Translations under genes and position numbers: made by a program | Assembly: GCA_947494995.1 (NCBI GenBank) | Contig: CANLWY010000005.1 | Location: forward strand, 1 to 64,000 | From: an uncultured Campylobacterales bacterium | GTDB lineage: Bacteria > Campylobacterota > Campylobacteria > Campylobacterales > Arcobacteraceae | Reading direction: 5' to 3' | DNA: 64,000 nucleotides | Part shown: one piece after another, positions 1 to 64,000 of the stretch | Layout of the letters: the number at the start of each line of letters is the position of its first letter | Position numbering within the stretch: the first letter of the stretch is position 1 | Notes under the pieces: model-generated | What the model was told of the DNA's origin: nothing | The model's input: the letters and a program-made list of their open reading frames with translations, nothing else | Database searches by the model: none

Positions 1-252
1 ATAGCTGCTCAAGCAGCAGCTAAAAAAGCAGAAGAAGATAAATTAGCTGCTGAAGCTGCTGAGATAGCTGCTCAAGCAGCAGCTAAAAAAGCAGAAGAAG
101 ATAAATTAGCTGCTGAAGCTGCTGAGATAGCTGCTCAAGCTGCGGTTAAAAAAGCAGAAGAAGATAAATTAGCTGCTGAAGCTGCTGAGATAGCTGCTCA
201 AGCTGCGGTTAAAAAAGCAGAAGAAGATAAATTAGCTGCTGAAGCTGCTGAA
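1..252 (+). repeat. Four tandem 63-bp coding repeats
   Basis: Near-identical units begin at 1, 64, 127 and 190, each encoding 21 residues (three heptads). Units 3 and 4 share a GCAGCT to GCGGTT-type change (A to V). Degenerate 21-residue units continue to about 600 and 7-residue units to about 755. The array may continue upstream of the window. It is likely prone to length variation by slippage or recombination. Confidence 0.9.
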
Positions 253-1665
253 GCTGCAGCTACTACAGCTGCTGAAAAACTTGCAGCTCAAGAAGCAGCT
301 AAGAAAGCAGAAGAAGATAGATTAGCTGCTGAAGCAGCAAAAACAGCAGCTGCAGAAGCAGCTAAAAAAGCTGAGGAAGATAGATTAGCTCAAGAAGCTG
401 CAGAAGCTCAAGCAGCAGAAGCAGCTAAAAAAGCTGAGGAAGAAAGATTAGCTCAAGAAGCTGCAGAAACCCAAGCAGCAGAAGCAGCTAAAAAAGCTGA
501 GGAAGAAAGATTAGCTCAGGAAGCAGCAGAAGCCCAAGCAGTAGAAGCAGCTAAAAAAGCTGAAGAAGAAAGATTAGCTCAAGAAGCTGCTAAGGCTAAA
601 GCAGAAGAAGAGGCAAGAATAGCTACTGAAGCTGCAGCAAAAGCTGAAGCTGAAAGAATTGCAGCTGAAGAAGCAGCAAGAATCGCAGCTGAAGAAGCAG
701 CAAGAATCGCAGCTGAAGAAGCAGCAAAAATCGCAGCAGCAGAAGCAGCAAAAATAAAAACTGTAAACCTTTTCCAATTAACACCTGAAACATATATTGA
801 AAATACAAACTCTACTGCAACATATAAAGGTGATTTTAATAGCAAAAACTTTCATGGTAATAATCAATACATAAAAAAGCGATTTATACCTGTAAAAATA
901 CCAGAAAACACTACAATCTCTATGGATATTGATTTTGCAAAGAACAAAGATCAAATCTCAAATGGAAAAATTGAAATTAAAGACTCTCCAGACAATTACT
1001 ATGATACAACTTTTGAATTTGATGGAAAAATTAAAGACGCAAAAAATGCTGAATTGGAATTAAATGGTATTAATAATACGGAAGGAAAAGGTTCCGCTAA
1101 TCTTTTTGGAGATGAAGCTCAAGTAATGCAAGGAAATGTTGACTTTAAAGAGAATATTGACAATATAGAAATCAAAGGTGAATTTGAAGCAAAAAAAGAT
1201 GGTTTTGAAAATGATAGTTTTGTTACAATAGATGATATTACTCCTGAGTCATATTTTGATGATTTTAATTCAACTGCAACATATAAGGGTGACTTTAACA
1301 ACTATAATTTTGACGATAAAAAACAGTTTATAAAAGATATAAATGGAAATAAAGTTCTTATTCCAAATAAATCTTCAATCTCTATGGATGTAGATTTTGC
1401 AGCAACAGAAGATCATATATCAAATGGAAAACTAAATATCTCTGATATTGGAAATGGAAACTCTGAAATATTCCAGTTTGATGGAAAAATAAAAGATCCA
1501 TCAAAAGCAAGTTTTGAATTAAACGGGATAAAAGATATTACAGAAGGAGATGCTTCTGGATATTTTTATGGAGATGAAGCACAAGCAGCAAGTGGAAAAG
1601 TTGACTTTAAGTCAAAAACAACAGATGTTGAAATAAAAGGACAATTTGACGCTACAAAACAATAA
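1..1665 (+). CDS. Surface protein, partial: Ala-rich coiled-coil stalk plus two TbpB-like beta domains
   Basis: The frame is open from base 1, so the gene begins upstream; 554 C-terminal residues are visible. Residues 1-255 are Ala/Glu/Lys-rich with no Gly or Pro: first 21-residue (three-heptad) repeats such as IAAQAAAKKAEEDKLAAEAAE (split as 63-bp DNA repeats), then AEEERLAQEAAE units, then 7-residue IAAEEAA units, as expected for a long coiled-coil stalk. Residues from about 260 form two homologous beta-rich units (PETYIENTNSTATYKGDF and PESYFDDFNSTATYKGDF). Each ends in a motif like GYFYGDEAQAASGKVDF, which resembles the C-terminal barrel motif of transferrin-binding-protein-B-like surface proteins. 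An internal ATG at 922 is not a credible start because coding and homology continue upstream. Function is unknown; surface exposure is inferred from architecture. Confidence 0.8.
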   Translation: MAAQAAAKKAEEDKLAAEAAEIAAQAAAKKAEEDKLAAEAAEIAAQAAVKKAEEDKLAAEAAEIAAQAAVKKAEEDKLAAEAAEAAATTAAEKLAAQEAAKKAEEDRLAAEAAKTAAAEAAKKAEEDRLAQEAAEAQAAEAAKKAEEERLAQEAAETQAAEAAKKAEEERLAQEAAEAQAVEAAKKAEEERLAQEAAKAKAEEEARIATEAAAKAEAERIAAEEAARIAAEEAARIAAEEAAKIAAAEAAKIKTVNLFQLTPETYIENTNSTATYKGDFNSKNFHGNNQYIKKRFIPVKIPENTTISMDIDFAKNKDQISNGKIEIKDSPDNYYDTTFEFDGKIKDAKNAELELNGINNTEGKGSANLFGDEAQVMQGNVDFKENIDNIEIKGEFEAKKDGFENDSFVTIDDITPESYFDDFNSTATYKGDFNNYNFDDKKQFIKDINGNKVLIPNKSSISMDVDFAATEDHISNGKLNISDIGNGNSEIFQFDGKIKDPSKASFELNGIKDITEGDASGYFYGDEAQAASGKVDFKSKTTDVEIKGQFDATKQ

Positions 1666-1678
1666 ACCCAACTCTTAG

Positions 1679-1717
1679 TGATTGTATGTTAGACTATCTA
1701 TAACTAATATACAATCA
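1679..1717. terminator. Inverted repeat between surface-protein gene and ABC-F gene
   Basis: A 14-bp stem with one mismatch (TGATTGTATGTTAG against CTAATATACAATCA) encloses an 11-nt loop 14 nt after the stop codon. No T-tract follows, so it may be a weak terminator or a structured leader for the next gene. Confidence 0.4.
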
Positions 1718-1735
1718 TAGGACTTACACTCACAT

Positions 1736-3691
1736 ATGGCACTAATAGACTTACAAAACATTTCAAAACAATATGATATAAAAACTATTTTAAAAGATGC
1801 AAACTTTACTTTAACTCAAGGTCAAAGAATTGCAGTTATTGGACAAAATGGTCAAGGTAAATCAACACTATTTAAAATAATTATGGGTCAAGTAGAACCA
1901 GATAGTGGAGAGATGTCAATTGATAAATCTCTAAAGATAGAGATGCTTGATCAACAACCAAAATTTGAAAAAGATTTAAAAGTAAGAGATGCAATCGAAG
2001 CTCAACTTACTGAACTTAAAAATGCAAAAATAGAATATGAAAAAATCACTGAAAGACTTACAAATGACTATGAAAATAATGAACTTTTAAAAAAACAAAG
2101 TGAATTAGTAACCTTTATAGATTTTCACAATGCTTGGGACTTGGACAATATGATTGAAAGAGTCATGAAAGAGTTCAAGCTAAAACAATATGAAAACAAA
2201 GATGTAAACTTACTTAGTGGAGGAGAACAAAGAAGAGTATCTCTTGCAGGACTTCTACTTAAAAAGCCTGATATTCTACTTTTAGATGAGCCTACTAACC
2301 ACCTTGATGTTTATATGGTTGAATTTTTAGAATCTTTACTTTTAAAGAATAACTTCACCCTACTTTTTATTTCACATGATAGATACTTTATTGATAATAT
2401 AGCAACTTCTGTTGTAGAAGTTGAAAGTGGAAAACTTAAAAAGTTTAACGGTGGATACTCTTCATATATAGAGCAGAAACAACAGATTTTAGAAAACATG
2501 CAAAAAGATCATGAAAACATGATAAGGCTTTTTAAAAGAGAAGCTCACTGGATGCAAAGAGGTGTTACAGCAAGAAGAAAAAGAAATGAAAGAAGAAAAT
2601 CTGAATACCTAGATTTAAAAAAGAAAGTTAAATCAAACCCTGCACAAATAAGAAAAATGTCACTTGATTTACAAAGAGAACAAAAATCTTTTAATAGTGA
2701 AGAAAAAAAGATGCAAAACAAAAAGAAGATGCTTTTTGAACTTGATAAAATCACTATCTCTTTAGGGGATAAACTTCTTATAAAAGATTTTTCAGCGAGA
2801 ATTCTACAAAAAGATACAATAGCAATTGTAGGACCTAATGGAACTGGAAAATCAACAATGCTGAAAATTTTTATGGAGAAACTTGAAATAGACTCTGGAA
2901 AATTAAAAAAAGGAGACTTCAAAGTAGGATATTTTGACCAACATAGAGAATCACTAAGAGATGATGCAACTATCATGGATATCTTTTGTCCTATGGGAGG
3001 AGATAGAGTTATTCTAAATGATGGAAGAAATATGCATGTTTATGGATACCTTAAAAACTTCCTTTTTCCAAGAGAATATTTAGATAAAAAAATTGGTGTT
3101 TTAAGTGGTGGAGAGAAAAATAGAGTTGCCTTAGCTCTTCTTTTTACAAAAGATATTGATTGTCTGGTTTTAGATGAGCCAACAAACGACCTAGATATCC
3201 CTACAATAAATATTCTTGAAGAGTATTTACAAAACTTTCAAGGTGCCTTAGTTTTTGTATCTCATGATAGATATTTTGTAGATAAAATTGCAAAGAAACT
3301 TTTTGTATTCAAAGGTTCAAATGGAGAGATTGTAGAAAGCTTTCAGCCATATACTGAATATTTAGAGATTGACAAGGAACTTAGAGAATTAAGTGAATTG
3401 GAAAAAGAAATTTCAACACAAACTATTAGTCAAGAAAAACAACAAGTAGTAAAAAAGCAAAATAAATTATCATACAAAGACCAAAGAGAGTATGATATGT
3501 TGCCAGATGAGATTGAAGAGTTTGAAAAGAAAATAGAAGAGATAAACGAGTGTCTAGCAAACCCAACTTGTTATGAACAAAAAGGAATAGTAGCCGTTTC
3601 TAAAGAGCTTGAAGAAATTGAAATAATTTACGAACAAAAAGTTGAAAGATTTTTAGAACTTGAAGAGTTAGTAGAAAGCTTTAACTCATAA
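1736..3691 (+). CDS. ABC-F family ATPase, Uup-like
   Basis: A soluble protein with tandem nucleotide-binding domains (651 aa). Domain 1 has Walker A GQNGQGKST (about residue 36), signature LSGGEQRR and Walker B LLLDEPTNHLD. Domain 2 has GPNGTGKST, LSGGEKNR and LVLDEPTNDLD. A basic, helical linker (about 250-330) separates them, as in ABC-F translation factors, and a coiled-coil C-terminal extension (about 560-651) resembles the Uup C-terminal domain. There are no membrane segments, so this is not a transporter. ABC-F proteins act on ribosomes or on nucleic acids; Uup is linked to transposon excision and ribosome assembly. Subfamily assignment rests on the C-terminal coiled coil and is less certain than the ABC-F call. 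Confidence 0.85.
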   Translation: MALIDLQNISKQYDIKTILKDANFTLTQGQRIAVIGQNGQGKSTLFKIIMGQVEPDSGEMSIDKSLKIEMLDQQPKFEKDLKVRDAIEAQLTELKNAKIEYEKITERLTNDYENNELLKKQSELVTFIDFHNAWDLDNMIERVMKEFKLKQYENKDVNLLSGGEQRRVSLAGLLLKKPDILLLDEPTNHLDVYMVEFLESLLLKNNFTLLFISHDRYFIDNIATSVVEVESGKLKKFNGGYSSYIEQKQQILENMQKDHENMIRLFKREAHWMQRGVTARRKRNERRKSEYLDLKKKVKSNPAQIRKMSLDLQREQKSFNSEEKKMQNKKKMLFELDKITISLGDKLLIKDFSARILQKDTIAIVGPNGTGKSTMLKIFMEKLEIDSGKLKKGDFKVGYFDQHRESLRDDATIMDIFCPMGGDRVILNDGRNMHVYGYLKNFLFPREYLDKKIGVLSGGEKNRVALALLFTKDIDCLVLDEPTNDLDIPTINILEEYLQNFQGALVFVSHDRYFVDKIAKKLFVFKGSNGEIVESFQPYTEYLEIDKELRELSELEKEISTQTISQEKQQVVKKQNKLSYKDQREYDMLPDEIEEFEKKIEEINECLANPTCYEQKGIVAVSKELEEIEIIYEQKVERFLELEELVESFNS

Positions 3692-3734
3692 TTAGATATA
3701 ATTCACAAAATAATTTTTTATAAGGGATTTTTAA

Positions 3735-4178
3735 ATGAGTTTGAAACAACAGCTAAAAGATGATTTAAAATTAGCAATGAGAGAAAAAAATATTGTAAAA
3801 AGAGACTCTATTAGAGCTATTAATACAATGATAAAACAGATTGAAGTTGACGAAAGAAAAGAATTATCTGATGAAGAAGTTTTAAAACTTATTCAAAAAG
3901 GAATAAAACAAAGACAAGAAGCAGTAACTCAATATGGAGATGCTGGTAGAGATGATTTAGTAGCTAAAGAGCAAGAGCAAATTGATATATTTAAAGGATA
4001 TATGCCTCAACAATTAAGTGATGAAGAACTAGAAGCAGGAATGAAAGAGTTAATAGCTGAAGTGGGAGCAACTTCTATGAAAGATATGGGTAAAGTTATG
4101 GGAACTGCCTCTAAAAAATTTGCTGGTGTTGCTGATGGAAAAAGAATTAATGAAATGACAAAAAAACTTTTAGGATAG
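3735..4178 (+). CDS. GatB/YqeY domain protein
   Basis: A 147-residue soluble protein that matches the YqeY family along its length. The N-terminal helix begins MSLKQQLKDDLKLAMREKN, followed by the family region VKRDSIRAINTMIKQIEVDERKEL and a C-terminal tail with GKVMGTASKKFAGVADGKRI. The family shares the small helical domain found at the C-terminus of the amidotransferase subunit GatB and is thought to have tRNA-related roles, but its function is not settled. A good ribosome site (AAGGGA) lies upstream of the ATG. It is followed after 21 nt by the cyclase gene, so the two may be co-transcribed. Confidence 0.85.
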   Translation: MSLKQQLKDDLKLAMREKNIVKRDSIRAINTMIKQIEVDERKELSDEEVLKLIQKGIKQRQEAVTQYGDAGRDDLVAKEQEQIDIFKGYMPQQLSDEELEAGMKELIAEVGATSMKDMGKVMGTASKKFAGVADGKRINEMTKKLLG

Positions 4179-4199
4179 TATAATACTAAAGGATTATTT

Positions 4200-5462
4200 A
4201 TGAATGAAAAGATAATTAATAGCGTATTAAAAGAGACACTTATAAACTTAAAAACGCAAGGTATACTTGCTACTCCAAATGAATATCATAAAGAGTTTTG
4301 TAAGGTCTCAAAATCTTATAAATTAACTATAAATGAATGTGAACAATTTAAAAAGTTAGTTAGTAAACTTAGTAAAAATGAACAACTTGAGATAAAGAAA
4401 AAAGAGATCTCTACTTTTGAAGATATGATTCCTATTTTATTAAATAGAGTTTCAAAAGAGAATGTAAATACTCTTGCAGAACTTTTTCAAAAATCCATAA
4501 CACCTTCTATCTCTATTGATATTGATGAAAATTTACAAAAGTTTTCTGTAAAAATTGGAAACTCTCCTGCATTACTTTTTGAAGAAGATATTCAAAAAGA
4601 GATGCAAGAGTTTATTACAAAAAGATTTGAAGCAGATAAAAAAATAGTTAAACAAAAAACTTCTGAAATTGCAAAACTTTTAACTCTTATGAGTCAACAC
4701 TTTAATGATGCAATTCATAGTAGTGGTCAAGGGTCACAAGAGGTTTCAGATATCAAATCAAAAATCCAATCAATTGATATTAATGAAAGTGGAATGAAAA
4801 CTTTATCAGATTTACAAACACAATTAATTGATGCAGCAAAATCTATAGAACAAGAGATGTCAACTGTAGGAGAAAAACTATCTTCAGGTAAATCAGAAGT
4901 TGAAACATTAGAAGAAAAAGTTAAAAAACTAGAAGAAGAGCTTGATAAAACAAGAGAAGAGAGTATTAAAGATCACTTAACAGGTCTTCTAACAAGAAGA
5001 GCCTATGAAGAATCAATTAAAAAAATAGAAAACGAGTTTATGAGAAATAATACTCAATATGCTATTGTTTTCTTTGATTTAGATCACTTCAAGAATATAA
5101 ATGATACTTATGGTCATGATGCAGGAGATGTTATTATTTCAACTTTTGCAAAAATACTAGATAAAAATACCAGAGACCTAGATATTGTAGGAAGATATGG
5201 AGGAGAAGAGTTTGTTGCAATTATTCACTTCAATCTAAAAAGAGAACTACTTAAATATCTAAAAAGAATTAAATCGATTGTACAAGATAATGACTTTGTC
5301 TACAAAAAACAAAAAATCAAAGTTACTTTCTCAGCTGGAGTAGCAATAAGAAACAATCATAATAACTATGAAGGTACTATTCAAAAAGCTGATATGCTTC
5401 TTTACAATGCAAAAGAAGGTGGAAGGGATAAGATAGTAATGGAAGATGGAACTGCTATTTAA
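4200..5462 (+). CDS. Diguanylate cyclase (GGDEF domain)
   Basis: A 420-residue protein with a C-terminal GGDEF domain (about 255-415). The active-site signature is GGEEF, preceded five residues earlier by an RDLD I-site (RxxD), so the enzyme is predicted to make c-di-GMP from GTP and to be product-inhibited. FFDLDHFKNINDTYGHDAGD is the metal and substrate-binding region. The N-terminal 250 residues have no membrane span; they are helical and end in a Glu/Lys coiled coil (SEVETLEEKVKKLEEEL) that likely mediates dimerisation. This layout recurs in Campylobacterota cyclases. The stop codon overlaps the start of the next gene by 17 nt, implying translational coupling. Confidence 0.9.
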   Translation: MNEKIINSVLKETLINLKTQGILATPNEYHKEFCKVSKSYKLTINECEQFKKLVSKLSKNEQLEIKKKEISTFEDMIPILLNRVSKENVNTLAELFQKSITPSISIDIDENLQKFSVKIGNSPALLFEEDIQKEMQEFITKRFEADKKIVKQKTSEIAKLLTLMSQHFNDAIHSSGQGSQEVSDIKSKIQSIDINESGMKTLSDLQTQLIDAAKSIEQEMSTVGEKLSSGKSEVETLEEKVKKLEEELDKTREESIKDHLTGLLTRRAYEESIKKIENEFMRNNTQYAIVFFDLDHFKNINDTYGHDAGDVIISTFAKILDKNTRDLDIVGRYGGEEFVAIIHFNLKRELLKYLKRIKSIVQDNDFVYKKQKIKVTFSAGVAIRNNHNNYEGTIQKADMLLYNAKEGGRDKIVMEDGTAI

Positions 5463-6540
5463 GTTCTTTCTTCTAAGCCTTTTTATATTTTTACCTCTTA
5501 AGGCAAATAGTAATATAAGTGAACAAGAAATAAAAAAACTAATTGGTCAAACAATTATCCTAGGTTTCGAAGGAGATAAATTAACTACATCTTTAAAAAA
5601 GGATATAAAAAAATATAATCTAGGTGGAGTTATTTTATTTGATAAATATTACAAAAGTAAAAAAACAAAAAACATCAAAAATCCAAAACAATTAAAAAAA
5701 CTAATTTCAGACATTCAAAACTACTCAGACTATAAAATGTTGATTTCAATAGATCAAGAAGGTGGTTGGGTTAGTAGATTATCTTCTAAAAATGGCTTTA
5801 CAAAAACTCCAAAAGCTTCACATATATCTAAAAAAGGTACCATCTTTGCAAAAAAAGTATATCAAAATCTAGCAAAAGAGTTAAATAATGTAGGTATCAA
5901 TTTAAATTTTGCTCCTGTCGTTGATTTAAGTATAAACCCTAAAAACAAAGTCATAGTATATCAAGGAAGATCCTACTCTAAAGACCCAGCAAAAGTTGTG
6001 AAATACTCAAAAATCTTTATAGAAGAGATGAATAAAAAAAATATAATAAGTGTCCTAAAACACTTTCCTGGTCATGGTTCTTCTTTAAAAGATTCCCATG
6101 AAGGATTTGTAGATATTACTAAAACTTGGAAAAAAGAAGAGTTAATTCCATATAAAAAACTTATAAACTCAAAGCATGCAAAAATGATAATGACAGCACA
6201 TGTTTTTAATAAGCAACTAGATAAAAAATATCCCGCTACACTCTCTTCAAATATAAATAATTTTATATTAAGAGAGAAGATGAACTTTAAAGGCTTAGTA
6301 ATCAGTGATGACCTTCAAATGAAGGCTATTACAAAACAATATTCATTGAAAAAGACTTTAGAACTAGCAATTAATTCAGGAGTAAATATATTACTTTTTG
6401 GAAATCAAATTAATAATCAAAAAATCAAACTTGAAACTATTGTAAATACAGTATATGAACTTATTCAAAAAGACAAAATAAAACTATCTGATATAAGAAA
6501 AAGCAATAAGTTAGTAAAAGACTTATCTTTTTTCTTATGA
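5446..6540 (+). CDS. Glycoside hydrolase family 3, NagZ-like beta-N-acetylhexosaminidase
   Basis: A 364-residue protein with an N-terminal hydrophobic signal sequence (about residues 4-20, FFLLSLFIFLPLKA), so probably periplasmic. The signature KHFPGHGSSLKDSHEG (about residue 205) is the GH3/NagZ loop carrying the catalytic His and Asp. Upstream lie DQEGGWVSRL and NFAPVVDLSINPKN, which bind the sugar; VISDDLQMKAI supplies the nucleophile Asp. NagZ enzymes remove GlcNAc from muropeptides in peptidoglycan recycling. Its ATG lies inside the 3' end of the cyclase gene in another frame. The 3' end overlaps the convergent kinase gene by 6 bases. Confidence 0.85.
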   Translation: MELLFKFFLLSLFIFLPLKANSNISEQEIKKLIGQTIILGFEGDKLTTSLKKDIKKYNLGGVILFDKYYKSKKTKNIKNPKQLKKLISDIQNYSDYKMLISIDQEGGWVSRLSSKNGFTKTPKASHISKKGTIFAKKVYQNLAKELNNVGINLNFAPVVDLSINPKNKVIVYQGRSYSKDPAKVVKYSKIFIEEMNKKNIISVLKHFPGHGSSLKDSHEGFVDITKTWKKEELIPYKKLINSKHAKMIMTAHVFNKQLDKKYPATLSSNINNFILREKMNFKGLVISDDLQMKAITKQYSLKKTLELAINSGVNILLFGNQINNQKIKLETIVNTVYELIQKDKIKLSDIRKSNKLVKDLSFFL

Positions 6541-9477
6541 CTTATTTAAATAAGCCTCTATTTTTATAGAAGCATCTTTAAATCTATAGTTTGTAATATC
6601 ATCTTTTATCTGTACTAAAAATACATCATTTCGAATATCTACAGGCATTGACTCAAAATATTTTAAAGATTTAGTACTAAAAGATTTAGTTAGTTTTAAT
6701 AATTCAATTAAATAATCTTCTAATATATTACTATCCTGATTTTGTGCAGATGTAACAACTTTATCATTTTGCAAGTCTTCTACATAATCAGTAATTGTAG
6801 TCACAAGTGCTTCAAGTGCTTCTTTATAATCAGAATATTTTTCTTCATACTTTTTGCTATACTTCATTGCATCATGAAATTCAGTTGCTACAATAGAAAA
6901 CTTTTTAGCAGATAAATTTCCACTCAAACCTTTCATTGTATGTAAATAATCAATAAGATCCTTAGTATTATTGTCTAAAATATACTTATCTATTTTAGAA
7001 TTACTGTTTTCTAACTCATGCAAAAATTCTTTTAATGATTTTTTATATAATTTTTTATTATTTACAAAACGATTAAGAGCATCATCAATATCTAAGACTT
7101 CATTTTTAGAGATAGTAATAACATGTTCTTTTGTACTATTCTCTTTATTAAGTTTTATATACAAAGAAAGAATCTTTATAAAACTCTTTGGTTCAATAGG
7201 TTTTTGAATATAATCATTAATACTAGACTTATGTTCAGAATCATTAAAATGCTCTCTTTCATTTGCACTAACTACAATAATTGGTAATTCTTCTTTTGAA
7301 TATTTTTTTCTAATATTTTTTGTTAATTGAAATCCATCCATTATAGGCATTTTAATATCTGTAACAACTAAATCAAAAGGATATTTATCGATAATATCTA
7401 ATGCTTCTTGTCCATTTTTAGCTAAAATTGATATCACATTTACAGATTTTAAAATTCCCTCCATTACTTCTAAGTTAATATTATTATCATCAACTACAAG
7501 TACATAATTTCCATTTTCTGCAACTTTATATAATTCTTCTTTTTCATCTTCATTGAATATTTTAAAAGAAATAGTAATAGAAAACTTACTTCCTTTATTT
7601 AATCTTGAATCAACATGAATTAAACCATCCATCTGTTCAATTATATTCTTACAAATATTTAATCCTAAGCCACTTCCACCAGCATAATAATTTAAAGACT
7701 CTTTAGTTTGATAAAAGGCATCAAATATTGTATTTAAATCCTCTTCTTTAATACCTATTCCATCATCTTCAACTTCAAATGTTAACTTTATATCATTTTC
7801 ATCAATCTGATCACATATTACATTTAACTTTATAAAACTATTGGTAAACTTTATTGCATTGTTTAAAAGATTAGTAATTACTTGATGTAATCTTGTAGAA
7901 TCTCCTATTATCTTGTTTGGAATTGAATCACAATATTTTAAATCAAATTCAATCTCTTTTTTATTACATTCATAAGCATATATTTCATTCATAGACTCAA
8001 GAAGTTGAATTAAATCAAAAGGTTTATTAACTATTTTTATTTTTTTTGCATCAATCTTTGAAACATCTAATAAATCCCCTATCATTCGAAGTAAGGTTTC
8101 TGAATAGTTATTAATACTTGCTAAGTTTCCTAAAACTTCTTTATCATTTGTTTTTATCTGTGTTAAATATACTAATCCTGTTATTCCATTTAAAGGAGTT
8201 TTTAACTCATGTGATATATTAGCTAAAAGCATACTTTTTTCTCTATTTGCATTCTCAGCTTGTTTTCTAGCAAAATTTGCAATCTTCTCAGTCTCTTCAA
8301 GTCTATTTTTAGTAGTTTCTAAACTTAAGATAGTTTCATTAAGTTCATCATTTTTACTTTCAAGTTCTATAGTTCTATTTTTTACTTTTTTCTCAAGATC
8401 TGTATTTAATAAATTAATTTTTAATAAGGATTCTTTATAGTCTGTAATATCAAGTTTAATAGCAAGATAATTAATTAACTCACCCTTAACAAATATAGGA
8501 ATAATTGAAGCTTTTTCGTAAAAATAGGTACCATCTTTTTTTACATTTACTAATTCACCTTTCCATATTTTACCTTCATTCAGGGTTTTATTCATATTTT
8601 TATAATATAAAGCATGTGATTTTTTTGGTTTAAGAATATTTGGATTTTTACCTAAGACTTCATTCTTTGAATAACCAGTAATCTTTTCAAAAACTTCATT
8701 TACATATATAATACGTCTTTTAGTATCTGTAATAACAATTGAATTAAAACTCTGTTCAACTGCATGCCTAAAAGAAACTAATTCTTGCTTAATTATATTA
8801 GAGTTTGATATCTCTACAAGTAAATTATTTCTCATTACATTAAAAGATGATACAACAACATCTAGTTCATCATAATCTTTCTCTACTATTGGTATTTCAA
8901 TACCAATTTTCTCAGTCAAATTATCAATATGTAAGGTCTTTGCATACTTAGATAAACGTGATAACTTATCTATAAAAAGTCTTTGAATTAAAAACAGAAC
9001 AAACATTGACATTAATATTACTTTCAAAAGCTCAGAGAAAACCATTCTAAAAGCAGTCTCTTTAATTTGATCTTTTACATAATCTAGATCTCCTTGTATT
9101 GTAAGAATACCTATTTTATATATATGTCCATCAGCCTCTTTTCTAAAAATAAACTTCTTATCCAATACATTTGAACCTCTATACTCACCTCTTATAAATA
9201 CAGTTTTATCTCCTAGTTCTATTTTTGCAAACTTTACAGCTTTTGTATCAACAATATCTTCTAATATGGTTTTTACTGCTTCTAAATCATAATGCCAAAG
9301 AGATAAAGAAAGAATTCGTTCATTGTTTTTCTTTATATTCTCTATGTAAACATTAAAATTTTGTATTTTTTTGTTATATTCATATTTTAAGTGAAATAAA
9401 GATGAAATGATAGTTAGAAGAGTACTAACACCAACAATCCAGATTGCTAATTTTATAGATAGTTTATTTTTTGTCAA
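6535..9477 (-). CDS. Hybrid sensor histidine kinase (PAS-HisKA-HATPase-REC-HPt)
   Basis: A 980-residue membrane kinase. Order: TM1 (about 10-28), a periplasmic sensor region (about 30-150), TM2 (about 150-168), a HAMP-like linker, PAS (about 230-345; VNEVFEKITGYSKNEVLG), coiled coil, HisKA with SHELKTPLNGI, HATPase with GGSGLGLNICKNI, a receiver with VVDDNNINLEV and phospho-acceptor TDIKMPIMDG, and a C-terminal HPt domain with HTMKGLSGNLSA. The full phosphorelay (His-Asp-His) is in one chain, so the final acceptor is a separate response regulator; the regulator at 34018-34704 is one possible partner, which is inference only. It lies alone on the minus strand between convergent and same-strand neighbours. 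Confidence 0.9.
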   Translation of the reverse strand: MTKNKLSIKLAIWIVGVSTLLTIISSLFHLKYEYNKKIQNFNVYIENIKKNNERILSLSLWHYDLEAVKTILEDIVDTKAVKFAKIELGDKTVFIRGEYRGSNVLDKKFIFRKEADGHIYKIGILTIQGDLDYVKDQIKETAFRMVFSELLKVILMSMFVLFLIQRLFIDKLSRLSKYAKTLHIDNLTEKIGIEIPIVEKDYDELDVVVSSFNVMRNNLLVEISNSNIIKQELVSFRHAVEQSFNSIVITDTKRRIIYVNEVFEKITGYSKNEVLGKNPNILKPKKSHALYYKNMNKTLNEGKIWKGELVNVKKDGTYFYEKASIIPIFVKGELINYLAIKLDITDYKESLLKINLLNTDLEKKVKNRTIELESKNDELNETILSLETTKNRLEETEKIANFARKQAENANREKSMLLANISHELKTPLNGITGLVYLTQIKTNDKEVLGNLASINNYSETLLRMIGDLLDVSKIDAKKIKIVNKPFDLIQLLESMNEIYAYECNKKEIEFDLKYCDSIPNKIIGDSTRLHQVITNLLNNAIKFTNSFIKLNVICDQIDENDIKLTFEVEDDGIGIKEEDLNTIFDAFYQTKESLNYYAGGSGLGLNICKNIIEQMDGLIHVDSRLNKGSKFSITISFKIFNEDEKEELYKVAENGNYVLVVDDNNINLEVMEGILKSVNVISILAKNGQEALDIIDKYPFDLVVTDIKMPIMDGFQLTKNIRKKYSKEELPIIVVSANEREHFNDSEHKSSINDYIQKPIEPKSFIKILSLYIKLNKENSTKEHVITISKNEVLDIDDALNRFVNNKKLYKKSLKEFLHELENSNSKIDKYILDNNTKDLIDYLHTMKGLSGNLSAKKFSIVATEFHDAMKYSKKYEEKYSDYKEALEALVTTITDYVEDLQNDKVVTSAQNQDSNILEDYLIELLKLTKSFSTKSLKYFESMPVDIRNDVFLVQIKDDITNYRFKDASIKIEAYLNKS

Positions 9478-9526
9478 AATATTGCCTTTAAATTCTGTAG
9501 AAATATTATACTAAAAATGATATTAG

Positions 9527-11128
9527 TCAAATACCTTTTTGTGGTTTTGAATAGTAAAATCCTTGAGAATAATCTATTCCTAGTTCTTCTACAACTTCTT
9601 GGATCTCTTTTGACTCTACTCCTTCAGCTACAACTTCACAATCAAAATCTTTTGCCAACCTAGTTATTGCTTTTGTTAATTTATAAGATTTACTACTATT
9701 ATGAAGATTTTTAATAAACATTCTATCAATTTTTACAATATCAATATTCATATCTAACAATCTTGAAAAGTTTGATTTTTCACTCCCAAAATCATCAAAT
9801 GCAATTTTACAGCCCATTTCTTTTAGACTTTTTATCTGCTCAAAAATTAAAGAAGAGTTTTCAACATTAATATTTTCCAATATCTCAAAAGTAACTCTTT
9901 CCAGATTAATAGTGTATTCTTTACTTACCTCCATTAAAAACTCTATTAAATATTGTTCTTTTAAATCATCTTCTGTTAAGTTTATAGAAAAATCAACTAC
10001 TTTATCACTAAAATATTTAAAAGATTTTTCTATCATAATTCTTGTTATTTTTGATATTAAACCAACATCTTGTGCTAACTCTAAAAACTGATTAGGAGGA
10101 ATATATTTTCCATTTTCATCTTCCAATCTTACTAAACATTCAAACTTTTTGATATCTCCTATTTTATTATTTCTAATTCCTTGATAAAAAGGAATTACCT
10201 TATCCTTTGCTAAAGCAAGTCTTAACTGCTTTGTAGAAATTCTACTATCATCTTTATTTATTGATGTAGGAACATAAACAATACTATTTTTTTGTATCAT
10301 CATACTGTTTCTTATTGCTTCTCTTGCATCCTCAATTATAGTTTCAGAAGTATGTGAAATTGCAATACTTATTGTTAATTTTATAAGTTCAGAATCAACT
10401 TCAAAATCCTTTTGTTCAATATATGCTCTAATCTTTTCAGCATAAGTATAAAGTTCAATATCCTCTTTTTTATCATATAATATAACAAACTCATCAGAGA
10501 GAAGTCTATAAACAGGAGAAGAAGAGATTTTCAACATTTCATTTGAAAATTGTTTTAATAGTATATCCCCAGATTGATAACCATAAGTATAATTTATATT
10601 TCGAAAATCATCTATATTTATTAAAAGTATAGAGTAGTCATTTATGTTTTGCATTACTTTTAAAAGTTCATTTCTATTTAAAAGTCCAGTTAAAATATCC
10701 CTTTTATATGAGTTGTCAATTTGAAGATTCATATTATAATTTTTAATTGCGTCATTTATTGTTATATTCAAATTATTTTTAAGATATTTTTTTGTAATAA
10801 ATGTATAAAACTCAATATTTTTAATATTTTTAGATAGATTATCAATTTTTTCAGAAGATGAAAGAAAAATCATACTACTTAAATTTAATACTTTTTTTAT
10901 ATCATAAAATATTTGATTTCCAAACTTATTAAGATATTTATCTCCAATAAAAACAATAGGTATTACACAGTTTTTATTTAATACATCAGTAATGTTCTTA
11001 ATAATATTAGATTTTTGGTTTTGAATTGAAAGTTCATAGTTTTTAAATTCATTTTTAAAACTATTTGAAATCTTTGTAAGAATATTATCCTCATAATCCA
11101 CATATAAAATTACTAATTTCGCTGACAT
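9527..11128 (-). CDS. Degenerate GGDEF plus EAL c-di-GMP phosphodiesterase-like protein
   Basis: A 533-residue soluble protein. The N-terminal ~130 residues (ILYVDYEDN...FITKKYL) look like a receiver fold without clear phospho-acceptor. The GGDEF region (about 140-285) has SDEF in place of GGDEF, so cyclase activity is unlikely. The EAL domain (about 300-530) has ECLVR for EAL, FEILEN, DDFGSEKSNF, KIDRMFI, VVAEGVES and QGFYYSKP, which retains most metal-binding and catalytic positions, so it probably hydrolyses c-di-GMP. It has its own copy of the shared direct-repeat promoter (11159-11189), which places it in the same putative regulon as the cytochrome genes. Confidence 0.85.
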   Translation of the reverse strand: MSAKLVILYVDYEDNILTKISNSFKNEFKNYELSIQNQKSNIIKNITDVLNKNCVIPIVFIGDKYLNKFGNQIFYDIKKVLNLSSMIFLSSSEKIDNLSKNIKNIEFYTFITKKYLKNNLNITINDAIKNYNMNLQIDNSYKRDILTGLLNRNELLKVMQNINDYSILLINIDDFRNINYTYGYQSGDILLKQFSNEMLKISSSPVYRLLSDEFVILYDKKEDIELYTYAEKIRAYIEQKDFEVDSELIKLTISIAISHTSETIIEDAREAIRNSMMIQKNSIVYVPTSINKDDSRISTKQLRLALAKDKVIPFYQGIRNNKIGDIKKFECLVRLEDENGKYIPPNQFLELAQDVGLISKITRIMIEKSFKYFSDKVVDFSINLTEDDLKEQYLIEFLMEVSKEYTINLERVTFEILENINVENSSLIFEQIKSLKEMGCKIAFDDFGSEKSNFSRLLDMNIDIVKIDRMFIKNLHNSSKSYKLTKAITRLAKDFDCEVVAEGVESKEIQEVVEELGIDYSQGFYYSKPQKGI

Positions 11129-11158
11129 GGCATCAACCTTTACTATTATTATTTTTAA

Positions 11159-11189
11159 ATTATACTAATTGATAGTGGCAAGATAGTGT
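11159..11189 (-). promoter_or_regulatory. Direct-repeat promoter A (EAL gene)
   Basis: On the coding strand ACACTAT-CTTG-CCACTAT (11189 to 11172), then 7 nt, then TATAAT (11164-11159). The ATG at 11128 follows 43 nt after the repeat. The 11-bp repeat period and fixed distance to the -10 match nine other promoters in the window. Confidence 0.85.
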
Positions 11190-11198
11190 TTTTGAAAA

Positions 11199-11220
11199 AA
11201 CTGCCTCAAAAGAGGCAGTT
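11199..11220 (-). terminator. Rho-independent terminator of the cytochrome c553 gene
   Basis: A perfect 9-bp stem, AACTGCCTC / GAGGCAGTT, with a 4-nt loop. It is flanked by A and T runs on either side, so it could work in both directions. It lies 32 nt downstream of the monohaem cytochrome stop codon. Confidence 0.85.
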
Positions 11221-11252
11221 TTTATAGGAGAAGTCTTAATGACAAGACTGAT

Positions 11253-11534
11253 TTAGAATTTCGATATTACTGTTGCTAAAGCATCAATTTGCTCAGCATT
11301 AAGAGACTTTACTTGAGGAATCATCATTCCTTTTTTTGCTCCACCTTGACCGTTTTTATATCCATTTAATTTAGATACAACTGTATCTTTACTTAAACCC
11401 TGGATTTTTGCAAAGTTTGTTTTTTCACCATTTACACCATGACAACCTGCACACTTTTTATATAAAGATGCTCCATCGGCTGCTAATAATGAAGTTGCAC
11501 ATGCAAATGCTAATGTTAAAACTACTTTTTTCAT
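11253..11534 (-). CDS. Monohaem cytochrome c553-type
   Basis: A 93-residue class I c-type cytochrome with signal peptide (MKKVVLTLAFACATSLLAA) and one haem motif, CAGCH, near residue 28. The distal Met ligand is probably in KKGMMIPQ. Small periplasmic carriers of this type shuttle electrons between respiratory complexes. The start was set at 11534 because AAGGAAAA precedes that ATG; an in-frame upstream ATG at 11579 lies between the -10 element and this site and would add a non-signal-like prefix. It is transcribed alone from direct-repeat promoter B and closed by a strong hairpin terminator. Confidence 0.9.
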   Translation of the reverse strand: MKKVVLTLAFACATSLLAADGASLYKKCAGCHGVNGEKTNFAKIQGLSKDTVVSKLNGYKNGQGGAKKGMMIPQVKSLNAEQIDALATVISKF

Positions 11535-11584
11535 AGATTGTTTTCCTTGGTTATATATTTGTTTATCTCTCATAAACATAAATA

Positions 11585-11615
11585 ATTATATATGTAGAGA
11601 GTGTGAAGATAGTGT
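11585..11615 (-). promoter_or_regulatory. Direct-repeat promoter B (cytochrome c553)
   Basis: Coding strand ACACTAT-CTTC-ACACTCT (11615 to 11598), 7 nt, TATAAT (11590-11585). The gene start at 11534 follows 63 nt after the repeat. Confidence 0.85.
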
Positions 11616-11623
11616 AATCTAAG

Positions 11624-11824
11624 TTAAAAACTCATATTTTTACAAATAATCTTTTTTGTATATTTATTCTCTAAAAAAGTTAAAGTTTCAAAATAGACTC
11701 CACTTTTTATATCACAATACTCTTTTGTTATGTATTTTGTTTGAAAAAAATTTGAAGAAGACAAACTAAAACTGTTTGCAAGAAGTAAACTTAAAAATAA
11801 TGAGATAAGAATTATAGCTTTCAT
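11624..11824 (-). CDS. Small secreted protein of unknown function, 66 aa
   Basis: A 66-residue protein with a clear signal peptide (MKAIILISLFLSLLLANS) and a short mature part of about 48 residues. The mature part contains two Cys (EYCDIKSG and KIICKN) spaced 22 residues apart, which could form a disulfide, plus several aromatic residues. I recognise no family. The ORF is supported as real by a strong ribosome site (AAAGGAG, spaced 7 nt) and by its own copy of the direct-repeat promoter at the standard distance. Its location between the c553 gene and the cytochrome synthase operon and its shared promoter suggest a role with the cytochromes. Confidence 0.7.
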   Translation of the reverse strand: MKAIILISLFLSLLLANSFSLSSSNFFQTKYITKEYCDIKSGVYFETLTFLENKYTKKIICKNMSF

Positions 11825-11849
11825 TATAAACTCCTTTGTTTATAATGAA

Positions 11850-11880
11850 ACTATACTCTTTTATAGTGTGAAGATAGTGA
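11850..11880 (-). promoter_or_regulatory. Direct-repeat promoter C (66-aa secreted protein)
   Basis: Coding strand TCACTAT-CTTC-ACACTAT (11880 to 11863), 7 nt, TATAGT (11855-11850). The ATG at 11824 is 38 nt from the repeat. Confidence 0.85.
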
Positions 11881-11883
11881 TAT

Positions 11884-12555
11884 TTAGTTATTTAGTTTTT
11901 TAAATGATGAATCAGCAACTATTAACTCATATGTATATCCATATCCATAGTCAACATCAACATTAACTATACCAGTAGCAATAACTTTATCACCTTTTTC
12001 AACTGCTTCTTTAGCAGCTCTAAATATAAGTTTGTTACCATCTTTATCCATAATATGAACCCATGAAGTTTTCATTATTCCTCTTAAAACCTTAATAACT
12101 TCACCTTCAAGTGATATTTTCTTATCTTTAAACTCATTTTTTTTACTTTTTATCTCATTGATAGTTGTTACAAGTGATTCTTGATTTAAGTCTGCTTTTG
12201 GTTCATGAACCTTTAATGCTTCAGCTAAAGATGGATATGATTCTGTTCTTTGTTCATCATGTTTAGAGTATGGATTTTCTGAATAAGATGCAAATAGAAT
12301 CTTATCAAAAACTTTATTTAATGATTTACTTTCAAAATCATTCATCCACATTTGTTCTTTTATTTTTATTACATCATTTAATTTTATATCTGCTTGAGGT
12401 ATAGCAGCCCAAAAAAGTTCGCCTTTTTGATCAAGTTTTAAATAACTATATCCTCCAGCTTTAATATGTTCTAAAACTTTTCCTTCTCGCTCAACTGCAT
12501 TTAACGATACTGTAAATATAAATAGTAAAATTAAACCTAAAATACTTTTTTTCAT
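11884..12555 (-). CDS. NrfJ-like periplasmic protein with two OB-fold-type domains
   Basis: A 223-residue secreted protein (signal MKKSILGLILLFIFTVSLNA). The first domain (about 22-90; EGKVLEHIKAGGYSYLKLD, then LFWAAIP, SKSLNKVFDKILFAS) resembles NrfJ-type proteins found beside nitrite reductase and other multihaem cytochrome genes. The second (about 140-220; SLEGEVIKVLRGIMKTSWVHIMD, then DKVIATGIVNVDVDYGYGY) resembles a tRNA-anticodon-type OB fold as in secreted OB-fold proteins. Function is unsettled; roles in cytochrome or metal handling have been suggested for relatives. The start at 12555 has AAAGGAAAT upstream. It is the last gene of the fused CcsBA operon. Confidence 0.75.
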   Translation of the reverse strand: MKKSILGLILLFIFTVSLNAVEREGKVLEHIKAGGYSYLKLDQKGELFWAAIPQADIKLNDVIKIKEQMWMNDFESKSLNKVFDKILFASYSENPYSKHDEQRTESYPSLAEALKVHEPKADLNQESLVTTINEIKSKKNEFKDKKISLEGEVIKVLRGIMKTSWVHIMDKDGNKLIFRAAKEAVEKGDKVIATGIVNVDVDYGYGYTYELIVADSSFKKLNN

Positions 12556-12566
12556 TTTATTTCCTT

Positions 12567-13358
12567 TTATTTTATTAACCATTTATGAAACTCTTCACTT
12601 GCTACTTGATCAAGTAAAGCTTCATACTTATTATTTTTTTTCAAATCTTTAACTAATTCGTCAAGCTTCAAAATCAAACTTTTATCTATATTAGAATTAT
12701 TTGATAATAGAAAATGAAAAGGCACCTCTTTATAAACCTTAGGATGCATTTTTATATCATCACCCATTCCATTTTTTAATATCAAATTTAACGTAGTAAG
12801 CTTTGAATTAATAAAAAAATCTGTTCTTCCCTCATATAAAACTTTAACAGCAATATCTACATTCTTTGATTTATGAGAGTTTACTCCTGCTTCTTTATAT
12901 AACTTTTCTGTTGTTCCATCTCCTAAAACTGAACAAAAAAACAAGTCATCTTTTAACATTAGAGGATCTTCTGTTTTTAGTGCTAAATCCATTTTCTTAG
13001 AATTAACAGAAGTAAATCCTCTCCATTCAAGATTTATCAATCTTTCTTCTGTAATAGAATATACTTTTTTTCTATCTTTTGAAGGAAATGTAACTACTGC
13101 ATCATAAGTTCCTTCTTCAGCCAAAAGTTGAGCTCTTTTCCAAGGAAAACCACCATGTTCAACCTCTACGTGTAACATTTTATGAAAAAGAGTATCCATC
13201 AAACTAATTAAAATACCTTTCATTTGACCATCCTCATCTCGGTAAGAATAAGGGGGCCACTCTTCTGCGTAAGCTATCATTACTTTTTTATTATTTTCAA
13301 CATGATGTGCAAAAACAGATGAGATAGAAAATATTAAAACAAATATAATTTTTATCAT
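12567..13358 (-). CDS. Periplasmic solute-binding protein, amino-acid type (SBP_bac_3-like)
   Basis: A 263-residue secreted protein (signal MIKIIFVLIFSISSVFA). It has the family-3 solute-binding pattern: YAEEWPPYSYRDEDGQMKGILISLMDTL near the mature N-terminus and TYDAVVTFPSKDRKKVYSITEE for lobe 1. No permease or ATPase gene is adjacent, so it may act as a ligand sensor or carrier for another system rather than as part of an ABC importer. It lies between two monohaem cytochrome genes and the NrfJ-like gene in the CcsBA operon. The AT-rich hairpin at 13369-13390 may attenuate transcription into it. Confidence 0.7.
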   Translation of the reverse strand: MIKIIFVLIFSISSVFAHHVENNKKVMIAYAEEWPPYSYRDEDGQMKGILISLMDTLFHKMLHVEVEHGGFPWKRAQLLAEEGTYDAVVTFPSKDRKKVYSITEERLINLEWRGFTSVNSKKMDLALKTEDPLMLKDDLFFCSVLGDGTTEKLYKEAGVNSHKSKNVDIAVKVLYEGRTDFFINSKLTTLNLILKNGMGDDIKMHPKVYKEVPFHFLLSNNSNIDKSLILKLDELVKDLKKNNKYEALLDQVASEEFHKWLIK

Positions 13359-13383
13359 ACAAATTATTAACTAAAAATATTTT

Positions 13384-13944
13384 TTAGTTATTTCCTCCAC
13401 TAAGAATATATTTACTTAGCGCATTATAGTCACTTTCAGATAAAATTCTAAGTTTTGCAAGTTGTGTTCTCATAATACTTTCACGTTCAGGTTGGATTAT
13501 TGCTTTACCTTTTCTTTGTAAATATAGTACCAGTTCATTTTCCTTATTTTTATAACCTCTTGCAAGTTTTTTTAAAGATGGTCCTAATCTATTCTCTTTT
13601 CTTTTATGACATAGATTACAAGCTTTGTCAAAAAATATCTTACCTCCAACTGAAGTAGGTACTAGTTCTTTCTTTGCAGTTGTCTTTAACGCAGTTTTTG
13701 TTTTGGGGTCATAAACTCTAACTTTTGAGCTCTCTGAAGTATCTCTATATTTCAACTTTTTCTTTTTATAAACTCTATTTTTAAGTACCCTTTTTGGAGC
13801 TTTTTTAACATTTTTGTTCATATTAATTGAAGTAGTAGAAGTAAGCTCTTTTTTTGGAGGCTTTACTACTTGTTCATTGTTCTTTGAACATCCTGCTAAA
13901 ATTAAAATTAAACTACTTAATGAAATTAAAGCTATTTTCTTCAT
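13384..13944 (-). CDS. Monohaem c-type cytochrome lipoprotein
   Basis: A 186-residue protein with a lipoprotein signal (LILAGC), a long basic linker (about 25-95, rich in Lys/Thr) and a C-terminal cytochrome domain with one haem motif, CNLCH, followed by RLGPSLKKLARGY. The segment LVLYLQRKGKAIIQP is nearly repeated in the monohaem cytochrome at 32120-32473 (LVQYLRGKGKAIIQP), so the two are paralogues at either end of the cytochrome region. The long linker would let the haem domain reach from the membrane anchor. It is co-transcribed with CcsBA (14 nt to the next gene upstream). Confidence 0.85.
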   Translation of the reverse strand: MKKIALISLSSLILILAGCSKNNEQVVKPPKKELTSTTSINMNKNVKKAPKRVLKNRVYKKKKLKYRDTSESSKVRVYDPKTKTALKTTAKKELVPTSVGGKIFFDKACNLCHKRKENRLGPSLKKLARGYKNKENELVLYLQRKGKAIIQPERESIMRTQLAKLRILSESDYNALSKYILSGGNN

Positions 13945-13957
13945 TACTTTACCCTTT

Positions 13958-14269
13958 TTAATGATTTTTTTTGTAGATATAATCAGCTATTTGTTCACGC
14001 TCAGCTTTTGAATATTTTTTAATTATAATTTTCATTAAGCCAGCTTTTCCTCCATTAGGAGAGTTTATATATTTTTCAAAAGCATCAATCAACTCTTTTT
14101 TAGAGAAGCTTGATATTTTCTTTGTTACACTTAGTACTTGTTTATCAAAATTTTCGCCATGACACTTTTGACATTTTTTTATTTCATATTCAATATTAAA
14201 ATCTTTTGCAAAAATTTGACTTTGCATAATTATATTTATACAAAATATTAATAGTAATACTTTTTTCAT
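13958..14269 (-). CDS. Small monohaem c-type cytochrome
   Basis: A 103-residue secreted cytochrome (signal MKKVLLLIFCINIIMQSQIFA) with one haem motif, CQKCH, near residue 34. The C-terminal helix KAEREQIADYIYKK is typical of class I cytochromes; a Met ligand is likely in GLMKIIIKK. The start at 14269 overlaps the CcsBA stop codon (TGATG) and has AAGGAG upstream, indicating translational coupling to the synthase. Confidence 0.85.
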   Translation of the reverse strand: MKKVLLLIFCINIIMQSQIFAKDFNIEYEIKKCQKCHGENFDKQVLSVTKKISSFSKKELIDAFEKYINSPNGGKAGLMKIIIKKYSKAEREQIADYIYKKNH

Positions 14270-17200
14270 CACTTCTCCTTACTTTGTGTTTGAACTTTAT
14301 ACTTTGTTACTATATTTCTATTTCTAAATGCAAATGCTATTAATAAAACAATTATAGTAATAGAATAATAGACCCATACAGGAATTGGAACTGGATCACC
14401 TGATGCATAAGAGTGTAATCCTGCTAAATAATAATTTACACCAAAATATGTCATTAAAACAGTACTATATGCAACTAAAGAAAGAGAACTAAATAAATAG
14501 TATGTATTTGAAAACTTTGGAACATATCTAATATGAATAATTGCAGCATATACAACTATAGTAACTAAAGTCCAAGTCTCTTTTGGATCCCAGCCCCAAT
14601 ATCTTCCCCATGATTCATTAGCCCAAATAGCACCAAGAAAGTTTCCAATTATTAATAAGCCTAGACCAACTGTCATAGAAAGTTCATTAATTCTAACAGC
14701 CTCTTTTATGTTTATGATTATTTGTGATTTAGACTCTTCATCTTTTATAAAAGAGATCATAATATATAAAATAAGTGCAATAAAACCTAGCATTGCACTT
14801 AATCCTAAAAATCCATAACTTGCAGTAATTACTGAAACATGAATTGTTAACCAATATGAATTTAATACAGGAACCAAAGTTGTAATTTGAGGGTCAAGCC
14901 AACTTAAATGTGCAACAAAAAGTGTAATTCCAGAAAAAATTCCAGTAGTAGACAATGCAAAGTCTGACTGTTTAGCAAATAAAATTCCAGCTAAAATAAT
15001 TGTCCATGAAATATATAACATTGCTTCATAAGAGTTACTCCACGGTGCATGACCTGCTATATACCATCTTAATCCTAAATTAAATGTATGAACAAGAAAA
15101 CCAATAATAAATAGTATAAATATAGCTTTTGTTATTGAGTCAAAGTTCGCCTTTGGTTTTAAAAGCTTTATAAAAATAAAAATTAAAAGAATTAACCCTA
15201 AAAGTAAATATACAGGATATAATTTTTCAAATAAATCTAATTCATTATATAGTATCTCTGCCTCTACTACACTATCAGAAGGTAAAGTTTTTGAATACAT
15301 TGTTTGATACTGTATCATTTCATACAATGCTTCATTTGCAACTGCCCAGTTATTATGCTCATACCCTTTTTCTATTCCTCTTACATTTTTTCTTAAAATA
15401 TTTAATAAAAACTCTTTATTTTTTGCAGGAAAAGATTGTGTAACCTCTTTAGCAGAGAACCAAGCTTCACTATCACTATTCATTAAAGGGAATGACCTAA
15501 AAAACAAACCTTCAAAAATATTATATGCAATATTTAATCTTTCATCAATTTTTAAAACCTCTTTTTCAAACTTTCCTCTTGCTGAAGGCTTAGTTCTTAG
15601 AGCTTCATTTGCAGCTTCTAAAAATTTATATTCACCTTTTTTTGTAAAAGACTCAATATATGAAAAACTCTTTCTACTCTCTTTAATTCCTAAAAGCTCT
15701 TTTATTTTTGGATGTTTTACTTTAAAAAGTTCTACTCTTTGCCAATGTTTTGGTTTTGTTACCATTCCAACAAAAATTTGATTTGTAGTTAAATCAAATA
15801 GATTTTTACCACCTGTAATTTTATTTAATACATTTTGAGCAAAAGAGTCTATTGGTTGAGCTCTTCCATCATTTGTTTGAATTAACATTGATGCAAATAA
15901 ATTTGAATGTTCTAAATCAATCTTTTTAATATATTCTATTACCTCATCTTTTGTAAGACTGTTAATATATGCTCTACTATTTTTATTTATTTTATCTTCA
16001 GTATAAGCAACTGCAGGAGTAACTAAAAAGTTACTTGAAATAAATAATGCCATTATGAATGTTGCAATTTTAGTTGCTGAAACATATTTTGTTTTAGCTA
16101 ATTTAAAAAATCTACTATTTGGATTTACCCAATTTGCTACAAGTCCAAAAATCAATAAAAAATATCCAAAATATGTAGGCCATTTTCCTGGATCATTATT
16201 TACAGAAAGAACTGTACCTTTTTCATCTTTATCATATGAAGATTGATAAAATGTATACCCTTTATATATTAATGTATTATTCATGTATATCCTATGGTCT
16301 TCTTTTAAATTCTTATCAATCAATGTCACTCTACTCTCATAAGAAGAAGGACTTTTTGAACCTAAGTATTTTTCAACAATAAAATCTTTTAAATATAAAG
16401 AAAAAGGTAGTTTTATAACTTTTGACCCCCACTCTAAAGTAACTTTTAAATTATCAATATTTATAGTTTCTGTATACCCTTTAAAGTTTTTACCCTTTCC
16501 AAAAAGGGCAACCTCTTTTGTAATCCCTTTATAAATAACATCTACTATTAAAGCTGAGATATCATTTTTTACATCTTTTTCTACTTTTGTTTCAACAATA
16601 ACTTTTGCTTTTTTTAAATGTTTTTGAGGAACTAATTGAAAGTTTTGAGATTGGTAAAGTCTTTTTAATTCAAAAGGATATTCTGTATTTGCAGTATAAA
16701 CACCTTGAGATTGATCTGCCATTTTTACAAAGCCAATGTCTATATTAGATTTAAAATATAATTTATCTTTTTTATTATATATATGAAAATATGGTCTTGT
16801 TGTAGATACTTCTTGGTTAAAAAATACTGATACAGCTCCCAAATCTTTTTTACTATGATTATCAATTACATACTCTTCAGGACCAAATCTACTATTTAAT
16901 GTAAATTTAATCATAGCAGAGCCATCTTTATCTTCAATAATATCTTTTGTAGCACTTGTTATAAGATCTTTATACTTAATTTTTAAAGATTCGCCTTTTA
17001 TATCCATCTCATAATTAAAACTATTTGAACCTAATTTTGATAATAAAAGTATCTCTTCATTTTCAAAAACTTTATTTCCTATATTAACTTTTGTTTGTAA
17101 AAAAGAGTCCGTAGATAACATTCTATTTTCACTATACCCTTCTCTAATACTTATCATTCCCTCATAACCATAATATCTAGTTAATGCAGAACCGATTAAT

Positions 17201-17463
17201 ATAAAAATAAAAGATATATGAAAAAGTAAAATTGGTAACTTCTTTAATGTATACATTTTAAATACAACTATATTTATAATAAGATTCAAAATAATTAATA
17301 CTTGAAGGAGTTCAAACCACTTTGCTCTAAAAATCAATGCCCAAGCTGTTTCTGTACCATAATCATTTTCAATAAAAGTTGCAATAGCAATTGAAACTGC
17401 AAATATTATTAAAAGTAAGATTGTCGCTTTTATAGATGTGAAAATACTTAAAATTTTTTTCAT
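14269..17463 (-). CDS. ccsBA: Fused cytochrome c synthase CcsBA (system II)
   Basis: A 1064-residue membrane protein that attaches haem to apocytochromes in the periplasm. The N-terminal half (about 1-470) is ResB/CcsB-like with four TM segments and a large periplasmic domain. The C-terminal half (about 500-1064) is CcsA-like, with a periplasmic region (about 490-750), several TM segments, the WWD haem-binding motif (ANESWGRYWGWDPKETW) and conserved His residues around HVSVITASYGF. Fused CcsBA is typical of Campylobacterota. It is the first gene of an operon driven by direct-repeat promoter D, followed by two cytochromes, a binding protein and an NrfJ-like gene. A second, split copy lies just upstream. 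Confidence 0.95.
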   Translation of the reverse strand: MKKILSIFTSIKATILLLIIFAVSIAIATFIENDYGTETAWALIFRAKWFELLQVLIILNLIINIVVFKMYTLKKLPILLFHISFIFILIGSALTRYYGYEGMISIREGYSENRMLSTDSFLQTKVNIGNKVFENEEILLLSKLGSNSFNYEMDIKGESLKIKYKDLITSATKDIIEDKDGSAMIKFTLNSRFGPEEYVIDNHSKKDLGAVSVFFNQEVSTTRPYFHIYNKKDKLYFKSNIDIGFVKMADQSQGVYTANTEYPFELKRLYQSQNFQLVPQKHLKKAKVIVETKVEKDVKNDISALIVDVIYKGITKEVALFGKGKNFKGYTETINIDNLKVTLEWGSKVIKLPFSLYLKDFIVEKYLGSKSPSSYESRVTLIDKNLKEDHRIYMNNTLIYKGYTFYQSSYDKDEKGTVLSVNNDPGKWPTYFGYFLLIFGLVANWVNPNSRFFKLAKTKYVSATKIATFIMALFISSNFLVTPAVAYTEDKINKNSRAYINSLTKDEVIEYIKKIDLEHSNLFASMLIQTNDGRAQPIDSFAQNVLNKITGGKNLFDLTTNQIFVGMVTKPKHWQRVELFKVKHPKIKELLGIKESRKSFSYIESFTKKGEYKFLEAANEALRTKPSARGKFEKEVLKIDERLNIAYNIFEGLFFRSFPLMNSDSEAWFSAKEVTQSFPAKNKEFLLNILRKNVRGIEKGYEHNNWAVANEALYEMIQYQTMYSKTLPSDSVVEAEILYNELDLFEKLYPVYLLLGLILLIFIFIKLLKPKANFDSITKAIFILFIIGFLVHTFNLGLRWYIAGHAPWSNSYEAMLYISWTIILAGILFAKQSDFALSTTGIFSGITLFVAHLSWLDPQITTLVPVLNSYWLTIHVSVITASYGFLGLSAMLGFIALILYIMISFIKDEESKSQIIINIKEAVRINELSMTVGLGLLIIGNFLGAIWANESWGRYWGWDPKETWTLVTIVVYAAIIHIRYVPKFSNTYYLFSSLSLVAYSTVLMTYFGVNYYLAGLHSYASGDPVPIPVWVYYSITIIVLLIAFAFRNRNIVTKYKVQTQSKEK

Positions 17464-17493
17464 TGTTAATACCTTATTCTGTATACTATTGTA

Positions 17494-17524
17494 ATATTAT
17501 CTGAATAAAGTGGCAGGATAGTGT
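17494..17524 (-). promoter_or_regulatory. Direct-repeat promoter D (fused CcsBA operon)
   Basis: Coding strand ACACTAT-CCTG-CCACTTT (17524 to 17507), 7 nt, TAATAT (17499-17494). The ATG at 17463 is 43 nt from the repeat. The upstream half-site is embedded in a perfect inverted repeat (17516-17541). Confidence 0.85.
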
Positions 17525-17541
17525 AAAAGATTACACTATCC
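17516..17541. repeat. Perfect 11-bp inverted repeat overlapping promoter D
   Basis: GGATAGTGTAA, 4 nt, TTACACTATCC. It starts directly after the stop codon of the ResB-like gene and places a second ACACTAT half-site in the opposite orientation next to the promoter D repeat. No T-tract follows on the minus strand (it continues TGCCACTTT), so an operator role is at least as likely as termination. Confidence 0.7.
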
Positions 17542-18882
17542 TTATAAGCTTTGTTTAAGCCTTGAAAAATAGCTATTTTTACTAAATAAAATTATTATTA
17601 ATCCTAAACATAAGAGAAAATAGCCTAAATAAAGTATCCAAAAAGTGGGATTATAATTTACATGTAATACTGTTCCTCCATACATTGAAGAAGTAGTTTG
17701 AAAAATTGAGAATCCTTTATATCTTAAGGGCTCATTTACTTTAATATCTTCTGCTAATAATCTATTTCCATCTAAATCAAATAAAGAAATTTTACTTTCA
17801 TATGAAGAAACAATATTTGAACCATAATATCTTTTAATATCAAACTCATTTAATTTAATAAAAAAAGGAAGTTTATTCTCTAATTTACCCCAATTTAGCT
17901 CAATATCAATATCATCATAAAAAAGAGATTTCTTATAAGAAGAGTAATGTTTTCCTGACTCATTTAAAATAACTTCTTTTAGAATATTATCAAACTTAAC
18001 TGAAGAAAAAAGTGCTGATTTACCTTGTTTTGTTTTATCAAACTCTGTTTGAACTCTTCCTAATGTTGTTATCTTATCAGCAAGAAGTTGAACCTTTCCA
18101 ATTTTATATAAAATCCCTGGATGGAATTCATGTATTTTATTTTTTTCATAAACTTCTTCAAAGTTTGATACAACATCTATATTTGATTTAAAATTTATCA
18201 TTTGATGTTGATTTGATACAATTTTTATATAGGGACTGTTAAGATTTTGAGGTTCTTTATTAAAATAGATTTTAAGATTCTCTAGGTTAAGTTTTCCAAA
18301 CTCCTCAAAAATATAATGCTTTCTAGAATTGTTTAAAATTATCTCAAAATCCATTACTCCATAGCCATTTTCTTCATCTTTTACTATATTTTGCTTAATG
18401 TATTGATAATAATACTTATTCTTTAAGTTTAATGTTTTTCCAAAAATATCAAAATCATGTTCAAAAGAGTCATTCCCTTTTATTATATACTCTAGAGATT
18501 GATCTTTTTTATTGGCATTTAAAATCATATAGTAATCTTTTGAATATGATACATTTGATTTTTCATTTTTACTTAAATACATTTCCCCTTGAAAGCCAAT
18601 ATGTTTTTTAGATATTCCACCAATAACTATTAATAAAATAGCCATATGAAGAACAAAACTTCCAAGTTTAAACTCTTTTTTTATCACTATTATTCTAATA
18701 AAATTAAGAGTCATCAAAAATGTAATCAATATAATTAAAAGTTCAAACCAAATAGAACTATAAACTAATTGCCAAGAGAGTTCTGAAGAAAACTTATTTT
18801 CAATTAATGTTGCAACTGCAATAGAACTAAGTAAAACAAGAATTAATAGTAGTGCTATTTTTAATATTAAATTTTTTTTCAT
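17542..18882 (-). CDS. ResB/CcsB-like half of split cytochrome c synthase
   Basis: A 446-residue membrane protein homologous to the N-terminal half of the fused synthase at 14269-17463: ENKFSSELSWQLVYSSIWFELL matches ENDYGTETAWALIFRAKWFELL, and SKKHIGFQGEMYLSKNEKSN matches the YYGYEGMISIREGYSEN segment. It has about three N-terminal TM segments, a large periplasmic domain and a C-terminal TM. ResB/CcsB forms the haem-delivery and ligation complex with CcsA. It starts inside the end of the CcsA gene (ATGA-type overlap), so the two subunits are translationally coupled. Gene order is A then B, the reverse of the fused protein. Confidence 0.9.
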   Translation of the reverse strand: MKKNLILKIALLLILVLLSSIAVATLIENKFSSELSWQLVYSSIWFELLIILITFLMTLNFIRIIVIKKEFKLGSFVLHMAILLIVIGGISKKHIGFQGEMYLSKNEKSNVSYSKDYYMILNANKKDQSLEYIIKGNDSFEHDFDIFGKTLNLKNKYYYQYIKQNIVKDEENGYGVMDFEIILNNSRKHYIFEEFGKLNLENLKIYFNKEPQNLNSPYIKIVSNQHQMINFKSNIDVVSNFEEVYEKNKIHEFHPGILYKIGKVQLLADKITTLGRVQTEFDKTKQGKSALFSSVKFDNILKEVILNESGKHYSSYKKSLFYDDIDIELNWGKLENKLPFFIKLNEFDIKRYYGSNIVSSYESKISLFDLDGNRLLAEDIKVNEPLRYKGFSIFQTTSSMYGGTVLHVNYNPTFWILYLGYFLLCLGLIIILFSKNSYFSRLKQSL

Positions 18883-20591
18883 AATTCTACACTCTCAAGT
18901 TTTTTATTTTTAAAATATGCAAAAACTATAAATAAGACTATAAATAGCATAAAATAGTATAAAGCAATAGGAACCTCTGTATTTGTATTTGATGCGTATA
19001 CATGAATCGCATCAAAAAAATAGTTCACTCCAAAATATGTCATTAAAATTGTGCTATAAGATAAAAACGTTATAACTGCAAAAGTAAATAAAGATTTTAA
19101 TCTACCACTCATTCTTAAATGTAAAATCAACATATAAATAAGTATAGAAACTAAAGACCAGCTCTCTTTTGGATCCCAGCCCCAAACTCTTCCCCAAGAC
19201 TCATTTGCCCATACACTTCCTAATAATGTTCCAATGATAAGTAAACAAAACCCTATAATCATAGAGAGTTCATTTACTTTATTAACTTTTTCAATATTAT
19301 CAATTAAAAGTTCTCTATTATTCTTTTTCATTAGACTAAAAAAGAGTATTGAAACAAATCCTAAAAGAGAACTCAATGCTAAAAATCCATATGAAGCACT
19401 AATTATTGCAACATGTATTGTTAACCAAAGAGATTGTAAATTTGGAGTTAAGTTAGTGATTTGTGGATCAATAAAATTTAGATGCGCACCAAATAATAAA
19501 ACACCTGAACAAAAAGTAGTTGCACATAAGGCATATTTACTATTTTTTGAAAAATAAATACCCGCTAATAAAATTGTCCAAGAAATAAAAACCATAGATT
19601 CATAAGCATCACTCCAAGGGGCATGTGAACTAATATACCATCTTACTATTAAATTAATTGTATGTAAAATAAAAGTAACTATAATTAAATTTTTTAATAC
19701 TACACTTAACTTTGTATTCAACAAAGAAGGACTTAACATATTTCTAAAAGAACTTATAAACAATAAAATACCCAATAAGATATATACACTATAAAGCTTT
19801 TCAAATAAAAGTATATCATTATAAAGAAGTTCAAGATTTATCTTACTTTTAGAAGGAATAATCCTTGCTCCATACTTTTTTTGAAAAGAGGAGGTCATCT
19901 GCACACTTTTTAACGCTTCTTTCCAATTTCCATTTTCAAGAGCAAACATAACAAATTTTTTGTTCTCTACATATAAACTCTGAGCTTCATATTTTGCACC
20001 ATTTACAAACTTATCTTTTAAACTAAGAGGAGAGAACCATCTATTATTTTCTATATCTTTTAGAGGATATATTTTTAAAAACCCTTTATTATAAATAAAT
20101 TTTGAAATCTGAACCTTTTCATGAAGCTTAATTAGCTCTTTTTGAAAAGAGTTTCTCTCTTTTTCATCAATAGAGTTTGCTATTTGAGTCTCTCTTTCTA
20201 GCTTATAACTATTCTGTTCATTAAAAAGATCATTAAAACTAACGCTACTCTTCTCAAAATTCAATGACTTTTTTATTCTAGGATGTTTTATTTCTAGAAG
20301 TTCAACTCTCTTCCATATATTAGGAGTATAAACCATTCCTAATATAACTTGATTATAAGATAATGAAAAGAAATCTTTTTTAGATGCAATTTTATTTAAA
20401 ATATCTAAATTCAAACTATCTAAAGGTTTCATTCTCCCATCTCTACTTTGAACAATCAATTTTGAAAACTGCTCTGCATACTCTTTATCTATTCTATTAT
20501 CTAAAACTACTTTCTTTATATCATTTGAAAATAAATTTAATGAAAATAAAGAGATATAAATAATAAAAATTAAAACTCTATTTATTTTCAT
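18879..20591 (-). CDS. CcsA-like half of split cytochrome c synthase
   Basis: A 570-residue protein matching the C-terminal half of the fused synthase. The periplasmic region RDGRMKPLDSLNLDILNK corresponds to NDGRAQPIDSFAQNVLNK. It has the WWD motif ANESWGRVWGWDPKESW and the His-containing segments HAPWSDAYESM, HLNFIDP and HVAIISASYGF. It therefore binds haem and, with the ResB-like partner, attaches it to CXXCH motifs. The start at 20591 was chosen because GGAG lies 6 nt before it; an upstream ATG (20606) lacks this. It overlaps the preceding gene by 14 nt and belongs to the NHL-barrel-cytochrome operon, so it may be dedicated to those cytochromes (inference). Confidence 0.9.
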   Translation of the reverse strand: MKINRVLIFIIYISLFSLNLFSNDIKKVVLDNRIDKEYAEQFSKLIVQSRDGRMKPLDSLNLDILNKIASKKDFFSLSYNQVILGMVYTPNIWKRVELLEIKHPRIKKSLNFEKSSVSFNDLFNEQNSYKLERETQIANSIDEKERNSFQKELIKLHEKVQISKFIYNKGFLKIYPLKDIENNRWFSPLSLKDKFVNGAKYEAQSLYVENKKFVMFALENGNWKEALKSVQMTSSFQKKYGARIIPSKSKINLELLYNDILLFEKLYSVYILLGILLFISSFRNMLSPSLLNTKLSVVLKNLIIVTFILHTINLIVRWYISSHAPWSDAYESMVFISWTILLAGIYFSKNSKYALCATTFCSGVLLFGAHLNFIDPQITNLTPNLQSLWLTIHVAIISASYGFLALSSLLGFVSILFFSLMKKNNRELLIDNIEKVNKVNELSMIIGFCLLIIGTLLGSVWANESWGRVWGWDPKESWSLVSILIYMLILHLRMSGRLKSLFTFAVITFLSYSTILMTYFGVNYFFDAIHVYASNTNTEVPIALYYFMLFIVLFIVFAYFKNKKLESVEL

Positions 20592-21063
20592 TTTTAACTC
20601 CATCATTAATAGGTATATTTTTTTCGTCTAATATTTTTATATGGTTTATTTTCCACTCTCCATTTTTTAATAAAACAAAATAGTATCTTAGTTTATAAGT
20701 AACCTCTTGAGGTTTTTTAACAATCTCTTTTGTTTTTGTATTTATATACCTATATTTCCACTTTTCAACTGTTTCTAAAGTTGCAGTATGATTTTCTTTT
20801 TTTAATTCATTAAATTTCATATTTAAAAGTAGTGCATCCATAAAAAGATTACTATCTTGGTACGACTCTATCCAAATCAGTGTTCTGTAAAAAATCTCAC
20901 TTGTTAAATACTCTTTTAAATGCTCAAATTTATTTTTTTGTGCAGCTTTGATTTTCCCATGATTATATGAGACAACTAAAGATTGAAAAACCTCTCTTCC
21001 CTCTTCTATTTTTGCAAAAGAGGAAGAGATTAAAACTAATAAAATAAAAACTATCTTTTTCAT
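20578..21063 (-). CDS. Secreted protein of unknown function (possibly NTF2-like)
   Basis: A 161-residue protein with a signal peptide (MKKIVFILLVLISSSFA). The mature part begins with a helical segment (EGREVFQSLVVSYNHGKIKAAQ) and ends in an antiparallel beta pattern (VEKWKYRYIN, VTYKLRYYFVLLKNGEWKINHIKIL) resembling NTF2/IMS-type alpha-beta sheets. It has no Cys and no haem motif. I do not recognise a specific family. It sits between the 11-haem cytochrome gene (3-nt gap) and the split synthase genes, so a role in assembly or quality control of that cytochrome is conceivable but unproven. Confidence 0.65.
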   Translation of the reverse strand: MKKIVFILLVLISSSFAKIEEGREVFQSLVVSYNHGKIKAAQKNKFEHLKEYLTSEIFYRTLIWIESYQDSNLFMDALLLNMKFNELKKENHTATLETVEKWKYRYINTKTKEIVKKPQEVTYKLRYYFVLLKNGEWKINHIKILDEKNIPINDGVKNENK

Positions 21064-21066
21064 GGC

Positions 21067-23124
21067 TTAATATGGACTATTCTCATAAATTCCTGTACCA
21101 CTGTCAGCATCATGTTTATCATTACAGTTTCCTCCCCCATTTGCCTCAGGAGGACTCCAAGAACCCATCCAAGCGTCATCTCTGCCATATGAATTTCTTT
21201 CTCTATAACCTCTAATTTTTGCCATATTTCCATTATAGTTATATGGAGCAGGCCAGGTATTATAAACTTGTAATTTTGAAAGAGCTGAACCATGAGGTAC
21301 AGCAGTATGACATCTTACACAATATAAACCATCCATCTCATTTTTCCAATTGTGAGGATAGTTAGCATTACCAGCTTTTATATTATGACAATTTTTACAA
21401 AATAAACCATTCCAATCACTTCCCCCATAAGACTCTCCTGCTCTATAGTGATTTCCAGATGCATTAGTTGGCCAGTAGTTATTTACACCTTTTAACATAA
21501 ACTTATAGCTTGAACCATGAGGTCCAGTTGGATCTCCTCCAATTTCATTATCTGTTCCATGACAATCAGAACACATCATTGTCTGTGTTCCTACACTTTT
21601 CCATGGAGTTTTCATTTGTGTTGCATCTAAACCTTTTATTGAACCTGGACTTGCCATAGAGTTTGTATTTACCACAACTGGATGACCTGAAAAATTATTT
21701 TTATTAAATTCCCAAGCTTGGTCAGTAAAATTTCTTGTTGGATCACTTGTTGTTGCAAAAGATGAAGAACCATCTACAGCAACACCTAAGCCCCAATAAG
21801 AGTGACACTTCATACATATTTGATACTCTTTTGTAGCCTCTTTCATCGTTGTAAAATTCGTTGGTTGTGTCCATCTTGAAGGAGAATTTGGCTCAACTCC
21901 TGTAACTCCTGTTAATGGTCCAGAAGAAGATATTAGATTAGAAGGAGAACTTGGATACCAACTGTTTGTAGCATCAGAAGGAACTCTATGGGTACCTGGT
22001 TTTGATTGGTGTTGATTATGACAATCCATACACTCAACATGTTTTGAATCATCCCAACTAATTCCTTTTGAGCCACTAGGAAACCTTGAAACACCTGTTC
22101 CATACAAAGTATCTAAATTACTATGTACTCCATCTTGATTTAATAAAGTACTTCCATGCCCATATGTTCTAGATAAAACATTCTCAATATTTTTAACTCC
22201 ACCTGAACTATGGCATGGTGCTGTTGCAACTGAATCAGAAGCTCCTTTAAAACATGTGTTTTGCTCTACCTGACGAAGTAAATAACCACTACTTTCCCCA
22301 TTATGTGGAGTATGACAATTAATACACCCTAAATCACCAACAACATTAGTACCAAACTTACTACTTACATTTGGATCAGTATAAGTATCTGTTTGAGTAT
22401 CATGAGCACTTCCCGCCCAACCATCTTTAATATGACAAGAGGTACATGTTTGTTTCATGTTCTCTCCATGACTTCCAACATCAACTCTTAAAAATTTTTC
22501 ATTTTGAGTATGTGGATCATGACAAGAAGCACACTCAACATATTTTTTGCCACCCATTGTATATAGCTTGACAGGACTGTCAGGATTTGTTTTTAGTTCA
22601 ATTCCTTTTGTTCCTGAATCAAAAGAGATTGTAATATTAGGGTCATACTCAAATCCAACTGGATGATGAATACTTAAATCGGTACCAATATATCCTGTTG
22701 CTGTATTTTTCATAGTTCCATCAGGATTTGTATCATTTACACTTAAAGCACTTCCTAATACTGTTCCTCTTACAGCATATATCCCCCCAACCGCAATTGT
22801 CCCATCATGACAACTAAGACACTGTCTTGATAACTGACCAGGAGAATCATTTGCTGTACCTAAATCACTAGGCACTGGATAGTTTGAACGTTCTAAATAT
22901 GTACTTGAATACATAGTATATGATGATGAAGGCATATCTCTATTCCACAAAGGTTTTCCAGGTTGAGCACCATGAGGAATATGACAAAAAGCACAAACTT
23001 CTTGTTCTGATGAACCTTTAATTGTACCAGGTCCAGAAGTTGAAATATTGTGCTTAGTATTCAAAATACTTGCAAATGAAAAATTTATTATAATAAAAAA
23101 CAAAAATATTAATTTTCTTAACAT
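21067..23124 (-). CDS. Multihaem cytochrome c with 10 CXXCH plus one CX12CH motif
   Basis: A 685-residue secreted protein (signal MLRKLIFLFFIIINFSFA). Ten canonical motifs: CAFCH (44), CLSCH (102), CASCH (198), CTSCH (227), CINCH (267), then CMDCH, CMKCH, CSDCH, CKNCH and CVRCH. A Cys at 291 and CH at 304-305 form a CX12CH motif that falls where a haem would be expected. Residues 20-230 repeat the tetrahaem pattern of the proteins at 28166-28927 and 29050-29697 (TKHNIS, CHIPHG, PLWNR, CLSCHDG, CASCHDPH, FLRV), so the protein is a tetrahaem module extended by seven haems. Probably exported to or beyond the outer membrane. It follows an NHL protein gene (9-nt gap) with a strong AGGAG site. Confidence 0.9.
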   Translation of the reverse strand: MLRKLIFLFFIIINFSFASILNTKHNISTSGPGTIKGSSEQEVCAFCHIPHGAQPGKPLWNRDMPSSSYTMYSSTYLERSNYPVPSDLGTANDSPGQLSRQCLSCHDGTIAVGGIYAVRGTVLGSALSVNDTNPDGTMKNTATGYIGTDLSIHHPVGFEYDPNITISFDSGTKGIELKTNPDSPVKLYTMGGKKYVECASCHDPHTQNEKFLRVDVGSHGENMKQTCTSCHIKDGWAGSAHDTQTDTYTDPNVSSKFGTNVVGDLGCINCHTPHNGESSGYLLRQVEQNTCFKGASDSVATAPCHSSGGVKNIENVLSRTYGHGSTLLNQDGVHSNLDTLYGTGVSRFPSGSKGISWDDSKHVECMDCHNQHQSKPGTHRVPSDATNSWYPSSPSNLISSSGPLTGVTGVEPNSPSRWTQPTNFTTMKEATKEYQICMKCHSYWGLGVAVDGSSSFATTSDPTRNFTDQAWEFNKNNFSGHPVVVNTNSMASPGSIKGLDATQMKTPWKSVGTQTMMCSDCHGTDNEIGGDPTGPHGSSYKFMLKGVNNYWPTNASGNHYRAGESYGGSDWNGLFCKNCHNIKAGNANYPHNWKNEMDGLYCVRCHTAVPHGSALSKLQVYNTWPAPYNYNGNMAKIRGYRERNSYGRDDAWMGSWSPPEANGGGNCNDKHDADSGTGIYENSPY

Positions 23125-23133
23125 ATCAAACTC

Positions 23134-24135
23134 CTAAAAATCATCTTTATGAGTAATCTTTGTAAAAGATTGAACTCTCATATTATATGAATCAGCAACA
23201 TATAATTTTCCATCACTATTTATACTAATTCCAATAGGAAGAGAAAACTCTCCTTCATTTATTCCATCTTCTCCAAATACAAGTAAAAGTTCACCTTTCT
23301 TATTAAAAATTTGAACTTTATTAAAAAGAGTATCTGTTACATAGATATTTCCTTGATCATCAACAGTTATCCCTCTTGGATTTGCAAAGGTGCCTGCTGT
23401 TTTACCACGTTCCCCAAACATAAACTTGAACTTACCATTTGAATCAAAAACTTGAATTCTTTGATTCATTGAATCTGTCACATATAAATTAAAACTTTTA
23501 TCTAAAGCAATAAATGTTGGTTTATTAAACTCTTCTTTTTTATTACCATAACTTCCTATAGTTTTTAAATGTTCTCCATTAAAAGAGAAAAGCTCTATTG
23601 TATGTTTTAAAGTATCTGTAACATATATTTTTTCATCAACATTATCTATTGCTAAGCCCGTTGGCCTATGAAGTTTATATTTTTCTCCAATTTTTCTTAC
23701 ATATTTAAGATTTTCATCAAATACATACACAAAACCACTTAAAGAGTCTGTGATATATATGTTATTTTTATAATCGCTTTTTACATCTATTGGTGATTTA
23801 AAAGGTTCATTTTCCAAACCTTCTAAAATATGCATACTTTTTTTAACTTTGTCAAAAATAAATACACTATTTTGTCCAGTATCAGTAACATATAAAATAT
23901 TATTATCAGTTACATGTATTCCAAAAGGCTTTATTAATCTTTTATCATCTTCACCAAATACAAAATCAACAAATTTTGAAAAAAAGTTTTTAGATATTTT
24001 TAAATCTTCTGATTTTGTTATTATATTTTCAAAAACAATTCTTGCTTTTTGAGGAGGCTCTGGCCAAACAATTTTATTTTCTGCACTTAAACTTATTGCA
24101 GCAAGAAAAATAAATATATAAACAATACTTTTCAT
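23134..24135 (-). CDS. Six-bladed NHL-repeat protein, secreted
   Basis: A 333-residue protein with signal peptide (SIVYIFIFLAAISLSA) and six NHL repeats forming a beta-propeller. Repeats are marked by ILYVTDTGQNSVFIFD, NIYITDSLSGFVYVFD, KIYVTDTLKHTIELFS, NLYVTDSMNQRIQVFD, NIYVTDTLFNKVQIFN and KLYVADSYNMRVQSFT. NHL propellers are commonly protein-binding scaffolds. Paralogue of the NHL lipoprotein at 26905-27996 in the same operon; paired NHL genes with a PpiC isomerase and multihaem cytochromes also occur in metal-reducing Deltaproteobacteria. The second ATG (24135) is preferred because AGGAG is 6 nt upstream; the first ATG abuts that AGGAG. Confidence 0.85.
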   Translation of the reverse strand: MKSIVYIFIFLAAISLSAENKIVWPEPPQKARIVFENIITKSEDLKISKNFFSKFVDFVFGEDDKRLIKPFGIHVTDNNILYVTDTGQNSVFIFDKVKKSMHILEGLENEPFKSPIDVKSDYKNNIYITDSLSGFVYVFDENLKYVRKIGEKYKLHRPTGLAIDNVDEKIYVTDTLKHTIELFSFNGEHLKTIGSYGNKKEEFNKPTFIALDKSFNLYVTDSMNQRIQVFDSNGKFKFMFGERGKTAGTFANPRGITVDDQGNIYVTDTLFNKVQIFNKKGELLLVFGEDGINEGEFSLPIGISINSDGKLYVADSYNMRVQSFTKITHKDDF

Positions 24136-24144
24136 TTTCATCTC

Positions 24145-25941
24145 CTAAAACTTTCTTTTTATTCCCAATAGAATTGACTCTGACATAAAGTTCTCTTCTT
24201 CTTTTTTAATCTGTCTAATAATTTTTGTAGTTAAATCAACTTCAAAATTTCTATACTTGTAATATAGTCCCGCATTAAGTTGATGATTTGTACTTTTATT
24301 ACTTTCATCTACCATAATATCGTAAATTGTTTTAAAGGAGAGTGTTCTCCACAACCTATAATTAAATGAAAAAGATAAGCTTGGATCAAGACTTTTAATA
24401 GTATTTCTATCTTCTTTTTCAAATTTATAATTTAGTCCTGTAGTAATAGAAAGTCTACCTCTTACATCAATATTCTTTGAATATTTAAAAAGGTTTTTTA
24501 TACGTACTACTTTTTTTTCTTTTTCATTTTTATCCTCTTCTGATATATCTGCTTCAATATTGTATTCAATGTTAGATGCTGGAAAAGTATTTAAATATGT
24601 ACTTAGTTTTATAACTTGAGAATCTTTATTACCTTCTTCAAAACTCTTTACATAATTTAGCTCATAACCATTTCTTGCATTCCAAAAATCAAACTTTTTA
24701 TTTATTCCAAGAGTTGTATCAAAAGTTATTGTTTTGTCATCTTCTATTTCATTAGTTGCATCTAAGCTTGTATTGTCATTTGTTATATATGATATAGTAT
24801 TGTTTAAATAAAATTTTGTTTTAGGAGATATATCTTTTCTATAGTTTGTAGTTGTTGATAAAAAAAGACTTTCATGGGTACTTGCAGGAGTAAGAACGTT
24901 AAGAAAATTTAAATTCTGAGAGTTTGACCAGTTTTTATTGATCTTATAGTTTGATGAAATATTTACTCCATAATTCTCATAACTTTCATCTTCTACTTTA
25001 TACTCATTTGCATCAATTGATACCAAAGCATTATATGATTTTGAAGGTTTCCAAGTTAATCTTAAATCTCCACTATTATTTTTAGATTCATTCTTTCCAT
25101 TTTTTTCAGTATCAAAACTACTATTTACAGATAATTCATCTGAAAATCTATATCTTAATGATGAATAAATACTATCAATTGTATATGTCTCATCATTGTT
25201 TACAGAATTATTACTTTCATCTTTTTTTGTATAATTTAAGTTCACATGAAAATCTTTAGTAGAATAACTTGTTGAAATATTTTTTTTACTTCTATCTTCT
25301 TCTAAAAAATCTCCATATAGTGTTTTTGTATCAGAATTACTTTGTCCTAACATTAAACTTAATCTTGATTCATCTTTAAACTCTTTAGAAAAACTAATTC
25401 CAAAAGAGTTAGAATCTAAGTCTTTATTTCCTAATTGTGAGCTAGTTTCTGATTGGTCTAAGTTTGCATTATAATCAATATTTAAATAAGGGGTTTCAAC
25501 TCTACCTCTAAGAGAATAGTCAGTTTTATTAAATGTTGTTTCAACAATACTATCTTCATTTATAATAGTTGAAGGCTTTTCAGTATGTCTTGCTTTTATA
25601 TGAAAAGGCATAAAACTTTTTTGTAAAAAGTTTAAACCAATATCATACTCTGTATTTTCATAATTACTAGATTTATCTTGATTATTATCTTTTCCATCTT
25701 CATCAGTTTTAGAAAATTTTAAAAGAAAATAATAGTCTAACATTCTTTGATCATATAAAAAATTTCTATATCGTAAATTTAATACTTGACTTAATTTATC
25801 AGTTTGAGTCTCTTTTTCATTTTTAGTTTCTTGTTTTGAGTATTCTACTCCAATATCTCCACTTAGGTTTTCAAGAATATTTGAAAACCCAAGAGTGGAA
25901 GTTGATAAAAAGAGAAGGAGGCTAAAACAAGACTTTTTCAT
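24145..25941 (-). CDS. Outer-membrane beta-barrel protein (porin-like)
   Basis: A 598-residue protein with signal peptide (MKKSCFSLLLFLSTSTLGFS) and no Cys in the mature part, so no haem. The mature chain is a long series of amphipathic strands with alternating polar and aromatic residues separated by Asp/Asn/Lys/Glu-rich loops, and it ends in Phe (IKRKF), the usual outer-membrane insertion signal. The length fits a barrel of more than 20 strands. It lies between an isomerase and NHL/cytochrome genes, as expected of the barrel of a porin-cytochrome conduit, but sequence similarity to MtrB or OmbB cannot be judged here. No ribosome site is evident. Confidence 0.8.
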   Translation of the reverse strand: MKKSCFSLLLFLSTSTLGFSNILENLSGDIGVEYSKQETKNEKETQTDKLSQVLNLRYRNFLYDQRMLDYYFLLKFSKTDEDGKDNNQDKSSNYENTEYDIGLNFLQKSFMPFHIKARHTEKPSTIINEDSIVETTFNKTDYSLRGRVETPYLNIDYNANLDQSETSSQLGNKDLDSNSFGISFSKEFKDESRLSLMLGQSNSDTKTLYGDFLEEDRSKKNISTSYSTKDFHVNLNYTKKDESNNSVNNDETYTIDSIYSSLRYRFSDELSVNSSFDTEKNGKNESKNNSGDLRLTWKPSKSYNALVSIDANEYKVEDESYENYGVNISSNYKINKNWSNSQNLNFLNVLTPASTHESLFLSTTTNYRKDISPKTKFYLNNTISYITNDNTSLDATNEIEDDKTITFDTTLGINKKFDFWNARNGYELNYVKSFEEGNKDSQVIKLSTYLNTFPASNIEYNIEADISEEDKNEKEKKVVRIKNLFKYSKNIDVRGRLSITTGLNYKFEKEDRNTIKSLDPSLSFSFNYRLWRTLSFKTIYDIMVDESNKSTNHQLNAGLYYKYRNFEVDLTTKIIRQIKKEEENFMSESILLGIKRKF

Positions 25942-25953
25942 AATAGTTTAAAA

Positions 25954-26895
25954 TTAAAAATATTTAATTTCTAATTTTCCTCTTTGTTTATCTAATATAG
26001 CATTAATTTTTCTTTTTTCTTGAGCTGTTCTTAAATCTTTTTTTAGATTTTTCTCTACAGCAGAAAAAGATAATTGTTCTTCAGGTTTAACTTCTAAAAC
26101 CTTTACTACATAAAATCCTATATCAGTTTTTATTAATTCACTTACTTTTCCTACTTCTAAATCTAAATCTTTGTCATCTAAATATTTAAATCTACCTTTA
26201 TGAATAAATCCAACTTTCCCACCATTAATTCTACTCATATCATTAGAATTTTCTCTTGCAATTTTGTCAAAATCTCCGCCAGTTAAGATCTCTTCTCTTA
26301 ACTTAGTAATCTTATCTTTTGCTTCATTAACTGAATCTTTTTTTGTTGGGTCAATATTTATTAGAAGAATCTGAATACTTTTTGACTCTGGTTTGATAAA
26401 CTTATGTTTATTCTTTTCATAATATGCTTTCAGATTCTCGTGATTCGATTCTGACTTAATCTCTTTTTCGTAAAGAAGTTTCATTGTCTCTTCAGCATCA
26501 ATATCACGTTTTAATATTTCAATAGTTAAGTTATTTTTTTCTAATATTTTTCTAAACTCTTCTTTTGAAGGGAATCTTTCTATAATCTTATCTTTTGTTT
26601 CATTGATTACACTCTCTTCAACTAAAATCTTTTTTTCTTTTGCATATCTATATAAAAGTTCTCTTTCAATCAACTCTTCTAAAGCCTCTTTATCAAGCTT
26701 CTCTTTTTTGTCATCTGATAGATTTTGATGAAAAAAAGTTTTTTGTAATTTACTTGTTACTAAGGCATCAACTTGATACTTAGTAATACTATAATCTTCA
26801 ACTTGTGCCAAAACTTTATTCTCTTCTGCATATACAATAGTATTAAGTAACAGCAGGGAAAGAGCAACTCTAATTATCTTGTTTATATTTTTCAT
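25954..26895 (-). CDS. Periplasmic PpiC-type peptidyl-prolyl isomerase
   Basis: A 313-residue secreted protein with signal peptide (about residues 6-23), a SurA-N-like helical N-domain (about 25-150; ITKYQVDALVTSKLQKTF, then LIERELLYRYAKEKKI) and one parvulin domain (about 165-265) with FDKIARENSNDMSRINGGKVGFIHKGRF and TDIGFYVVKVLEV. Parvulins of this kind act as chaperones for outer-membrane or exported proteins. Position next to the barrel gene suggests it folds the barrel or the cytochromes of this operon; comparable isomerases accompany extracellular cytochrome genes in Geobacter relatives. Confidence 0.85.
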   Translation of the reverse strand: MKNINKIIRVALSLLLLNTIVYAEENKVLAQVEDYSITKYQVDALVTSKLQKTFFHQNLSDDKKEKLDKEALEELIERELLYRYAKEKKILVEESVINETKDKIIERFPSKEEFRKILEKNNLTIEILKRDIDAEETMKLLYEKEIKSESNHENLKAYYEKNKHKFIKPESKSIQILLINIDPTKKDSVNEAKDKITKLREEILTGGDFDKIARENSNDMSRINGGKVGFIHKGRFKYLDDKDLDLEVGKVSELIKTDIGFYVVKVLEVKPEEQLSFSAVEKNLKKDLRTAQEKRKINAILDKQRGKLEIKYF

Positions 26896-26904
26896 TTTAA
26901 TTCC

Positions 26905-27996
26905 TTATTCCTCTAACATTTCTTCTCTTATTTCCATAAGTTCTTTATATTCAAGTTGATTTTTTTCTTTCCAGCTTTTACTTAAATACTGAAGAATTTG
27001 AACTTTACCTGAAAAGTTTTCAACAACATGAATCCTGTCCTCTTCATCAATATATAAGCCTGTTGGAATTTGAAACTGACCAGGGTCATAACCTGCACTT
27101 CCAAAATATAAAAGTAATTGTGTTCCTGTTTTATCAAAAATTTGAATGTTATCAAATGCTACATCTGAAACATAAATATTCCCTTCACTATCAATTGCTA
27201 CACCTTTTGGTCTTGAAAAAGTTCCAGGTTTATCTCCTACATTTCCAAAAGTATGAATAAAGTTTCCATCTTGATCAAAAATTTGAATACGAAAGTTTTG
27301 AGTGTCAACAACAACTACATTTCCACTATTTTGATCAACTGCAATGCTTGTAGGGAAATTAAAAGTTCCATCTGTATTTCCTCTCTCACCAATATCAAAA
27401 AGATGATCTCCATTTAAAGAGTATGCTCTTATAGTATGACCTTTTGTATCAACAACATACATAATTTGAAGCTTTTGGTTAATCGCAATTCCTGTAGGTC
27501 TAATAAAATCTTCATTATTACCTAATACAAAAAAAGCATTACCACTTTTGTCATAACCAAAAACTCTTTGAAGTTTTGAATCTGACACATAAACATTATC
27601 ATTTTCATCTATTGCAATCCCTACAGGAAGAGAAAGTTTACCTTTACTTCTATCTCCAAGAAAACTTACTTTTCTATTTATTGTGTCAATTACATATACC
27701 ACTGCCATCCCAGTATCTGAAACATAAAATTTCCCACTTTTTGCAGCAATGCCAAAAGGTTTTCTAAAATCTTTTGATGCAAAAGAACTATCACCTCCAA
27801 GAAAATTATCTAACTTACTCTTTTCTATAAGATCACTTTCTCCCCTATAAGTTTCTAAGTGCATAATCTTTGGTTCCTGAGGAGGATCAGGTATAACAAA
27901 AGCCTGTTCTACAACTTCTTGCTTGGTTGCAGTACATGATGCAAAAAAAACAGTTACTGAAATATAAAACGCAGTTTTAAATACATACTTCAACAT
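26905..27996 (-). CDS. Six-bladed NHL-repeat lipoprotein
   Basis: A 363-residue protein with lipobox (FFASC near residue 20) and six NHL repeats: KFYVSDTGMAVVYVID, NVYVSDSKLQRVFGYD, IMYVVDTKGHTIRAYS, NVVVVDTQNFRIQIFD, NIYVSDVAFDNIQIFD and RIHVVENFSGKVQILQ. Likely membrane-anchored propeller. The mature N-terminal segment VIPDPPQEPKIMHLETYRGESDL resembles the N-terminal segment of the other NHL protein (WPEPPQKARIVFEN). It is the first gene of the operon from promoter E: NHL, PpiC, barrel, NHL, 11-haem cytochrome, unknown, CcsA, CcsB, spaced by 3-12 nt or overlapping. Confidence 0.85.
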   Translation of the reverse strand: MLKYVFKTAFYISVTVFFASCTATKQEVVEQAFVIPDPPQEPKIMHLETYRGESDLIEKSKLDNFLGGDSSFASKDFRKPFGIAAKSGKFYVSDTGMAVVYVIDTINRKVSFLGDRSKGKLSLPVGIAIDENDNVYVSDSKLQRVFGYDKSGNAFFVLGNNEDFIRPTGIAINQKLQIMYVVDTKGHTIRAYSLNGDHLFDIGERGNTDGTFNFPTSIAVDQNSGNVVVVDTQNFRIQIFDQDGNFIHTFGNVGDKPGTFSRPKGVAIDSEGNIYVSDVAFDNIQIFDKTGTQLLLYFGSAGYDPGQFQIPTGLYIDEEDRIHVVENFSGKVQILQYLSKSWKEKNQLEYKELMEIREEMLEE

Positions 27997-28037
27997 CTTC
28001 TTTCCTTATTTTTATAAATTAATTTAATATATTGTTT

Positions 28038-28068
28038 ATTGTATAGCTACAAAGTGTAAACATAGTGG
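28038..28068 (-). promoter_or_regulatory. Direct-repeat promoter E (NHL-PpiC-barrel-cytochrome operon)
   Basis: Coding strand CCACTAT-GTTT-ACACTTT (28068 to 28051), 7 nt, TACAAT (28043-28038). The ATG at 27996 is 54 nt from the repeat. The 18-bp repeat is identical to that of promoter G. Confidence 0.85.
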
Positions 28069-28100
28069 CAAAGATTTTTCAAAAGTGTCAATACCAATAA

Positions 28101-28134
28101 AAAAGGGGTAAAGGATTAAACCTTTACCCCTTTT
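28101..28134 (-). terminator. Strong terminator after the tetrahaem cytochrome gene
   Basis: A perfect 14-bp stem (AAAAGGGGTAAAGG / CCTTTACCCCTTTT) with a 6-nt loop, ending in a T run in either direction. It separates the tetrahaem gene at 28166-28927 from the NHL operon, which restarts at promoter E. Confidence 0.9.
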
Positions 28135-28165
28135 ACAGTTCAAATTTGATTAGGTATTAACCAGC

Positions 28166-28927
28166 TTATTTAGCATGGCATCCTAGACAAAGTACACTTC
28201 CTTGGTTATTTGAAACTCTTAGGAATGTATCGTTTTCTCCAAGGTGTGGATCATGACAAGATGAACATTCAACTTTTCCACCTCTAAGAACAGAAGAGAT
28301 ATTCTGTGTACCATTTGGAGTTGTCCAAGTTGCACTATATCCAGTAGTTCCTGCACCAAATGCACCTGCTTGTGGATTTAATGATGCGTTACCATCTGTA
28401 TATGTAATAGATACAGGGTGGTCATTTGATAAATCAACATCTGCAGCATCAGGTCCAGCACCGATATTTGTAATTCTACCTGATGGCATTACAAATGCAG
28501 TTCCATCACCAGCTGTAGTTGTACCATCTGTCATACCTAGATATTCAGTAGTATCACCACTTCCTGGAGCATTTACAACTGAGTTGATTGCACTTACACC
28601 ATCATGACAACTTAAACATGCTTTTGATGAGTTACTAACAGTTGTATCTGCTGTAACACCTGCAATTGTTGTTCCATATGTTGCATAAGTAGTTCCACCT
28701 GGAGTATCTTCTTTATTCCATAATGGTGCACCAGCAAAATTTGAGTTCGATCCGTGAGGCGTGTGACAAAATACACAGATTTCACTATTTGCTGTAGCAG
28801 TATTTGCTTTAATAATATTTCCTGAGAAAGTTAAATCGTGTTTACTTCCTGCAATTTCACCAAACGCTTGTGTTAAGCCTAGTATACCAACTAGTACTAA
28901 CGCCGCTTTTAAAAACTTAGTTTTCAT
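28166..28927 (-). CDS. Tetrahaem cytochrome c
   Basis: A 253-residue secreted protein with signal peptide (FLKAALVLVGILGLTQAFG) and four CXXCH motifs: CVFCH, CLSCH, CSSCH and CLGCH, the last four residues from the end. Pattern: SKHDL, CHTPHGSNSNF, LWN, CLSCHDG, DHPVSI, CSSCHDPH, FLRV. This is the doubled-CXXCH type. Monocistronic, with its own direct-repeat promoter F and a very strong terminator, consistent with high-level expression of a structural protein. Tetrahaem proteins such as OmcE form extracellular filaments; that function here is only a hypothesis. Start at 28927 chosen for AAGGAG upstream; the ATG at 28969 lies inside the promoter. Paralogue of 29050-29697. Confidence 0.9.
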   Translation of the reverse strand: MKTKFLKAALVLVGILGLTQAFGEIAGSKHDLTFSGNIIKANTATANSEICVFCHTPHGSNSNFAGAPLWNKEDTPGGTTYATYGTTIAGVTADTTVSNSSKACLSCHDGVSAINSVVNAPGSGDTTEYLGMTDGTTTAGDGTAFVMPSGRITNIGAGPDAADVDLSNDHPVSITYTDGNASLNPQAGAFGAGTTGYSATWTTPNGTQNISSVLRGGKVECSSCHDPHLGENDTFLRVSNNQGSVLCLGCHAK

Positions 28928-28954
28928 AATTTTCTCCTTACCGTTTATAAGATT

Positions 28955-28985
28955 ATTGTACATATACATGGTGTGAAGATGGTGT
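28955..28985 (-). promoter_or_regulatory. Direct-repeat promoter F (tetrahaem cytochrome)
   Basis: Coding strand ACACCAT-CTTC-ACACCAT (28985 to 28968), 7 nt, TACAAT (28960-28955). Both halves carry the same T to C change, keeping the repeat perfect. A further CCACTTT lies upstream (28995-28989). The start at 28927 is 40 nt from the repeat. Confidence 0.85.
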
Positions 28986-29049
28986 AAAAAAGTGGAAATT
29001 TGAAAATTTTTTATTATTTTTAAAAACTGTTAGAAGTGCCGTAAAATGG

Positions 29050-29697
29050 TCACTTTGCATGACATCCGAAACAAAGAAGGCTTCTTTCATTACTCTTTAC
29101 TCTTAAAAAAGTAGCATTTTCACCTAAATGTGGATCATGACAACTTGAACACTCAATTCTATCAGCTCTTAAAACAGAAAGAATAGTTTGTGAACCGTCT
29201 GGAGTATGCCAAACTGCACTATACCCCTTTGTCTTTGCACCAAAAGAACCTGACTTTGGATTTAAACTTGCTTTTTGTTCATCATAAGGTATTGAAATAG
29301 GATGTCCATTATCAAAAAATCCATCATTATGTATTCTATCATCTGAACTTGAAGAAGATATATTTGAAGAAGATTCAAAAATAGAGTTAACAGCACTAAC
29401 ACCATCATGACAACTTAAACATGCTTTTGATGAATTAGTATCAATATCTCCTTCTGTATCAATTTTATCATATACTAAATATGTAGTCTCATTTATAGAT
29501 AAGTTATTATCCCATAAAGCATTCCCTGAAAAATTTGAGTTTGAACCATGGGGAGTATGACAATAGACACATAATATCCCATCATCCTCTTTTACCTCAA
29601 AATTCAAATATGAAAGATCATGCTTACTGCCATTTATTACTGCAAACATATTAATATATAAAAGAGGGAAAAGAATAAGAAATCTATTAATATTCAT
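29050..29697 (-). CDS. Tetrahaem cytochrome c, paralogue
   Basis: A 215-residue secreted protein with signal peptide (FLILFPLLYINMFA) and four motifs: CVYCH, CLSCH, CSSCH and CFGCH. It aligns throughout with the tetrahaem protein at 28166-28927 (GSKHDLSY, CHTPHGSNSNFSG, KACLSCHDGVSAVNS, ASLNPKSGSFGAKTKGYSAVW, IECSSCHDPHLGENATFLRV) but is shorter in the loop before the third haem. It is the third gene of the operon from promoter G (8-nt gap after the octahaem gene), so the two paralogues are expressed from different promoters of the same regulon. Confidence 0.9.
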   Translation of the reverse strand: MNINRFLILFPLLYINMFAVINGSKHDLSYLNFEVKEDDGILCVYCHTPHGSNSNFSGNALWDNNLSINETTYLVYDKIDTEGDIDTNSSKACLSCHDGVSAVNSIFESSSNISSSSSDDRIHNDGFFDNGHPISIPYDEQKASLNPKSGSFGAKTKGYSAVWHTPDGSQTILSVLRADRIECSSCHDPHLGENATFLRVKSNERSLLCFGCHAK

Positions 29698-29705
29698 AAT
29701 TTACC

Positions 29706-30785
29706 CTACTTCTCATGACAACGTTTACAAACACTATATGCAGTTTTGCCTGTAGTTCGTAATAAATATATTCCATCTGAACCATGTGGATCATGACAAC
29801 TTGAACAAACTAACTCTCTACCTGGACGAACAGGATCAGGTCTACCTTTTGTAGGATGAGCTCCTTTATTTCTACTAAAAACAAAACTTGTAAGAACATG
29901 TTTACCTTTTGCTTTTTCACTATGACAGGTAGTACACAAGTTCCAAATAGGTTTTCTTAAGAAAAATTCATGATTTGAAGAGTGTGGATTGTGACAGGTA
30001 GTACATTTTCCAGTCATAACAGGACCATGTTGAGAATCTTTTTTATACCAAGATTTATCAACCTTATCATGACAGTTTTTACACTTAACATCTATTGGAT
30101 CCGGCGCTAAAAACTTTGACTTACCTTCAAACTCCTTATTAAAAAAGTTTGATTCTCCAGTGTGACACTGTAAACAAGCAAAGTTTATAGAAGGAGCATG
30201 ACTATTACTTTTTGATACTACATTTTTATGACATGAAAAACATTTTGATTTTTTTGTATCTTCTAATATCTGTACATTTGAAATATTCATCATATTTACA
30301 ATACCAATATTTTTTAAATCAATATTAGAAAGAGTTTTTGAATTATTAACCTTATCAATTGACATATCATGACACTCTTTACATGTTTTTTCATTTTTAT
30401 TTATATGAAAATATTTCTTCTTATATCCTTTTGGAATATCAACACCATTTTTAAAAACTTCAGACTTATGAAATACATCAAGACTCTTCTTTCCAATAAT
30501 CTCACTATTACTATTATATAAAGATATAAAAATTCTGTTTTCACCAATATTTAACTTCACTGTTTTACAAAAGGTATCTCTTGTTTCATTTAAATTATGT
30601 GTATACTTTTTCCCATTTGCTCTAATCTCTAAAAGTGTGGCTTTTTTATTTTTTGGAATTTTTACTACAACAGAAACAAAATCTTCATAAAAAACTGTTT
30701 TTGAGATTGGTTGAAGTACATCAAAAGTCTTATTTGAATTAGCAAAAAGATTTATGCATAAAAAGAAAAAGAAGAAATATTTCAT
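29706..30785 (-). CDS. Octahaem cytochrome c with N-terminal beta domain
   Basis: A 359-residue secreted protein (signal MKYFFFFFLCINLFA). Residues about 20-120 form a beta-rich, Ig-like domain without haem (VLQPISKTVFYEDFVSVVVKIP, then IGENRIFISLYNS). Eight CXXCH motifs follow: CKECH, CFSCH, CLQCH, CKNCH, CTTCH, CTTCH, CSSCH and CKRCH at the C-terminus. CTTCHNPHSSNHEFFLRKP is a doubled-CXXCH-type unit. Likely a periplasmic or outer-membrane-associated electron carrier. Haem number matches the periplasmic octahaem partner in Geobacter porin-cytochrome complexes, but homology to it is not shown here. Confidence 0.9.
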   Translation of the reverse strand: MKYFFFFFLCINLFANSNKTFDVLQPISKTVFYEDFVSVVVKIPKNKKATLLEIRANGKKYTHNLNETRDTFCKTVKLNIGENRIFISLYNSNSEIIGKKSLDVFHKSEVFKNGVDIPKGYKKKYFHINKNEKTCKECHDMSIDKVNNSKTLSNIDLKNIGIVNMMNISNVQILEDTKKSKCFSCHKNVVSKSNSHAPSINFACLQCHTGESNFFNKEFEGKSKFLAPDPIDVKCKNCHDKVDKSWYKKDSQHGPVMTGKCTTCHNPHSSNHEFFLRKPIWNLCTTCHSEKAKGKHVLTSFVFSRNKGAHPTKGRPDPVRPGRELVCSSCHDPHGSDGIYLLRTTGKTAYSVCKRCHEK

Positions 30786-30805
30786 AATAATCCTTTGCTA
30801 TTTAA

Positions 30806-30833
30806 AAGATTAACCTTATTTAAGGTTAATCTT
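30806..30833 (-). terminator. Hairpin at the end of the 11+1-haem cytochrome gene
   Basis: A 13-bp perfect stem (AAGATTAACCTTA / TAAGGTTAATCTT) with a 2-nt loop that includes the stop codon. Only a short T run follows, so partial read-through into the octahaem gene is likely; it may set expression ratios in the operon. Confidence 0.6.
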
Positions 30834-32015
30834 TGGTGTTACTCTATCATAGTGTCGTCTTGCATGACAAGCTGGGGCACAAGAACCACCATCTTCTGTA
30901 GCAATAAACCGTAGAGGGAAATTAATTTTTCCAAATTTTGTTTTATCCCTTAAATGTTTAGGATTCTTTTCTGTTGCATGGAAATCATGACAAGCTCTAC
31001 AAGTCCTTCCTTTTTCATCTTTTGCAACATGAACCCAGTGTATATTTTTATCACCATTTCTAAAACCTGTAGCGGTGGTGGTAGTTGGTTCAGTAATCCT
31101 ATCAGATTCATGACATTTAAAACACAATAAATTGTCTTTATCAAACTTAGCATAAAAAGTTCTAGGGAATGGTTCTTTTAACATTCTGTGATTGTCCGAA
31201 CCATGTGGATTATGACAAGCTGCACAATCATTCCATAATATAGGACCATGATGATCTTTATTTGCGTTTAAATGTTTTGCTAAATCATCTAATTCATATC
31301 CATCTTCATCTGTTTTAAGTTTTTCATTATGACAAGATAAACACATATTTTTTACATTATCACTTTTTATCATTCTTTCAGTATTTGTACCATGTGGGTC
31401 ATGACACTCTTGACATTTATTAGGTCTATTTAAAGCACCATGTTTATCACTAACTTGAGCAATATGCTCTTTTTTGTCAACATGGCATAAAAGACATAAA
31501 TCCATTTTTGGCTCAGCTTTTAATTGATACTTATGATCTTCTGTATGTGGATCATGACAGTTTACACAAGAGTCTGCAACAGGAGGATGAATATTACTAT
31601 TTTCTGTAAACATTGTATGTTTTGCTTCATGACAAGAAGTACAAAGTGCATTTATACTTGGTTCAACTAGAAGTGTAGAGTTTTCAGATTCATGTGGATT
31701 ATGACAAGCCGTACAAGCCCCAGCAACAACTGGACCATGAATAAATTTTTTTCCTTCTTTTTGAGTTTTATCATGACATTGATAACATAAACCAGGCGTA
31801 TCCATCACTAACTCATCAGTTTGTCCCTTTGGATCAACATGACACAAAGTACAATCGCCCCATTCATAAGGCGGGTGAACCACTTTTTTATCAGCCTTTA
31901 AATTTGGCTCAAATTCAATTTTCTTTGCAACAGAGCTTCCTGCTTGTACAACTGTAGCAAAAAAGAAGATTGTTGATAAAAAAATAAGTGTTTTGAAAAT
32001 ATAATTTCTTTTCAT
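30816..32015 (-). CDS. Multihaem cytochrome c with 11 CXXCH plus one CX3CH motif
   Basis: A 399-residue secreted protein (signal MKRNYIFKTLIFLSTIFFFATVVQA). Eleven canonical motifs (CTLCH, CYQCH, CTACH, CTSCH, CVNCH, CLLCH, CQECH, CLSCH, CAACH, CFKCH, CRACH) at a dense spacing of 20-45 residues, many as CHNPH or CHDPH doubled-CXXCH units, then CAPACH (CX3CH) at 379-384. The compact repeating form resembles the decahaem periplasmic wire MtrA-type proteins, so a periplasmic or through-barrel electron conduit is plausible. It opens the operon from promoter G. A hairpin at its end may reduce transcription into the octahaem gene. Confidence 0.9.
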   Translation of the reverse strand: MKRNYIFKTLIFLSTIFFFATVVQAGSSVAKKIEFEPNLKADKKVVHPPYEWGDCTLCHVDPKGQTDELVMDTPGLCYQCHDKTQKEGKKFIHGPVVAGACTACHNPHESENSTLLVEPSINALCTSCHEAKHTMFTENSNIHPPVADSCVNCHDPHTEDHKYQLKAEPKMDLCLLCHVDKKEHIAQVSDKHGALNRPNKCQECHDPHGTNTERMIKSDNVKNMCLSCHNEKLKTDEDGYELDDLAKHLNANKDHHGPILWNDCAACHNPHGSDNHRMLKEPFPRTFYAKFDKDNLLCFKCHESDRITEPTTTTATGFRNGDKNIHWVHVAKDEKGRTCRACHDFHATEKNPKHLRDKTKFGKINFPLRFIATEDGGSCAPACHARRHYDRVTPKINLK

Positions 32016-32055
32016 GATTCTTCCTTTGTGGGTGTATTATTCAACATATTCTCAA

Positions 32056-32105
32056 ATTATACTCCCACAAAGTGTAAACATAGTGGCAGAAAGTGGCAAA
32101 AGTGT
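32056..32105 (-). promoter_or_regulatory. Direct-repeat promoter G with four half-sites (multihaem operon)
   Basis: Core on the coding strand: CCACTAT-GTTT-ACACTTT (32086 to 32069), 7 nt, TATAAT (32061-32056). Two more half-sites lie upstream: CCACTTT (32096-32090) and ACACTTT (32105-32099). The ATG at 32015 is 53 nt from the core. Confidence 0.85.
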
Positions 32106-32119
32106 TTAATTAGAGGAGT

Positions 32120-32473
32120 TTAAAACTCTCTATCCTTGATAGTTACGATATAACGGGCTATTGCTTTAATTTTTTTGTCACTTATTGTGTTTAATTTAAT
32201 AAACTGAGCCTTCATGACATGAGCTTTTTTAGGTTGGATAATTGCTTTTCCTTTTCCCCTTAGATATTGAACTAACTCATCCTCTTTTCCACTATACCCC
32301 AAAGCAATCTCTTCAATAGTTGGCCCAATTGATCGTGTGTTCTTTTTGTGACACATAACACAACCTTTTGATTTAAAAAGCTTTAAACCTAAGGCTCTAT
32401 TGTCATTGGATTTTACAACTTCCTGAGAAAAAGCAGTCAGTGAAACTATTAAAAATAATATTAACTTTTTCAT
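32120..32473 (-). CDS. Small monohaem c-type cytochrome
   Basis: A 117-residue secreted cytochrome (signal MKKLILFLIVSLTAFS) with one haem motif, CVMCH, near residue 39, followed by RSIGPTIEEIALGYSG and LVQYLRGKGKAIIQP. It is a paralogue of the cytochrome domain of the lipoprotein at 13384-13944 but lacks its lipid anchor and linker. Likely Met ligand in VMKAQF. It is divergent from the repeat-protein gene at 32612; I see no direct-repeat promoter in the 138-nt gap. Downstream it runs towards promoter G. Confidence 0.85.
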   Translation of the reverse strand: MKKLILFLIVSLTAFSQEVVKSNDNRALGLKLFKSKGCVMCHKKNTRSIGPTIEEIALGYSGKEDELVQYLRGKGKAIIQPKKAHVMKAQFIKLNTISDKKIKAIARYIVTIKDREF

Positions 32474-32581
32474 TTTAATCCTTTTTTTTGAAATCTCCTA
32501 TTATGCTACAGCTTGAAAAATAAATTAGAACTTAAATTAATTTACTAATATTTTTAAGAAATTATTAAGTTAGTCTTAGGC

Positions 32582-32587
32582 TATAAT
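32582..32587 (+). promoter_or_regulatory. Candidate -10 element of the repeat-protein gene
   Basis: TATAAT lies 24 nt before the ATG at 32612, in the 138-nt AT-rich divergent gap (32474-32611). No clear -35 element, as is usual for Campylobacterota housekeeping promoters. Confidence 0.35.
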
Positions 32588-32611
32588 TTAAAAAAGAGCA
32601 AGGAGTATAAA

Positions 32612-33997
32612 ATGAGATTTACAATTATTTTAATTTCAGTATTAATTCTAAATAGTTTTTCATTTGCAGAAAATAATAAAAATGGACTAATCAAAAATAA
32701 ATATCCAAATGGAAATATATATACAGAAACAAACTATAAAAACAATAAAAAAAATGGACTTTCTACTACATATTTTACTACAGGTGAAAAAAGATCCAAA
32801 ACTCTATATAGAGACGATAAAAAAGAAGGTTTAGAGAAAATATTCTTTAAAACTGGTATTGTAAAAAAAGAAACAAACTATAAAAATAATTTAAAAGAAG
32901 GAATAGAAAAAGAGTATTATGGAACAGGAAAAATTTCATCTACTACAAATTTTAAAAATAATAAAAAAGATGGTGAAAAGAAAAAATATTCTTATAAAAC
33001 TGGCAAGCTTGAACATACTATAAATTATAAAAACAACAAAATAAATGGATTGAAAAACTTCTATTCTTCTTCAGGAAAAGTTATAAAAACAATTAATTTT
33101 GTTAATAATAACATTCATGGAGAAGAGATTTCTTATTATAAAAATGGAAATATTGAAAAAATTTCCCTATATAAAAATAATAAAAAAGAAGGTTTAGAAA
33201 AAAGTTTTTATGAAAATAAAAAATTAAAATCAGAGATTTTTTATAAAAAAGGGAAAAAAGAAGGTTTAAAAAAAGTCTTTTTTAAAGATGGAAAAATAAA
33301 AAAAGAGTCTATATATATAAAAGATAAGATTGATGGCGAAGAAAAAGAGTATTTTAATACAGGAGAAATTAAATCTTCAATAGTTTATTCTTTGGGTAAG
33401 AAAAATGGATTAAAGAAATCATTCTTTAAAAATGGAATGCTTTATAAAAAAGTCCTATACAAAAATGATAAAATTAATGGAGAGGAAGAAGAGTTTAATA
33501 AAAATGGTAAAAAAGTTTTTTTAAGAACATATAAAAAGAATAAACTTTATTCAACTTCAACTATTAAAAATGACAAAAAAAATGGTATTGAAACAATTCT
33601 TTATATTGATGGTAAAACAAAAATAAAACAATTTTATAAAAATGATATATTGGAAGGAAAATATGTTGAATTTTTTAAAAATGGTAAAAATAAATTTATT
33701 GTAAATTATAAAGAAGGAAAAAAAGAAGGTATAGAAAAACAATATACAATTGAATCAATTTTAGTATCTCATACACCTTATGTAGAAGGTAAAAGAAAAG
33801 GTATTGAAAAAGTCTTCTACCCTGATGGAAAAATTAGAATAGAGATTTTATATGAAAATGATATGAAAAATGGATTAGCAAAAGGTTATTATACAAGTGG
33901 GAAAATAAGAACACAAACTGAATATAAAGATAATAAACAAGTTGGAAAACAAAAGGTTTTCTCAGAAGATGGTAAAGAAATTACTATTTCTTTTTAA
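32612..33997 (+). CDS. Secreted YwqK/MORN-variant repeat protein
   Basis: A 461-residue protein with signal peptide (FTIILISVLILNSFSFA) made almost wholly of about twenty 20-24-residue repeats of the type YKNNKKNGLxKxYYxxGKIxxxxx. Such MORN-variant repeats (YwqK-type) form elongated beta sheets. Some family members are annotated as antitoxins, but here the export signal argues for a periplasmic or surface scaffold. Lys and Asn are extremely frequent, giving very A-rich DNA. It ends 20 nt before the response regulator gene on the same strand, so the two may be co-transcribed. Ligand or partner unknown. Confidence 0.8.
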   Translation: MRFTIILISVLILNSFSFAENNKNGLIKNKYPNGNIYTETNYKNNKKNGLSTTYFTTGEKRSKTLYRDDKKEGLEKIFFKTGIVKKETNYKNNLKEGIEKEYYGTGKISSTTNFKNNKKDGEKKKYSYKTGKLEHTINYKNNKINGLKNFYSSSGKVIKTINFVNNNIHGEEISYYKNGNIEKISLYKNNKKEGLEKSFYENKKLKSEIFYKKGKKEGLKKVFFKDGKIKKESIYIKDKIDGEEKEYFNTGEIKSSIVYSLGKKNGLKKSFFKNGMLYKKVLYKNDKINGEEEEFNKNGKKVFLRTYKKNKLYSTSTIKNDKKNGIETILYIDGKTKIKQFYKNDILEGKYVEFFKNGKNKFIVNYKEGKKEGIEKQYTIESILVSHTPYVEGKRKGIEKVFYPDGKIRIEILYENDMKNGLAKGYYTSGKIRTQTEYKDNKQVGKQKVFSEDGKEITISF

Positions 33998-34017
33998 TAT
34001 TAAATAAAAGAATAAAA

Positions 34018-34704
34018 ATGGACAAATTAAAAAATTTAAAAATACTATATGTTGAAGACGATGAATTAATAAGAGAAAATACATCTGAAATATTGGGCAG
34101 AAAATGTGATAATGTTGTAACTGCAAAAAATGGTCTAGAAGGACTAGATTTATATAAAGAGATTGAACCAGATATTATTATTACAGATATACAAATGCCC
34201 AAAATGGATGGCCTTACAATGATTAAAAAGATCCGTGAAAATGATATTGATACGAAAATTATAATTACTACTGCTTATAGTGATCAAAAATATTTACTTG
34301 AAGCAGTTGAATTACAACTTATTAAGTATGTGTCAAAACCATTAACATGGAATAAAATTTCTGATGCATTGAAGGTATCACTAAAATTTATTAAAGAGAA
34401 TGATAGTGTTACTAAATATATTGATGATGATTTTACATATAACTCATTTACTAAAACCTTATATAAAAATGATAAAGAAGTAATATTGTCAAATCATGAA
34501 AAACAACTCTTAGAACTATTAGTCAAAAATAGGAACAATTTAGTGCAGTATGAGGCTATTGAAAATTTTATTTGGGCTGATATTGGTATGAGTAAAGATG
34601 CTATTAAATCTTTAACAAAAGGTTTAAGAAAAAAGCTTCCAGATGGAGCTTTACAAAATATATACGGACTTGGTTACAAGTTGAATGTGAGAGAAGATGT
34701 ATAG
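34018..34704 (+). CDS. OmpR/PhoB-family response regulator
   Basis: A 228-residue two-domain regulator. The receiver (1-120) has acidic pair EDD (LYVEDDELI), phospho-acceptor Asp in IITDIQMPKMDG, and Thr/Lys switch residues (ITTAYS, VSKPL). The C-terminal winged helix (about 135-228) has the Trans_reg_C pattern: VILSNHEKQLLELLVKN, AIKSLTKGLRKKL, IYGLGYKLN. Proteins of this family bind direct repeats with 10-11 bp period. It is the only such DNA-binding regulator in the window and lies centrally among the ten direct-repeat promoters, so it is the best candidate to bind them (inference). It overlaps the kinase gene by 8 nt. Confidence 0.9.
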   Translation: MDKLKNLKILYVEDDELIRENTSEILGRKCDNVVTAKNGLEGLDLYKEIEPDIIITDIQMPKMDGLTMIKKIRENDIDTKIIITTAYSDQKYLLEAVELQLIKYVSKPLTWNKISDALKVSLKFIKENDSVTKYIDDDFTYNSFTKTLYKNDKEVILSNHEKQLLELLVKNRNNLVQYEAIENFIWADIGMSKDAIKSLTKGLRKKLPDGALQNIYGLGYKLNVREDV

Positions 34705-35824
34705 AGAAAAAATATTAATAGTTGATGATGTTGCACAAAACATTGCTATACTAGATAACTTATTAAATTTTAAATATGAAATTTTGGCGTCAACAGATGG
34801 AAATGTAGCATTTGAAATTGCAAAAAATGAACTGCCAGACTTAATCTTGCTAGATATTATAATGCCTGAACTTGATGGATTAACACTTTGTTCAATGTTA
34901 AAAGAAAATGAATCAACTAAAAATATTCCAGTAATATTTATCACAGCTAAAAATGATGATGAAAGTATTATTTCAGGATTTAAAAAAGGTGCTGTTGATT
35001 ATGTAACAAAACCATTTAAAACAGATGAATTATTAGTTAGAGTAGGAAATCATCTACGTTTAGTTGGATACCAAAAACATTTGGAGAAGAAAGTTGAAAT
35101 GGAAATCAATCTAAGACATGAACAAGAAGAGTTATTAATTCAAAACTCTAAAATGGCTGAAATGGGTGACATGATTAACAATATCGCTCATCAATGGAGA
35201 CAACCAACATCAAGAGTAACTCTTCTTTTGTCAAATATATTAATGAGTTTAGAAGAAGATGAAATAGACAAAAAGTATTTAAAAAATAAAATAGATAGTG
35301 CCATTGAACAAATGGAATTTATCTCATCTACTATTGATGATTTTACAAACTTTTTTTCACCTAAAAAACAGACTAAAAACTTTTATGTATCAAATGCAAT
35401 TGAAAAAACATTAAAAATAGTTAAATCTACTTTTACAAGTTTTGGTATAGATATAAATATAAACAATGATGATTTTATCCTAAAAGGAAATGAAAATGAA
35501 TTATCACAAGTAATTTTAATAATCTTATCAAATGCAAAAGATCAATTTGAAAAAAATGAATCAGAAAATAAAACTATAGATATAATAATTAACTCTGAAG
35601 AAAAAAGTCTTGAGTTTATTGATAATGCAGGTGGAATAAGAGAAGAAATTATTGATAAAATCTTTGATCACTACTTTTCTACTAAAAATAAAGACCATTG
35701 TACCGGAATAGGTTTATATACTGCAAAAATGATAATTCAACAAACTTTCAACGGTAAAATTGAAGCAAAAAACACTACTAATGGGGCTTCTTTTACCCTA
35801 AAATTCAATACAACGCAAAATTAA
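34697..35824 (+). CDS. Soluble REC-histidine kinase
   Basis: A 375-residue cytoplasmic protein with no membrane segment. Receiver (1-120): VDDVAQNIAI, phospho-acceptor in LILLDIIMPELDG, KPF. A coiled coil follows (about 122-150), then an H-box with NNIAHQWRQP (phosphorylated His) and a HATPase domain with N-box SNAKDQF, FIDNAGGI and CTGIGLYTAK. Translationally coupled to the response regulator (8-nt overlap). Because input seems to come through its own receiver, it may be a relay node fed by another kinase, for example the hybrid kinase at 6535-9477, rather than a direct sensor; that link is inferred. Confidence 0.9.
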   Translation: MYREKILIVDDVAQNIAILDNLLNFKYEILASTDGNVAFEIAKNELPDLILLDIIMPELDGLTLCSMLKENESTKNIPVIFITAKNDDESIISGFKKGAVDYVTKPFKTDELLVRVGNHLRLVGYQKHLEKKVEMEINLRHEQEELLIQNSKMAEMGDMINNIAHQWRQPTSRVTLLLSNILMSLEEDEIDKKYLKNKIDSAIEQMEFISSTIDDFTNFFSPKKQTKNFYVSNAIEKTLKIVKSTFTSFGIDININNDDFILKGNENELSQVILIILSNAKDQFEKNESENKTIDIIINSEEKSLEFIDNAGGIREEIIDKIFDHYFSTKNKDHCTGIGLYTAKMIIQQTFNGKIEAKNTTNGASFTLKFNTTQN

Positions 35825-35835
35825 TTGCGTTGTAT
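35808..35835 (+). terminator. Terminator of the regulator-kinase operon
   Basis: An 11-bp stem (ATACAACGCAA / TTGCGTTGTAT) with a 6-nt loop spans the stop codon, then CTTAAAAT. It ends just before direct-repeat promoter H. Confidence 0.7.
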
Positions 35836-35854
35836 CTTAAAATAAATTAAGTTT

Positions 35855-35885
35855 ACACTATCTTCACACTATTTTCTTATAAAAT
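35855..35885 (+). promoter_or_regulatory. Direct-repeat promoter H (rhodanese gene)
   Basis: ACACTAT-CTTC-ACACTAT (35855-35872), the perfect form of the repeat, then 7 nt, then TAAAAT (35880-35885). The ATG at 35920 is 47 nt from the repeat. Confidence 0.85.
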
Positions 35886-35919
35886 TCAATTAATATAATT
35901 TTTAAAGGAGATATTAAAA

Positions 35920-36381
35920 ATGAAAAAGACACTTTTTCTACTTTTTACACTATTAGCTGGAGTTGCCTTAGCAGAAAGGGCCCCTACACCATCAAAAACT
36001 GAGGCATTAACACAAGGTGTTAAAGAGGTAACTGTTCAAGAAGCAAAAAAAATGTATGACAATGGAGCTATCTTTTTAGATGCTAGAAAACCTCTTGATA
36101 TTGCAAGAGGAAAAGTTAAAGGTGCACTAAAAGCATCATATAAAGATAAAGGTGGAAATAAAAACAAAATAATGAACTGGGATAAATCGAAAGATTCATA
36201 TAGCAGTAAAAACTTTCCAAAAGATAAAGCTACGACTATTGTTACATACTGTAATGGTCCAAAATGTTGGAAGTCTTATAAACTTGCAGTTGTTCTTGTA
36301 AATGATTTACAATATACAAATGTAAACTGGCTAAGAGATGGATTCCCTGCATGGAAAGATGCTGGAAATCCTAGTGAATAA
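35920..36381 (+). CDS. Periplasmic rhodanese-like protein
   Basis: A 153-residue protein with signal peptide (MKKTLFLLFTLLAGVALA) and a single rhodanese domain: VQEAKKMYDNGAIFLDARKPLDIARG, then the active-site loop TYCNGPKCWKS with the predicted catalytic Cys and a second Cys four residues on, then GFPAWKDAGNP. Rhodaneses transfer sulfane sulfur or act as redox or docking domains. It has the perfect version of the direct-repeat promoter and a good AAAGGAG site, so it belongs to the same regulon as the cytochromes. Whether it handles sulfur compounds or Cys redox state for cytochrome maturation cannot be told. Confidence 0.85.
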   Translation: MKKTLFLLFTLLAGVALAERAPTPSKTEALTQGVKEVTVQEAKKMYDNGAIFLDARKPLDIARGKVKGALKASYKDKGGNKNKIMNWDKSKDSYSSKNFPKDKATTIVTYCNGPKCWKSYKLAVVLVNDLQYTNVNWLRDGFPAWKDAGNPSE

Positions 36382-36383
36382 AT

Positions 36384-36414
36384 AAAATGTAAAGAGAGTT
36401 TCTCTTTACATTTT
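36384..36414 (+). terminator. Terminator of the rhodanese gene
   Basis: A perfect 14-bp stem (AAAATGTAAAGAGA / TCTCTTTACATTTT) with a 3-nt loop, 3 nt after the stop codon and ending in TTTT. Confidence 0.9.
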
Positions 36415-36438
36415 AAAAGCATATATAAAGGTGCAATC

Positions 36439-38289
36439 ATGTTTAAAAATTTATCCGTTAAAATGAAGGTTTTCTCTCTTGTAGTAATGGCTACAGTTGG
36501 AACAGCTTTTCTTTTATCAATTATAATATTAAATGCTAATCAAGGTAAAGATTCATTAAATGATTTCATTAATGAAGCAATCACACCCATAAACAAACTA
36601 AAAAAAATTGAAAATAATATGAGATGGACTTATCAAAATATTATAGAAGTAAGTGGAGAATACTCTGCAACAGTAGCATCTCATACACAGATGGAAAAAA
36701 AAATAAAAGAGGTTAATAAAGACCTTGAAAACTTAAATGAGAATCTAATTCAAAAAAATATTAAACATATAAATAAAATTAAAAATTTCTGGTTAAAATA
36801 TACAGAGATTATAAACACAAAAATTTTACCTGCTTATTATGAAGATGATTTAGAACTAGTTAATGAAATTGCTCAAGAAGAAGCATTAGCTCACTACTTC
36901 AACATTGAAAAAGAGTACGAAATTTTAGATAAACTACTTAACGATGAGTATAATACTATTGTTTCAAAAAGTACAGAAGAGATTGAAAATAAATTAAAAT
37001 TTAGTATTATTATTACAGTAATCCTATTATTTATATTTTGGATTATAGGTTACTATATCACAAACTATCAAGTTATTAAACCACTAAAAGAGTTTGAGAA
37101 AGGCTTACTAGAATTTTTCAAATACTTAAATAGAGAAACAAATGAAATTACAAAATTAGATGATAAGAATAATGATGAAATTGGCAATATGTCAAAAATT
37201 GTTAATCAAAATATAAATAAAACAAAAGAACTAATAGAAACAGATGAAGTTGTTATAGAAGAAGTTTCACAATTAGTTAATGAAGTAACAAAAGGTAAGG
37301 TTACTAAGAGAATTAAAAGCTCAAGTCAAAATCCAGGAGTGAATAGTTTGGTAATAAACATAAACTCTATGATGGACAATTTAGAAAATATAATTAAGCA
37401 TATTTTAGAAGTATTACATACTTATCAAGAAAACAATTTCACAAAAAGAGTTACTTTAGAGACAACTGCTGAAATAAAAGAATTAACAGATGGAATAAAT
37501 ACATTAGGAAATACAATTTCTAATATGTTGTCTAATAACTTATCAAATGGATTAGATTTACAAAATAATGCTGATAAACTAAATGAAAATGTTACTTATT
37601 TAAGTAAAAGTTCAAACGAACAAGCCGCATCTTTAGAAGAAACAGCTGCTTCTTTGGAAGAGATTACTTCATCAATTAAAAATGATACAGTAAATTTTGA
37701 AAAGATGATTGAATTTTCTACAACACTTTCCCATTCAATTAAAAATGGACAAGATATGGCATCGCAAACGGTTGATGCTATGAGTGATATAAATGAACAA
37801 ACAAATGCTATCTCTGAAGCCATTATTGTAATTGATCAAATAGCATTTCAAACAAATATTTTATCTTTAAATGCAGCAGTTGAAGCAGCAACAGCAGGTG
37901 AAGCAGGAAAAGGATTTGCAGTTGTTGCTCAAGAAGTAAGAAATCTTGCAAGTAGATCAGCTGAAGCTGCAAAAGAGATAAAAGCACTTGTTGAAAATGC
38001 AACAGATAAAACTCACTCAGGAAAACAGATTGCAGATAATATGATTGAAGGATATCAATTATTGAAAAATAATACAGAAAAAACAACTGAAATAATATCC
38101 CTTATCTCATCAAATGCAAAAGAGCAACAAAAAGGTATTGAACAAATTAATGATGCGATTACCTCTCTTGATCAATCAACACAACAAAATGCTGCTTCTG
38201 CATTAGAAACAAAAGAAATAGCTCATATTACTTATGAAATGTCTCAATCAATGGTAGAAGAAGCAAATAAATCAAAGTTTTTACATTAA
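36439..38289 (+). CDS. Methyl-accepting chemotaxis protein 1
   Basis: A 616-residue chemoreceptor: TM1 (about 13-33), periplasmic helical sensor of about 150 residues (HBM or 4HB-like), TM2 (about 190-212; [18 protein letters not shown]), two HAMP-like segments, then the cytoplasmic signalling domain. The hairpin tip reads [38 protein letters not shown] (in two overlapping blocks), which binds CheA and CheW. No C-terminal pentapeptide tether for CheR is seen. The last 245 residues are nearly identical to those of the next gene, while the sensor parts differ. No direct-repeat site precedes it; read-through past the rhodanese terminator is possible. Confidence 0.9.
37546..38289 (+). repeat. Chemoreceptor signalling-domain repeat, copy 1
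   Basis: About 740 bp encoding the signalling half of MCP1. It aligns without gaps to 39571-40314 (constant offset 2025 bp) with mostly synonymous changes, pointing to tandem duplication or gene conversion. Confidence 0.8.
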
Positions 38290-38308
38290 GTCAAAAATCA
38301 AACAAAAA

Positions 38309-38337
38309 ATCTCTCTTGTAATAACTACAAGAGAGAT
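38309..38337 (+). terminator. Hairpin after chemoreceptor 1
   Basis: A perfect 12-bp stem (ATCTCTCTTGTA / TACAAGAGAGAT) with a 5-nt loop, 19 nt past the stop codon; A run before, weak T run after. Confidence 0.65.
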
Positions 38338-38380
38338 GACACTTTTCAACTAAAATTAACCTCTTTTTAAATTTCTCTTG

Positions 38381-38411
38381 CCACCTTCCTTACACTTTTT
38401 ATATATATAAT
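38381..38411 (+). promoter_or_regulatory. Direct-repeat promoter I (chemoreceptor 2)
   Basis: CCACCTT-CCTT-ACACTTT (38381-38398), 7 nt, TATAAT (38406-38411). The ATG at 38434 is 35 nt from the repeat. The upstream half is the weakest match of the ten. Confidence 0.75.
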
Positions 38412-38433
38412 CAATAATTAAAAAGGAACTATT

Positions 38434-40314
38434 ATGAATGCAACAGAAATAAAAAGAAAACTTTACGGAGTATCAATTAAAACAAAACTTTTTGGAGGAT
38501 TTACACTACTTCTAATTCTCGCACTATTAATGGGTGGCTATATTATTCGTACACTTAATATTTTTGAAAATATTAGCTATAAAAAAGAAGAAAGAAATTA
38601 TCAATTAGAGCTAGTTAACAGAGTTAAACTTGTAAATACAACTATTACACTAATAGCAATGGATAGTATTATTGATAAAAGTGAAAAAAGAATTCATCCA
38701 GATAGAGAAAAAGAGTTAAATCAACTATATTCTGAATTAAAAGAATTAAAACAAGAAATTGCTAATATTGCAGATACGGATGAAGAACAAGCATTAATTA
38801 CTGATATATTTGCAGCCTTAAAAGCAATTGAACCTTTGATACAAAATGATTTAAAAAGATTAATAGAAACTGAAGCTCCTGAGTCGTCATTTGCAAAGCT
38901 CGATGATGATATAGATGGAGCTTCTGGAAATCTAGATGATGACATAGATAAACTACTAATATCTATTAAAAATGAATTAAAAGAAGCTAAACTTACAGAA
39001 CAAGAATACTCATCAGATATGTATAGAAGTATAATAACTATATTGATTCTAACAATAGCCTTTAGTATATTCTTTGCTACTTTTATTTCAAAAAATATTT
39101 TTGATTCAATTAAAAACCTAAAAAGTGGTTTAGCAGAATTTTTTAAATATCTAAACAATGAAACAAAAAATGTTCATAAACTAACTGCTACATCTGAAGA
39201 TGAAATTGGAGATATGATTGAAAGTGTTAATAAAAATGTAAAAATTGTAAAAGATGAACTAGAATCAGATAAAAAAGTTATTGAGGAAGTTTCAACTATT
39301 GTACAAAAGGTTTCAGAAGGAAATTTGGGAGGAAGAATCTCTACAAAAACAAAAAATCCAGCTGTTACAACACTTACTAATGAACTAAATACTATGATGG
39401 ATGTATTACAAAACAATACTCAGCATATTATTACTATATTAAAAGATTATGAAGAAAAAGATTTTACAAAAAGAGTTACTCTTGATTCAACAGCAGATAT
39501 AAAAGAATTAGTTGATGGTATCAATAGCTTAGGTAATGCAGTATCGCATATGTTATCTAACAATTTAAATAATGGGCTTGATTTACAAAATAATGCAGAC
39601 AAACTAAATGAAAATGTTACTTATTTAAGTAAAAGTTCAAATGAACAAGCTGTATCTTTGGAAGAAACAGCAGCATCTTTAGAAGAGATTACTTCATCAA
39701 TTAAAAATGATACAGTAAACTTTGAAAAGATGATTGAGTTTTCAAATACACTTTCTCAATCAATTGAAAATGGACAAGATATGGCATCACAAACTGTTGA
39801 TGCTATGAGTGATATAAATGAACAGACAAATGCCATTTCAGAAGCTATTATTGTAATTGATCAAATAGCATTTCAAACAAATATTTTATCTTTAAATGCA
39901 GCAGTTGAAGCTGCAACTGCTGGTGAAGCAGGAAAAGGATTTGCAGTAGTTGCACAAGAAGTTAGAAATCTTGCAAGTAGATCAGCTGAAGCTGCAAAAG
40001 AGATAAAAACCCTTGTTGAAAATGCAACAGATAAAACTCATTCAGGAAAACAGATTGCAGATAATATGATTGAAGGATATCAAGTATTAAAAAACAATAC
40101 AGAAAAAACAACTGAAATAATATCCCTTATCTCAGCAAATGCAAAAGAACAACAAAAAGGTATTGAACAAATTAATGATGCGATTACATCTCTTGATCAA
40201 TCAACACAACAAAATGCTGCTTCTGCTACAGAAACAAAAGAGATAGCACAAATTACATATCAAATGTCTGAAAATATGGTAGAAGAAGCTAATAAATCAA
40301 AATTTCTACAATGA
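38434..40314 (+). CDS. Methyl-accepting chemotaxis protein 2
   Basis: A 626-residue chemoreceptor: TM1 (about 18-38; [20 protein letters not shown]), a periplasmic helical sensor (about 40-190), TM2 (about 192-212; [20 protein letters not shown]), HAMP-type segments and a signalling domain nearly identical to that of MCP1. The sensor differs from MCP1, so a different stimulus is expected. Unlike MCP1 it has its own direct-repeat promoter, placing it with the cytochrome genes and suggesting it guides the cell in relation to the same electron acceptor or redox state (inference). Its 3' end overlaps the convergent protease gene by 9 bases. Confidence 0.9.
39571..40314 (+). repeat. Chemoreceptor signalling-domain repeat, copy 2
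   Basis: Second copy of the sequence at 37546-38289, gap-free. Differences are mainly third-position changes; a few residues differ (for example KALVEN to KTLVEN). Confidence 0.8.
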
Positions 40315-41373
40315 ATCAAATATCAATAAAAAAGTTTCCCTTGCAATAGAGGAAGGGGAACTTATAGAATCTCCTGAATATTTAACCTGAATTAATTCAT
40401 CTCCATCTTGATTAAAAAGCTTAATAGAAAGATAACTAATAGAATCAAACTCCCAATAATATTTATACTCATATATAATCTTATATTTAGCTATTTTTTC
40501 TACATTCATCTTTTTTACCATTTGAGAAGAAGGAGTATTATTTATTAAAACTGTTGCTTCTAAGGCATCATCAAGAGTTCTTATTTGAGATTTTTTTTTG
40601 ACAATAAAATTGTGTTCATTTAAAAATGAAACTATTTTAGTAGACTTCACTCCAAAGTTTATATTCTGAGGAATAATATCTAAGTATTTAAAAAGATATT
40701 TATCTGATAACCTAGAAGTTGCAATCCCTAAAACATCAAAACTATTATTAATAATTGGCCCTCCACTATTCCCAGGCTGAATTGCTGCACTTATTTGAAA
40801 CTGTTTTAAATCTCCTTTAATACCATTTTTAGAGGAGACTATTCCTTTTGTGATTCTAATATCAGTACCTAAAACTTGAGACAAAGGGTATCCAATAACA
40901 CTAATTTCTTCTCCTATCTTAGGCTCTTGTTTATTTAAATCAAACCAATAAGATGTTGTATATTTATTTGTAGGAGACAATATAGCTATGTCAGATCTTT
41001 TATCTTCATATAATACCTCTGCTACAAAATTGTTATTTGAATTAGTCTTAATATTTAAAAAAGTGAATCCATCAACTACATGCTGATTTGTAGCAATTAA
41101 ACCATCTTTACTAATAAAAAAACCACTTCCTTGAGAAGATTTAACAAGTTTTTCTTCTTTCATTTTTATTTTTGGGTGTGCGAGGGTATGTTTATAACCT
41201 TTTTTTTCTAATTCATACGTAAATATATCAATTAGATTTACAGGGTCATTTATTGGGTTTATGATTAAAAAAGTATCATTGTTTTCAAGTTTATAATTAG
41301 CTTTTTTTAAAATCTCTTTGTTTGCACATGAAGCAAAAAAAATCAAAGTAATAAATAAATAAAAATATTTCAT
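40306..41373 (-). CDS. HtrA-like trypsin-family serine protease, lipoprotein
   Basis: A 355-residue lipoprotein (lipobox FFASC near residue 17). Residues about 80-250 form a trypsin-type protease domain with all triad parts: His in TNQHVVDG, Asp in SDIAILSP and Ser in QPGNSGGP. The C-terminal ~100 residues ([14 protein letters not shown] onward) do not look like a PDZ domain, so it differs from DegP and DegS. Probably a periplasmic quality-control or processing protease. It has direct-repeat promoter J, so it is expected to be expressed with the cytochrome apparatus. Confidence 0.85.
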
Positions 41374-41395
41374 ATTCTATCCTTAATAATAAAAT

Positions 41396-41426
41396 ATATT
41401 ACCAAGCAATAGTGTTAAAACAGTGG
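41396..41426 (-). promoter_or_regulatory. Direct-repeat promoter J (HtrA-like protease)
   Basis: Coding strand CCACTGT-TTTA-ACACTAT (41426 to 41409), 7 nt, TAATAT (41401-41396). The ATG at 41373 is 35 nt from the repeat. The orientation fits the minus-strand protease, not the divergent gene at 41493. Confidence 0.8.
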
Positions 41427-41492
41427 CAAAATCGGTGTTTGCTTTATGTTTATTTAATAAAACTCTAACTATTATCTTTTAAAAGGAATATT

Positions 41493-42149
41493 ATGCGTAT
41501 TAGATTTTTATTAACTTTATTTACACTATTTTGTTTTCATGCACAAGCAAATGAAATAGATCATATTTTAAACAATATGATTAAATCATATGGAGGCACT
41601 GAAGCTTTAAAGAAAGTAACATCATATAAACAAAAATGGAAAGTTTTAGCCCTACAACAAAAAACTAAAGGAGAAGATACAAGAATAGTGATACTTCCTC
41701 ATACACTGGATACAACACTTAAATATCCTAATAAAATAGAAAGAAGAGTTGTCACTAAAACAGAAAAATTTAAAGAGTACAATGGTGAAAAACAAACTGT
41801 AAAAGGAATTCGTCTTCAAGCGATGCAATTACAATTGAAAAGATTGTTTACTCCACTAATATTATTAGAATTAAAAGATTATTTAACTCTTGAAGATTAT
41901 GACAGTCATTATGCATTAGTTTTAAGTAAAGACAATGAAAAAACAATTTATTTTATTGAAAAAACTACAAATGTTATAACTCAAGTAACAAGTATTATCT
42001 ATGCTAAGGAAAAAATAATTTTCAATACTTTATACACAAAATTTAAAAAGTTTGACAATGTTCTTTTTCCTACAAAAGAGTATAAATCCACTAATAACAT
42101 AAACACAGCTATTCTTGAACTTGAAGAAATGACAATAAAAGGTCAATAG
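41493..42149 (+). CDS. LolA-like outer-membrane lipoprotein-sorting-type protein
   Basis: A 218-residue secreted protein (signal MRIRFLLTLFTLFCFHAQA). The mature part begins IDHILNNMIKSYGGTEALKKVTSYKQK, then beta-rich segments (TTLKYPNKIERRVV, ITQVTSIIYAKEKIIFNTLYTKF), which fits the half-barrel of LolA/LolB-like or YceI-neighbour proteins that bind acyl chains. The pattern G-G-x-x-A-L-x-x-V near the N-terminus is common in this group. The substrate is unknown. It is divergent from the protease gene and followed 46 nt later by the CHASE-domain gene. Confidence 0.65.
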   Translation: MRIRFLLTLFTLFCFHAQANEIDHILNNMIKSYGGTEALKKVTSYKQKWKVLALQQKTKGEDTRIVILPHTLDTTLKYPNKIERRVVTKTEKFKEYNGEKQTVKGIRLQAMQLQLKRLFTPLILLELKDYLTLEDYDSHYALVLSKDNEKTIYFIEKTTNVITQVTSIIYAKEKIIFNTLYTKFKKFDNVLFPTKEYKSTNNINTAILELEEMTIKGQ

Positions 42150-42195
42150 AAGTATCTTTATTTACAATAAATACTTTTTTTGATAAAGTATATGT

Positions 42196-43038
42196 ATGAA
42201 TAAAGAAAAAATAATATCAATAATTGCAACACTACTTTTTTTATCGTTAGGGTTTCTTTTAATAAAAAACAACAATTACTTCTATGAAGAGAATATAAAT
42301 AGATTATCAAATGAAGTTATTGATTCTAATTATCTTGCACTAGAAACCTCAATTTCAAAAATGACTTCTAGTGCCATTATTTTAGGAAAACATATTGAAA
42401 TTTTAAAAGGTGAAACAAGTAATTTTAAAGAGTTTTCTAAAACCCTGCATAAACAATTTAATAATGTTACAAACTTACAATTAGCAAAAGATGGTATTGT
42501 ATCTCATATTTATCCCTTAAGAGGTCATGAAAAAGCATTAGGTCATGATATTTTTAAAGACGATGAAAGAAAAAAGGAAGCATTTCTAGCAATAAACAGT
42601 AGAAAATTAACACTTGCTGGACCATTTAAACTTGTACAAGGCGGTGTTGCAATAATAGCTAGAAAACCAATTTATATAGAAAATAAATTTTGGGGATTTG
42701 CTTCTTCTTTAATAATGGTTGACGATTTAATGAATAATGTAGATTTAAATAATTTATATAATCAAGGATATATGTTCAGATTAAGAAGAGTACACCCAGA
42801 TACAAATAAAATTGATATATTTTATGGAGAGAAACAACTTCAAGAAAATAAACCAATTTTTACAAGAACAATAGTCGTACCAAATGGAAAATGGTATTTT
42901 GATATTCAATATTCTTCTTCATATATATCAGAAAACTTAATTTTACTATATTCAATAATAAATATTATAATATCAATTCTTCTTGGAATATTCATATATT
43001 TACTCTTAAAAAAACCAAAAGAATATATTGAAGTATAA
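42196..43038 (+). CDS. CHASE-domain membrane protein without output domain
   Basis: A 280-residue protein: TM1 (about 7-24), a periplasmic CHASE domain (about 30-245) with ALGHDIFKDDERKKEAFLAI, LTLAGPFKLVQGGVAIIARKP and FWGFASSLIMVDDL, then TM2 (about 248-269) and only about ten cytoplasmic residues (KKPKEYIEV). CHASE domains sense small ligands and are usually joined to kinases, cyclases or EAL domains; here no output domain is present and none follows in another frame within the 140-nt AT-rich gap. It could act through a partner protein, for example the degenerate receiver encoded next, or be a remnant of a larger receptor. Confidence 0.8.
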   Translation: MNKEKIISIIATLLFLSLGFLLIKNNNYFYEENINRLSNEVIDSNYLALETSISKMTSSAIILGKHIEILKGETSNFKEFSKTLHKQFNNVTNLQLAKDGIVSHIYPLRGHEKALGHDIFKDDERKKEAFLAINSRKLTLAGPFKLVQGGVAIIARKPIYIENKFWGFASSLIMVDDLMNNVDLNNLYNQGYMFRLRRVHPDTNKIDIFYGEKQLQENKPIFTRTIVVPNGKWYFDIQYSSSYISENLILLYSIINIIISILLGIFIYLLLKKPKEYIEV

Positions 43039-43178
43039 TTATATTTTAATACAAAAAGTAATAAGTTTGTAAAAAGATTATTTATTAATTTATAATATAA
43101 TTTTTATTATTAAAATAATTTTAATAATAATTAGTTATAATCCTCAAAATTATATTATGCTTATCAATAGGATTACTT

Positions 43179-43763
43179 CTGAATATACTAATTTATGACA
43201 AAACCCCTCAAGACTTGAATACTTTATATAATATGCTTAAACTTTTTCCAATTGAAACAACAATAGATAAAGCAAGTAGTTATGAAGAGTGCATAGATTT
43301 TTATAAAGAAAATGATTACAAGAATATATTCATTAACCTCGATGATGAAGGCAAAAAAATCATTGATAAAATCACAGAAATATACCCTAAACAAAAAATC
43401 TTTCTTTTAAATGATAAGACTGAATATCTAAACAATCAAAACTGTGAACTATGTACAAAAGAATTTAATAGACACATGATTATCAAACCAATAAATCAAG
43501 ATCTTTTAAGTAAAGTTATTTGCAATAAATTTAACTGTGAAGTCAAAGAAATAGATAGCTTTACCTTCACTTTAAAAAAAATCAATAAACTGATTTTAAA
43601 AAACTTTCCTTATTTAACTTGCAACTTTAATGAAAGCTACACAACATTCAAATCAGAAAGAATGTCAGCACAAATACTTCTTTTTGTCACTGATTTACTT
43701 CAAGAACATAACATAAAATTTGAAGTTTTAGACTATGAAAGAATAGCTGTTTTTAGAGACTAG
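43179..43763 (+). CDS. Degenerate receiver-domain protein with apparent CTG start
   Basis: A 194-residue protein if translation begins at CTG 43179, which has AGGA six nt upstream and yields a receiver-type first strand (NILIYDKTPQDLNTLYNML). The next legal start, TTG at 43215, has no ribosome site and would remove that strand. The receiver is degenerate: the usual phospho-acceptor position reads Asn (IFINLDD), while IIKPIN retains the conserved Lys-Pro. The C-terminal 70 residues include SFTFTLKKINKLILKNFPYLTC and are unrecognised. Phosphorylation is unlikely; it may be a binding module. Start assignment is uncertain. Confidence 0.6.
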   Translation: MNILIYDKTPQDLNTLYNMLKLFPIETTIDKASSYEECIDFYKENDYKNIFINLDDEGKKIIDKITEIYPKQKIFLLNDKTEYLNNQNCELCTKEFNRHMIIKPINQDLLSKVICNKFNCEVKEIDSFTFTLKKINKLILKNFPYLTCNFNESYTTFKSERMSAQILLFVTDLLQEHNIKFEVLDYERIAVFRD

Positions 43764-44537
43764 TTATTTTAAAACTATTTTTTCCTGACCTATTCTATAT
43801 AGTGCAAAATCATATTTTATAGGATCATTTTTATCAAAAGTTTTAAGCTTTTCTGTTATTTCTATGGCAGATTTTAAATCATATGTTTTTCTTTTAAGAA
43901 GTCCTAACTTTTGTGAAACTTTAAAAGTATGTGTATCAAGAGGAAGAATTAAATCTTTTTTATCTATTTTCTTCCAAAGTCCTAAATCAAGATTGTCGTA
44001 TCTAACCATCCATCTTAAAAACATATTCCACCTTTTATATGGAGCATTTCCTATATGTTTTATATTTTCTTGTTTATCTCTTTTCAATGGACTTGATACT
44101 AAAAAAGTAAAGCCTTGAGAAGAGTAAGAAGCTTCTTTATGTATAGTTTTAATTACACAATCAAGTCCTTCTAAAACATCATTGTGTTTTTCATAGCCTT
44201 GCAAAAAAAGCTCTTGTAGACTATAGTTTTTTTTCATCTTTGCAAAAGTTTTAAAAATAGTTTTTACATCTTCACTATTTTGAAACCTATAATAAAATCC
44301 TACTAGAGCCTTATCTATTTCTTTTTCATCTTTGTTTAAAAGTGAAAAATCTAAACTATCTAAAAACTTTACTATTAATCTTGCATTTCCATAAGCAAAA
44401 AGAGCACAAAGAAGTATTGCATATTCATCATCTTGTCTATTTGCCACTAAAAGTGGGTCAGGTCTATCATAACTTAATTCATACTCACTGTTTCTATTAC
44501 ACACTTCTTTATCTAAAAGCTCTTTTGTTTTATTCAT
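43764..44537 (-). CDS. TIGR02757/DUF2400 family protein
   Basis: A 257-residue soluble protein typical of a conserved family of unknown function found in Campylobacterota and Bacteroidetes. Recognisable blocks: DPLLVANRQDDEYAILLCALFAYGNARLI near the N-terminus, NMFLRWMVRYDNLDLGLW in the middle and LDTHTFKVSQKLGLL near the C-terminus. The last two resemble parts of helix-hairpin-helix DNA glycosylase folds, so a nucleic-acid role is possible. It ends directly against the convergent receiver gene. Confidence 0.8.
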   Translation of the reverse strand: MNKTKELLDKEVCNRNSEYELSYDRPDPLLVANRQDDEYAILLCALFAYGNARLIVKFLDSLDFSLLNKDEKEIDKALVGFYYRFQNSEDVKTIFKTFAKMKKNYSLQELFLQGYEKHNDVLEGLDCVIKTIHKEASYSSQGFTFLVSSPLKRDKQENIKHIGNAPYKRWNMFLRWMVRYDNLDLGLWKKIDKKDLILPLDTHTFKVSQKLGLLKRKTYDLKSAIEITEKLKTFDKNDPIKYDFALYRIGQEKIVLK

Positions 44538-44608
44538 CTTAATTAATTCTTCTTATTCCTACAATTTTCTTTTGCTATAATATCAAGAAATCAAAAAAAA
44601 GAGTTTAA

Positions 44609-45190
44609 ATGAAATATGATGAATTAAAAGCTTTAATTCAAGAAGCAAGAACAACTAGAAGATTTGAAAAAAATAAAAAAGTAAGCCTTGAAGACTTAAA
44701 AGAGATAATAGATTTGGCAAGAATAACTTCAAGTGCAAAAAATATGCAACCTATTAAATATATTCTTGTAACACAAGAAGATGCTGTACAAAAGTTAGCC
44801 CAAACAGCTGCTTGGGCAGCTCATTTAAAAGAGTGGAATCAAGGTGAAGATGAAAGACCAAGTGCTTTTATAATCATGTTAAACGACCAAATGATAGATG
44901 GATTTCCTATGTTTGATGCAGGGGCTTCTTTTACAGCATTAAGTCTAGCAGCAAAATCAAAAGGACTAGCTACTTGTCCAATGGCATCTATCGATAAAAA
45001 ACTTTGTAAGGAACTTTTTGTAATTCCAGATTCTTATGATGTGATGATTGGAATAGCTGTTGGAGTTGGTTTGGAAGATGTAAAAATAGTAGATACTGAT
45101 GAACTTGATACAAACTACTACAGAGATGAAAATCAAACACACTATGTGCCAAAAAGGTCATTAAAACAAATAATTGCAGGAGAGTATTAA
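44609..45190 (+). CDS. Nitroreductase-family FMN protein
   Basis: A 193-residue protein with the nitroreductase fold: ARTTRRFEKNKKVSLEDLKEIIDLARITSSAKNMQPIKYILV binds FMN at the N-terminus, and a mid segment FDAGASFTALSLAAKSKGLATCPMASID and IGIAVGVGLED follow. Such enzymes reduce nitro compounds, quinones or flavins with NAD(P)H; the natural substrate cannot be given. Stand-alone gene with a terminator overlapping its stop codon. Confidence 0.85.
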   Translation: MKYDELKALIQEARTTRRFEKNKKVSLEDLKEIIDLARITSSAKNMQPIKYILVTQEDAVQKLAQTAAWAAHLKEWNQGEDERPSAFIIMLNDQMIDGFPMFDAGASFTALSLAAKSKGLATCPMASIDKKLCKELFVIPDSYDVMIGIAVGVGLEDVKIVDTDELDTNYYRDENQTHYVPKRSLKQIIAGEY

Positions 45191-45203
45191 AACTCTCCTT
45201 TTT
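45179..45203 (+). terminator. Terminator of the nitroreductase gene
   Basis: Stem GGAGAGT / ACTCTCC (7 bp) with a 6-nt loop containing the stop codon, followed by TTTTT. Confidence 0.8.
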
Positions 45204-45906
45204 AGAAACACTCTTCTAAAAACTCTTCTATATCTTTTTCTATTTTTTCATATGCTGTATTTGCATCTTCATAATAGATTTTATTAAAACAGCCTTCTGG
45301 TATTGCTTCGCTTGGTTCTAGATTATTTAAAATTGTATAATCAGCATAAGAGCTTAAATATGCCACATCTATTACATAACCACTTGTTCCAATAACCACA
45401 AGCATAGAACAATCTTCTAAAAGCTCATAAAGCTTTTCATACATAGGTGCTGCTTCACCAAAAAAAACTATATTTGGTCGCATTTTCCCACCACAAGAAC
45501 AAGTACTATTTGAACTATCTTGTTTATCATACTTTACATTTACAATTTTTGAACAATTCATGCATCTAAGCTCTTCTAAAAATCCATGAAGATGAATCAC
45601 ATCTTTACACTTGGCTTTTTCTAAAAGATTATCCACATTTTGAGTGATGATTTCTACTTCTTTAGGGTATTTATCTTTAAGCCTTGTACACATTAAGTGA
45701 GCATTATTAGGCTCTTTATTTTTTATATCTTCACGTCTTAAATTATAAAAATTTACTGTTGCATCATAATTCCAGTCTAAGCACCCTGCACTACAGATTT
45801 CATTTATATCGTGATTTTCCCATAAGCCATCGCTATCTCTAAAAGTAGATATTCCACTACTGGCACTTAGTCCTGCACCTGTAAATATTACAACTCTTTT
45901 ATCCAT
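45202..45906 (-). CDS. SIR2-family NAD-dependent protein deacylase
   Basis: A 234-residue sirtuin. NAD-binding motif GAGLSASSGISTFRD, catalytic region ITQNVDNLLEKA with HLHG (general base His), and a small zinc module (CMNC then CSCG). NIVFFGE and GTSGYVIDVA complete the fold. Removes acyl groups from Lys using NAD; substrate unknown. The ATG at 45906 is preferred over an in-frame TTG at 45918 because GGA lies 7 nt before it. Convergent with the nitroreductase gene. Confidence 0.9.
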   Translation of the reverse strand: MDKRVVIFTGAGLSASSGISTFRDSDGLWENHDINEICSAGCLDWNYDATVNFYNLRREDIKNKEPNNAHLMCTRLKDKYPKEVEIITQNVDNLLEKAKCKDVIHLHGFLEELRCMNCSKIVNVKYDKQDSSNSTCSCGGKMRPNIVFFGEAAPMYEKLYELLEDCSMLVVIGTSGYVIDVAYLSSYADYTILNNLEPSEAIPEGCFNKIYYEDANTAYEKIEKDIEEFLEECF

Positions 45907-45972
45907 AGTATAATCCAATTTTTTTCTGTTATAATACCATTTTTAAAAACAATACTCTTTAAAGTAGGATAC

Positions 45973-46794
45973 ATGAGAAATATACTAATTACTGGATGCT
46001 CAAGCGGAATAGGACTTGAAACTGCAAAAATTTTAAAAAAAGAAAAAATCAAAGTCTATGCAAGTGCTAGAAAAGAAGAAGATGTAAAAATGCTTCAAGA
46101 TTTAGGATTTGAAACTTTTCTTTTAGATGTTACAAAACCTGAACATATTACAAATGCTATTGAAACTATTATAAAAAATGATGCAAAAATTGATGCTGTA
46201 TTTAATAATGCAGGATATGGACAACCAGGAGCAGTAGAAGATATAACTGTACCTATTTTAAGAGAACAGTTTGAAACAAATGTTTTTGGACTTCATGAAG
46301 TAACACGACAAGTACTACCATATATGAGAAAACAAGGATATGGAAAAATTATTCAACACTCTTCTGTACTTGGAATTATTAGTTTACGATTTAGAGGAGC
46401 GTACAATGCTTCAAAATATGCAATTGAAGGACTAGCTGATACACTAAGACTTGAACTTGCTAATACAAAAATTTTTATAAGTACTATTAATACAGGACCT
46501 GTTACAAGTAAGTTTAGAGACAATGCTGTTAAGAAATTTCAAGAAAATATAGACCAAGAAAATACAGCATTTAAAAAAGAGTATAAAGAACAGTTAAGTG
46601 CAAGACTAGAAAGTGATAAAGACGACACACCTTTTAACCTTCCTGCAAGTTCAGTTGCAAATGTAATTCTAAAAATAATGAATACAGATAAACCAAAACC
46701 TAGATATTATGTAACAAAAGCAACTTATATTTTAGGATTTTTCAAAAGAATATTATCAACTTCACTTCTTGATAGTATTTTAAAAAGAATATAA
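45973..46794 (+). CDS. Short-chain dehydrogenase/reductase
   Basis: A 273-residue SDR enzyme: cofactor motif TGCSSGIGLE (TGxxxGIG), NNAGYGQPG, catalytic Ser in HSSVLGII, and YNASKYAIEG with the catalytic Tyr and Lys. INTGPVTSKF follows, as in many classical SDRs acting on lipids or steroids. The lack of an acidic residue directly after the first strand is compatible with NADP(H). Stand-alone gene divergent from the sirtuin gene (66-nt gap). Confidence 0.9.
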   Translation: MRNILITGCSSGIGLETAKILKKEKIKVYASARKEEDVKMLQDLGFETFLLDVTKPEHITNAIETIIKNDAKIDAVFNNAGYGQPGAVEDITVPILREQFETNVFGLHEVTRQVLPYMRKQGYGKIIQHSSVLGIISLRFRGAYNASKYAIEGLADTLRLELANTKIFISTINTGPVTSKFRDNAVKKFQENIDQENTAFKKEYKEQLSARLESDKDDTPFNLPASSVANVILKIMNTDKPKPRYYVTKATYILGFFKRILSTSLLDSILKRI

Positions 46795-46824
46795 AAGAAG
46801 GAGTAACTCTACCTCTTTTATATT
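46788..46824. terminator. Bidirectional terminator between SDR and TetR genes
   Basis: An 11-bp stem (AATATAAAAGA / TCTTTTATATT), extended by two G-C pairs after a bulge, lies between two convergent genes. Confidence 0.65.
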
Positions 46825-47387
46825 TTATAAGAGTTCAAATAGTTCTCTAAATGTAAAATAGAAGTATTATAAAACTTCTCATCTTGGGACTTCTTTGCAC
46901 TTAAAATTGCACCTTCAATTGAAGAGACAATAAATATTGATAGGCTTTTTGTATCTGTACTTTTTATCTCCTTATCTTCAATTGCTTTATTTAAGACTTG
47001 CTCAAATATATTTTCAAATCTAAAATATACTTTTTCTAAAGAAACTTTTAAATCTTCATCTTGATATGAAAGCTCTTGTATAAAGTTATTTAACTTGCAG
47101 CCACAATTAAAATCAAAACCTTTTCTATCTTTTATAACCTTTAAAATCTCTTCAATATAGTTTTCTTTTACAGCTAAAAGAGGAGCATACTTTTCTTCTA
47201 TATAATAAGAAATTTTCTCTTCAATCACAGCTTTTGCTAACTCTTTTTTAGATTTAAAAAAATAATACATTGAACTTTTACTTGCATTTGCTTTTTTAAG
47301 AATCTTATCTATTGATGTTGCATGATATCCATTATAATATATCTCATCAAATGCAATATTTAATAACTTCTCTTTTGTAATATTCAT
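46818..47387 (-). CDS. TetR/AcrR-family transcriptional regulator
   Basis: A 189-residue regulator with the N-terminal TetR helix-turn-helix (KEKLLNIAFDEIYYNGYHATSIDKILKKANASKSSMYYFFKSKKELAKAVI). The C-terminal ligand domain includes Cys residues (FNCGCKLNNF), which also occur in a subgroup of TetR proteins. It is co-transcribed behind the AEC transporter gene (38-nt gap) and probably represses that operon through the two palindromes at 48398-48449. Start at the second codon of the frame (ATG 47387) fits AAGGA upstream. Confidence 0.9.
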   Translation of the reverse strand: MNITKEKLLNIAFDEIYYNGYHATSIDKILKKANASKSSMYYFFKSKKELAKAVIEEKISYYIEEKYAPLLAVKENYIEEILKVIKDRKGFDFNCGCKLNNFIQELSYQDEDLKVSLEKVYFRFENIFEQVLNKAIEDKEIKSTDTKSLSIFIVSSIEGAILSAKKSQDEKFYNTSILHLENYLNSYKI

Positions 47388-47425
47388 CAATATTCCTTAT
47401 TAAAAAAAGAACATACTATCATTTT

Positions 47426-48376
47426 TTAGTTAAATAAATTTAACAAATAAGTTAAACTTCCAAGTGTTATTATAAGAGATAAAATAATTGCAATAGAACT
47501 CTCTTGTTTATAATAATTATATTTTGTAGCAAAAACATAAACACCAGCTCCAATAGGTAGTGCAGACATAATTATTGCTGTTTTAAAATATACATCATCT
47601 AAACTCATTTCAAATATATAATAAGCTACAAAAAATGTCACTAAAGGCTGAATTAAAATCTTAATAAAAACTATAGGAAATATTTTTAATAATTTACTTG
47701 CGTCCAAGTGTTCTACAATTTTTAATTTAGCAACTCCTAAACCTAAAGCAAAAAGAGCTGTAGGTCCAGCAGCCAAGCCTAAAAAGTTTGAAAAAGCAAC
47801 TAAGACTTCAGGTAAATCTATTTTTAAAATTGAAAATATCATCCCTGCTAAAACTGATAAAGTTAGTGGATTTTTAAGTGTTGTGAAAAAAGCACTCTTT
47901 ACAATTTCAAATTTTGACATTTTATTTTCTAATTTTTGACTCATAACTCCATATGTAATTATAACTGCCACTATGGCAGGTATATTATGTAATATTGTTG
48001 CAATTGCAGCAGGAACAGCAGCAATACTTCCAAAAGCTATAATAACTAAAGGGATACCCATATATCCAGTAGTTCCATAACAAGATGCCATTGCAATAAT
48101 TGAAGAGTGAGGAGATTTTACTTTTAATAAAAAAGCAACTACTAAACCAAAAATATATGAAACTATAATACCTGCTAATGTACTAAATATAAAATTCCAC
48201 TTTGTAAGCTGATTTACATCTGCTTTAGCAATAGCTAAAAAAAGTAAGGCTGGTAGTGCTACATTAAGCACATAACTATTAATTAATTGCTCTGCTTCTA
48301 ATGAAACTTTTTCTCTTTTTGCAAAAATATATCCTGTTAAAATAAGCAGAAATATTGGTAAAACTGTTGAAAACAT
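47426..48376 (-). CDS. AEC-family membrane transporter
   Basis: A 316-residue protein with about ten TM segments in two five-helix halves, matching the auxin efflux carrier (AEC) family, whose bacterial members export malonate, malate or amino acids. Features: MFSTVLPIFLLILTGYIFA at the N-terminus, LINSYVLNVALPALLF and a second-half repeat near GLGVAKL. The substrate is unknown. Transcribed from a promoter flanked by two TetR-type palindromes, with its regulator next in the operon. Confidence 0.85.
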   Translation of the reverse strand: MFSTVLPIFLLILTGYIFAKREKVSLEAEQLINSYVLNVALPALLFLAIAKADVNQLTKWNFIFSTLAGIIVSYIFGLVVAFLLKVKSPHSSIIAMASCYGTTGYMGIPLVIIAFGSIAAVPAAIATILHNIPAIVAVIITYGVMSQKLENKMSKFEIVKSAFFTTLKNPLTLSVLAGMIFSILKIDLPEVLVAFSNFLGLAAGPTALFALGLGVAKLKIVEHLDASKLLKIFPIVFIKILIQPLVTFFVAYYIFEMSLDDVYFKTAIIMSALPIGAGVYVFATKYNYYKQESSIAIILSLIITLGSLTYLLNLFN

Positions 48377-48397
48377 TCTCTTCCTTTTATTTTTCTA

Positions 48398-48413
48398 TGG
48401 ACTATTTAGTCCA
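48398..48413. promoter_or_regulatory. TetR-type operator 1
   Basis: TGGACTATTTAGTCCA, a 16-bp palindrome with 7-bp perfect arms, 22 nt upstream of the AEC start codon. Confidence 0.8.
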
Positions 48414-48433
48414 CAAAAAGAATATTAACAAAT

Positions 48434-48449
48434 TGGACTATATAGTCCA
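48434..48449. promoter_or_regulatory. TetR-type operator 2
   Basis: TGGACTATATAGTCCA, a perfect 16-bp palindrome, centre 36 bp from operator 1. The two presumably flank or overlap the AEC-TetR promoter. Confidence 0.8.
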
Positions 48450-48523
48450 TAAAACATTTAAACTTTTAGTTTTTTATTAATTGAAGTGAGAAACAATGTA
48501 ACAAATAAGGCTTTGAAAGAAAA

Positions 48524-48556
48524 AAAAAGGGACGAAGTAAACCTTCATCCCTTTTT
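48524..48556 (-). terminator. Terminator of the NhaC-family antiporter gene
   Basis: Stem GGGACGAAG / CTTCATCCC with one mismatch and a 5-nt loop, extended by A and T runs, 25 nt after the antiporter stop codon. Confidence 0.8.
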
Positions 48557-48581
48557 CAAATTAAAGAATAAAATTTACTTT

Positions 48582-50285
48582 TTAATTCATATATGATTTC
48601 CCAAAAATTCTTATAACTGCATAAATTACAGCAAGTCCAAGTGGTAATAAAATATAAACAGATACTCCAAAGGCAGCTGGCAAATAACCAAATGCAATTG
48701 CAACAAAACCTACAAATAAAGCATATGGTAACTGTGTTGAGATGTGATCCATATGATTACAAGATGATGCCATAGATGATAAAATAGATGTATCAGAGAT
48801 AGGAGAACAATGATCTCCAAAAATAGCACCAGTTAATACGGCACCAACGTTTAGCACTATATAACTATGTAAGTCTGTTCCTTCAAGTCCAGTATGAAGT
48901 CCAATTGCACTTGCAAGAGGAATAGTTAAAGGCATTAAAATACCCATTGTTCCATAAGAAGTACCGGTTGAAAATGAAATAATAGAACCAAGAACAAAAA
49001 TAATTGTTGGTAAGATAAACTGTGGTGTAGTATCAGATAAAACAGATACTAAATATGTAGCAGTCCCTACTTCTTTCATAACTGCACTTAAAGACCAAGC
49101 AAGAATTAAAATTACAGCAGTAATTACAAGTGCTTTTACACCATATACCCAAGTTTCAATTGCTTCATGTAATGAGAAAATCTTTTGTTGTAATCCCATC
49201 CCAATAGCAACAAGTGAAGCTAAAAGAGCAGCTTCAAAAATTACAATAGAGGCATCGGCTGCACCAAAGGCTTCTTGAATAGAAGTAAATGAATAAGGAT
49301 CTGCATTAAATGCTTTTAAAGTCTCACCTTCAAGTCCAGAAGCTCCATTTATATAAAAACCAACAATAGCAACAACAATAAGTACTGCAATTGGTACAAT
49401 CGCATTATAAATAGAGTAAGTAACACCCTCTTTTGGCATCATAAATGAGTTTTCTTGATTCATTAAAGTTGAATCAGTTTCAGGGTTTGTAACCTGTCCC
49501 TTTTCATAAGCTCTTTTTGCTGCAGTATGCATTGGTCCAAACTCTCTTAAAGACATAGCTGAGAAAAATACAAAAGCAAGCATTAAGATATTATAAAATC
49601 TATAAGGAAGTGTTTCAACAAAAATTGCAAAAGCATTTATATCTGGTTGACCTATTGCAGCATAAGCATCTTTAATAAGTGATAACTCATATCCAACCCA
49701 AGTTGAAATAAGTGCAAGTCCTGCAATTGGAGCAGCAGTTGAATCAATAATAAAAGCTAGCTTCTCTCTAGCAATTTTTAGTTTGTCTGTAACTGGTCTC
49801 ATAATAGGACCCACAACTAAAGAGTTTGCATAATCATCAAAAAAGATAAAGAATCCCATAACCCAAGTATAAAGTTGGGCTGTTGCAGGAGATTTTGCTT
49901 TTGCTGCTAATTTTTCAGCAATAGCTCTTGGTCCTCCCATTTTAGTGATAACTGCAATCATACCACCAATTGTTAGAACTTGAAGAACAATACCTGCATT
50001 CCATGAATCTGCAAGTGAACCAACCATTTTTCCTGACATATCTACAAAAGCATTAAAAAATGAACCAAAGATATTATCTCCACTTATGTTTACCATAAAT
50101 GTACCAGTGAAGATACCCATAAAAAGTGAAAATATTACGTTTCTTGTAATAAAGGCTAAAACAATAGCTACCAAAGGAGGAAGAAGTGTTAGCGCACTAT
50201 AAATAACTGCATTTTCTTTAGCATCAGCAAAAAGCATTACTGGAAGTAAAGTTAGCATAACAAATAATCTGATAGTAGTACTCAA
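48582..50285 (-). CDS. NhaC-family Na+/H+ antiporter
   Basis: A 567-residue membrane protein with at least ten TM segments and an N-terminal signal-like segment (LFVMLTLLPVMLFA). NhaC/ion-transporter superfamily marks: FIFFDDYANSLVVGPIMRPVTD and FGDHCSPISDTSILSSMAS (an acidic/polar ion site), GSIISFSTGTSYGTMGILMPL. It exchanges Na+ for H+, or acts on organic anions or amino acids in related proteins. The TTG at 50285 is favoured because AGGA lies 5 nt before it; an in-frame TTG at 50303 has no ribosome site. Terminated by a hairpin. Confidence 0.85.
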   Translation of the reverse strand: MSTTIRLFVMLTLLPVMLFADAKENAVIYSALTLLPPLVAIVLAFITRNVIFSLFMGIFTGTFMVNISGDNIFGSFFNAFVDMSGKMVGSLADSWNAGIVLQVLTIGGMIAVITKMGGPRAIAEKLAAKAKSPATAQLYTWVMGFFIFFDDYANSLVVGPIMRPVTDKLKIAREKLAFIIDSTAAPIAGLALISTWVGYELSLIKDAYAAIGQPDINAFAIFVETLPYRFYNILMLAFVFFSAMSLREFGPMHTAAKRAYEKGQVTNPETDSTLMNQENSFMMPKEGVTYSIYNAIVPIAVLIVVAIVGFYINGASGLEGETLKAFNADPYSFTSIQEAFGAADASIVIFEAALLASLVAIGMGLQQKIFSLHEAIETWVYGVKALVITAVILILAWSLSAVMKEVGTATYLVSVLSDTTPQFILPTIIFVLGSIISFSTGTSYGTMGILMPLTIPLASAIGLHTGLEGTDLHSYIVLNVGAVLTGAIFGDHCSPISDTSILSSMASSCNHMDHISTQLPYALFVGFVAIAFGYLPAAFGVSVYILLPLGLAVIYAVIRIFGKSYMN

Positions 50286-50381
50286 GGTATTCCTTTTTCT
50301 CAAAATAGCTTGAATTATATCCTAAGTTGTTTAAAAATTGCAAGAAAATTGTACATATTGTTTATAAAAGAAATTTATAAG

Positions 50382-51182
50382 TTACGTTTGTTGTATCTCT
50401 TTTGTATTGGCTTTATGCTGTAAATAATCAGATATTTGCATTAAACAAAAAGTTACGATAAATATCATAAGTCCAGGGAAAAAACTAACCCACCAAGCTA
50501 TATCAATAACTGCTTTTCCATCACTTAAAAGACTTCCCCAAGACATTTCAGGAGAATTTATACCAAGTCCTAAAAATGACAATCCTGACTCAGCAAGAAT
50601 AGCTCCACCTACTCCAAAAGTAAAAGATATCAAAAAAATAGGAGCTAATAAAGGAGCAAAATATTTAAAAATGATTTTTGTTTTGGGTACATTTGATAAT
50701 TTAAGAATTTTTATATAAGGCCTGTTTCCAATGGCAAAACTCTCACTTCTAATAAGTCTAGCCATGCCCATCCAGCCTGTAATAGAGATTACAATTATTA
50801 AAACCAATGATGAAGCTTGGATATACGAAACAAGTGCTAAAAGTAAAAAGAAGGTAGGAAAAGTTAGAAAAAGATCAATTAAAATTGTAATACTTTTATC
50901 TATTTGTCCTTTAAAAAAACCTGCGTTTATTCCGATAAAAAGACCTATTAAAGAGGATATTGCGGCACTTAAAAATCCAATAACAAGTGAAGTTTGTCCT
51001 CCATTTAAAATACGAGCTAAAACATCTCGTCCTAATCTATCTGTTCCAAAAAGATGTTGCCAAGATGGGCCTTCTAGTATCTTTGTTGGATTTAATTCAT
51101 AGGGAGAAACAGTATAAAAAAATGGCATCACAAATACTAACACTATAAGAGATATTAAAATTGTGGATGCTATTTTTATCAC
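50382..51182 (-). CDS. OppC/YejE-type ABC transporter permease, orphan
   Basis: A 266-residue permease with about six TM segments. HLFGTDRLGRDVLARILNGGQTSL and the EAA loop (KILKLSNVPKTKIIFKYFAPLLAPI) place it in the dipeptide/oligopeptide permease family, component C. No partner permease, binding protein or ATPase lies next to it; it follows the rsmD gene after 3 nt and probably shares its transcript. Translation starts at GTG. Its transporter partners must be encoded elsewhere. Confidence 0.85.
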   Translation of the reverse strand: MIKIASTILISLIVLVFVMPFFYTVSPYELNPTKILEGPSWQHLFGTDRLGRDVLARILNGGQTSLVIGFLSAAISSLIGLFIGINAGFFKGQIDKSITILIDLFLTFPTFFLLLALVSYIQASSLVLIIVISITGWMGMARLIRSESFAIGNRPYIKILKLSNVPKTKIIFKYFAPLLAPIFLISFTFGVGGAILAESGLSFLGLGINSPEMSWGSLLSDGKAVIDIAWWVSFFPGLMIFIVTFCLMQISDYLQHKANTKEIQQT

Positions 51183-51185
51183 GAC

Positions 51186-51785
51186 TTATACTTCTTCAGT
51201 GTAGGTATAATAAGATAAAGAACTCTTACCAAATTTCTTTGTTTTATCTAATGAAAACTTTCCTAAAATTTCTGGCATTTCTAAAGAGCTTACATGCTCA
51301 ATAATTACCATATAAATATTATCATTATCAATTTTTTCAACCATTTCAAATGATTTTGTATAAATATCATCCATTCCATCTCTATAATCAAATGGTGGAT
51401 CTATATAAACTATAAGCTCATCATCTGAATTCTTTAAACTATTTATAATAAGTGGTGTTTGAATAAAAGTATCTCCTAGCATCATTTGACAACTATCAGC
51501 TTCTACACTTTTACAATTTCTTGTAAGTATCTTATATGAATTCTTATCAAGTTCAACAAAATACGCTCTTTTTGCTTCTCTACTTAAAGCTTCAAGTCCA
51601 ATGCTTCCACTTCCTGCAAAACTCTCTATAAAAATCTTATCTATAATATCAAATTGTAGGACATTAAAAAGAGACTCTTTTAATCTAGCTTTTGAACTTC
51701 TTGTTACATCAAGAGAAGGAAGTTCTAAAACTTTCCCCTTATATTTACCTGCAATAATCTTTGTTGTTGGCTTATTATGTTTCAT
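51186..51785 (-). CDS. rsmD: 16S rRNA (guanine-N2)-methyltransferase RsmD
   Basis: A 199-residue SAM-dependent methyltransferase that modifies G966 of 16S rRNA. N-terminal KIIAGKYKGKVLELP and TRSSKARLKESLFNVL are typical of RsmD; the SAM loop is SFAGSGSIGLEALSREA and the catalytic motif is DPPF. Length is usual for the family. Co-transcribed with the downstream ABC permease gene. Confidence 0.9.
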   Translation of the reverse strand: MKHNKPTTKIIAGKYKGKVLELPSLDVTRSSKARLKESLFNVLQFDIIDKIFIESFAGSGSIGLEALSREAKRAYFVELDKNSYKILTRNCKSVEADSCQMMLGDTFIQTPLIINSLKNSDDELIVYIDPPFDYRDGMDDIYTKSFEMVEKIDNDNIYMVIIEHVSSLEMPEILGKFSLDKTKKFGKSSLSYYTYTEEV

Positions 51786-51905
51786 TATTACCTTAAATCT
51801 TTTAAATTTATCGTATTATAGTTAAAATTTGTTGAGGGTTTAATTTGTAACCTAAAATACAAAAAAATTTGCTAGAATTACAGAAAAATTACTAAAAGGG
51901 TCTTT

Positions 51906-52406
51906 TTGCCAAAGAAAAAACTTAAAAAGATTTTACCAACCCATGAAAAAATAAAAGAACAAAAATTTTTAAAAGTATTTGGCAACTTCATACACAAAAG
52001 AGAAATTTGGAGTTTATCAAGAAAAAGAGTTGTCGTAGGAGTATTAATAGGTATTTTTGTAGCTGCTCTTCCTATGCCATTGCAAATGGTTTTAGCTTCA
52101 CTTCTTGCAATAATATTTAATGCAAATCTTCCAATAAGTTTTGCTCTAATCTTTATATCAAACCCAATTACAATGCCACCTATATTTTATTTTGAATATC
52201 AAATAGGTAAACTAATAACTAAACCTGAAAACCCTATTGAATTTGAATTTGAATCAATGTATGACAACTTTGCAGACATAGCTATAACTCTTTGGACTGG
52301 AGCTATAATTGTAGGAGTTTTTTCTAGTATAGTTTGTGCGATAATTGTTAATTTTTTATGGATTTATACAGTTAGAAAAAATAGAAAAAATAGTTTTAAA
52401 AATTAA
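51906..52406 (+). CDS. DUF2062 membrane protein
   Basis: A 166-residue protein that begins with TTG (MPKKKLKKILP) preceded by AAAAGGG. A basic N-terminus is followed by two to three TM segments: VVVGVLIGIFVAALPMPLQMVLASLLAIIF, LPISFALIFISNPITMPPIFYFEYQIG and IALTL-like C-terminal spans. The PMPLQ and NPITMPP pattern marks the DUF2062 family of unknown function. Convergent with the rny gene. Confidence 0.8.
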   Translation: MPKKKLKKILPTHEKIKEQKFLKVFGNFIHKREIWSLSRKRVVVGVLIGIFVAALPMPLQMVLASLLAIIFNANLPISFALIFISNPITMPPIFYFEYQIGKLITKPENPIEFEFESMYDNFADIAITLWTGAIIVGVFSSIVCAIIVNFLWIYTVRKNRKNSFKN

Positions 52407-52417
52407 TTACATTCAAA

Positions 52418-52441
52418 ATTCCCAAGCATAAGCTTGGGAAT
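52418..52441. terminator. Bidirectional terminator between DUF2062 and rny
   Basis: A perfect 10-bp stem (ATTCCCAAGC / GCTTGGGAAT) with a 4-nt loop, flanked by AAA and TTTT, in the gap between convergent genes. Confidence 0.85.
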
Positions 52442-52445
52442 GATT

Positions 52446-53990
52446 TTATCTTGCGTAAGATTGAGCTCTCAGTTCTCTAATAACATTAACTTTAATCTCT
52501 CCTGGATATTGAACTTTTTCTTCAATTTCCTGAGCGATTTCAGTTGCAAGTAAAATAGCTTCATCATCATTTACTAACTCAGCTTTTACTATTACTCTTA
52601 CTTCTCTACCAGCATTAATTGCATATGCATTAATAACACCTGTTTTAGAAGTAGAAATATTTTCAACCTCTTCAACTCTTTTTAGGAAGCTTTCAAGTAC
52701 TTCTCTTCTAGCTCCTGGTCTTGCGGCACTTAGTGCATCAGCAGCACATACAGCAGCAGATTCAACATTGATTGGTTCTTCATGTCCATGATGAGCATAA
52801 ACTGCATTTATTACAGTATCAGGTTCTTCAAATCTTCTACACATTTGTGCACCTAAATCCACATGTGAACCTGGCATGTCATGTGTTAAAGCCTTTCCAA
52901 TATCATGTAAAAGACCAGCACGTCTTGCTAATACTGCATCTCCACCCATTTGAGCAGCTAATAATCCTGCTAAGTTTGCAACTTCAAGAGTGTGTGCAAG
53001 AGCATTTTGTCCATAAGAAGCTCTATATCTTAATCTTCCAACTAGTTTAATTAGTTCTGGATGCATAGATTTAATTCCAAGCTCCATTACTACATCTTCA
53101 CCCTCTTTTTGGATATTTTTATCAAACTCAGTTTTTGTTTTATTATAAATCTCTTCAATTCTAGCTGGTTGAATTCTTCCATCTTCTAATAAAGCTTGAA
53201 TTGTTTTTGTAGCAATTGCTCTTCTATAAAGATTAAAAGATGAGATTGTAATTGTATTTGGTGTATCATCAATAATAATATCAACCCCAAGTAACATCTC
53301 AAGAGCTTTAATATTTCGCCCTTCTTTACCAATAATTTTACCTTTTGTTTCTTCATCATTAATAGGTAAATTATTAATAAGTCTTTCAGCAGCAAACTCA
53401 CCAGCATATCTAGTAACTGCATGAGATAACATATTGTTAACTTCTTCTTTATTTTGCAGTTCTGCTAATTTATATTTCTTTCTAAAAATAGATGCAATTT
53501 TTGCCCTACTATCTTCTTTTACTTTTTCAAGCATTAAGTTTTGTGCTTCTTCCTGAGTAAGTCCTGAAGCATTTTCTAATACTTTTATTGCTTTTGCTAT
53601 CTTTTCATCATAAGTTTTTTGTTGTCTTTTTAGACCCTCTTTAATTGTTGTGATTTTTTCATTTTTCTCAACAATTTGCCTTTTTTCTTCTTTGATTGCT
53701 TTAAGTTCAGATTCTAAGTGATGATTTAACTCTTTCTCTTTCTTCTCAATTTTAGAAAGCATATCATCATACTCTCTTTTAGCAGACTTAAACTCTCTAT
53801 CATAATCTTTTTTTGCCTTAATTTGAGCATCTTTTAAAACCACTTCTGCCTCATGCTCAATAACTTTTGCTTTCGCCTTTGCTTGTTCAATATAAATATC
53901 AAATTTCGCTTTGTTTATTTTTTTTACTACGAAGATTGTAACTGCAATACTTACTAATGCAACAACAACTCCTACTACTACTAATTCCAT
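52446..53990 (-). CDS. rny: Ribonuclease Y
   Basis: A 514-residue membrane-anchored endoribonuclease that starts mRNA decay. Order: N-terminal TM (MELVVVGVVVALVSIAVTIFVV), long coiled coil (about 30-200, rich in Lys/Glu), KH domain (IIGKEGRNIKALE), HD domain with LLHDIGKALTHD and a C-terminal domain with VINAYAINAGREVRVIV. Length is typical. ATG 53990 is preferred, with AAGG 8 nt upstream; an in-frame TTG lies 6 nt before. It follows the cyclo-ligase gene after only a few bases. Confidence 0.95.
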   Translation of the reverse strand: MELVVVGVVVALVSIAVTIFVVKKINKAKFDIYIEQAKAKAKVIEHEAEVVLKDAQIKAKKDYDREFKSAKREYDDMLSKIEKKEKELNHHLESELKAIKEEKRQIVEKNEKITTIKEGLKRQQKTYDEKIAKAIKVLENASGLTQEEAQNLMLEKVKEDSRAKIASIFRKKYKLAELQNKEEVNNMLSHAVTRYAGEFAAERLINNLPINDEETKGKIIGKEGRNIKALEMLLGVDIIIDDTPNTITISSFNLYRRAIATKTIQALLEDGRIQPARIEEIYNKTKTEFDKNIQKEGEDVVMELGIKSMHPELIKLVGRLRYRASYGQNALAHTLEVANLAGLLAAQMGGDAVLARRAGLLHDIGKALTHDMPGSHVDLGAQMCRRFEEPDTVINAVYAHHGHEEPINVESAAVCAADALSAARPGARREVLESFLKRVEEVENISTSKTGVINAYAINAGREVRVIVKAELVNDDEAILLATEIAQEIEEKVQYPGEIKVNVIRELRAQSYAR

Positions 53991-54000
53991 ATTCAAAACC

Positions 54001-54537
54001 TTAACTTGTAATTATTATATCAGCTTGAATATCGTATTGGTTAGATAAGCTCTCATTAGCTTTACAAAGTGTTAATTGAGTAAAAACAATTGTCGGTTTA
54101 TAGTTTAATCTATAGAAGAATCTATCATACATACCTTTACCAAATCCTATTCTTTTACACTCTTTATCGACTCCTACTACTGGTACAATTGCCAGATCGA
54201 TATTTTTATGTACGCAGAACGAATTCTTTGGCTCTTTTATGCCAAATTTTTTAATCTGTAATGGTAATCTATATTTAACTACTTTAAAACTATCCCCAAC
54301 CATAAAAGGAACAAATACATTTATTTGCTGCTTTCTTAAGTCATTTATTAAAGGAAGTACATCCACTTCCAAACCCATAGGAATATATAACAAAACATTT
54401 TTTGGTTTATATATATCTATAAATTTCTTTAATTTCTTTACTGTTTTTTTATCTTTATAAAACTTTAAAAAGCGGCTTGAAAACTCTAATCTTCTAATAC
54501 ACGATTTTCTAAAATCACTCTTGTGATTTTCTTTCAT
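54001..54537 (-). CDS. 5-formyltetrahydrofolate cyclo-ligase
   Basis: A 178-residue enzyme that converts 5-formyl-THF to 5,10-methenyl-THF with ATP. The N-terminus carries a basic helix (KSDFRKSCIRRLE); YIPMGLEVDVLPLINDLRK and the signature GFGKGMYDRFF (phosphate-binding loop) near residue 130 identify the family. It is the first gene of a two-gene operon with rny. Confidence 0.85.
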   Translation of the reverse strand: MKENHKSDFRKSCIRRLEFSSRFLKFYKDKKTVKKLKKFIDIYKPKNVLLYIPMGLEVDVLPLINDLRKQQINVFVPFMVGDSFKVVKYRLPLQIKKFGIKEPKNSFCVHKNIDLAIVPVVGVDKECKRIGFGKGMYDRFFYRLNYKPTIVFTQLTLCKANESLSNQYDIQADIIITS

Positions 54538-54597
54538 ATTTAAGCCTTACTTGGGTAAAATTCTTACCTCAAAATATATTACCAATAAGGAATTTAA

Positions 54598-55176
54598 ATG
54601 CAGTTTAAAAAATTACTTTTTTTTATAATTTCTATAACCATTATATTTTCTGGTTGTGATTCAAAAAATGAAACAAAAGAAGAAAAACAAGTAGAAGTTA
54701 AAAAGGAAGTTGTAGAGAAAAAACAAAACAAGTTTGTACTACAAACACAAGATGCAACAATATTAAATACTGAAATATTAGATAAACAAGTACATATTAC
54801 TGAATTAAAAGGAAAAGTTTTTCTTTTAAACTTTTGGGCTACTTGGTGTCCACCTTGTAAAGTTGAGATACCTCACTTGATAAACTTAAAAAATAAATAT
54901 AAGGATAGTTTCGAAGTTGTTGCAATAAACGTAGGAGAAAAAGGTGGAAGAATGACTTCTACTGAAAAGCTTAATGATTTTATGAATGAATATAAAATCA
55001 ATTATATTGTTACAAATACCGAAGAAAATCTAAAAGTAGCTGATGCAATGGGAAATATTAGTGTTATCCCAACTATGTTTTTAATTGGAAAAGAAGGCAA
55101 TATCATACAAAAATATGTAGGAGTAGTACCTCCTGAAATGATTGAAACTGATATAAAAAAAGCCCTTGGTAAATAA
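54598..55176 (+). CDS. TlpA-like thioredoxin-fold lipoprotein
   Basis: A 192-residue lipoprotein (lipobox FSGC at about residue 19) with a Lys/Glu-rich linker and a thioredoxin domain of the TlpA/ResA type: VFLLNFWATWCPPCKVEIPHL with redox motif CPPC, and cis-Pro in VIPTMFLIG. Such proteins reduce apocytochrome Cys or other disulfides in the periplasm, so it could support the haem-ligation system encoded at 14-21 kb, although it is not in that cluster or regulon. The stop codon is one base from ftsY. Confidence 0.9.
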   Translation: MQFKKLLFFIISITIIFSGCDSKNETKEEKQVEVKKEVVEKKQNKFVLQTQDATILNTEILDKQVHITELKGKVFLLNFWATWCPPCKVEIPHLINLKNKYKDSFEVVAINVGEKGGRMTSTEKLNDFMNEYKINYIVTNTEENLKVADAMGNISVIPTMFLIGKEGNIIQKYVGVVPPEMIETDIKKALGK

Positions 55177-55177
55177 A

Positions 55178-56428
55178 ATGTTTAGTTTTTTTAAAAAGAA
55201 GAAAAAAGAAGAACCTATAATTGAAGAAGAGGTTCTTGAAGAAAAAGTTATAGAAGAAACTCCTAAGGATGAGCCTGAAGAAGATAAACAAGAGCAAATT
55301 CAAGAGGAAACTTCAAATAAAATAGAAGAAGATGAAGTTAAAGAAGAAATAACAAAATCAGAACCTATAATTGAAGAAGTTGAAGCTACTGTAGAAAATG
55401 TTAAAGAAGAAATTCAAAAAGAAGAATTACCTGAAACTTTAGAAAATCCTATTGAAGAAAAAGTTGAAGAAAAGAGTGAAGAGACTTTAAAAGAAGAACA
55501 AAAAGAAGAAGAACCTAAAATAGTAGAAGAAAAAACAGAAGTTGCATCTAAGAGCTTCTTCTCTCGTGCTCTTTCAAAAACATTTGAAAATATTAAATCA
55601 GTTGTTCCACAAAGACAAGAAAAAATTGCCTTTGAAGATATTGAAGAACTTCTAATAGAAGCAGATATGGAATATGAAATCATTGAAAAAGCAATGGATG
55701 GACTTCCAGAAGAGATCACTAGAAAACAGTTAAGACACAGACTTGTAATGCTTTTTGAACATGCACCTGATGTAGATTTATCTAATCTTCCAAAACCTTT
55801 TGTAAGACTTATTATTGGAGTAAATGGAGCAGGAAAAACAACTACTATTGCAAAACTTGCAAACAGATGTAAAAAAGAAGGCAAATCTGTAGTTTTAGGA
55901 GCAGGAGATACATTTAGAGCTGCAGCTATTGAACAACTTTCAACTTGGGCAGATAAATTAGATGTACCTATTGTAAAAACGAAACAAGGACATGATGCAA
56001 GTGCTGTTGCCTATGATACTATTTCATCTGCAGTTGCAAAAGAATTTGATAACGTTATCATTGATACTGCAGGACGTCTTCAAACACAAACAAACCTAAG
56101 TAACGAACTTAAAAAAATAGTAAAAGTTTGTGGTAAAGCTCAAGAAGGAGCACCTCATCAAAAACTTATGATTTTGGATGGAACACAAGGAAATACTGCA
56201 ATAGCACAAGCTAAAGCCTTTAATGAAATGGTTGGGGTAAATGGTATTATTGTTACAAAACTAGATGGTACAGCAAAAGGTGGAGCACTATTCTCTATCT
56301 CAAACCAACTAGAACTTCCAATCTTTTATGTGGGTACTGGTGAAACAGCTGATGACTTAGCAGAATTTAGTCCAGATAACTTTGTAGATTCATTACTAGA
56401 TGAAATCTACACTCCCGAAGAAAAATAG
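55178..56428 (+). CDS. ftsY: Signal recognition particle receptor FtsY
   Basis: A 416-residue GTPase that docks SRP-ribosome complexes at the membrane. The N-terminal ~125 residues are highly acidic (A domain, Glu-rich). The NG domain has GVNGAGKTTTIAKLA (G1), GDTFRAAAIEQL (G2), DTAGR (G3), TKLDGTAKGG (G4) and VGTGE (G5). The start was moved to ATG 55178 (MFSFFKKKKKEE); an upstream TTG lies inside the tlpA-like gene. Confidence 0.95.
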   Translation: MFSFFKKKKKEEPIIEEEVLEEKVIEETPKDEPEEDKQEQIQEETSNKIEEDEVKEEITKSEPIIEEVEATVENVKEEIQKEELPETLENPIEEKVEEKSEETLKEEQKEEEPKIVEEKTEVASKSFFSRALSKTFENIKSVVPQRQEKIAFEDIEELLIEADMEYEIIEKAMDGLPEEITRKQLRHRLVMLFEHAPDVDLSNLPKPFVRLIIGVNGAGKTTTIAKLANRCKKEGKSVVLGAGDTFRAAAIEQLSTWADKLDVPIVKTKQGHDASAVAYDTISSAVAKEFDNVIIDTAGRLQTQTNLSNELKKIVKVCGKAQEGAPHQKLMILDGTQGNTAIAQAKAFNEMVGVNGIIVTKLDGTAKGGALFSISNQLELPIFYVGTGETADDLAEFSPDNFVDSLLDEIYTPEEK

Positions 56429-56448
56429 TAAGCTTAAGCTTACTATTT
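56423..56448 (+). terminator. Terminator of ftsY
   Basis: A perfect 26-bp palindrome (arms AAATAGTAAGCTT / AAGCTTACTATTT) spanning the stop codon, ending in TTT. Confidence 0.75.
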
Positions 56449-56516
56449 AATATACTCTAATTACTTCAAACTAATCATTTTATAATATACTATCACTCTT
56501 TATATAAGGAGCTTAG

Positions 56517-57170
56517 ATGAGTTTAGACATAATCCTAACCTTTGCAACAATATCACTACTTTTAGTAATATCTCCTGGACCAAATGGTGTACTAATTTTA
56601 AAAACTGTTCCTCTTCATGGAAAAAAATCTGCCATGAATAACGTACTTGGGCTTTTTACAGCAACATATGTTCATGGAGCTTTATCATTTTTTGGTTTAT
56701 CTGCAATTATTCTAAGTTCAGCACAATTATTCATAATTATAAAAATCCTAGGTGCTTTATATTTACTATACTTAGGAATTAAAGCTTTTTATTCAATTAT
56801 AAAAAAAGAAGAGAATATAAAAGAGAGCCTACAAAAAGAGATAAATATTGAAAAGAAAAAAAGAAAACATGCACTCTCTTTTATGGAAGGATTTTTAACA
56901 CAAATGCTGAATCCAAAAGTATCTATGTTTTATCTTGCGGCATTTCCACAATTGATTGATTTTAAAAATGCAGTATTTATGGATATATTTATACTTACTT
57001 CAATTCATGCGGTAACAATTTTTATATGGTTTACTCTATTTGTTTTCCTACTTGGAAAATCTTCAAAAGCCTTTGAATCAAAAAAAATCAAAAACTTTAT
57101 ACAAGGTTTAACAGGAACTATATTTCTATATTTTTCTTATAAAATATTAAATGTGGAGACTACTAAGTAG
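56517..57170 (+). CDS. LysE-family amino-acid exporter
   Basis: A 217-residue membrane protein with six TM segments. The family signature ISPGPNGVLIL (SPGPN) lies near the N-terminus, and GFLTQMLNPKVSMFYLAAFPQ in the middle is typical of LysE/RhtB exporters of amino acids or homoserine lactones. Substrate unknown. Stand-alone gene with TATAAT-like sequence and AAGGAG upstream. Confidence 0.9.
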   Translation: MSLDIILTFATISLLLVISPGPNGVLILKTVPLHGKKSAMNNVLGLFTATYVHGALSFFGLSAIILSSAQLFIIIKILGALYLLYLGIKAFYSIIKKEENIKESLQKEINIEKKKRKHALSFMEGFLTQMLNPKVSMFYLAAFPQLIDFKNAVFMDIFILTSIHAVTIFIWFTLFVFLLGKSSKAFESKKIKNFIQGLTGTIFLYFSYKILNVETTK

Positions 57171-57174
57171 TCTC
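57156..57174 (+). terminator. Small hairpin at the end of the LysE-family gene
   Basis: GAGACTACT / AGTAGTCTC with a minimal loop, across the stop codon; no T-tract, so weak. Confidence 0.4.
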
Positions 57175-57725
57175 TAATGTAAAAAATTATAAATTTTTCT
57201 AAAATAACTCTCAATATTTTCAAAAGAGTGATTTCCACCCTCTTCTATTATTAACTCACTATCAGGAAGTTTCTCTACAGCCTCATTGTAATCTAACACT
57301 TCATCTTCTGTTTGTAAAAGAGTCAAAAAACTCTCTTGATTTTGTACCTCTTGAACTTCCAAAAACTTTAATGTTTGTATATGTTCTGCAGTTACTTCAA
57401 AAGAAGTTCCATCATAATAGTTCATAGCCATTCCAATTTTATCTAAAGTTTTATATGGATAAATAGCAGGATTAATTAAAACTGCTTTTAGATTATATTT
57501 AGTTGCTAAGTGAATTGCATAATATCCACCAAGAGATGAACCTACAAGTCCTATTGTTTCATCTTTTTCAAGTAGGATTTCAATTAACTGTTCTAAGGTA
57601 TCAATAGCTAGGTTTGGGACATAAGATAATGAGGGGGCTATTACCTCTTCCTCAAAATACTCTCTAAATAAAGAAGCCTTTCCTCTATGTCCACTACTTC
57701 CAAAACCATGAATATAAATAATCAT
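57174..57725 (-). CDS. YqiA-like alpha/beta-hydrolase (esterase)
   Basis: A 183-residue protein of the UPF0227/YqiA type: MIIYIHGFGSSGHRGKASLF forms the oxyanion region, GSSLGGYYAIHLATKY carries the nucleophile Ser (GxSxGG), and GGNHSFENIESY supplies the catalytic His. Short-chain ester hydrolysis is expected; natural substrate unknown. Convergent with the LysE-family gene. Confidence 0.85.
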   Translation of the reverse strand: MIIYIHGFGSSGHRGKASLFREYFEEEVIAPSLSYVPNLAIDTLEQLIEILLEKDETIGLVGSSLGGYYAIHLATKYNLKAVLINPAIYPYKTLDKIGMAMNYYDGTSFEVTAEHIQTLKFLEVQEVQNQESFLTLLQTEDEVLDYNEAVEKLPDSELIIEEGGNHSFENIESYFRKIYNFLH

Positions 57726-57843
57726 TTTTTCTTCCTTCTTTAATTTAAAAATAATTATATCTTATAAACTATAATTAGCAATAAAAACTTTTTTGAGTTT
57801 AAGTGCTTTATGATAATATTTTTCATAATACAAAGGAGTATTT

Positions 57844-58860
57844 ATGTTAAAAAAATATTTTCTAATAGCCTTTTTACTTTTATTTACATCTACACTTAGT
57901 GCTTCAAGTGAAAAAAGAGGAGAGTTCTTAGGTGGGAAACATACACAAATGCCAAGCTGGTTTAATGAAAGCTTCCTTGATTTAAATGAAGATATTGAAG
58001 AATTAGCATCACAAAATAAAAAACTAATACTTTATCTTCATCAAGATAACTGCCCTTATTGTAATCTATTTATTACAAAAAACTTAGCAAATGAAAATTT
58101 AAAACAGAAGATTCTAAAAAACTTTGCAATCACCGATATAAATATGTTTGGTGATAGAGATGTTGTTGATGTTGATGGAGAAGAACTTACAGAAAAAGAG
58201 TTTGCAATAAAACATAAAATCCAGTTTACTCCAACTCTAATCTTTTTTGACCAAAAAGGAAAGCAAGCTCTAAGACTAAATGGTTATGCAAATATAAAAA
58301 AATTAAATACTGCAATTGACTATATAAAAAATAAAACTTATAAACTAATGCCTTTTAAAGAGTATTTAGTTGAGAATAACAAAACAGGTATTCTGATTTC
58401 TGAACCTGAACTTTTTAAAAGAAGTAATAATTTTATAAGAGAAGGTAAATCTAAAAAAATGGCTATATTCTTTGAATCATCTACCTGTGAAGATTGTAAG
58501 ACATTACACTACAAACTTCTTAAAGATAAAACAACTAGAAAACTTTTAAAACAACTAGATAATTATCAAATAGATATGAACTCAACAAAATCAGTTGTGA
58601 CTCCAAAAAGAATGATAACCAAAATAAACAAATGGATGAAAGATTTAAATATAACACATACTCCAACTGTTATCTTTTTTGATGAAAAAGGGAAAGAGAT
58701 TATTCGAGTGGAATCTTTATTTAAAAACTTTCATTTTCAAACAATAGTTGATTATGTAGTAAGTGATGCATATAAAGAAGAAAAAGAGTTTCAAAGATAT
58801 CTTACAAAAAGAGCAAACAATATAAGAGACAAAGGAATTGATGTAAATATTTGGGATTAA
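57844..58860 (+). CDS. Secreted protein with two thioredoxin-fold domains
   Basis: A 338-residue secreted protein (signal LIAFLLLFTSTLSA). Domain 1 (about 45-165) has a CPYC redox motif (DNCPYCNLF) with cis-Pro segment FTPTLIFFD; domain 2 (about 200-320) has CEDC (STCEDCKTLH) with HTPTVIFFD. It resembles SoxW/thioredoxin_7-type proteins joined in tandem. Probably a periplasmic thiol-disulfide protein; the two motifs would have different redox potentials. Partner unknown. Confidence 0.85.
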   Translation: MLKKYFLIAFLLLFTSTLSASSEKRGEFLGGKHTQMPSWFNESFLDLNEDIEELASQNKKLILYLHQDNCPYCNLFITKNLANENLKQKILKNFAITDINMFGDRDVVDVDGEELTEKEFAIKHKIQFTPTLIFFDQKGKQALRLNGYANIKKLNTAIDYIKNKTYKLMPFKEYLVENNKTGILISEPELFKRSNNFIREGKSKKMAIFFESSTCEDCKTLHYKLLKDKTTRKLLKQLDNYQIDMNSTKSVVTPKRMITKINKWMKDLNITHTPTVIFFDEKGKEIIRVESLFKNFHFQTIVDYVVSDAYKEEKEFQRYLTKRANNIRDKGIDVNIWD

Positions 58861-59343
58861 TTATTGTAAAAATTCACGTAAAGCCTTTCTCGAGGCTTTA
58901 TCAACTAAATTAAAAAGCTCATCAATATTATCTTTTAAAGAAGATTTTTTATGTCCTTGAACTTTTTCAAATTTACAGTTCAAAATATCTGTTACTTTAT
59001 AAAACTTTTTATAAAGTTCTTGATTTTTTATAAGTTTTCCTGTGCTTGTTTTATAATCATTCTTTTCTAACTTCACTCTTCTATTTTCTAAACCTAAAAT
59101 ATTCTGACAATCTGTATATATAATAATCTCTTTATCTTTTAAGTTTTCATTCTCTAAAGCCCATAATAAAACTTCTAATTCAAGTTTAGTAGAAGATGTA
59201 TTTTCAAATTTTTTAATCTTTATAATTTTTTTTATTTCCTCTTTCTGTGTAGTGATATCATCAAGAAAAAAGTAAGCTCCATATCCTATTTTTAGCTGTG
59301 GATTGACACTTCCATCACAAAAGAGTTTAATTGCCTTACTCAA
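58861..59343 (-). CDS. RNase H-like protein
   Basis: A 160-residue protein with the RNase H fold and its acidic residues in order: Asp in LFCDGSVN, Glu in STKLELEVLLWAL and Asp in IIYTDCQNILGL. It is longer than some viral-type RNases H but lacks a clear substrate-binding basic handle. Start at TTG 59343 is favoured because GGAG lies 6 nt upstream and the protein then begins SKAIKLFCDGS; an ATG at 59373 would add ten residues and overlap the neighbour further. It overlaps the transglutaminase-like gene by 8 nt. Confidence 0.75.
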   Translation of the reverse strand: MSKAIKLFCDGSVNPQLKIGYGAYFFLDDITTQKEEIKKIIKIKKFENTSSTKLELEVLLWALENENLKDKEIIIYTDCQNILGLENRRVKLEKNDYKTSTGKLIKNQELYKKFYKVTDILNCKFEKVQGHKKSSLKDNIDELFNLVDKASRKALREFLQ

Positions 59344-59923
59344 AAGAGTCTCCTGTATCAGGGAAACTCTCACTCATTTGAGCATAGGTATCAAACCTTT
59401 TTTCTAAGAAATCAATTACTGCTTCCATAGGCTTTTCATAAATATCTTCAAAATCATACTCATCTTCTTCTAATTCAAAAGCTAACTTTTCATAAGGTGG
59501 ATTAAACTGAGCATTTACTCCTTCTTTATTTCCTCTTGCATCAACTTTATACCATCCATACTTTTCTAAATATATTGCATTTAATCCATGTAGACAATAA
59601 ATACCTTTTTTATATTCGCTACAAGAAAGTCTTTGGTAACAAAAACCTACAGGTATATTATTTGCTCTTAGAAGTGCTGCTAATAAGTGTGATTTGGCAT
59701 AACACCATCCAGCTTTTTGTTCTAATACTTCACTTGCTTTACAAGCTTGTATATTTAACTTATAATCACCAACATGTCTAATTTCATCTCTTACATATTC
59801 AAAAACTTTTTTTGCAATTTCCTCATCATTTTTATAATCTTTTGATAATTCTTTTGACAATATTTGTATGTTTTTATTTGAGAAATCTATGATATCTGTT
59901 TCTTCAAGATACTTATTTAACAT
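59336..59923 (-). CDS. Transglutaminase-like cysteine peptidase-fold protein
   Basis: A 195-residue soluble protein with the transglutaminase-core triad: Cys in KAGWCYAKSHLLAALLRA, His in YCLHGLNAIYL and Asp in WYKVDARG. Such proteins are peptidases or amidases rather than crosslinking enzymes in bacteria. No signal peptide, so cytoplasmic. It overlaps the preceding MmcQ-like gene by 7 nt and the RNase H-like gene by 8 nt, forming a tight operon. Confidence 0.85.
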   Translation of the reverse strand: MLNKYLEETDIIDFSNKNIQILSKELSKDYKNDEEIAKKVFEYVRDEIRHVGDYKLNIQACKASEVLEQKAGWCYAKSHLLAALLRANNIPVGFCYQRLSCSEYKKGIYCLHGLNAIYLEKYGWYKVDARGNKEGVNAQFNPPYEKLAFELEEDEYDFEDIYEKPMEAVIDFLEKRFDTYAQMSESFPDTGDSFE

Positions 59924-60279
59924 CTTCCTATCTTTAACTCATCTTTTTCTTTTTTTGTCAATTTTGAAACAACTAATTCATAGGATTCATTAATCATATC
60001 TTTTAAAACCTCATCTTCCATACTTCCATCTAAAACTATAGTATTCCAATGTTTTTTATTCATATGATATCCTGCAATTACACATTCATAAATTTCCCTA
60101 TAAGCTATTGCATCATTTGGGTCACATTTTACATTTAACCTAATAATTCCATCTTCAAAACCATAAAGTGCGAACATTTTATTTTTTACTTTAAATACAG
60201 CTACATCATCCCCAAAAGGAAACTCTTTTTTAGAACAAATTTTTGAAAGCAATATTTTCTCTAATTTTTCTTGATTCAT
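59917..60279 (-). CDS. MmcQ/YjbR-family protein
   Basis: A 120-residue soluble protein of the YjbR/MmcQ fold (CyaY-like, DNA-binding wing): MFALYGFEDGIIRLNVKCDPNDA and the signature YHMNKKHWNTIVLDGSMEDEVLKDMINESYELV. Function unknown; the family is often found in stress or resistance contexts. Part of the four-gene minus-strand cluster 58861-60592. Confidence 0.85.
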   Translation of the reverse strand: MNQEKLEKILLSKICSKKEFPFGDDVAVFKVKNKMFALYGFEDGIIRLNVKCDPNDAIAYREIYECVIAGYHMNKKHWNTIVLDGSMEDEVLKDMINESYELVVSKLTKKEKDELKIGRC

Positions 60280-60295
60280 TTTTTTTCTTTTTTAT

Positions 60296-60592
60296 TTAAT
60301 TACGTTTTTCTCCACAGTTCCAGCAAACAGAAAACTGCCCTTCATGAACCTCATTACAACTTGAACATACCCAAGAAGAAAGGTTTTTATTTGAAGTATC
60401 TATAATATTATTCGCTCTTTCTAAATTATTTTCATCAACAAGAATCTTTACACCTCTTGCTGCTTGTAATTGAGGATGCATACCACCTGCATCATCTTTT
60501 TCAATTATTGATTCAATATTCTCTTCATTTAAATGAGTTACTAATATTTGTGCTTCCATTTCACTATATACAGTTTTTAGTTCTACAAACAT
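60296..60592 (-). CDS. DUF2007-type protein with C-terminal zinc ribbon
   Basis: A 98-residue protein. Residues 1-70 match the DUF2007 fold (LKTVYSEMEAQILVTHLNEENIESII, then GVKILVDENNLERANNII). The C-terminus holds four Cys in a ribbon (CSSC then CWNC), likely a zinc site. Function unknown. First gene of the minus-strand cluster, with AAAAGGG before the ATG. Confidence 0.8.
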   Translation of the reverse strand: MFVELKTVYSEMEAQILVTHLNEENIESIIEKDDAGGMHPQLQAARGVKILVDENNLERANNIIDTSNKNLSSWVCSSCNEVHEGQFSVCWNCGEKRN

Positions 60593-60704
60593 ATCTATCC
60601 CTTTTCAAATAAGATTAAAATAATATATTACAATTTGACATATTTTTAAAACTCTAACAAAAAGTTAATTATAATTCTATCATAAAATAAAAAGGCAAGA
60701 AATT

Positions 60705-62054
60705 ATGGCAAAGAAAAAAACATCACTTTTTGAGTGTCAACACTGTGGAGAGCAAAGTACAAAATGGCTTGGAAAATGTCCAAACTGTGGCTCTTGGGAT
60801 TCTTTTATAGAATTAAATCAAGACCAACAAGAAGTATTAAAACAGACTGCTAAAGTTGTAAACTCTACTTCAAAAGCAACTCCTATAACTCAAATACAAC
60901 AAGATGATGTAGTAAGATTTTCTTCCAATAATGACGAATTTGATTTAGTTTTAGGTGGAGGAATTGTTCCAGGGTCTTTAACACTTATTGGAGGAAGTCC
61001 TGGTGTTGGTAAGTCTACACTTTTACTTAAAGTTGCAGGAAGTATTGCAGCATCAGGTAAAAAAGTTTTATATGTATCAGGGGAAGAGAGTTCTGGACAA
61101 ATAAAACTTAGAGCAAATAGACTTGATGCAAATCATCAAGACCTATTTTTACTTTCAGAGATTAAATTAGAAGAGATACAAGATGAACTTCTTAGAGTTG
61201 ACTATGAAGTTGTAATTATCGACTCAATTCAAACCATCTATTCTGGAGCTTTAAACTCTGCACCTGGTTCTGTAAGTCAAGTGAGAGAAATTACTTTTGA
61301 GCTTATGAGAAAAGCCAAAGAATCAGATATAGCAATGTTTATTATTGGACATATTACAAAAGATGGTTCAATTGCAGGGCCAAGAGTATTAGAGCATATG
61401 GTTGATACAGTTTTATACTTTGAAGGGGAAGCTAGTAGAGAACTTAGAATGTTAAGAGGTTTTAAAAATAGATTTGGTTCAACTTCAGAGATAGGTATTT
61501 TTGAAATGACACAAGAAGGATTAATTTCTGCAAAAGATATTGCCTCAAAGTTTTTTGATAAATCAAAAGCACAGGCTGGTTCAGCTCTAACTGTTACAAT
61601 GGAAGGAAGTCGTGCACTTATTATAGAAGTTCAAGCTCTTGTAACAGAATCAACATACCCAAATCCAAAAAGAGCAGCAACAGGTTTTGATGGGAATAGA
61701 CTAAATATGCTTCTAGCACTTCTTGAGAAGAAAATTGATTTACCACTAAACCACTATGATGTATTTGTAAATATTTCAGGAGGGATAAAAGTAAAAGAGA
61801 GCTCAGCAGACTTAGCTGTAATTGCAGCAATTATTTCAAGCTTTAGAGACAGACCTATTTCAAAAGAATCAGCATTTATAGGTGAAGTTTCCTTAACAGG
61901 AGAGATCAAAGATGTTTACTCAATAGATTTAAGACTAAAAGAAGCACAAGCACAAGGAATAAAAAAAGCTGTAGTAGCTCAAAAACCAAATATGAAACTT
62001 GATTTAAAAACTTATGCTGTAGATGAAGTGCCTAAGATGATTGAGCTATTTTAA
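60705..62054 (+). CDS. radA: DNA repair protein RadA
   Basis: A 449-residue RecA-like helicase acting in recombination branch migration. N-terminal zinc finger (CQHC then CPNC), Walker A GGSPGVGKST, Walker B VVIIDSIQT, the RadA-specific KNRFG motif and a C-terminal Lon-protease-like domain (FVNISGGIKVKESSADLAVIAAIISS). Length and order are standard. Stand-alone with a palindromic terminator. Confidence 0.95.
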   Translation: MAKKKTSLFECQHCGEQSTKWLGKCPNCGSWDSFIELNQDQQEVLKQTAKVVNSTSKATPITQIQQDDVVRFSSNNDEFDLVLGGGIVPGSLTLIGGSPGVGKSTLLLKVAGSIAASGKKVLYVSGEESSGQIKLRANRLDANHQDLFLLSEIKLEEIQDELLRVDYEVVIIDSIQTIYSGALNSAPGSVSQVREITFELMRKAKESDIAMFIIGHITKDGSIAGPRVLEHMVDTVLYFEGEASRELRMLRGFKNRFGSTSEIGIFEMTQEGLISAKDIASKFFDKSKAQAGSALTVTMEGSRALIIEVQALVTESTYPNPKRAATGFDGNRLNMLLALLEKKIDLPLNHYDVFVNISGGIKVKESSADLAVIAAIISSFRDRPISKESAFIGEVSLTGEIKDVYSIDLRLKEAQAQGIKKAVVAQKPNMKLDLKTYAVDEVPKMIELF

Positions 62055-62062
62055 AATAGCTC
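62043..62062 (+). terminator. Palindrome at the end of radA
   Basis: A perfect 20-bp palindrome GAGCTATTTTAAAATAGCTC across the stop codon, between convergent genes. Confidence 0.65.
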
Positions 62063-62073
62063 AGTCATATATA

Positions 62074-62478
62074 TTATTTTCCTACTCTCTTATTAGCTCC
62101 AGCCATAAGTCTTTCTTCACTTACAACAGCTCTAGTATGAACACAAGTTCCAACAACTCCTGCTGAATCTTCAGCTTCTATTTCAAACTTATAAAGTTTT
62201 CCTTCCATTCCTACAAAAGTAGCAGTTGATTTTACAATATCACCTTCAAGGGTAGGTGCAAGATGTTTTAAGTTTACTTCAACACCAACTGAAAGCTTTC
62301 CATCTCCCAATAAAGGCTTCATAGCCTTTGCCGCTGAACACTCCATTAGTGCTGTTAATCGGGCTGTTGCAAAAACTGGTGGAAAATTATCATCAGGTGA
62401 AATCTCTAAATTTTTAGCCAAATCTTTTGATAATACCTTGTACTCAATAACTCCCTTAATTCCAACTTCTAATTCCAT
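62074..62478 (-). CDS. Hotdog-fold thioesterase, FlK-like
   Basis: A 134-residue protein with a single hotdog domain: PPVFATARLTALMECSAAKAMKPLLGDGKLSVGVEVNLKHLAPTLEGD matches the fluoroacetyl-CoA-thioesterase-like group with Glu/Thr/His active-site positions. It probably hydrolyses an acyl-CoA; fluoroacetyl-CoA itself is not implied. Divergent from ybeY. Confidence 0.8.
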   Translation of the reverse strand: MELEVGIKGVIEYKVLSKDLAKNLEISPDDNFPPVFATARLTALMECSAAKAMKPLLGDGKLSVGVEVNLKHLAPTLEGDIVKSTATFVGMEGKLYKFEIEAEDSAGVVGTCVHTRAVVSEERLMAGANKRVGK

Positions 62479-62588
62479 TTATACTCCTATATTTTGAAAA
62501 CAATATTGTAGCATAAAATAAAAACTGACTCTTTTAGCTTTTAATTTGTAAATTTTAGATATAATCCGCGAAATCAAAAGGGAAAAAT

Positions 62589-63008
62589 ATGATTGATTTA
62601 GATAATCAAACAAACATTGAAATTGAAATGTCAGCACTTGAAACAATTGCAAATGATTTAACATCAAAAGATATTGAACTTATTTTAACAAATAATGAAG
62701 AAATTCAAGTTTTAAATAATGAGCATAGAAATATAGACAAAGCAACTGATGTTCTATCATTTCCTTTAGAGTTTGATATGCCAAATATGCCTTTAGGTTC
62801 TATTGTTATCTCTGTTGATTTTGTAGAAGAGAAAGCAAAAGAGTACAATCATAGCTTTGAAGATGAACTAAAACTTCTCTTTATTCATGGATTATTGCAT
62901 CTTATTGGCTTTGATCATGAAGTTGATACTGGAGAACATCGAGAAAAAGAAGAAGAGATGATTAAGAAATACGATCTACCAAAAAGTTTAATAGTAAGGA
63001 ACTCATAA
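62589..63008 (+). CDS. ybeY: Endoribonuclease YbeY
   Basis: A 139-residue metal-dependent RNase for 16S rRNA maturation. The zinc motif HGLLHLIGFDHE (three His) is complete, and DVLSFPLE upstream is typical. It is coupled to the antiporter gene (3-nt gap). Confidence 0.95.
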   Translation: MIDLDNQTNIEIEMSALETIANDLTSKDIELILTNNEEIQVLNNEHRNIDKATDVLSFPLEFDMPNMPLGSIVISVDFVEEKAKEYNHSFEDELKLLFIHGLLHLIGFDHEVDTGEHREKEEEMIKKYDLPKSLIVRNS

Positions 63009-63011
63009 AAT

Positions 63012-63929
63012 ATGGATATATTAATATTTATTGTATCAATGACAGCACTTATTTATGGTGCTGATTATATTATTGAAGAGAGTGAAAAGATTGCTCTTCA
63101 TTATAAAATTTCACCATTTGTAATTGGTGCTACACTTGTTGCCCTTGGAACTTCACTTCCAGAAATGGCTGTTTCTATGTCCGCTTCTATGAAAGGTAGT
63201 GGAGATATAGCTGTTGCAAATGTTATAGGAAGTACCATATTTAATATCGCTCTTGTTCTTGGTGTGGTATTTGTAATTGCTAAAAAAATTACTCCAGATA
63301 GAGATCTTTTTGCACAAGATTCTGCTTGGGCACTATTTCCTATTTTAGTATTTATTCTTATGGGAATTGATGGAAAACTAAATGCAGTAGATGGAGTTTT
63401 ATTCTTAATTCTAATGGCAGCATATTTAATGTTCTTAATCAAATCAAATCAAGTTGAAGAGATAGATGAGGAGCTAGCAAAAGAGAAGTTCAATTGGGCA
63501 AAAACAATACCTTTTTTAGTAGCAGGATTTGTTCTAACTATTGGTGGAGCAGACTTTGCTATTGATAGTGCTGGAAATATTGCTAGAGACTTTGGTATTT
63601 CTGAATGGATTATTGGACTATTTTTAGTTGCATTTGGTACATCTTTACCTGAACTTACTATCTCAATAAAAGCAGCAAGAAACAACAATGCTGACCTTGC
63701 TATTGGTAATATTATTGGATCAAACGTTGCAAACTTTACGATGGTTTTAGGCGTAAGTTCTATTGTAAACAGTTTAAATGTAAACTTAATTGGAAACTTC
63801 TTTGATATTGCGGCAGCATTTATATTATCACTTATGTTAGTATTTATAACTGCAAACAAACTTTATAACAAAAGTGCTGGTATTGTTTTAATGGTAGTAC
63901 TAGGATTAGTTATTCAAAATAGCTTATAA
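63012..63929 (+). CDS. Calcium/sodium antiporter (CaCA family)
   Basis: A 305-residue membrane protein with ten predicted TM segments in two inverted repeats. The alpha motifs are GATLVALGTSLPEMAVS with NVIGSTIFNIALVLG, and VAFGTSLPELTIS with NIIGSNVANFTMVLG. It exchanges Na+ or H+ for Ca2+ as YrbG-type proteins do. Follows ybeY in one transcript. Confidence 0.9.
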   Translation: MDILIFIVSMTALIYGADYIIEESEKIALHYKISPFVIGATLVALGTSLPEMAVSMSASMKGSGDIAVANVIGSTIFNIALVLGVVFVIAKKITPDRDLFAQDSAWALFPILVFILMGIDGKLNAVDGVLFLILMAAYLMFLIKSNQVEEIDEELAKEKFNWAKTIPFLVAGFVLTIGGADFAIDSAGNIARDFGISEWIIGLFLVAFGTSLPELTISIKAARNNNADLAIGNIIGSNVANFTMVLGVSSIVNSLNVNLIGNFFDIAAAFILSLMLVFITANKLYNKSAGIVLMVVLGLVIQNSL

Positions 63930-63942
63930 TATAAGCTATTTT
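63916..63942. terminator. Bidirectional terminator after the CaCA antiporter
   Basis: A perfect 12-bp stem (AAAATAGCTTAT / ATAAGCTATTTT) with a 3-nt loop across the stop codon, between convergent genes. Confidence 0.85.
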
Positions 63943-63951
63943 GAAATCTAT

Positions 63952-64000
63952 TTATTGACAGTTTTTACAGATTCCAGAAAATACTACTTCAGTATTTTCA
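63952..64000 (-). CDS. C-terminus of a probable Fur-family regulator (partial)
   Basis: An open minus-strand frame reaches the window end and stops at TAA (63954-63952). The last 15 residues, ENTEVVFSGICKNCQ, resemble the C-terminal zinc-binding end of Fur/PerR proteins (GxCxxC). Only the tail is visible, so the subfamily cannot be given. Confidence 0.5.
   Translation of the reverse strand, partial: ENTEVVFSGICKNCQ

Follow-up and report, generated by a model that had tools for sequence, protein, structure and literature searches.

Ten direct-repeat promoters in a cytochrome-nanowire island of an uncultured Campylobacterales bacterium point to a local OmpR-type regulator

Direct repeats with a period of 11 bp upstream of the −10 element occur in PhoB/PhoP-type regulons and in that of DccR of Campylobacter jejuni, for which the sequence WTTCAC-N6-TTCACW is known. 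In the Campylobacterota the direct-repeat design is already represented by PceP and HP1043. PceP (RR2) of Sulfurospirillum binds in EMSA to period-11 CTATA repeats over the −35 region of dehalogenation promoters (PMC7755780). The OmpR/PhoB-type regulator HP1043 (HsrA) of Helicobacter pylori is described with the site TTTAAG-N5-TTTAAG (11 bp from centre to centre), which replaces the −35 element directly upstream of a housekeeping −10 element (PMC5253667). Among the titles found in the open-licence literature, which was searched by titles only, none treats how cytochrome-nanowire genes are regulated in Campylobacterota. The type of switch described below is a known one; its use on a cytochrome-nanowire island looks new.

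The DNA analysed here (the window) is a stretch of 64,000 nucleotides of contig CANLWY010000005.1 (assembly GCA_947494995.1). Judged by its predicted proteins, an island of about 30 kb within it represents a porin-cytochrome cluster. It encodes OmcE-like nanowire cytochromes as well as one MtrA-like cytochrome, proteins of the NHL and PPIase types and two sets of haem lyases. The genes of most concern, including one hybrid kinase, are:

6535..9477 (−), hybrid kinase CHASE5-PAS-HisKA-HATPase-receiver-Hpt, possible relay partner by inferred role
21067..23124 (−), 685-aa 10-CXXCH cytochrome with OmcE-like N-terminus (7tfs, E 1e-27)
24145..25941 (−), 598-aa protein, proposed outer-membrane barrel on the basis of its place only
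28166..28969 (−), OmcE-like tetrahaem cytochrome, 4 CXXCH (7tfs, E 4.5e-24; 9yuq, E 2.6e-22)
29050..29697 (−), OmcE-like tetrahaem cytochrome, 4 CXXCH (9yuq, E 2.7e-15; 7tfs, E 7.1e-14)
30816..32015 (−), MtrA-like 11-CXXCH cytochrome (6r2q, E 1e-12)
34018..34704 (+), OmpR-type response regulator, proposed activator (Response_reg 92.8 bits and Trans_reg_C 36.5 bits, both above cut-off)
34697..35824 (+), kinase with N-terminal receiver domain, proposed partner (Response_reg and HATPase_c)

Structure 7tfs (PDB name 'Cytochrome c') we take to be the OmcE filament, and 6r2q, whose PDB entry carries another molecule name, is presumably an MtrA complex; 9yuq is named 'Putative multiheme cytochrome c' in the PDB. 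As in the OmcE-type filament and porin-cytochrome clusters of Geobacter and others, multihaem, NHL and PPIC genes are grouped, and three window proteins match 7tfs and 9yuq. In contrast to those clusters the Campylobacterales island, a predicted version of them, adds haem lyases and a two-component system. For the 598-aa protein no match was obtained in Pfam, NCBIfam or the PDB, and its predicted fold has a pLDDT of only 28.9. The hybrid kinase gene may share one operon with the GGDEF-EAL gene 9527-11128, since the gap between them is only 49 nt.

A sequence-only reading of this DNA had described ten promoters which carry a pair of half-sites in front of a −10 hexamer. All ten sites of 31 bp are present where it had placed them and each precedes a gene (A to G and J on the minus strand, H and I on the plus strand). 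In the following list the gap separates the −10 hexamer from the likely start codon:

A, 11159..11189 (−), before the GGDEF-EAL gene 9527-11128, gap 30 nt
B, 11585..11615 (−), before the cytochrome c gene 11253-11579, gap 50 nt
C, 11850..11880 (−), before a short ORF (66 aa) terminating upstream of site B, gap 25 nt
D, 17494..17524 (−), before the gene 14269-17463 for a fused ResB-CcsA haem lyase and the genes after it, gap 30 nt
E, 28038..28068 (−), before the gene run NHL/PPIC/598-aa/NHL/685-aa cytochrome/ResB/CcsA (27996 down to 17542), gap 41 nt
F, 28955..28985 (−), before an OmcE-like cytochrome; it overlaps the start of the longest ORF, the likely start lying 27 nt 3' of the −10 hexamer
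G, 32056..32086 (−), before the gene for the MtrA-like cytochrome (11 CXXCH) and the genes 30785-29050, gap 40 nt
H, 35855..35885 (+), before the rhodanese gene 35920-36381 and perhaps also the chemoreceptor gene 36439-38289, gap 34 nt
I, 38381..38411 (+), before the chemoreceptor gene 38434-40314, gap 22 nt
J, 41396..41426 (−), the weakest site, before the trypsin-like protease gene 40306-41373, gap 22 nt

The spacing 7-N4-7-N7 in front of the −10 element is exact in 10/10 sites, the half-sites being in direct orientation and 11 bp, or one helical turn, apart in every case. The −10 hexamers agree with the earlier description, i.e. TATAAT (A, B, G, I), TATAGT, TAATAT (D, J), TACAAT (E, F) and TAAAAT. 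The half-site pair is likewise shared by all ten sites, but its previous wording as (A/C)CACT(A/T)T was too strict: it holds for both copies in only five sites (A, D, E, G, H), whereas NCACYNT fits both copies in all ten. The distance to the likely start codon had been given as 35-63 nt and is corrected here to 22-50 nt. Sites G (−19, −10), F (−10), E (−20) and J (−12) have additional half-sites 5' of the first repeat.

The pattern CACYNT-N5-CACYNT-N7-TANNNT, with at most one mismatch allowed, has ten matches in the window, all of them exact, whereas 100 shuffled controls average 0.37 (sd 0.66, at most 3); MCACYWT-N4-MCACYWT gives seven matches and none in the control. The ten sites score 25.6-37 bits with their own matrix, the next site in the window reaching 13.8 bits, and between 12.1 bits (J) and 31.6 bits when each is left out of the matrix in turn. 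In the whole genome (3.17 Mb) the exact pattern occurs 11 times, ten of them in the window, and its reversed control is not found at all. This confinement to the island supports the proposal that the ten promoters form one co-regulated set.

The fixed 7 nt to the −10 element, the 11-bp direct repeats and an OmpR-type regulator nearby also bear out the suggestion of a PhoB/OmpR-type promoter design. The regulator 34018-34704, which the earlier reading had named, is the best candidate: 18 other genomes carry the gene cluster without this regulator next to it, and there the motif is absent; both the regulator's sister paralogue and PceP are encoded beside promoters of like architecture. A 49%-identical regulator beside the gene cluster of G477 was rejected as an orthologue, its DNA-binding part being of another kind. 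Among the matches listed from 103 other genomes of the family no relative of the regulator exceeds 50% identity, and in 397 other genomes of the order identity is at most 51%. The MtrA-like protein is absent from the 103 other genomes of the family, and two loci related to it were found. In the tree the regulator groups with the sister paralogue, encoded on the same contig at a distance of about 86 kb (support 98/95), and falls with PceP into one larger group (support 92/85) without the two being sisters.

Regulator and PceP are 41% identical over 219 amino acids. The PceP system likewise depends on an OmpR-type protein of the same subfamily and, within the organohalide-respiration region, makes up a local regulon that spans several promoters, with 11-bp-period repeats over −35 (PMC7755780). 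Put into a common frame, its pceAB and 1497 promoters share the 7-4-7-7 layout in front of the −10 element, a likeness which is weak alone because any period-11 repeat at a fixed distance fits this frame, so that only the place of the conserved core is informative. The half-site differs, however, being CTATW in place of NCACYNT and present in three repeats at pceAB, and the target is dehalogenation instead of cytochrome wires (PMC7755780). CTATW spaced 22 bp apart over −35 is a PceP feature; in the window CTAT is found in some half-sites at the 11-bp step and a third in-register copy is missing. Furthermore, the PceP operon carries its own site (PMC7755780), whereas by eye the operon of the window regulator has none; its expression is probably basal. 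HP1043 differs by another half-site and as an orphan and essential regulator with genome-wide targets (PMC5253667).

We consider it probable that a local OmpR-type regulator binds the 11-bp-spaced repeats in place of a −35 element and co-activates the island. The same paired tag at a fixed distance in ten promoters suggests that one island-encoded switch probably controls the whole island; the regulator is assigned to the sites by place and kinship only. For binding, activation, phosphorylation route, signal, operons and outward electron transfer we infer a scheme in which the ten sites would be activator-dependent promoters of the housekeeping sigma factor. The regulator would be phosphorylated, probably via the adjacent receiver-kinase 34697-35824 and possibly by a relay with the hybrid kinase 6535-9477. 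It would then bind head to tail to the two NCACYNT half-sites, and as these occupy the −35 position 7 nt before the −10 hexamer, it would recruit RNA polymerase instead of a −35 contact. In this way the porin-cytochrome and the OmcE-like nanowire system for extracellular electron transfer may be switched on jointly with the haem-attachment machinery, chemoreceptors, c-di-GMP protein, rhodanese and protease.

It appears unlikely that the promoters are indeed regulator-driven but answer to another paralogue, for example the sister, alone or by cross-talk. The genome encodes 19 full-length paralogues (E ≤ 1e-28), and three promoters of the same geometry adjoin the sister with half-sites (ACACCAA/AAACTWT) resembling those of the island. 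Nevertheless, the sister's half-sites are not those of the island and are found next to the sister gene, and of the exact matches all but one fall within the island, where the local regulator is encoded.

Rather improbable is repression by the repeat-binding protein, or a reader other than a response regulator, even if a site over −35 might block polymerase and the activator view is derived from sequence. By eye no −35 consensus is seen upstream of the ten sites, and therefore the promoters look weak unaided, which argues against a repressor. Activation is also argued for PceP and HP1043, whose sites share this layout (PMC7755780, PMC5253667). Moreover, the Pfam scan of 59 window ORFs detected 34018-34704 as the sole OmpR-type gene and a TetR gene at 46818-47390 outside the island, and no further regulator gene was found inside it. 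The repeats are very unlikely to be the −35 part of alternative (ECF) sigma promoters. To our knowledge no sigma factor has a direct repeat of one helical turn as its signature, and the −10 hexamers are housekeeping-like. A. butzleri is, however, reported to possess seven ECF sigma/anti-sigma pairs (PMC2147049).

Further counts bear on the favoured local activator. In the own genome one mismatch raises the matches to 47 against 14 of the reversed control, and in favour of the proposal eight of the 37 outside lie within 5 kb of 20 regulator paralogues (expected 2.4, P 0.003). Also in its favour, the maximum for CAC[CT] tandems around the 20 own-genome paralogue loci lies at period 11/gap 7 (six matches, other cells 0-3); against it, with the looser half-site [CA]AC[CT] this peak of 12 is shared with another cell. 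A motif-agnostic scan of the 20 loci lets period 11 stand out (26 vs 2-9) and shows no peak at gap 7 (15-30 across gaps 4-10), and matrix matches of ≥11 bits at own-genome regulator loci number 29 vs 14 reversed. The strict tandem pattern speaks against the proposal, with two matches at 59 regulator loci of ~3.6 kb, one being the window, and one in the reversed control. Around the nearest regulator relatives (16 loci) the motif-agnostic scan found no excess (period 11: 20, period 12: 21; gaps 4-10: 12-24), which likewise counts against it, as does the weakness of site J. Family-wide, 7/95 matches fall within 5 kb of the 145 relatives listed (expected 0.5), a figure which counts orthologous loci repeatedly (G067/G068, G088/G089) and assumes a mean genome size.

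Beyond the favoured local activator, a tentative and rather doubtful idea is that Campylobacterales respiratory islands share one promoter chassis, 11-bp-spaced half-sites fixed before the −10 element, read by a large paralogous response-regulator family and a second OmpR-type lineage, each regulator having its own half-site. If the chassis exists, an imported island could come under whichever local regulator is available, and the nanowire island would have been wired on three or more occasions: by NCACYNT repeats and a PceP-like regulator here, by TTACAC repeats and a different OmpR-type regulator in families f8, f9 and f11, and by a GTTAC-N5-GTAAC inverted repeat in families f7 and f6. Whether or not this holds, the ten sites make up a testable regulon in which genes for nanowires, haem lyases, chemotaxis and c-di-GMP would depend on a single switch; the island's occurrence with other tags and regulators across families is a natural experiment on the rewiring of respiratory islands; and with many paralogous regulators per cell it can be asked how each stays with its own half-site.

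The island core is syntenic in other Campylobacterales. Unexpectedly, the nanowire genes of seven genomes of other families carry a TTACAC tag that keeps the period but adjoins a different regulator. As this pattern was picked after reading the upstream regions, the counts of its gaps and periods lean towards it. Matrix matches of ≥11 bits in the other clusters are about as frequent as in the reversed control (17 vs 16). The motif-agnostic scan of the 18 other clusters returned four upstream matches with no common repeat, one of which was later recognised as a TTACAC site.

The ten tandem promoter sites A-J (11159-41426) were found with the place, strand, spacing and −10 hexamers that the sequence-only reading had given. 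Its strict half-site, (A/C)CACT(A/T)T, holds in both copies at five of the ten sites and fails at the other five, and its distance of 35-63 nt to the gene start is replaced by 22-50 nt between −10 element and start codon. A search for CACYNT-N5-CACYNT-N7-TANNNT that allowed at most one mismatch gave ten matches in the window, every one exact (mean of 100 shuffles, 0.37). With a matrix built from the ten sites they score 25.6-37 bits and the next window site 13.8; leave-one-out scores range from 12.1 (site J) to 31.6 bits. A genome-wide scan, which that reading had suggested, was run over 3,167,823 bases in 31 contigs and gave 11 exact matches, ten of them in the window; one mismatch raised the count to 47, against 14 for the reversed-pattern control. 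The eleventh exact match, GCACTTT-agaa-GCACTTT at C2:277168 (L001; L197:15668), is the sole one outside the island and sits 10 nt upstream of an 800-aa ORF; similar CACTTT tandems were also found in further genomes of the family. Site D also belongs, as one arm, to the 10-bp inverted repeat AGGATAGTGT-N8-ACACTATCCT (17494-17545), directly behind the upstream ResB gene, which may be a terminator, an additional half-site or both.

From its gene content the island is read as a predicted porin-cytochrome/nanowire system for extracellular electron transfer.

Features of the island
28166-28969, OmcE-like tetrahaem cytochrome, match to the 7tfs and 9yuq set
29050-29697, OmcE-like tetrahaem cytochrome, match to the same set
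21067-23124, 10-CXXCH protein, N-terminus OmcE-like, within the set matching 7tfs/9yuq
30816-32015, MtrA-like cytochrome, 11 CXXCH, match to 6r2q
34018-34704 (+), proposed regulator, receiver and OmpR-type winged helix
8-CXXCH cytochrome
two NHL proteins and one PPIC isomerase
598-aa protein without family
ResB-CcsA haem lyases, one fused and one split
small cytochromes, two chemoreceptors, rhodanese, trypsin-like protease
GGDEF-EAL protein and hybrid kinase with Hpt

The entry 7tfs is the OmcE filament from Geobacter, and 6r2q contains MtrA in complex; by its place among the genes, the 598-aa protein is a putative barrel. The fused haem lyase adjoins the split ResB/CcsA pair (14269-20606).

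Among 397 other genomes from the order, 17 gave a match to the MtrA-like protein at E <= 1e-60, and none of the 103 other family genomes did; among 396 other class members, 4 genomes hold relatives of the 598-aa protein (E <= 1e-8). Cluster stretches were compared from 18 other genomes, the 17 with an MtrA-like match and G443 from the 598-aa search (25 loci, 377,313 bases, several stopping at contig ends). Within contig reach they keep the same order: MtrA-like, octahaem, OmcE-like, NHL, PPIC, 598-aa, NHL, 685-aa, 161-aa and fused haem lyase; the four clusters that were read through the haem-lyase end have the fused version. Distribution and gene order thus make the cluster core common to the order and patchy within the family, and its transfer is likely.

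As judged from sequence, the motif accompanies the regulator rather than the cluster genes. In the 18 other clusters the tandem half-site pattern, −10 not required, has a single match, some 13 kb away from any recognised gene of the cluster, and in these stretches no protein related over its full length to the window regulator exceeds 30%; relatives of 47-49% lie at non-cluster places in some of these genomes (G339, G481, G499). The clusters of three other families (f8, f9, f11) hold a different OmpR-type regulator, inserted with a kinase ahead of the OmcE-like genes. Eight of these regulators were read; the listed pairs share 65-90% identity among themselves, and identity to the window regulator is 27-30%. 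Beside the MtrA-like gene of G477 (L165:98) lies a regulator whose receiver is 49% like that of the window regulator and whose DNA-binding part is another one, a predicted domain swap at the same place.

Beside the different regulator, TTACA-N6-TTACA with a 7-nt gap to the −10 was found at 11 sites in seven other Campylobacterales genomes from families f8, f9 and f11 (L129, L166, L167, L169, L171, L173, L176; reversed pattern 0), the pattern having been picked only once these upstream regions had been read. Under a stricter −10, gap 7 gives 10 sites and other gaps 0-2; with no −10 required, period 11 gives 19 and other periods 1-3. Ten of the 11 are upstream of an OmcE-like gene, and behind the eleventh (L166) the contig stops. 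The inverted repeat GTTAC-N5-GTAAC has six matches in the 25 cluster loci; at four of these (L125:15197, L127:14224, L178:16792, L179:2278) it precedes the OmcE-like gene, three times in f7 clusters and once in an f6 cluster, and is perhaps the mark of a third regulator for nanowire genes. Given these tags before OmcE-like genes, the nanowire genes appear to be under different regulators in different lineages.

The window sites share the design of the sites of PceP, an OmpR-type regulator of the organohalide-respiration region of Sulfurospirillum, and of HP1043 of Helicobacter pylori. PceP bound all predicted promoters of its own region by EMSA, and at pceAB the −35 is covered by CTATA repeats spaced 6 nt apart (consensus CTATW-N17-CTATW; PMC7755780); HP1043 binds TTTAAG-N5-TTTAAG, which substitutes for the −35 (PMC5253667). 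The promoter DNA itself is CTATAAC-aaag-CTATAAC-ttttgta-TATCAT for pceAB and CTATAAA-cgtc-CTATACT-tttttgc-CATAAT for 1497. The direct-repeat design proposed by the sequence-only reading is sound, and its choice of regulator is a plausible prediction short of proof; a wider promoter chassis beyond the island would be a bold idea.

The search for PceP went via reductive dehalogenases, which exceed the cut-off in 5 of 378 genomes of the order (four stretches from three of these were read); the regulator encoded next to the second dehalogenase gene, with a triple CTATA upstream, is identified as PceP, as a sequence-based assignment. It shares 41% identity over 219 aa with the window regulator, whose next gene is a kinase with a receiver at its start. 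In a tree of 31 sequences, from which the G477 protein was omitted because its DNA-binding part differs, the window regulator pairs with its paralogue at C5:120271 (support 98/95), a larger group (92/85) contains this pair and PceP, and the in-cluster regulators of other families fall outside it. The PceP gene appears to lie in two separated pieces in L210 (G300, about 12760-14370) and is whole in L212 and L213; strains with an interrupted gene are reported in PMC7755780.

Two results count against generality: no excess was found at 16 loci around the nearest window-regulator relatives in other genomes, two of which (L222, L228) have single CAC tandems, and the strict pattern occurs twice near 59 regulators. 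Across the 103 other family genomes the exact pattern has 95 matches versus 33 reversed (summed). Gap 9 gives 46; 16 of them repeat these sites through a second TANNNT, which leaves 30 versus 27 reversed (summed). The own genome holds 19 more full-length relatives of the window regulator (E <= 1e-28). In 20 paralogue stretches (329,918 bases) CAC[CT] tandems peak at period 11 and gap 7 with 6 matches (other cells 0-3), a peak no longer unique with the looser half-site [CA]AC[CT]; a relaxed pattern gives 14 matches versus 3 reversed. Eight of 37 outside-window matches lie within 5 kb of the 20 paralogues (expected 2.4, P 0.003) and four within 2.5 kb (expected 1.2, P 0.03). The sister regulator at C5:120271 adjoins a 7TM-type kinase, with a HlyD-like gene close by, and its locus would be another local regulon built on this design. 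Three ACACCAAAAAGAAACTWT sites are found there (L182:10431, 10966, 13153, contig C5); these promoters read ACACCAA-aaag-AAACTWT and precede small ORFs.
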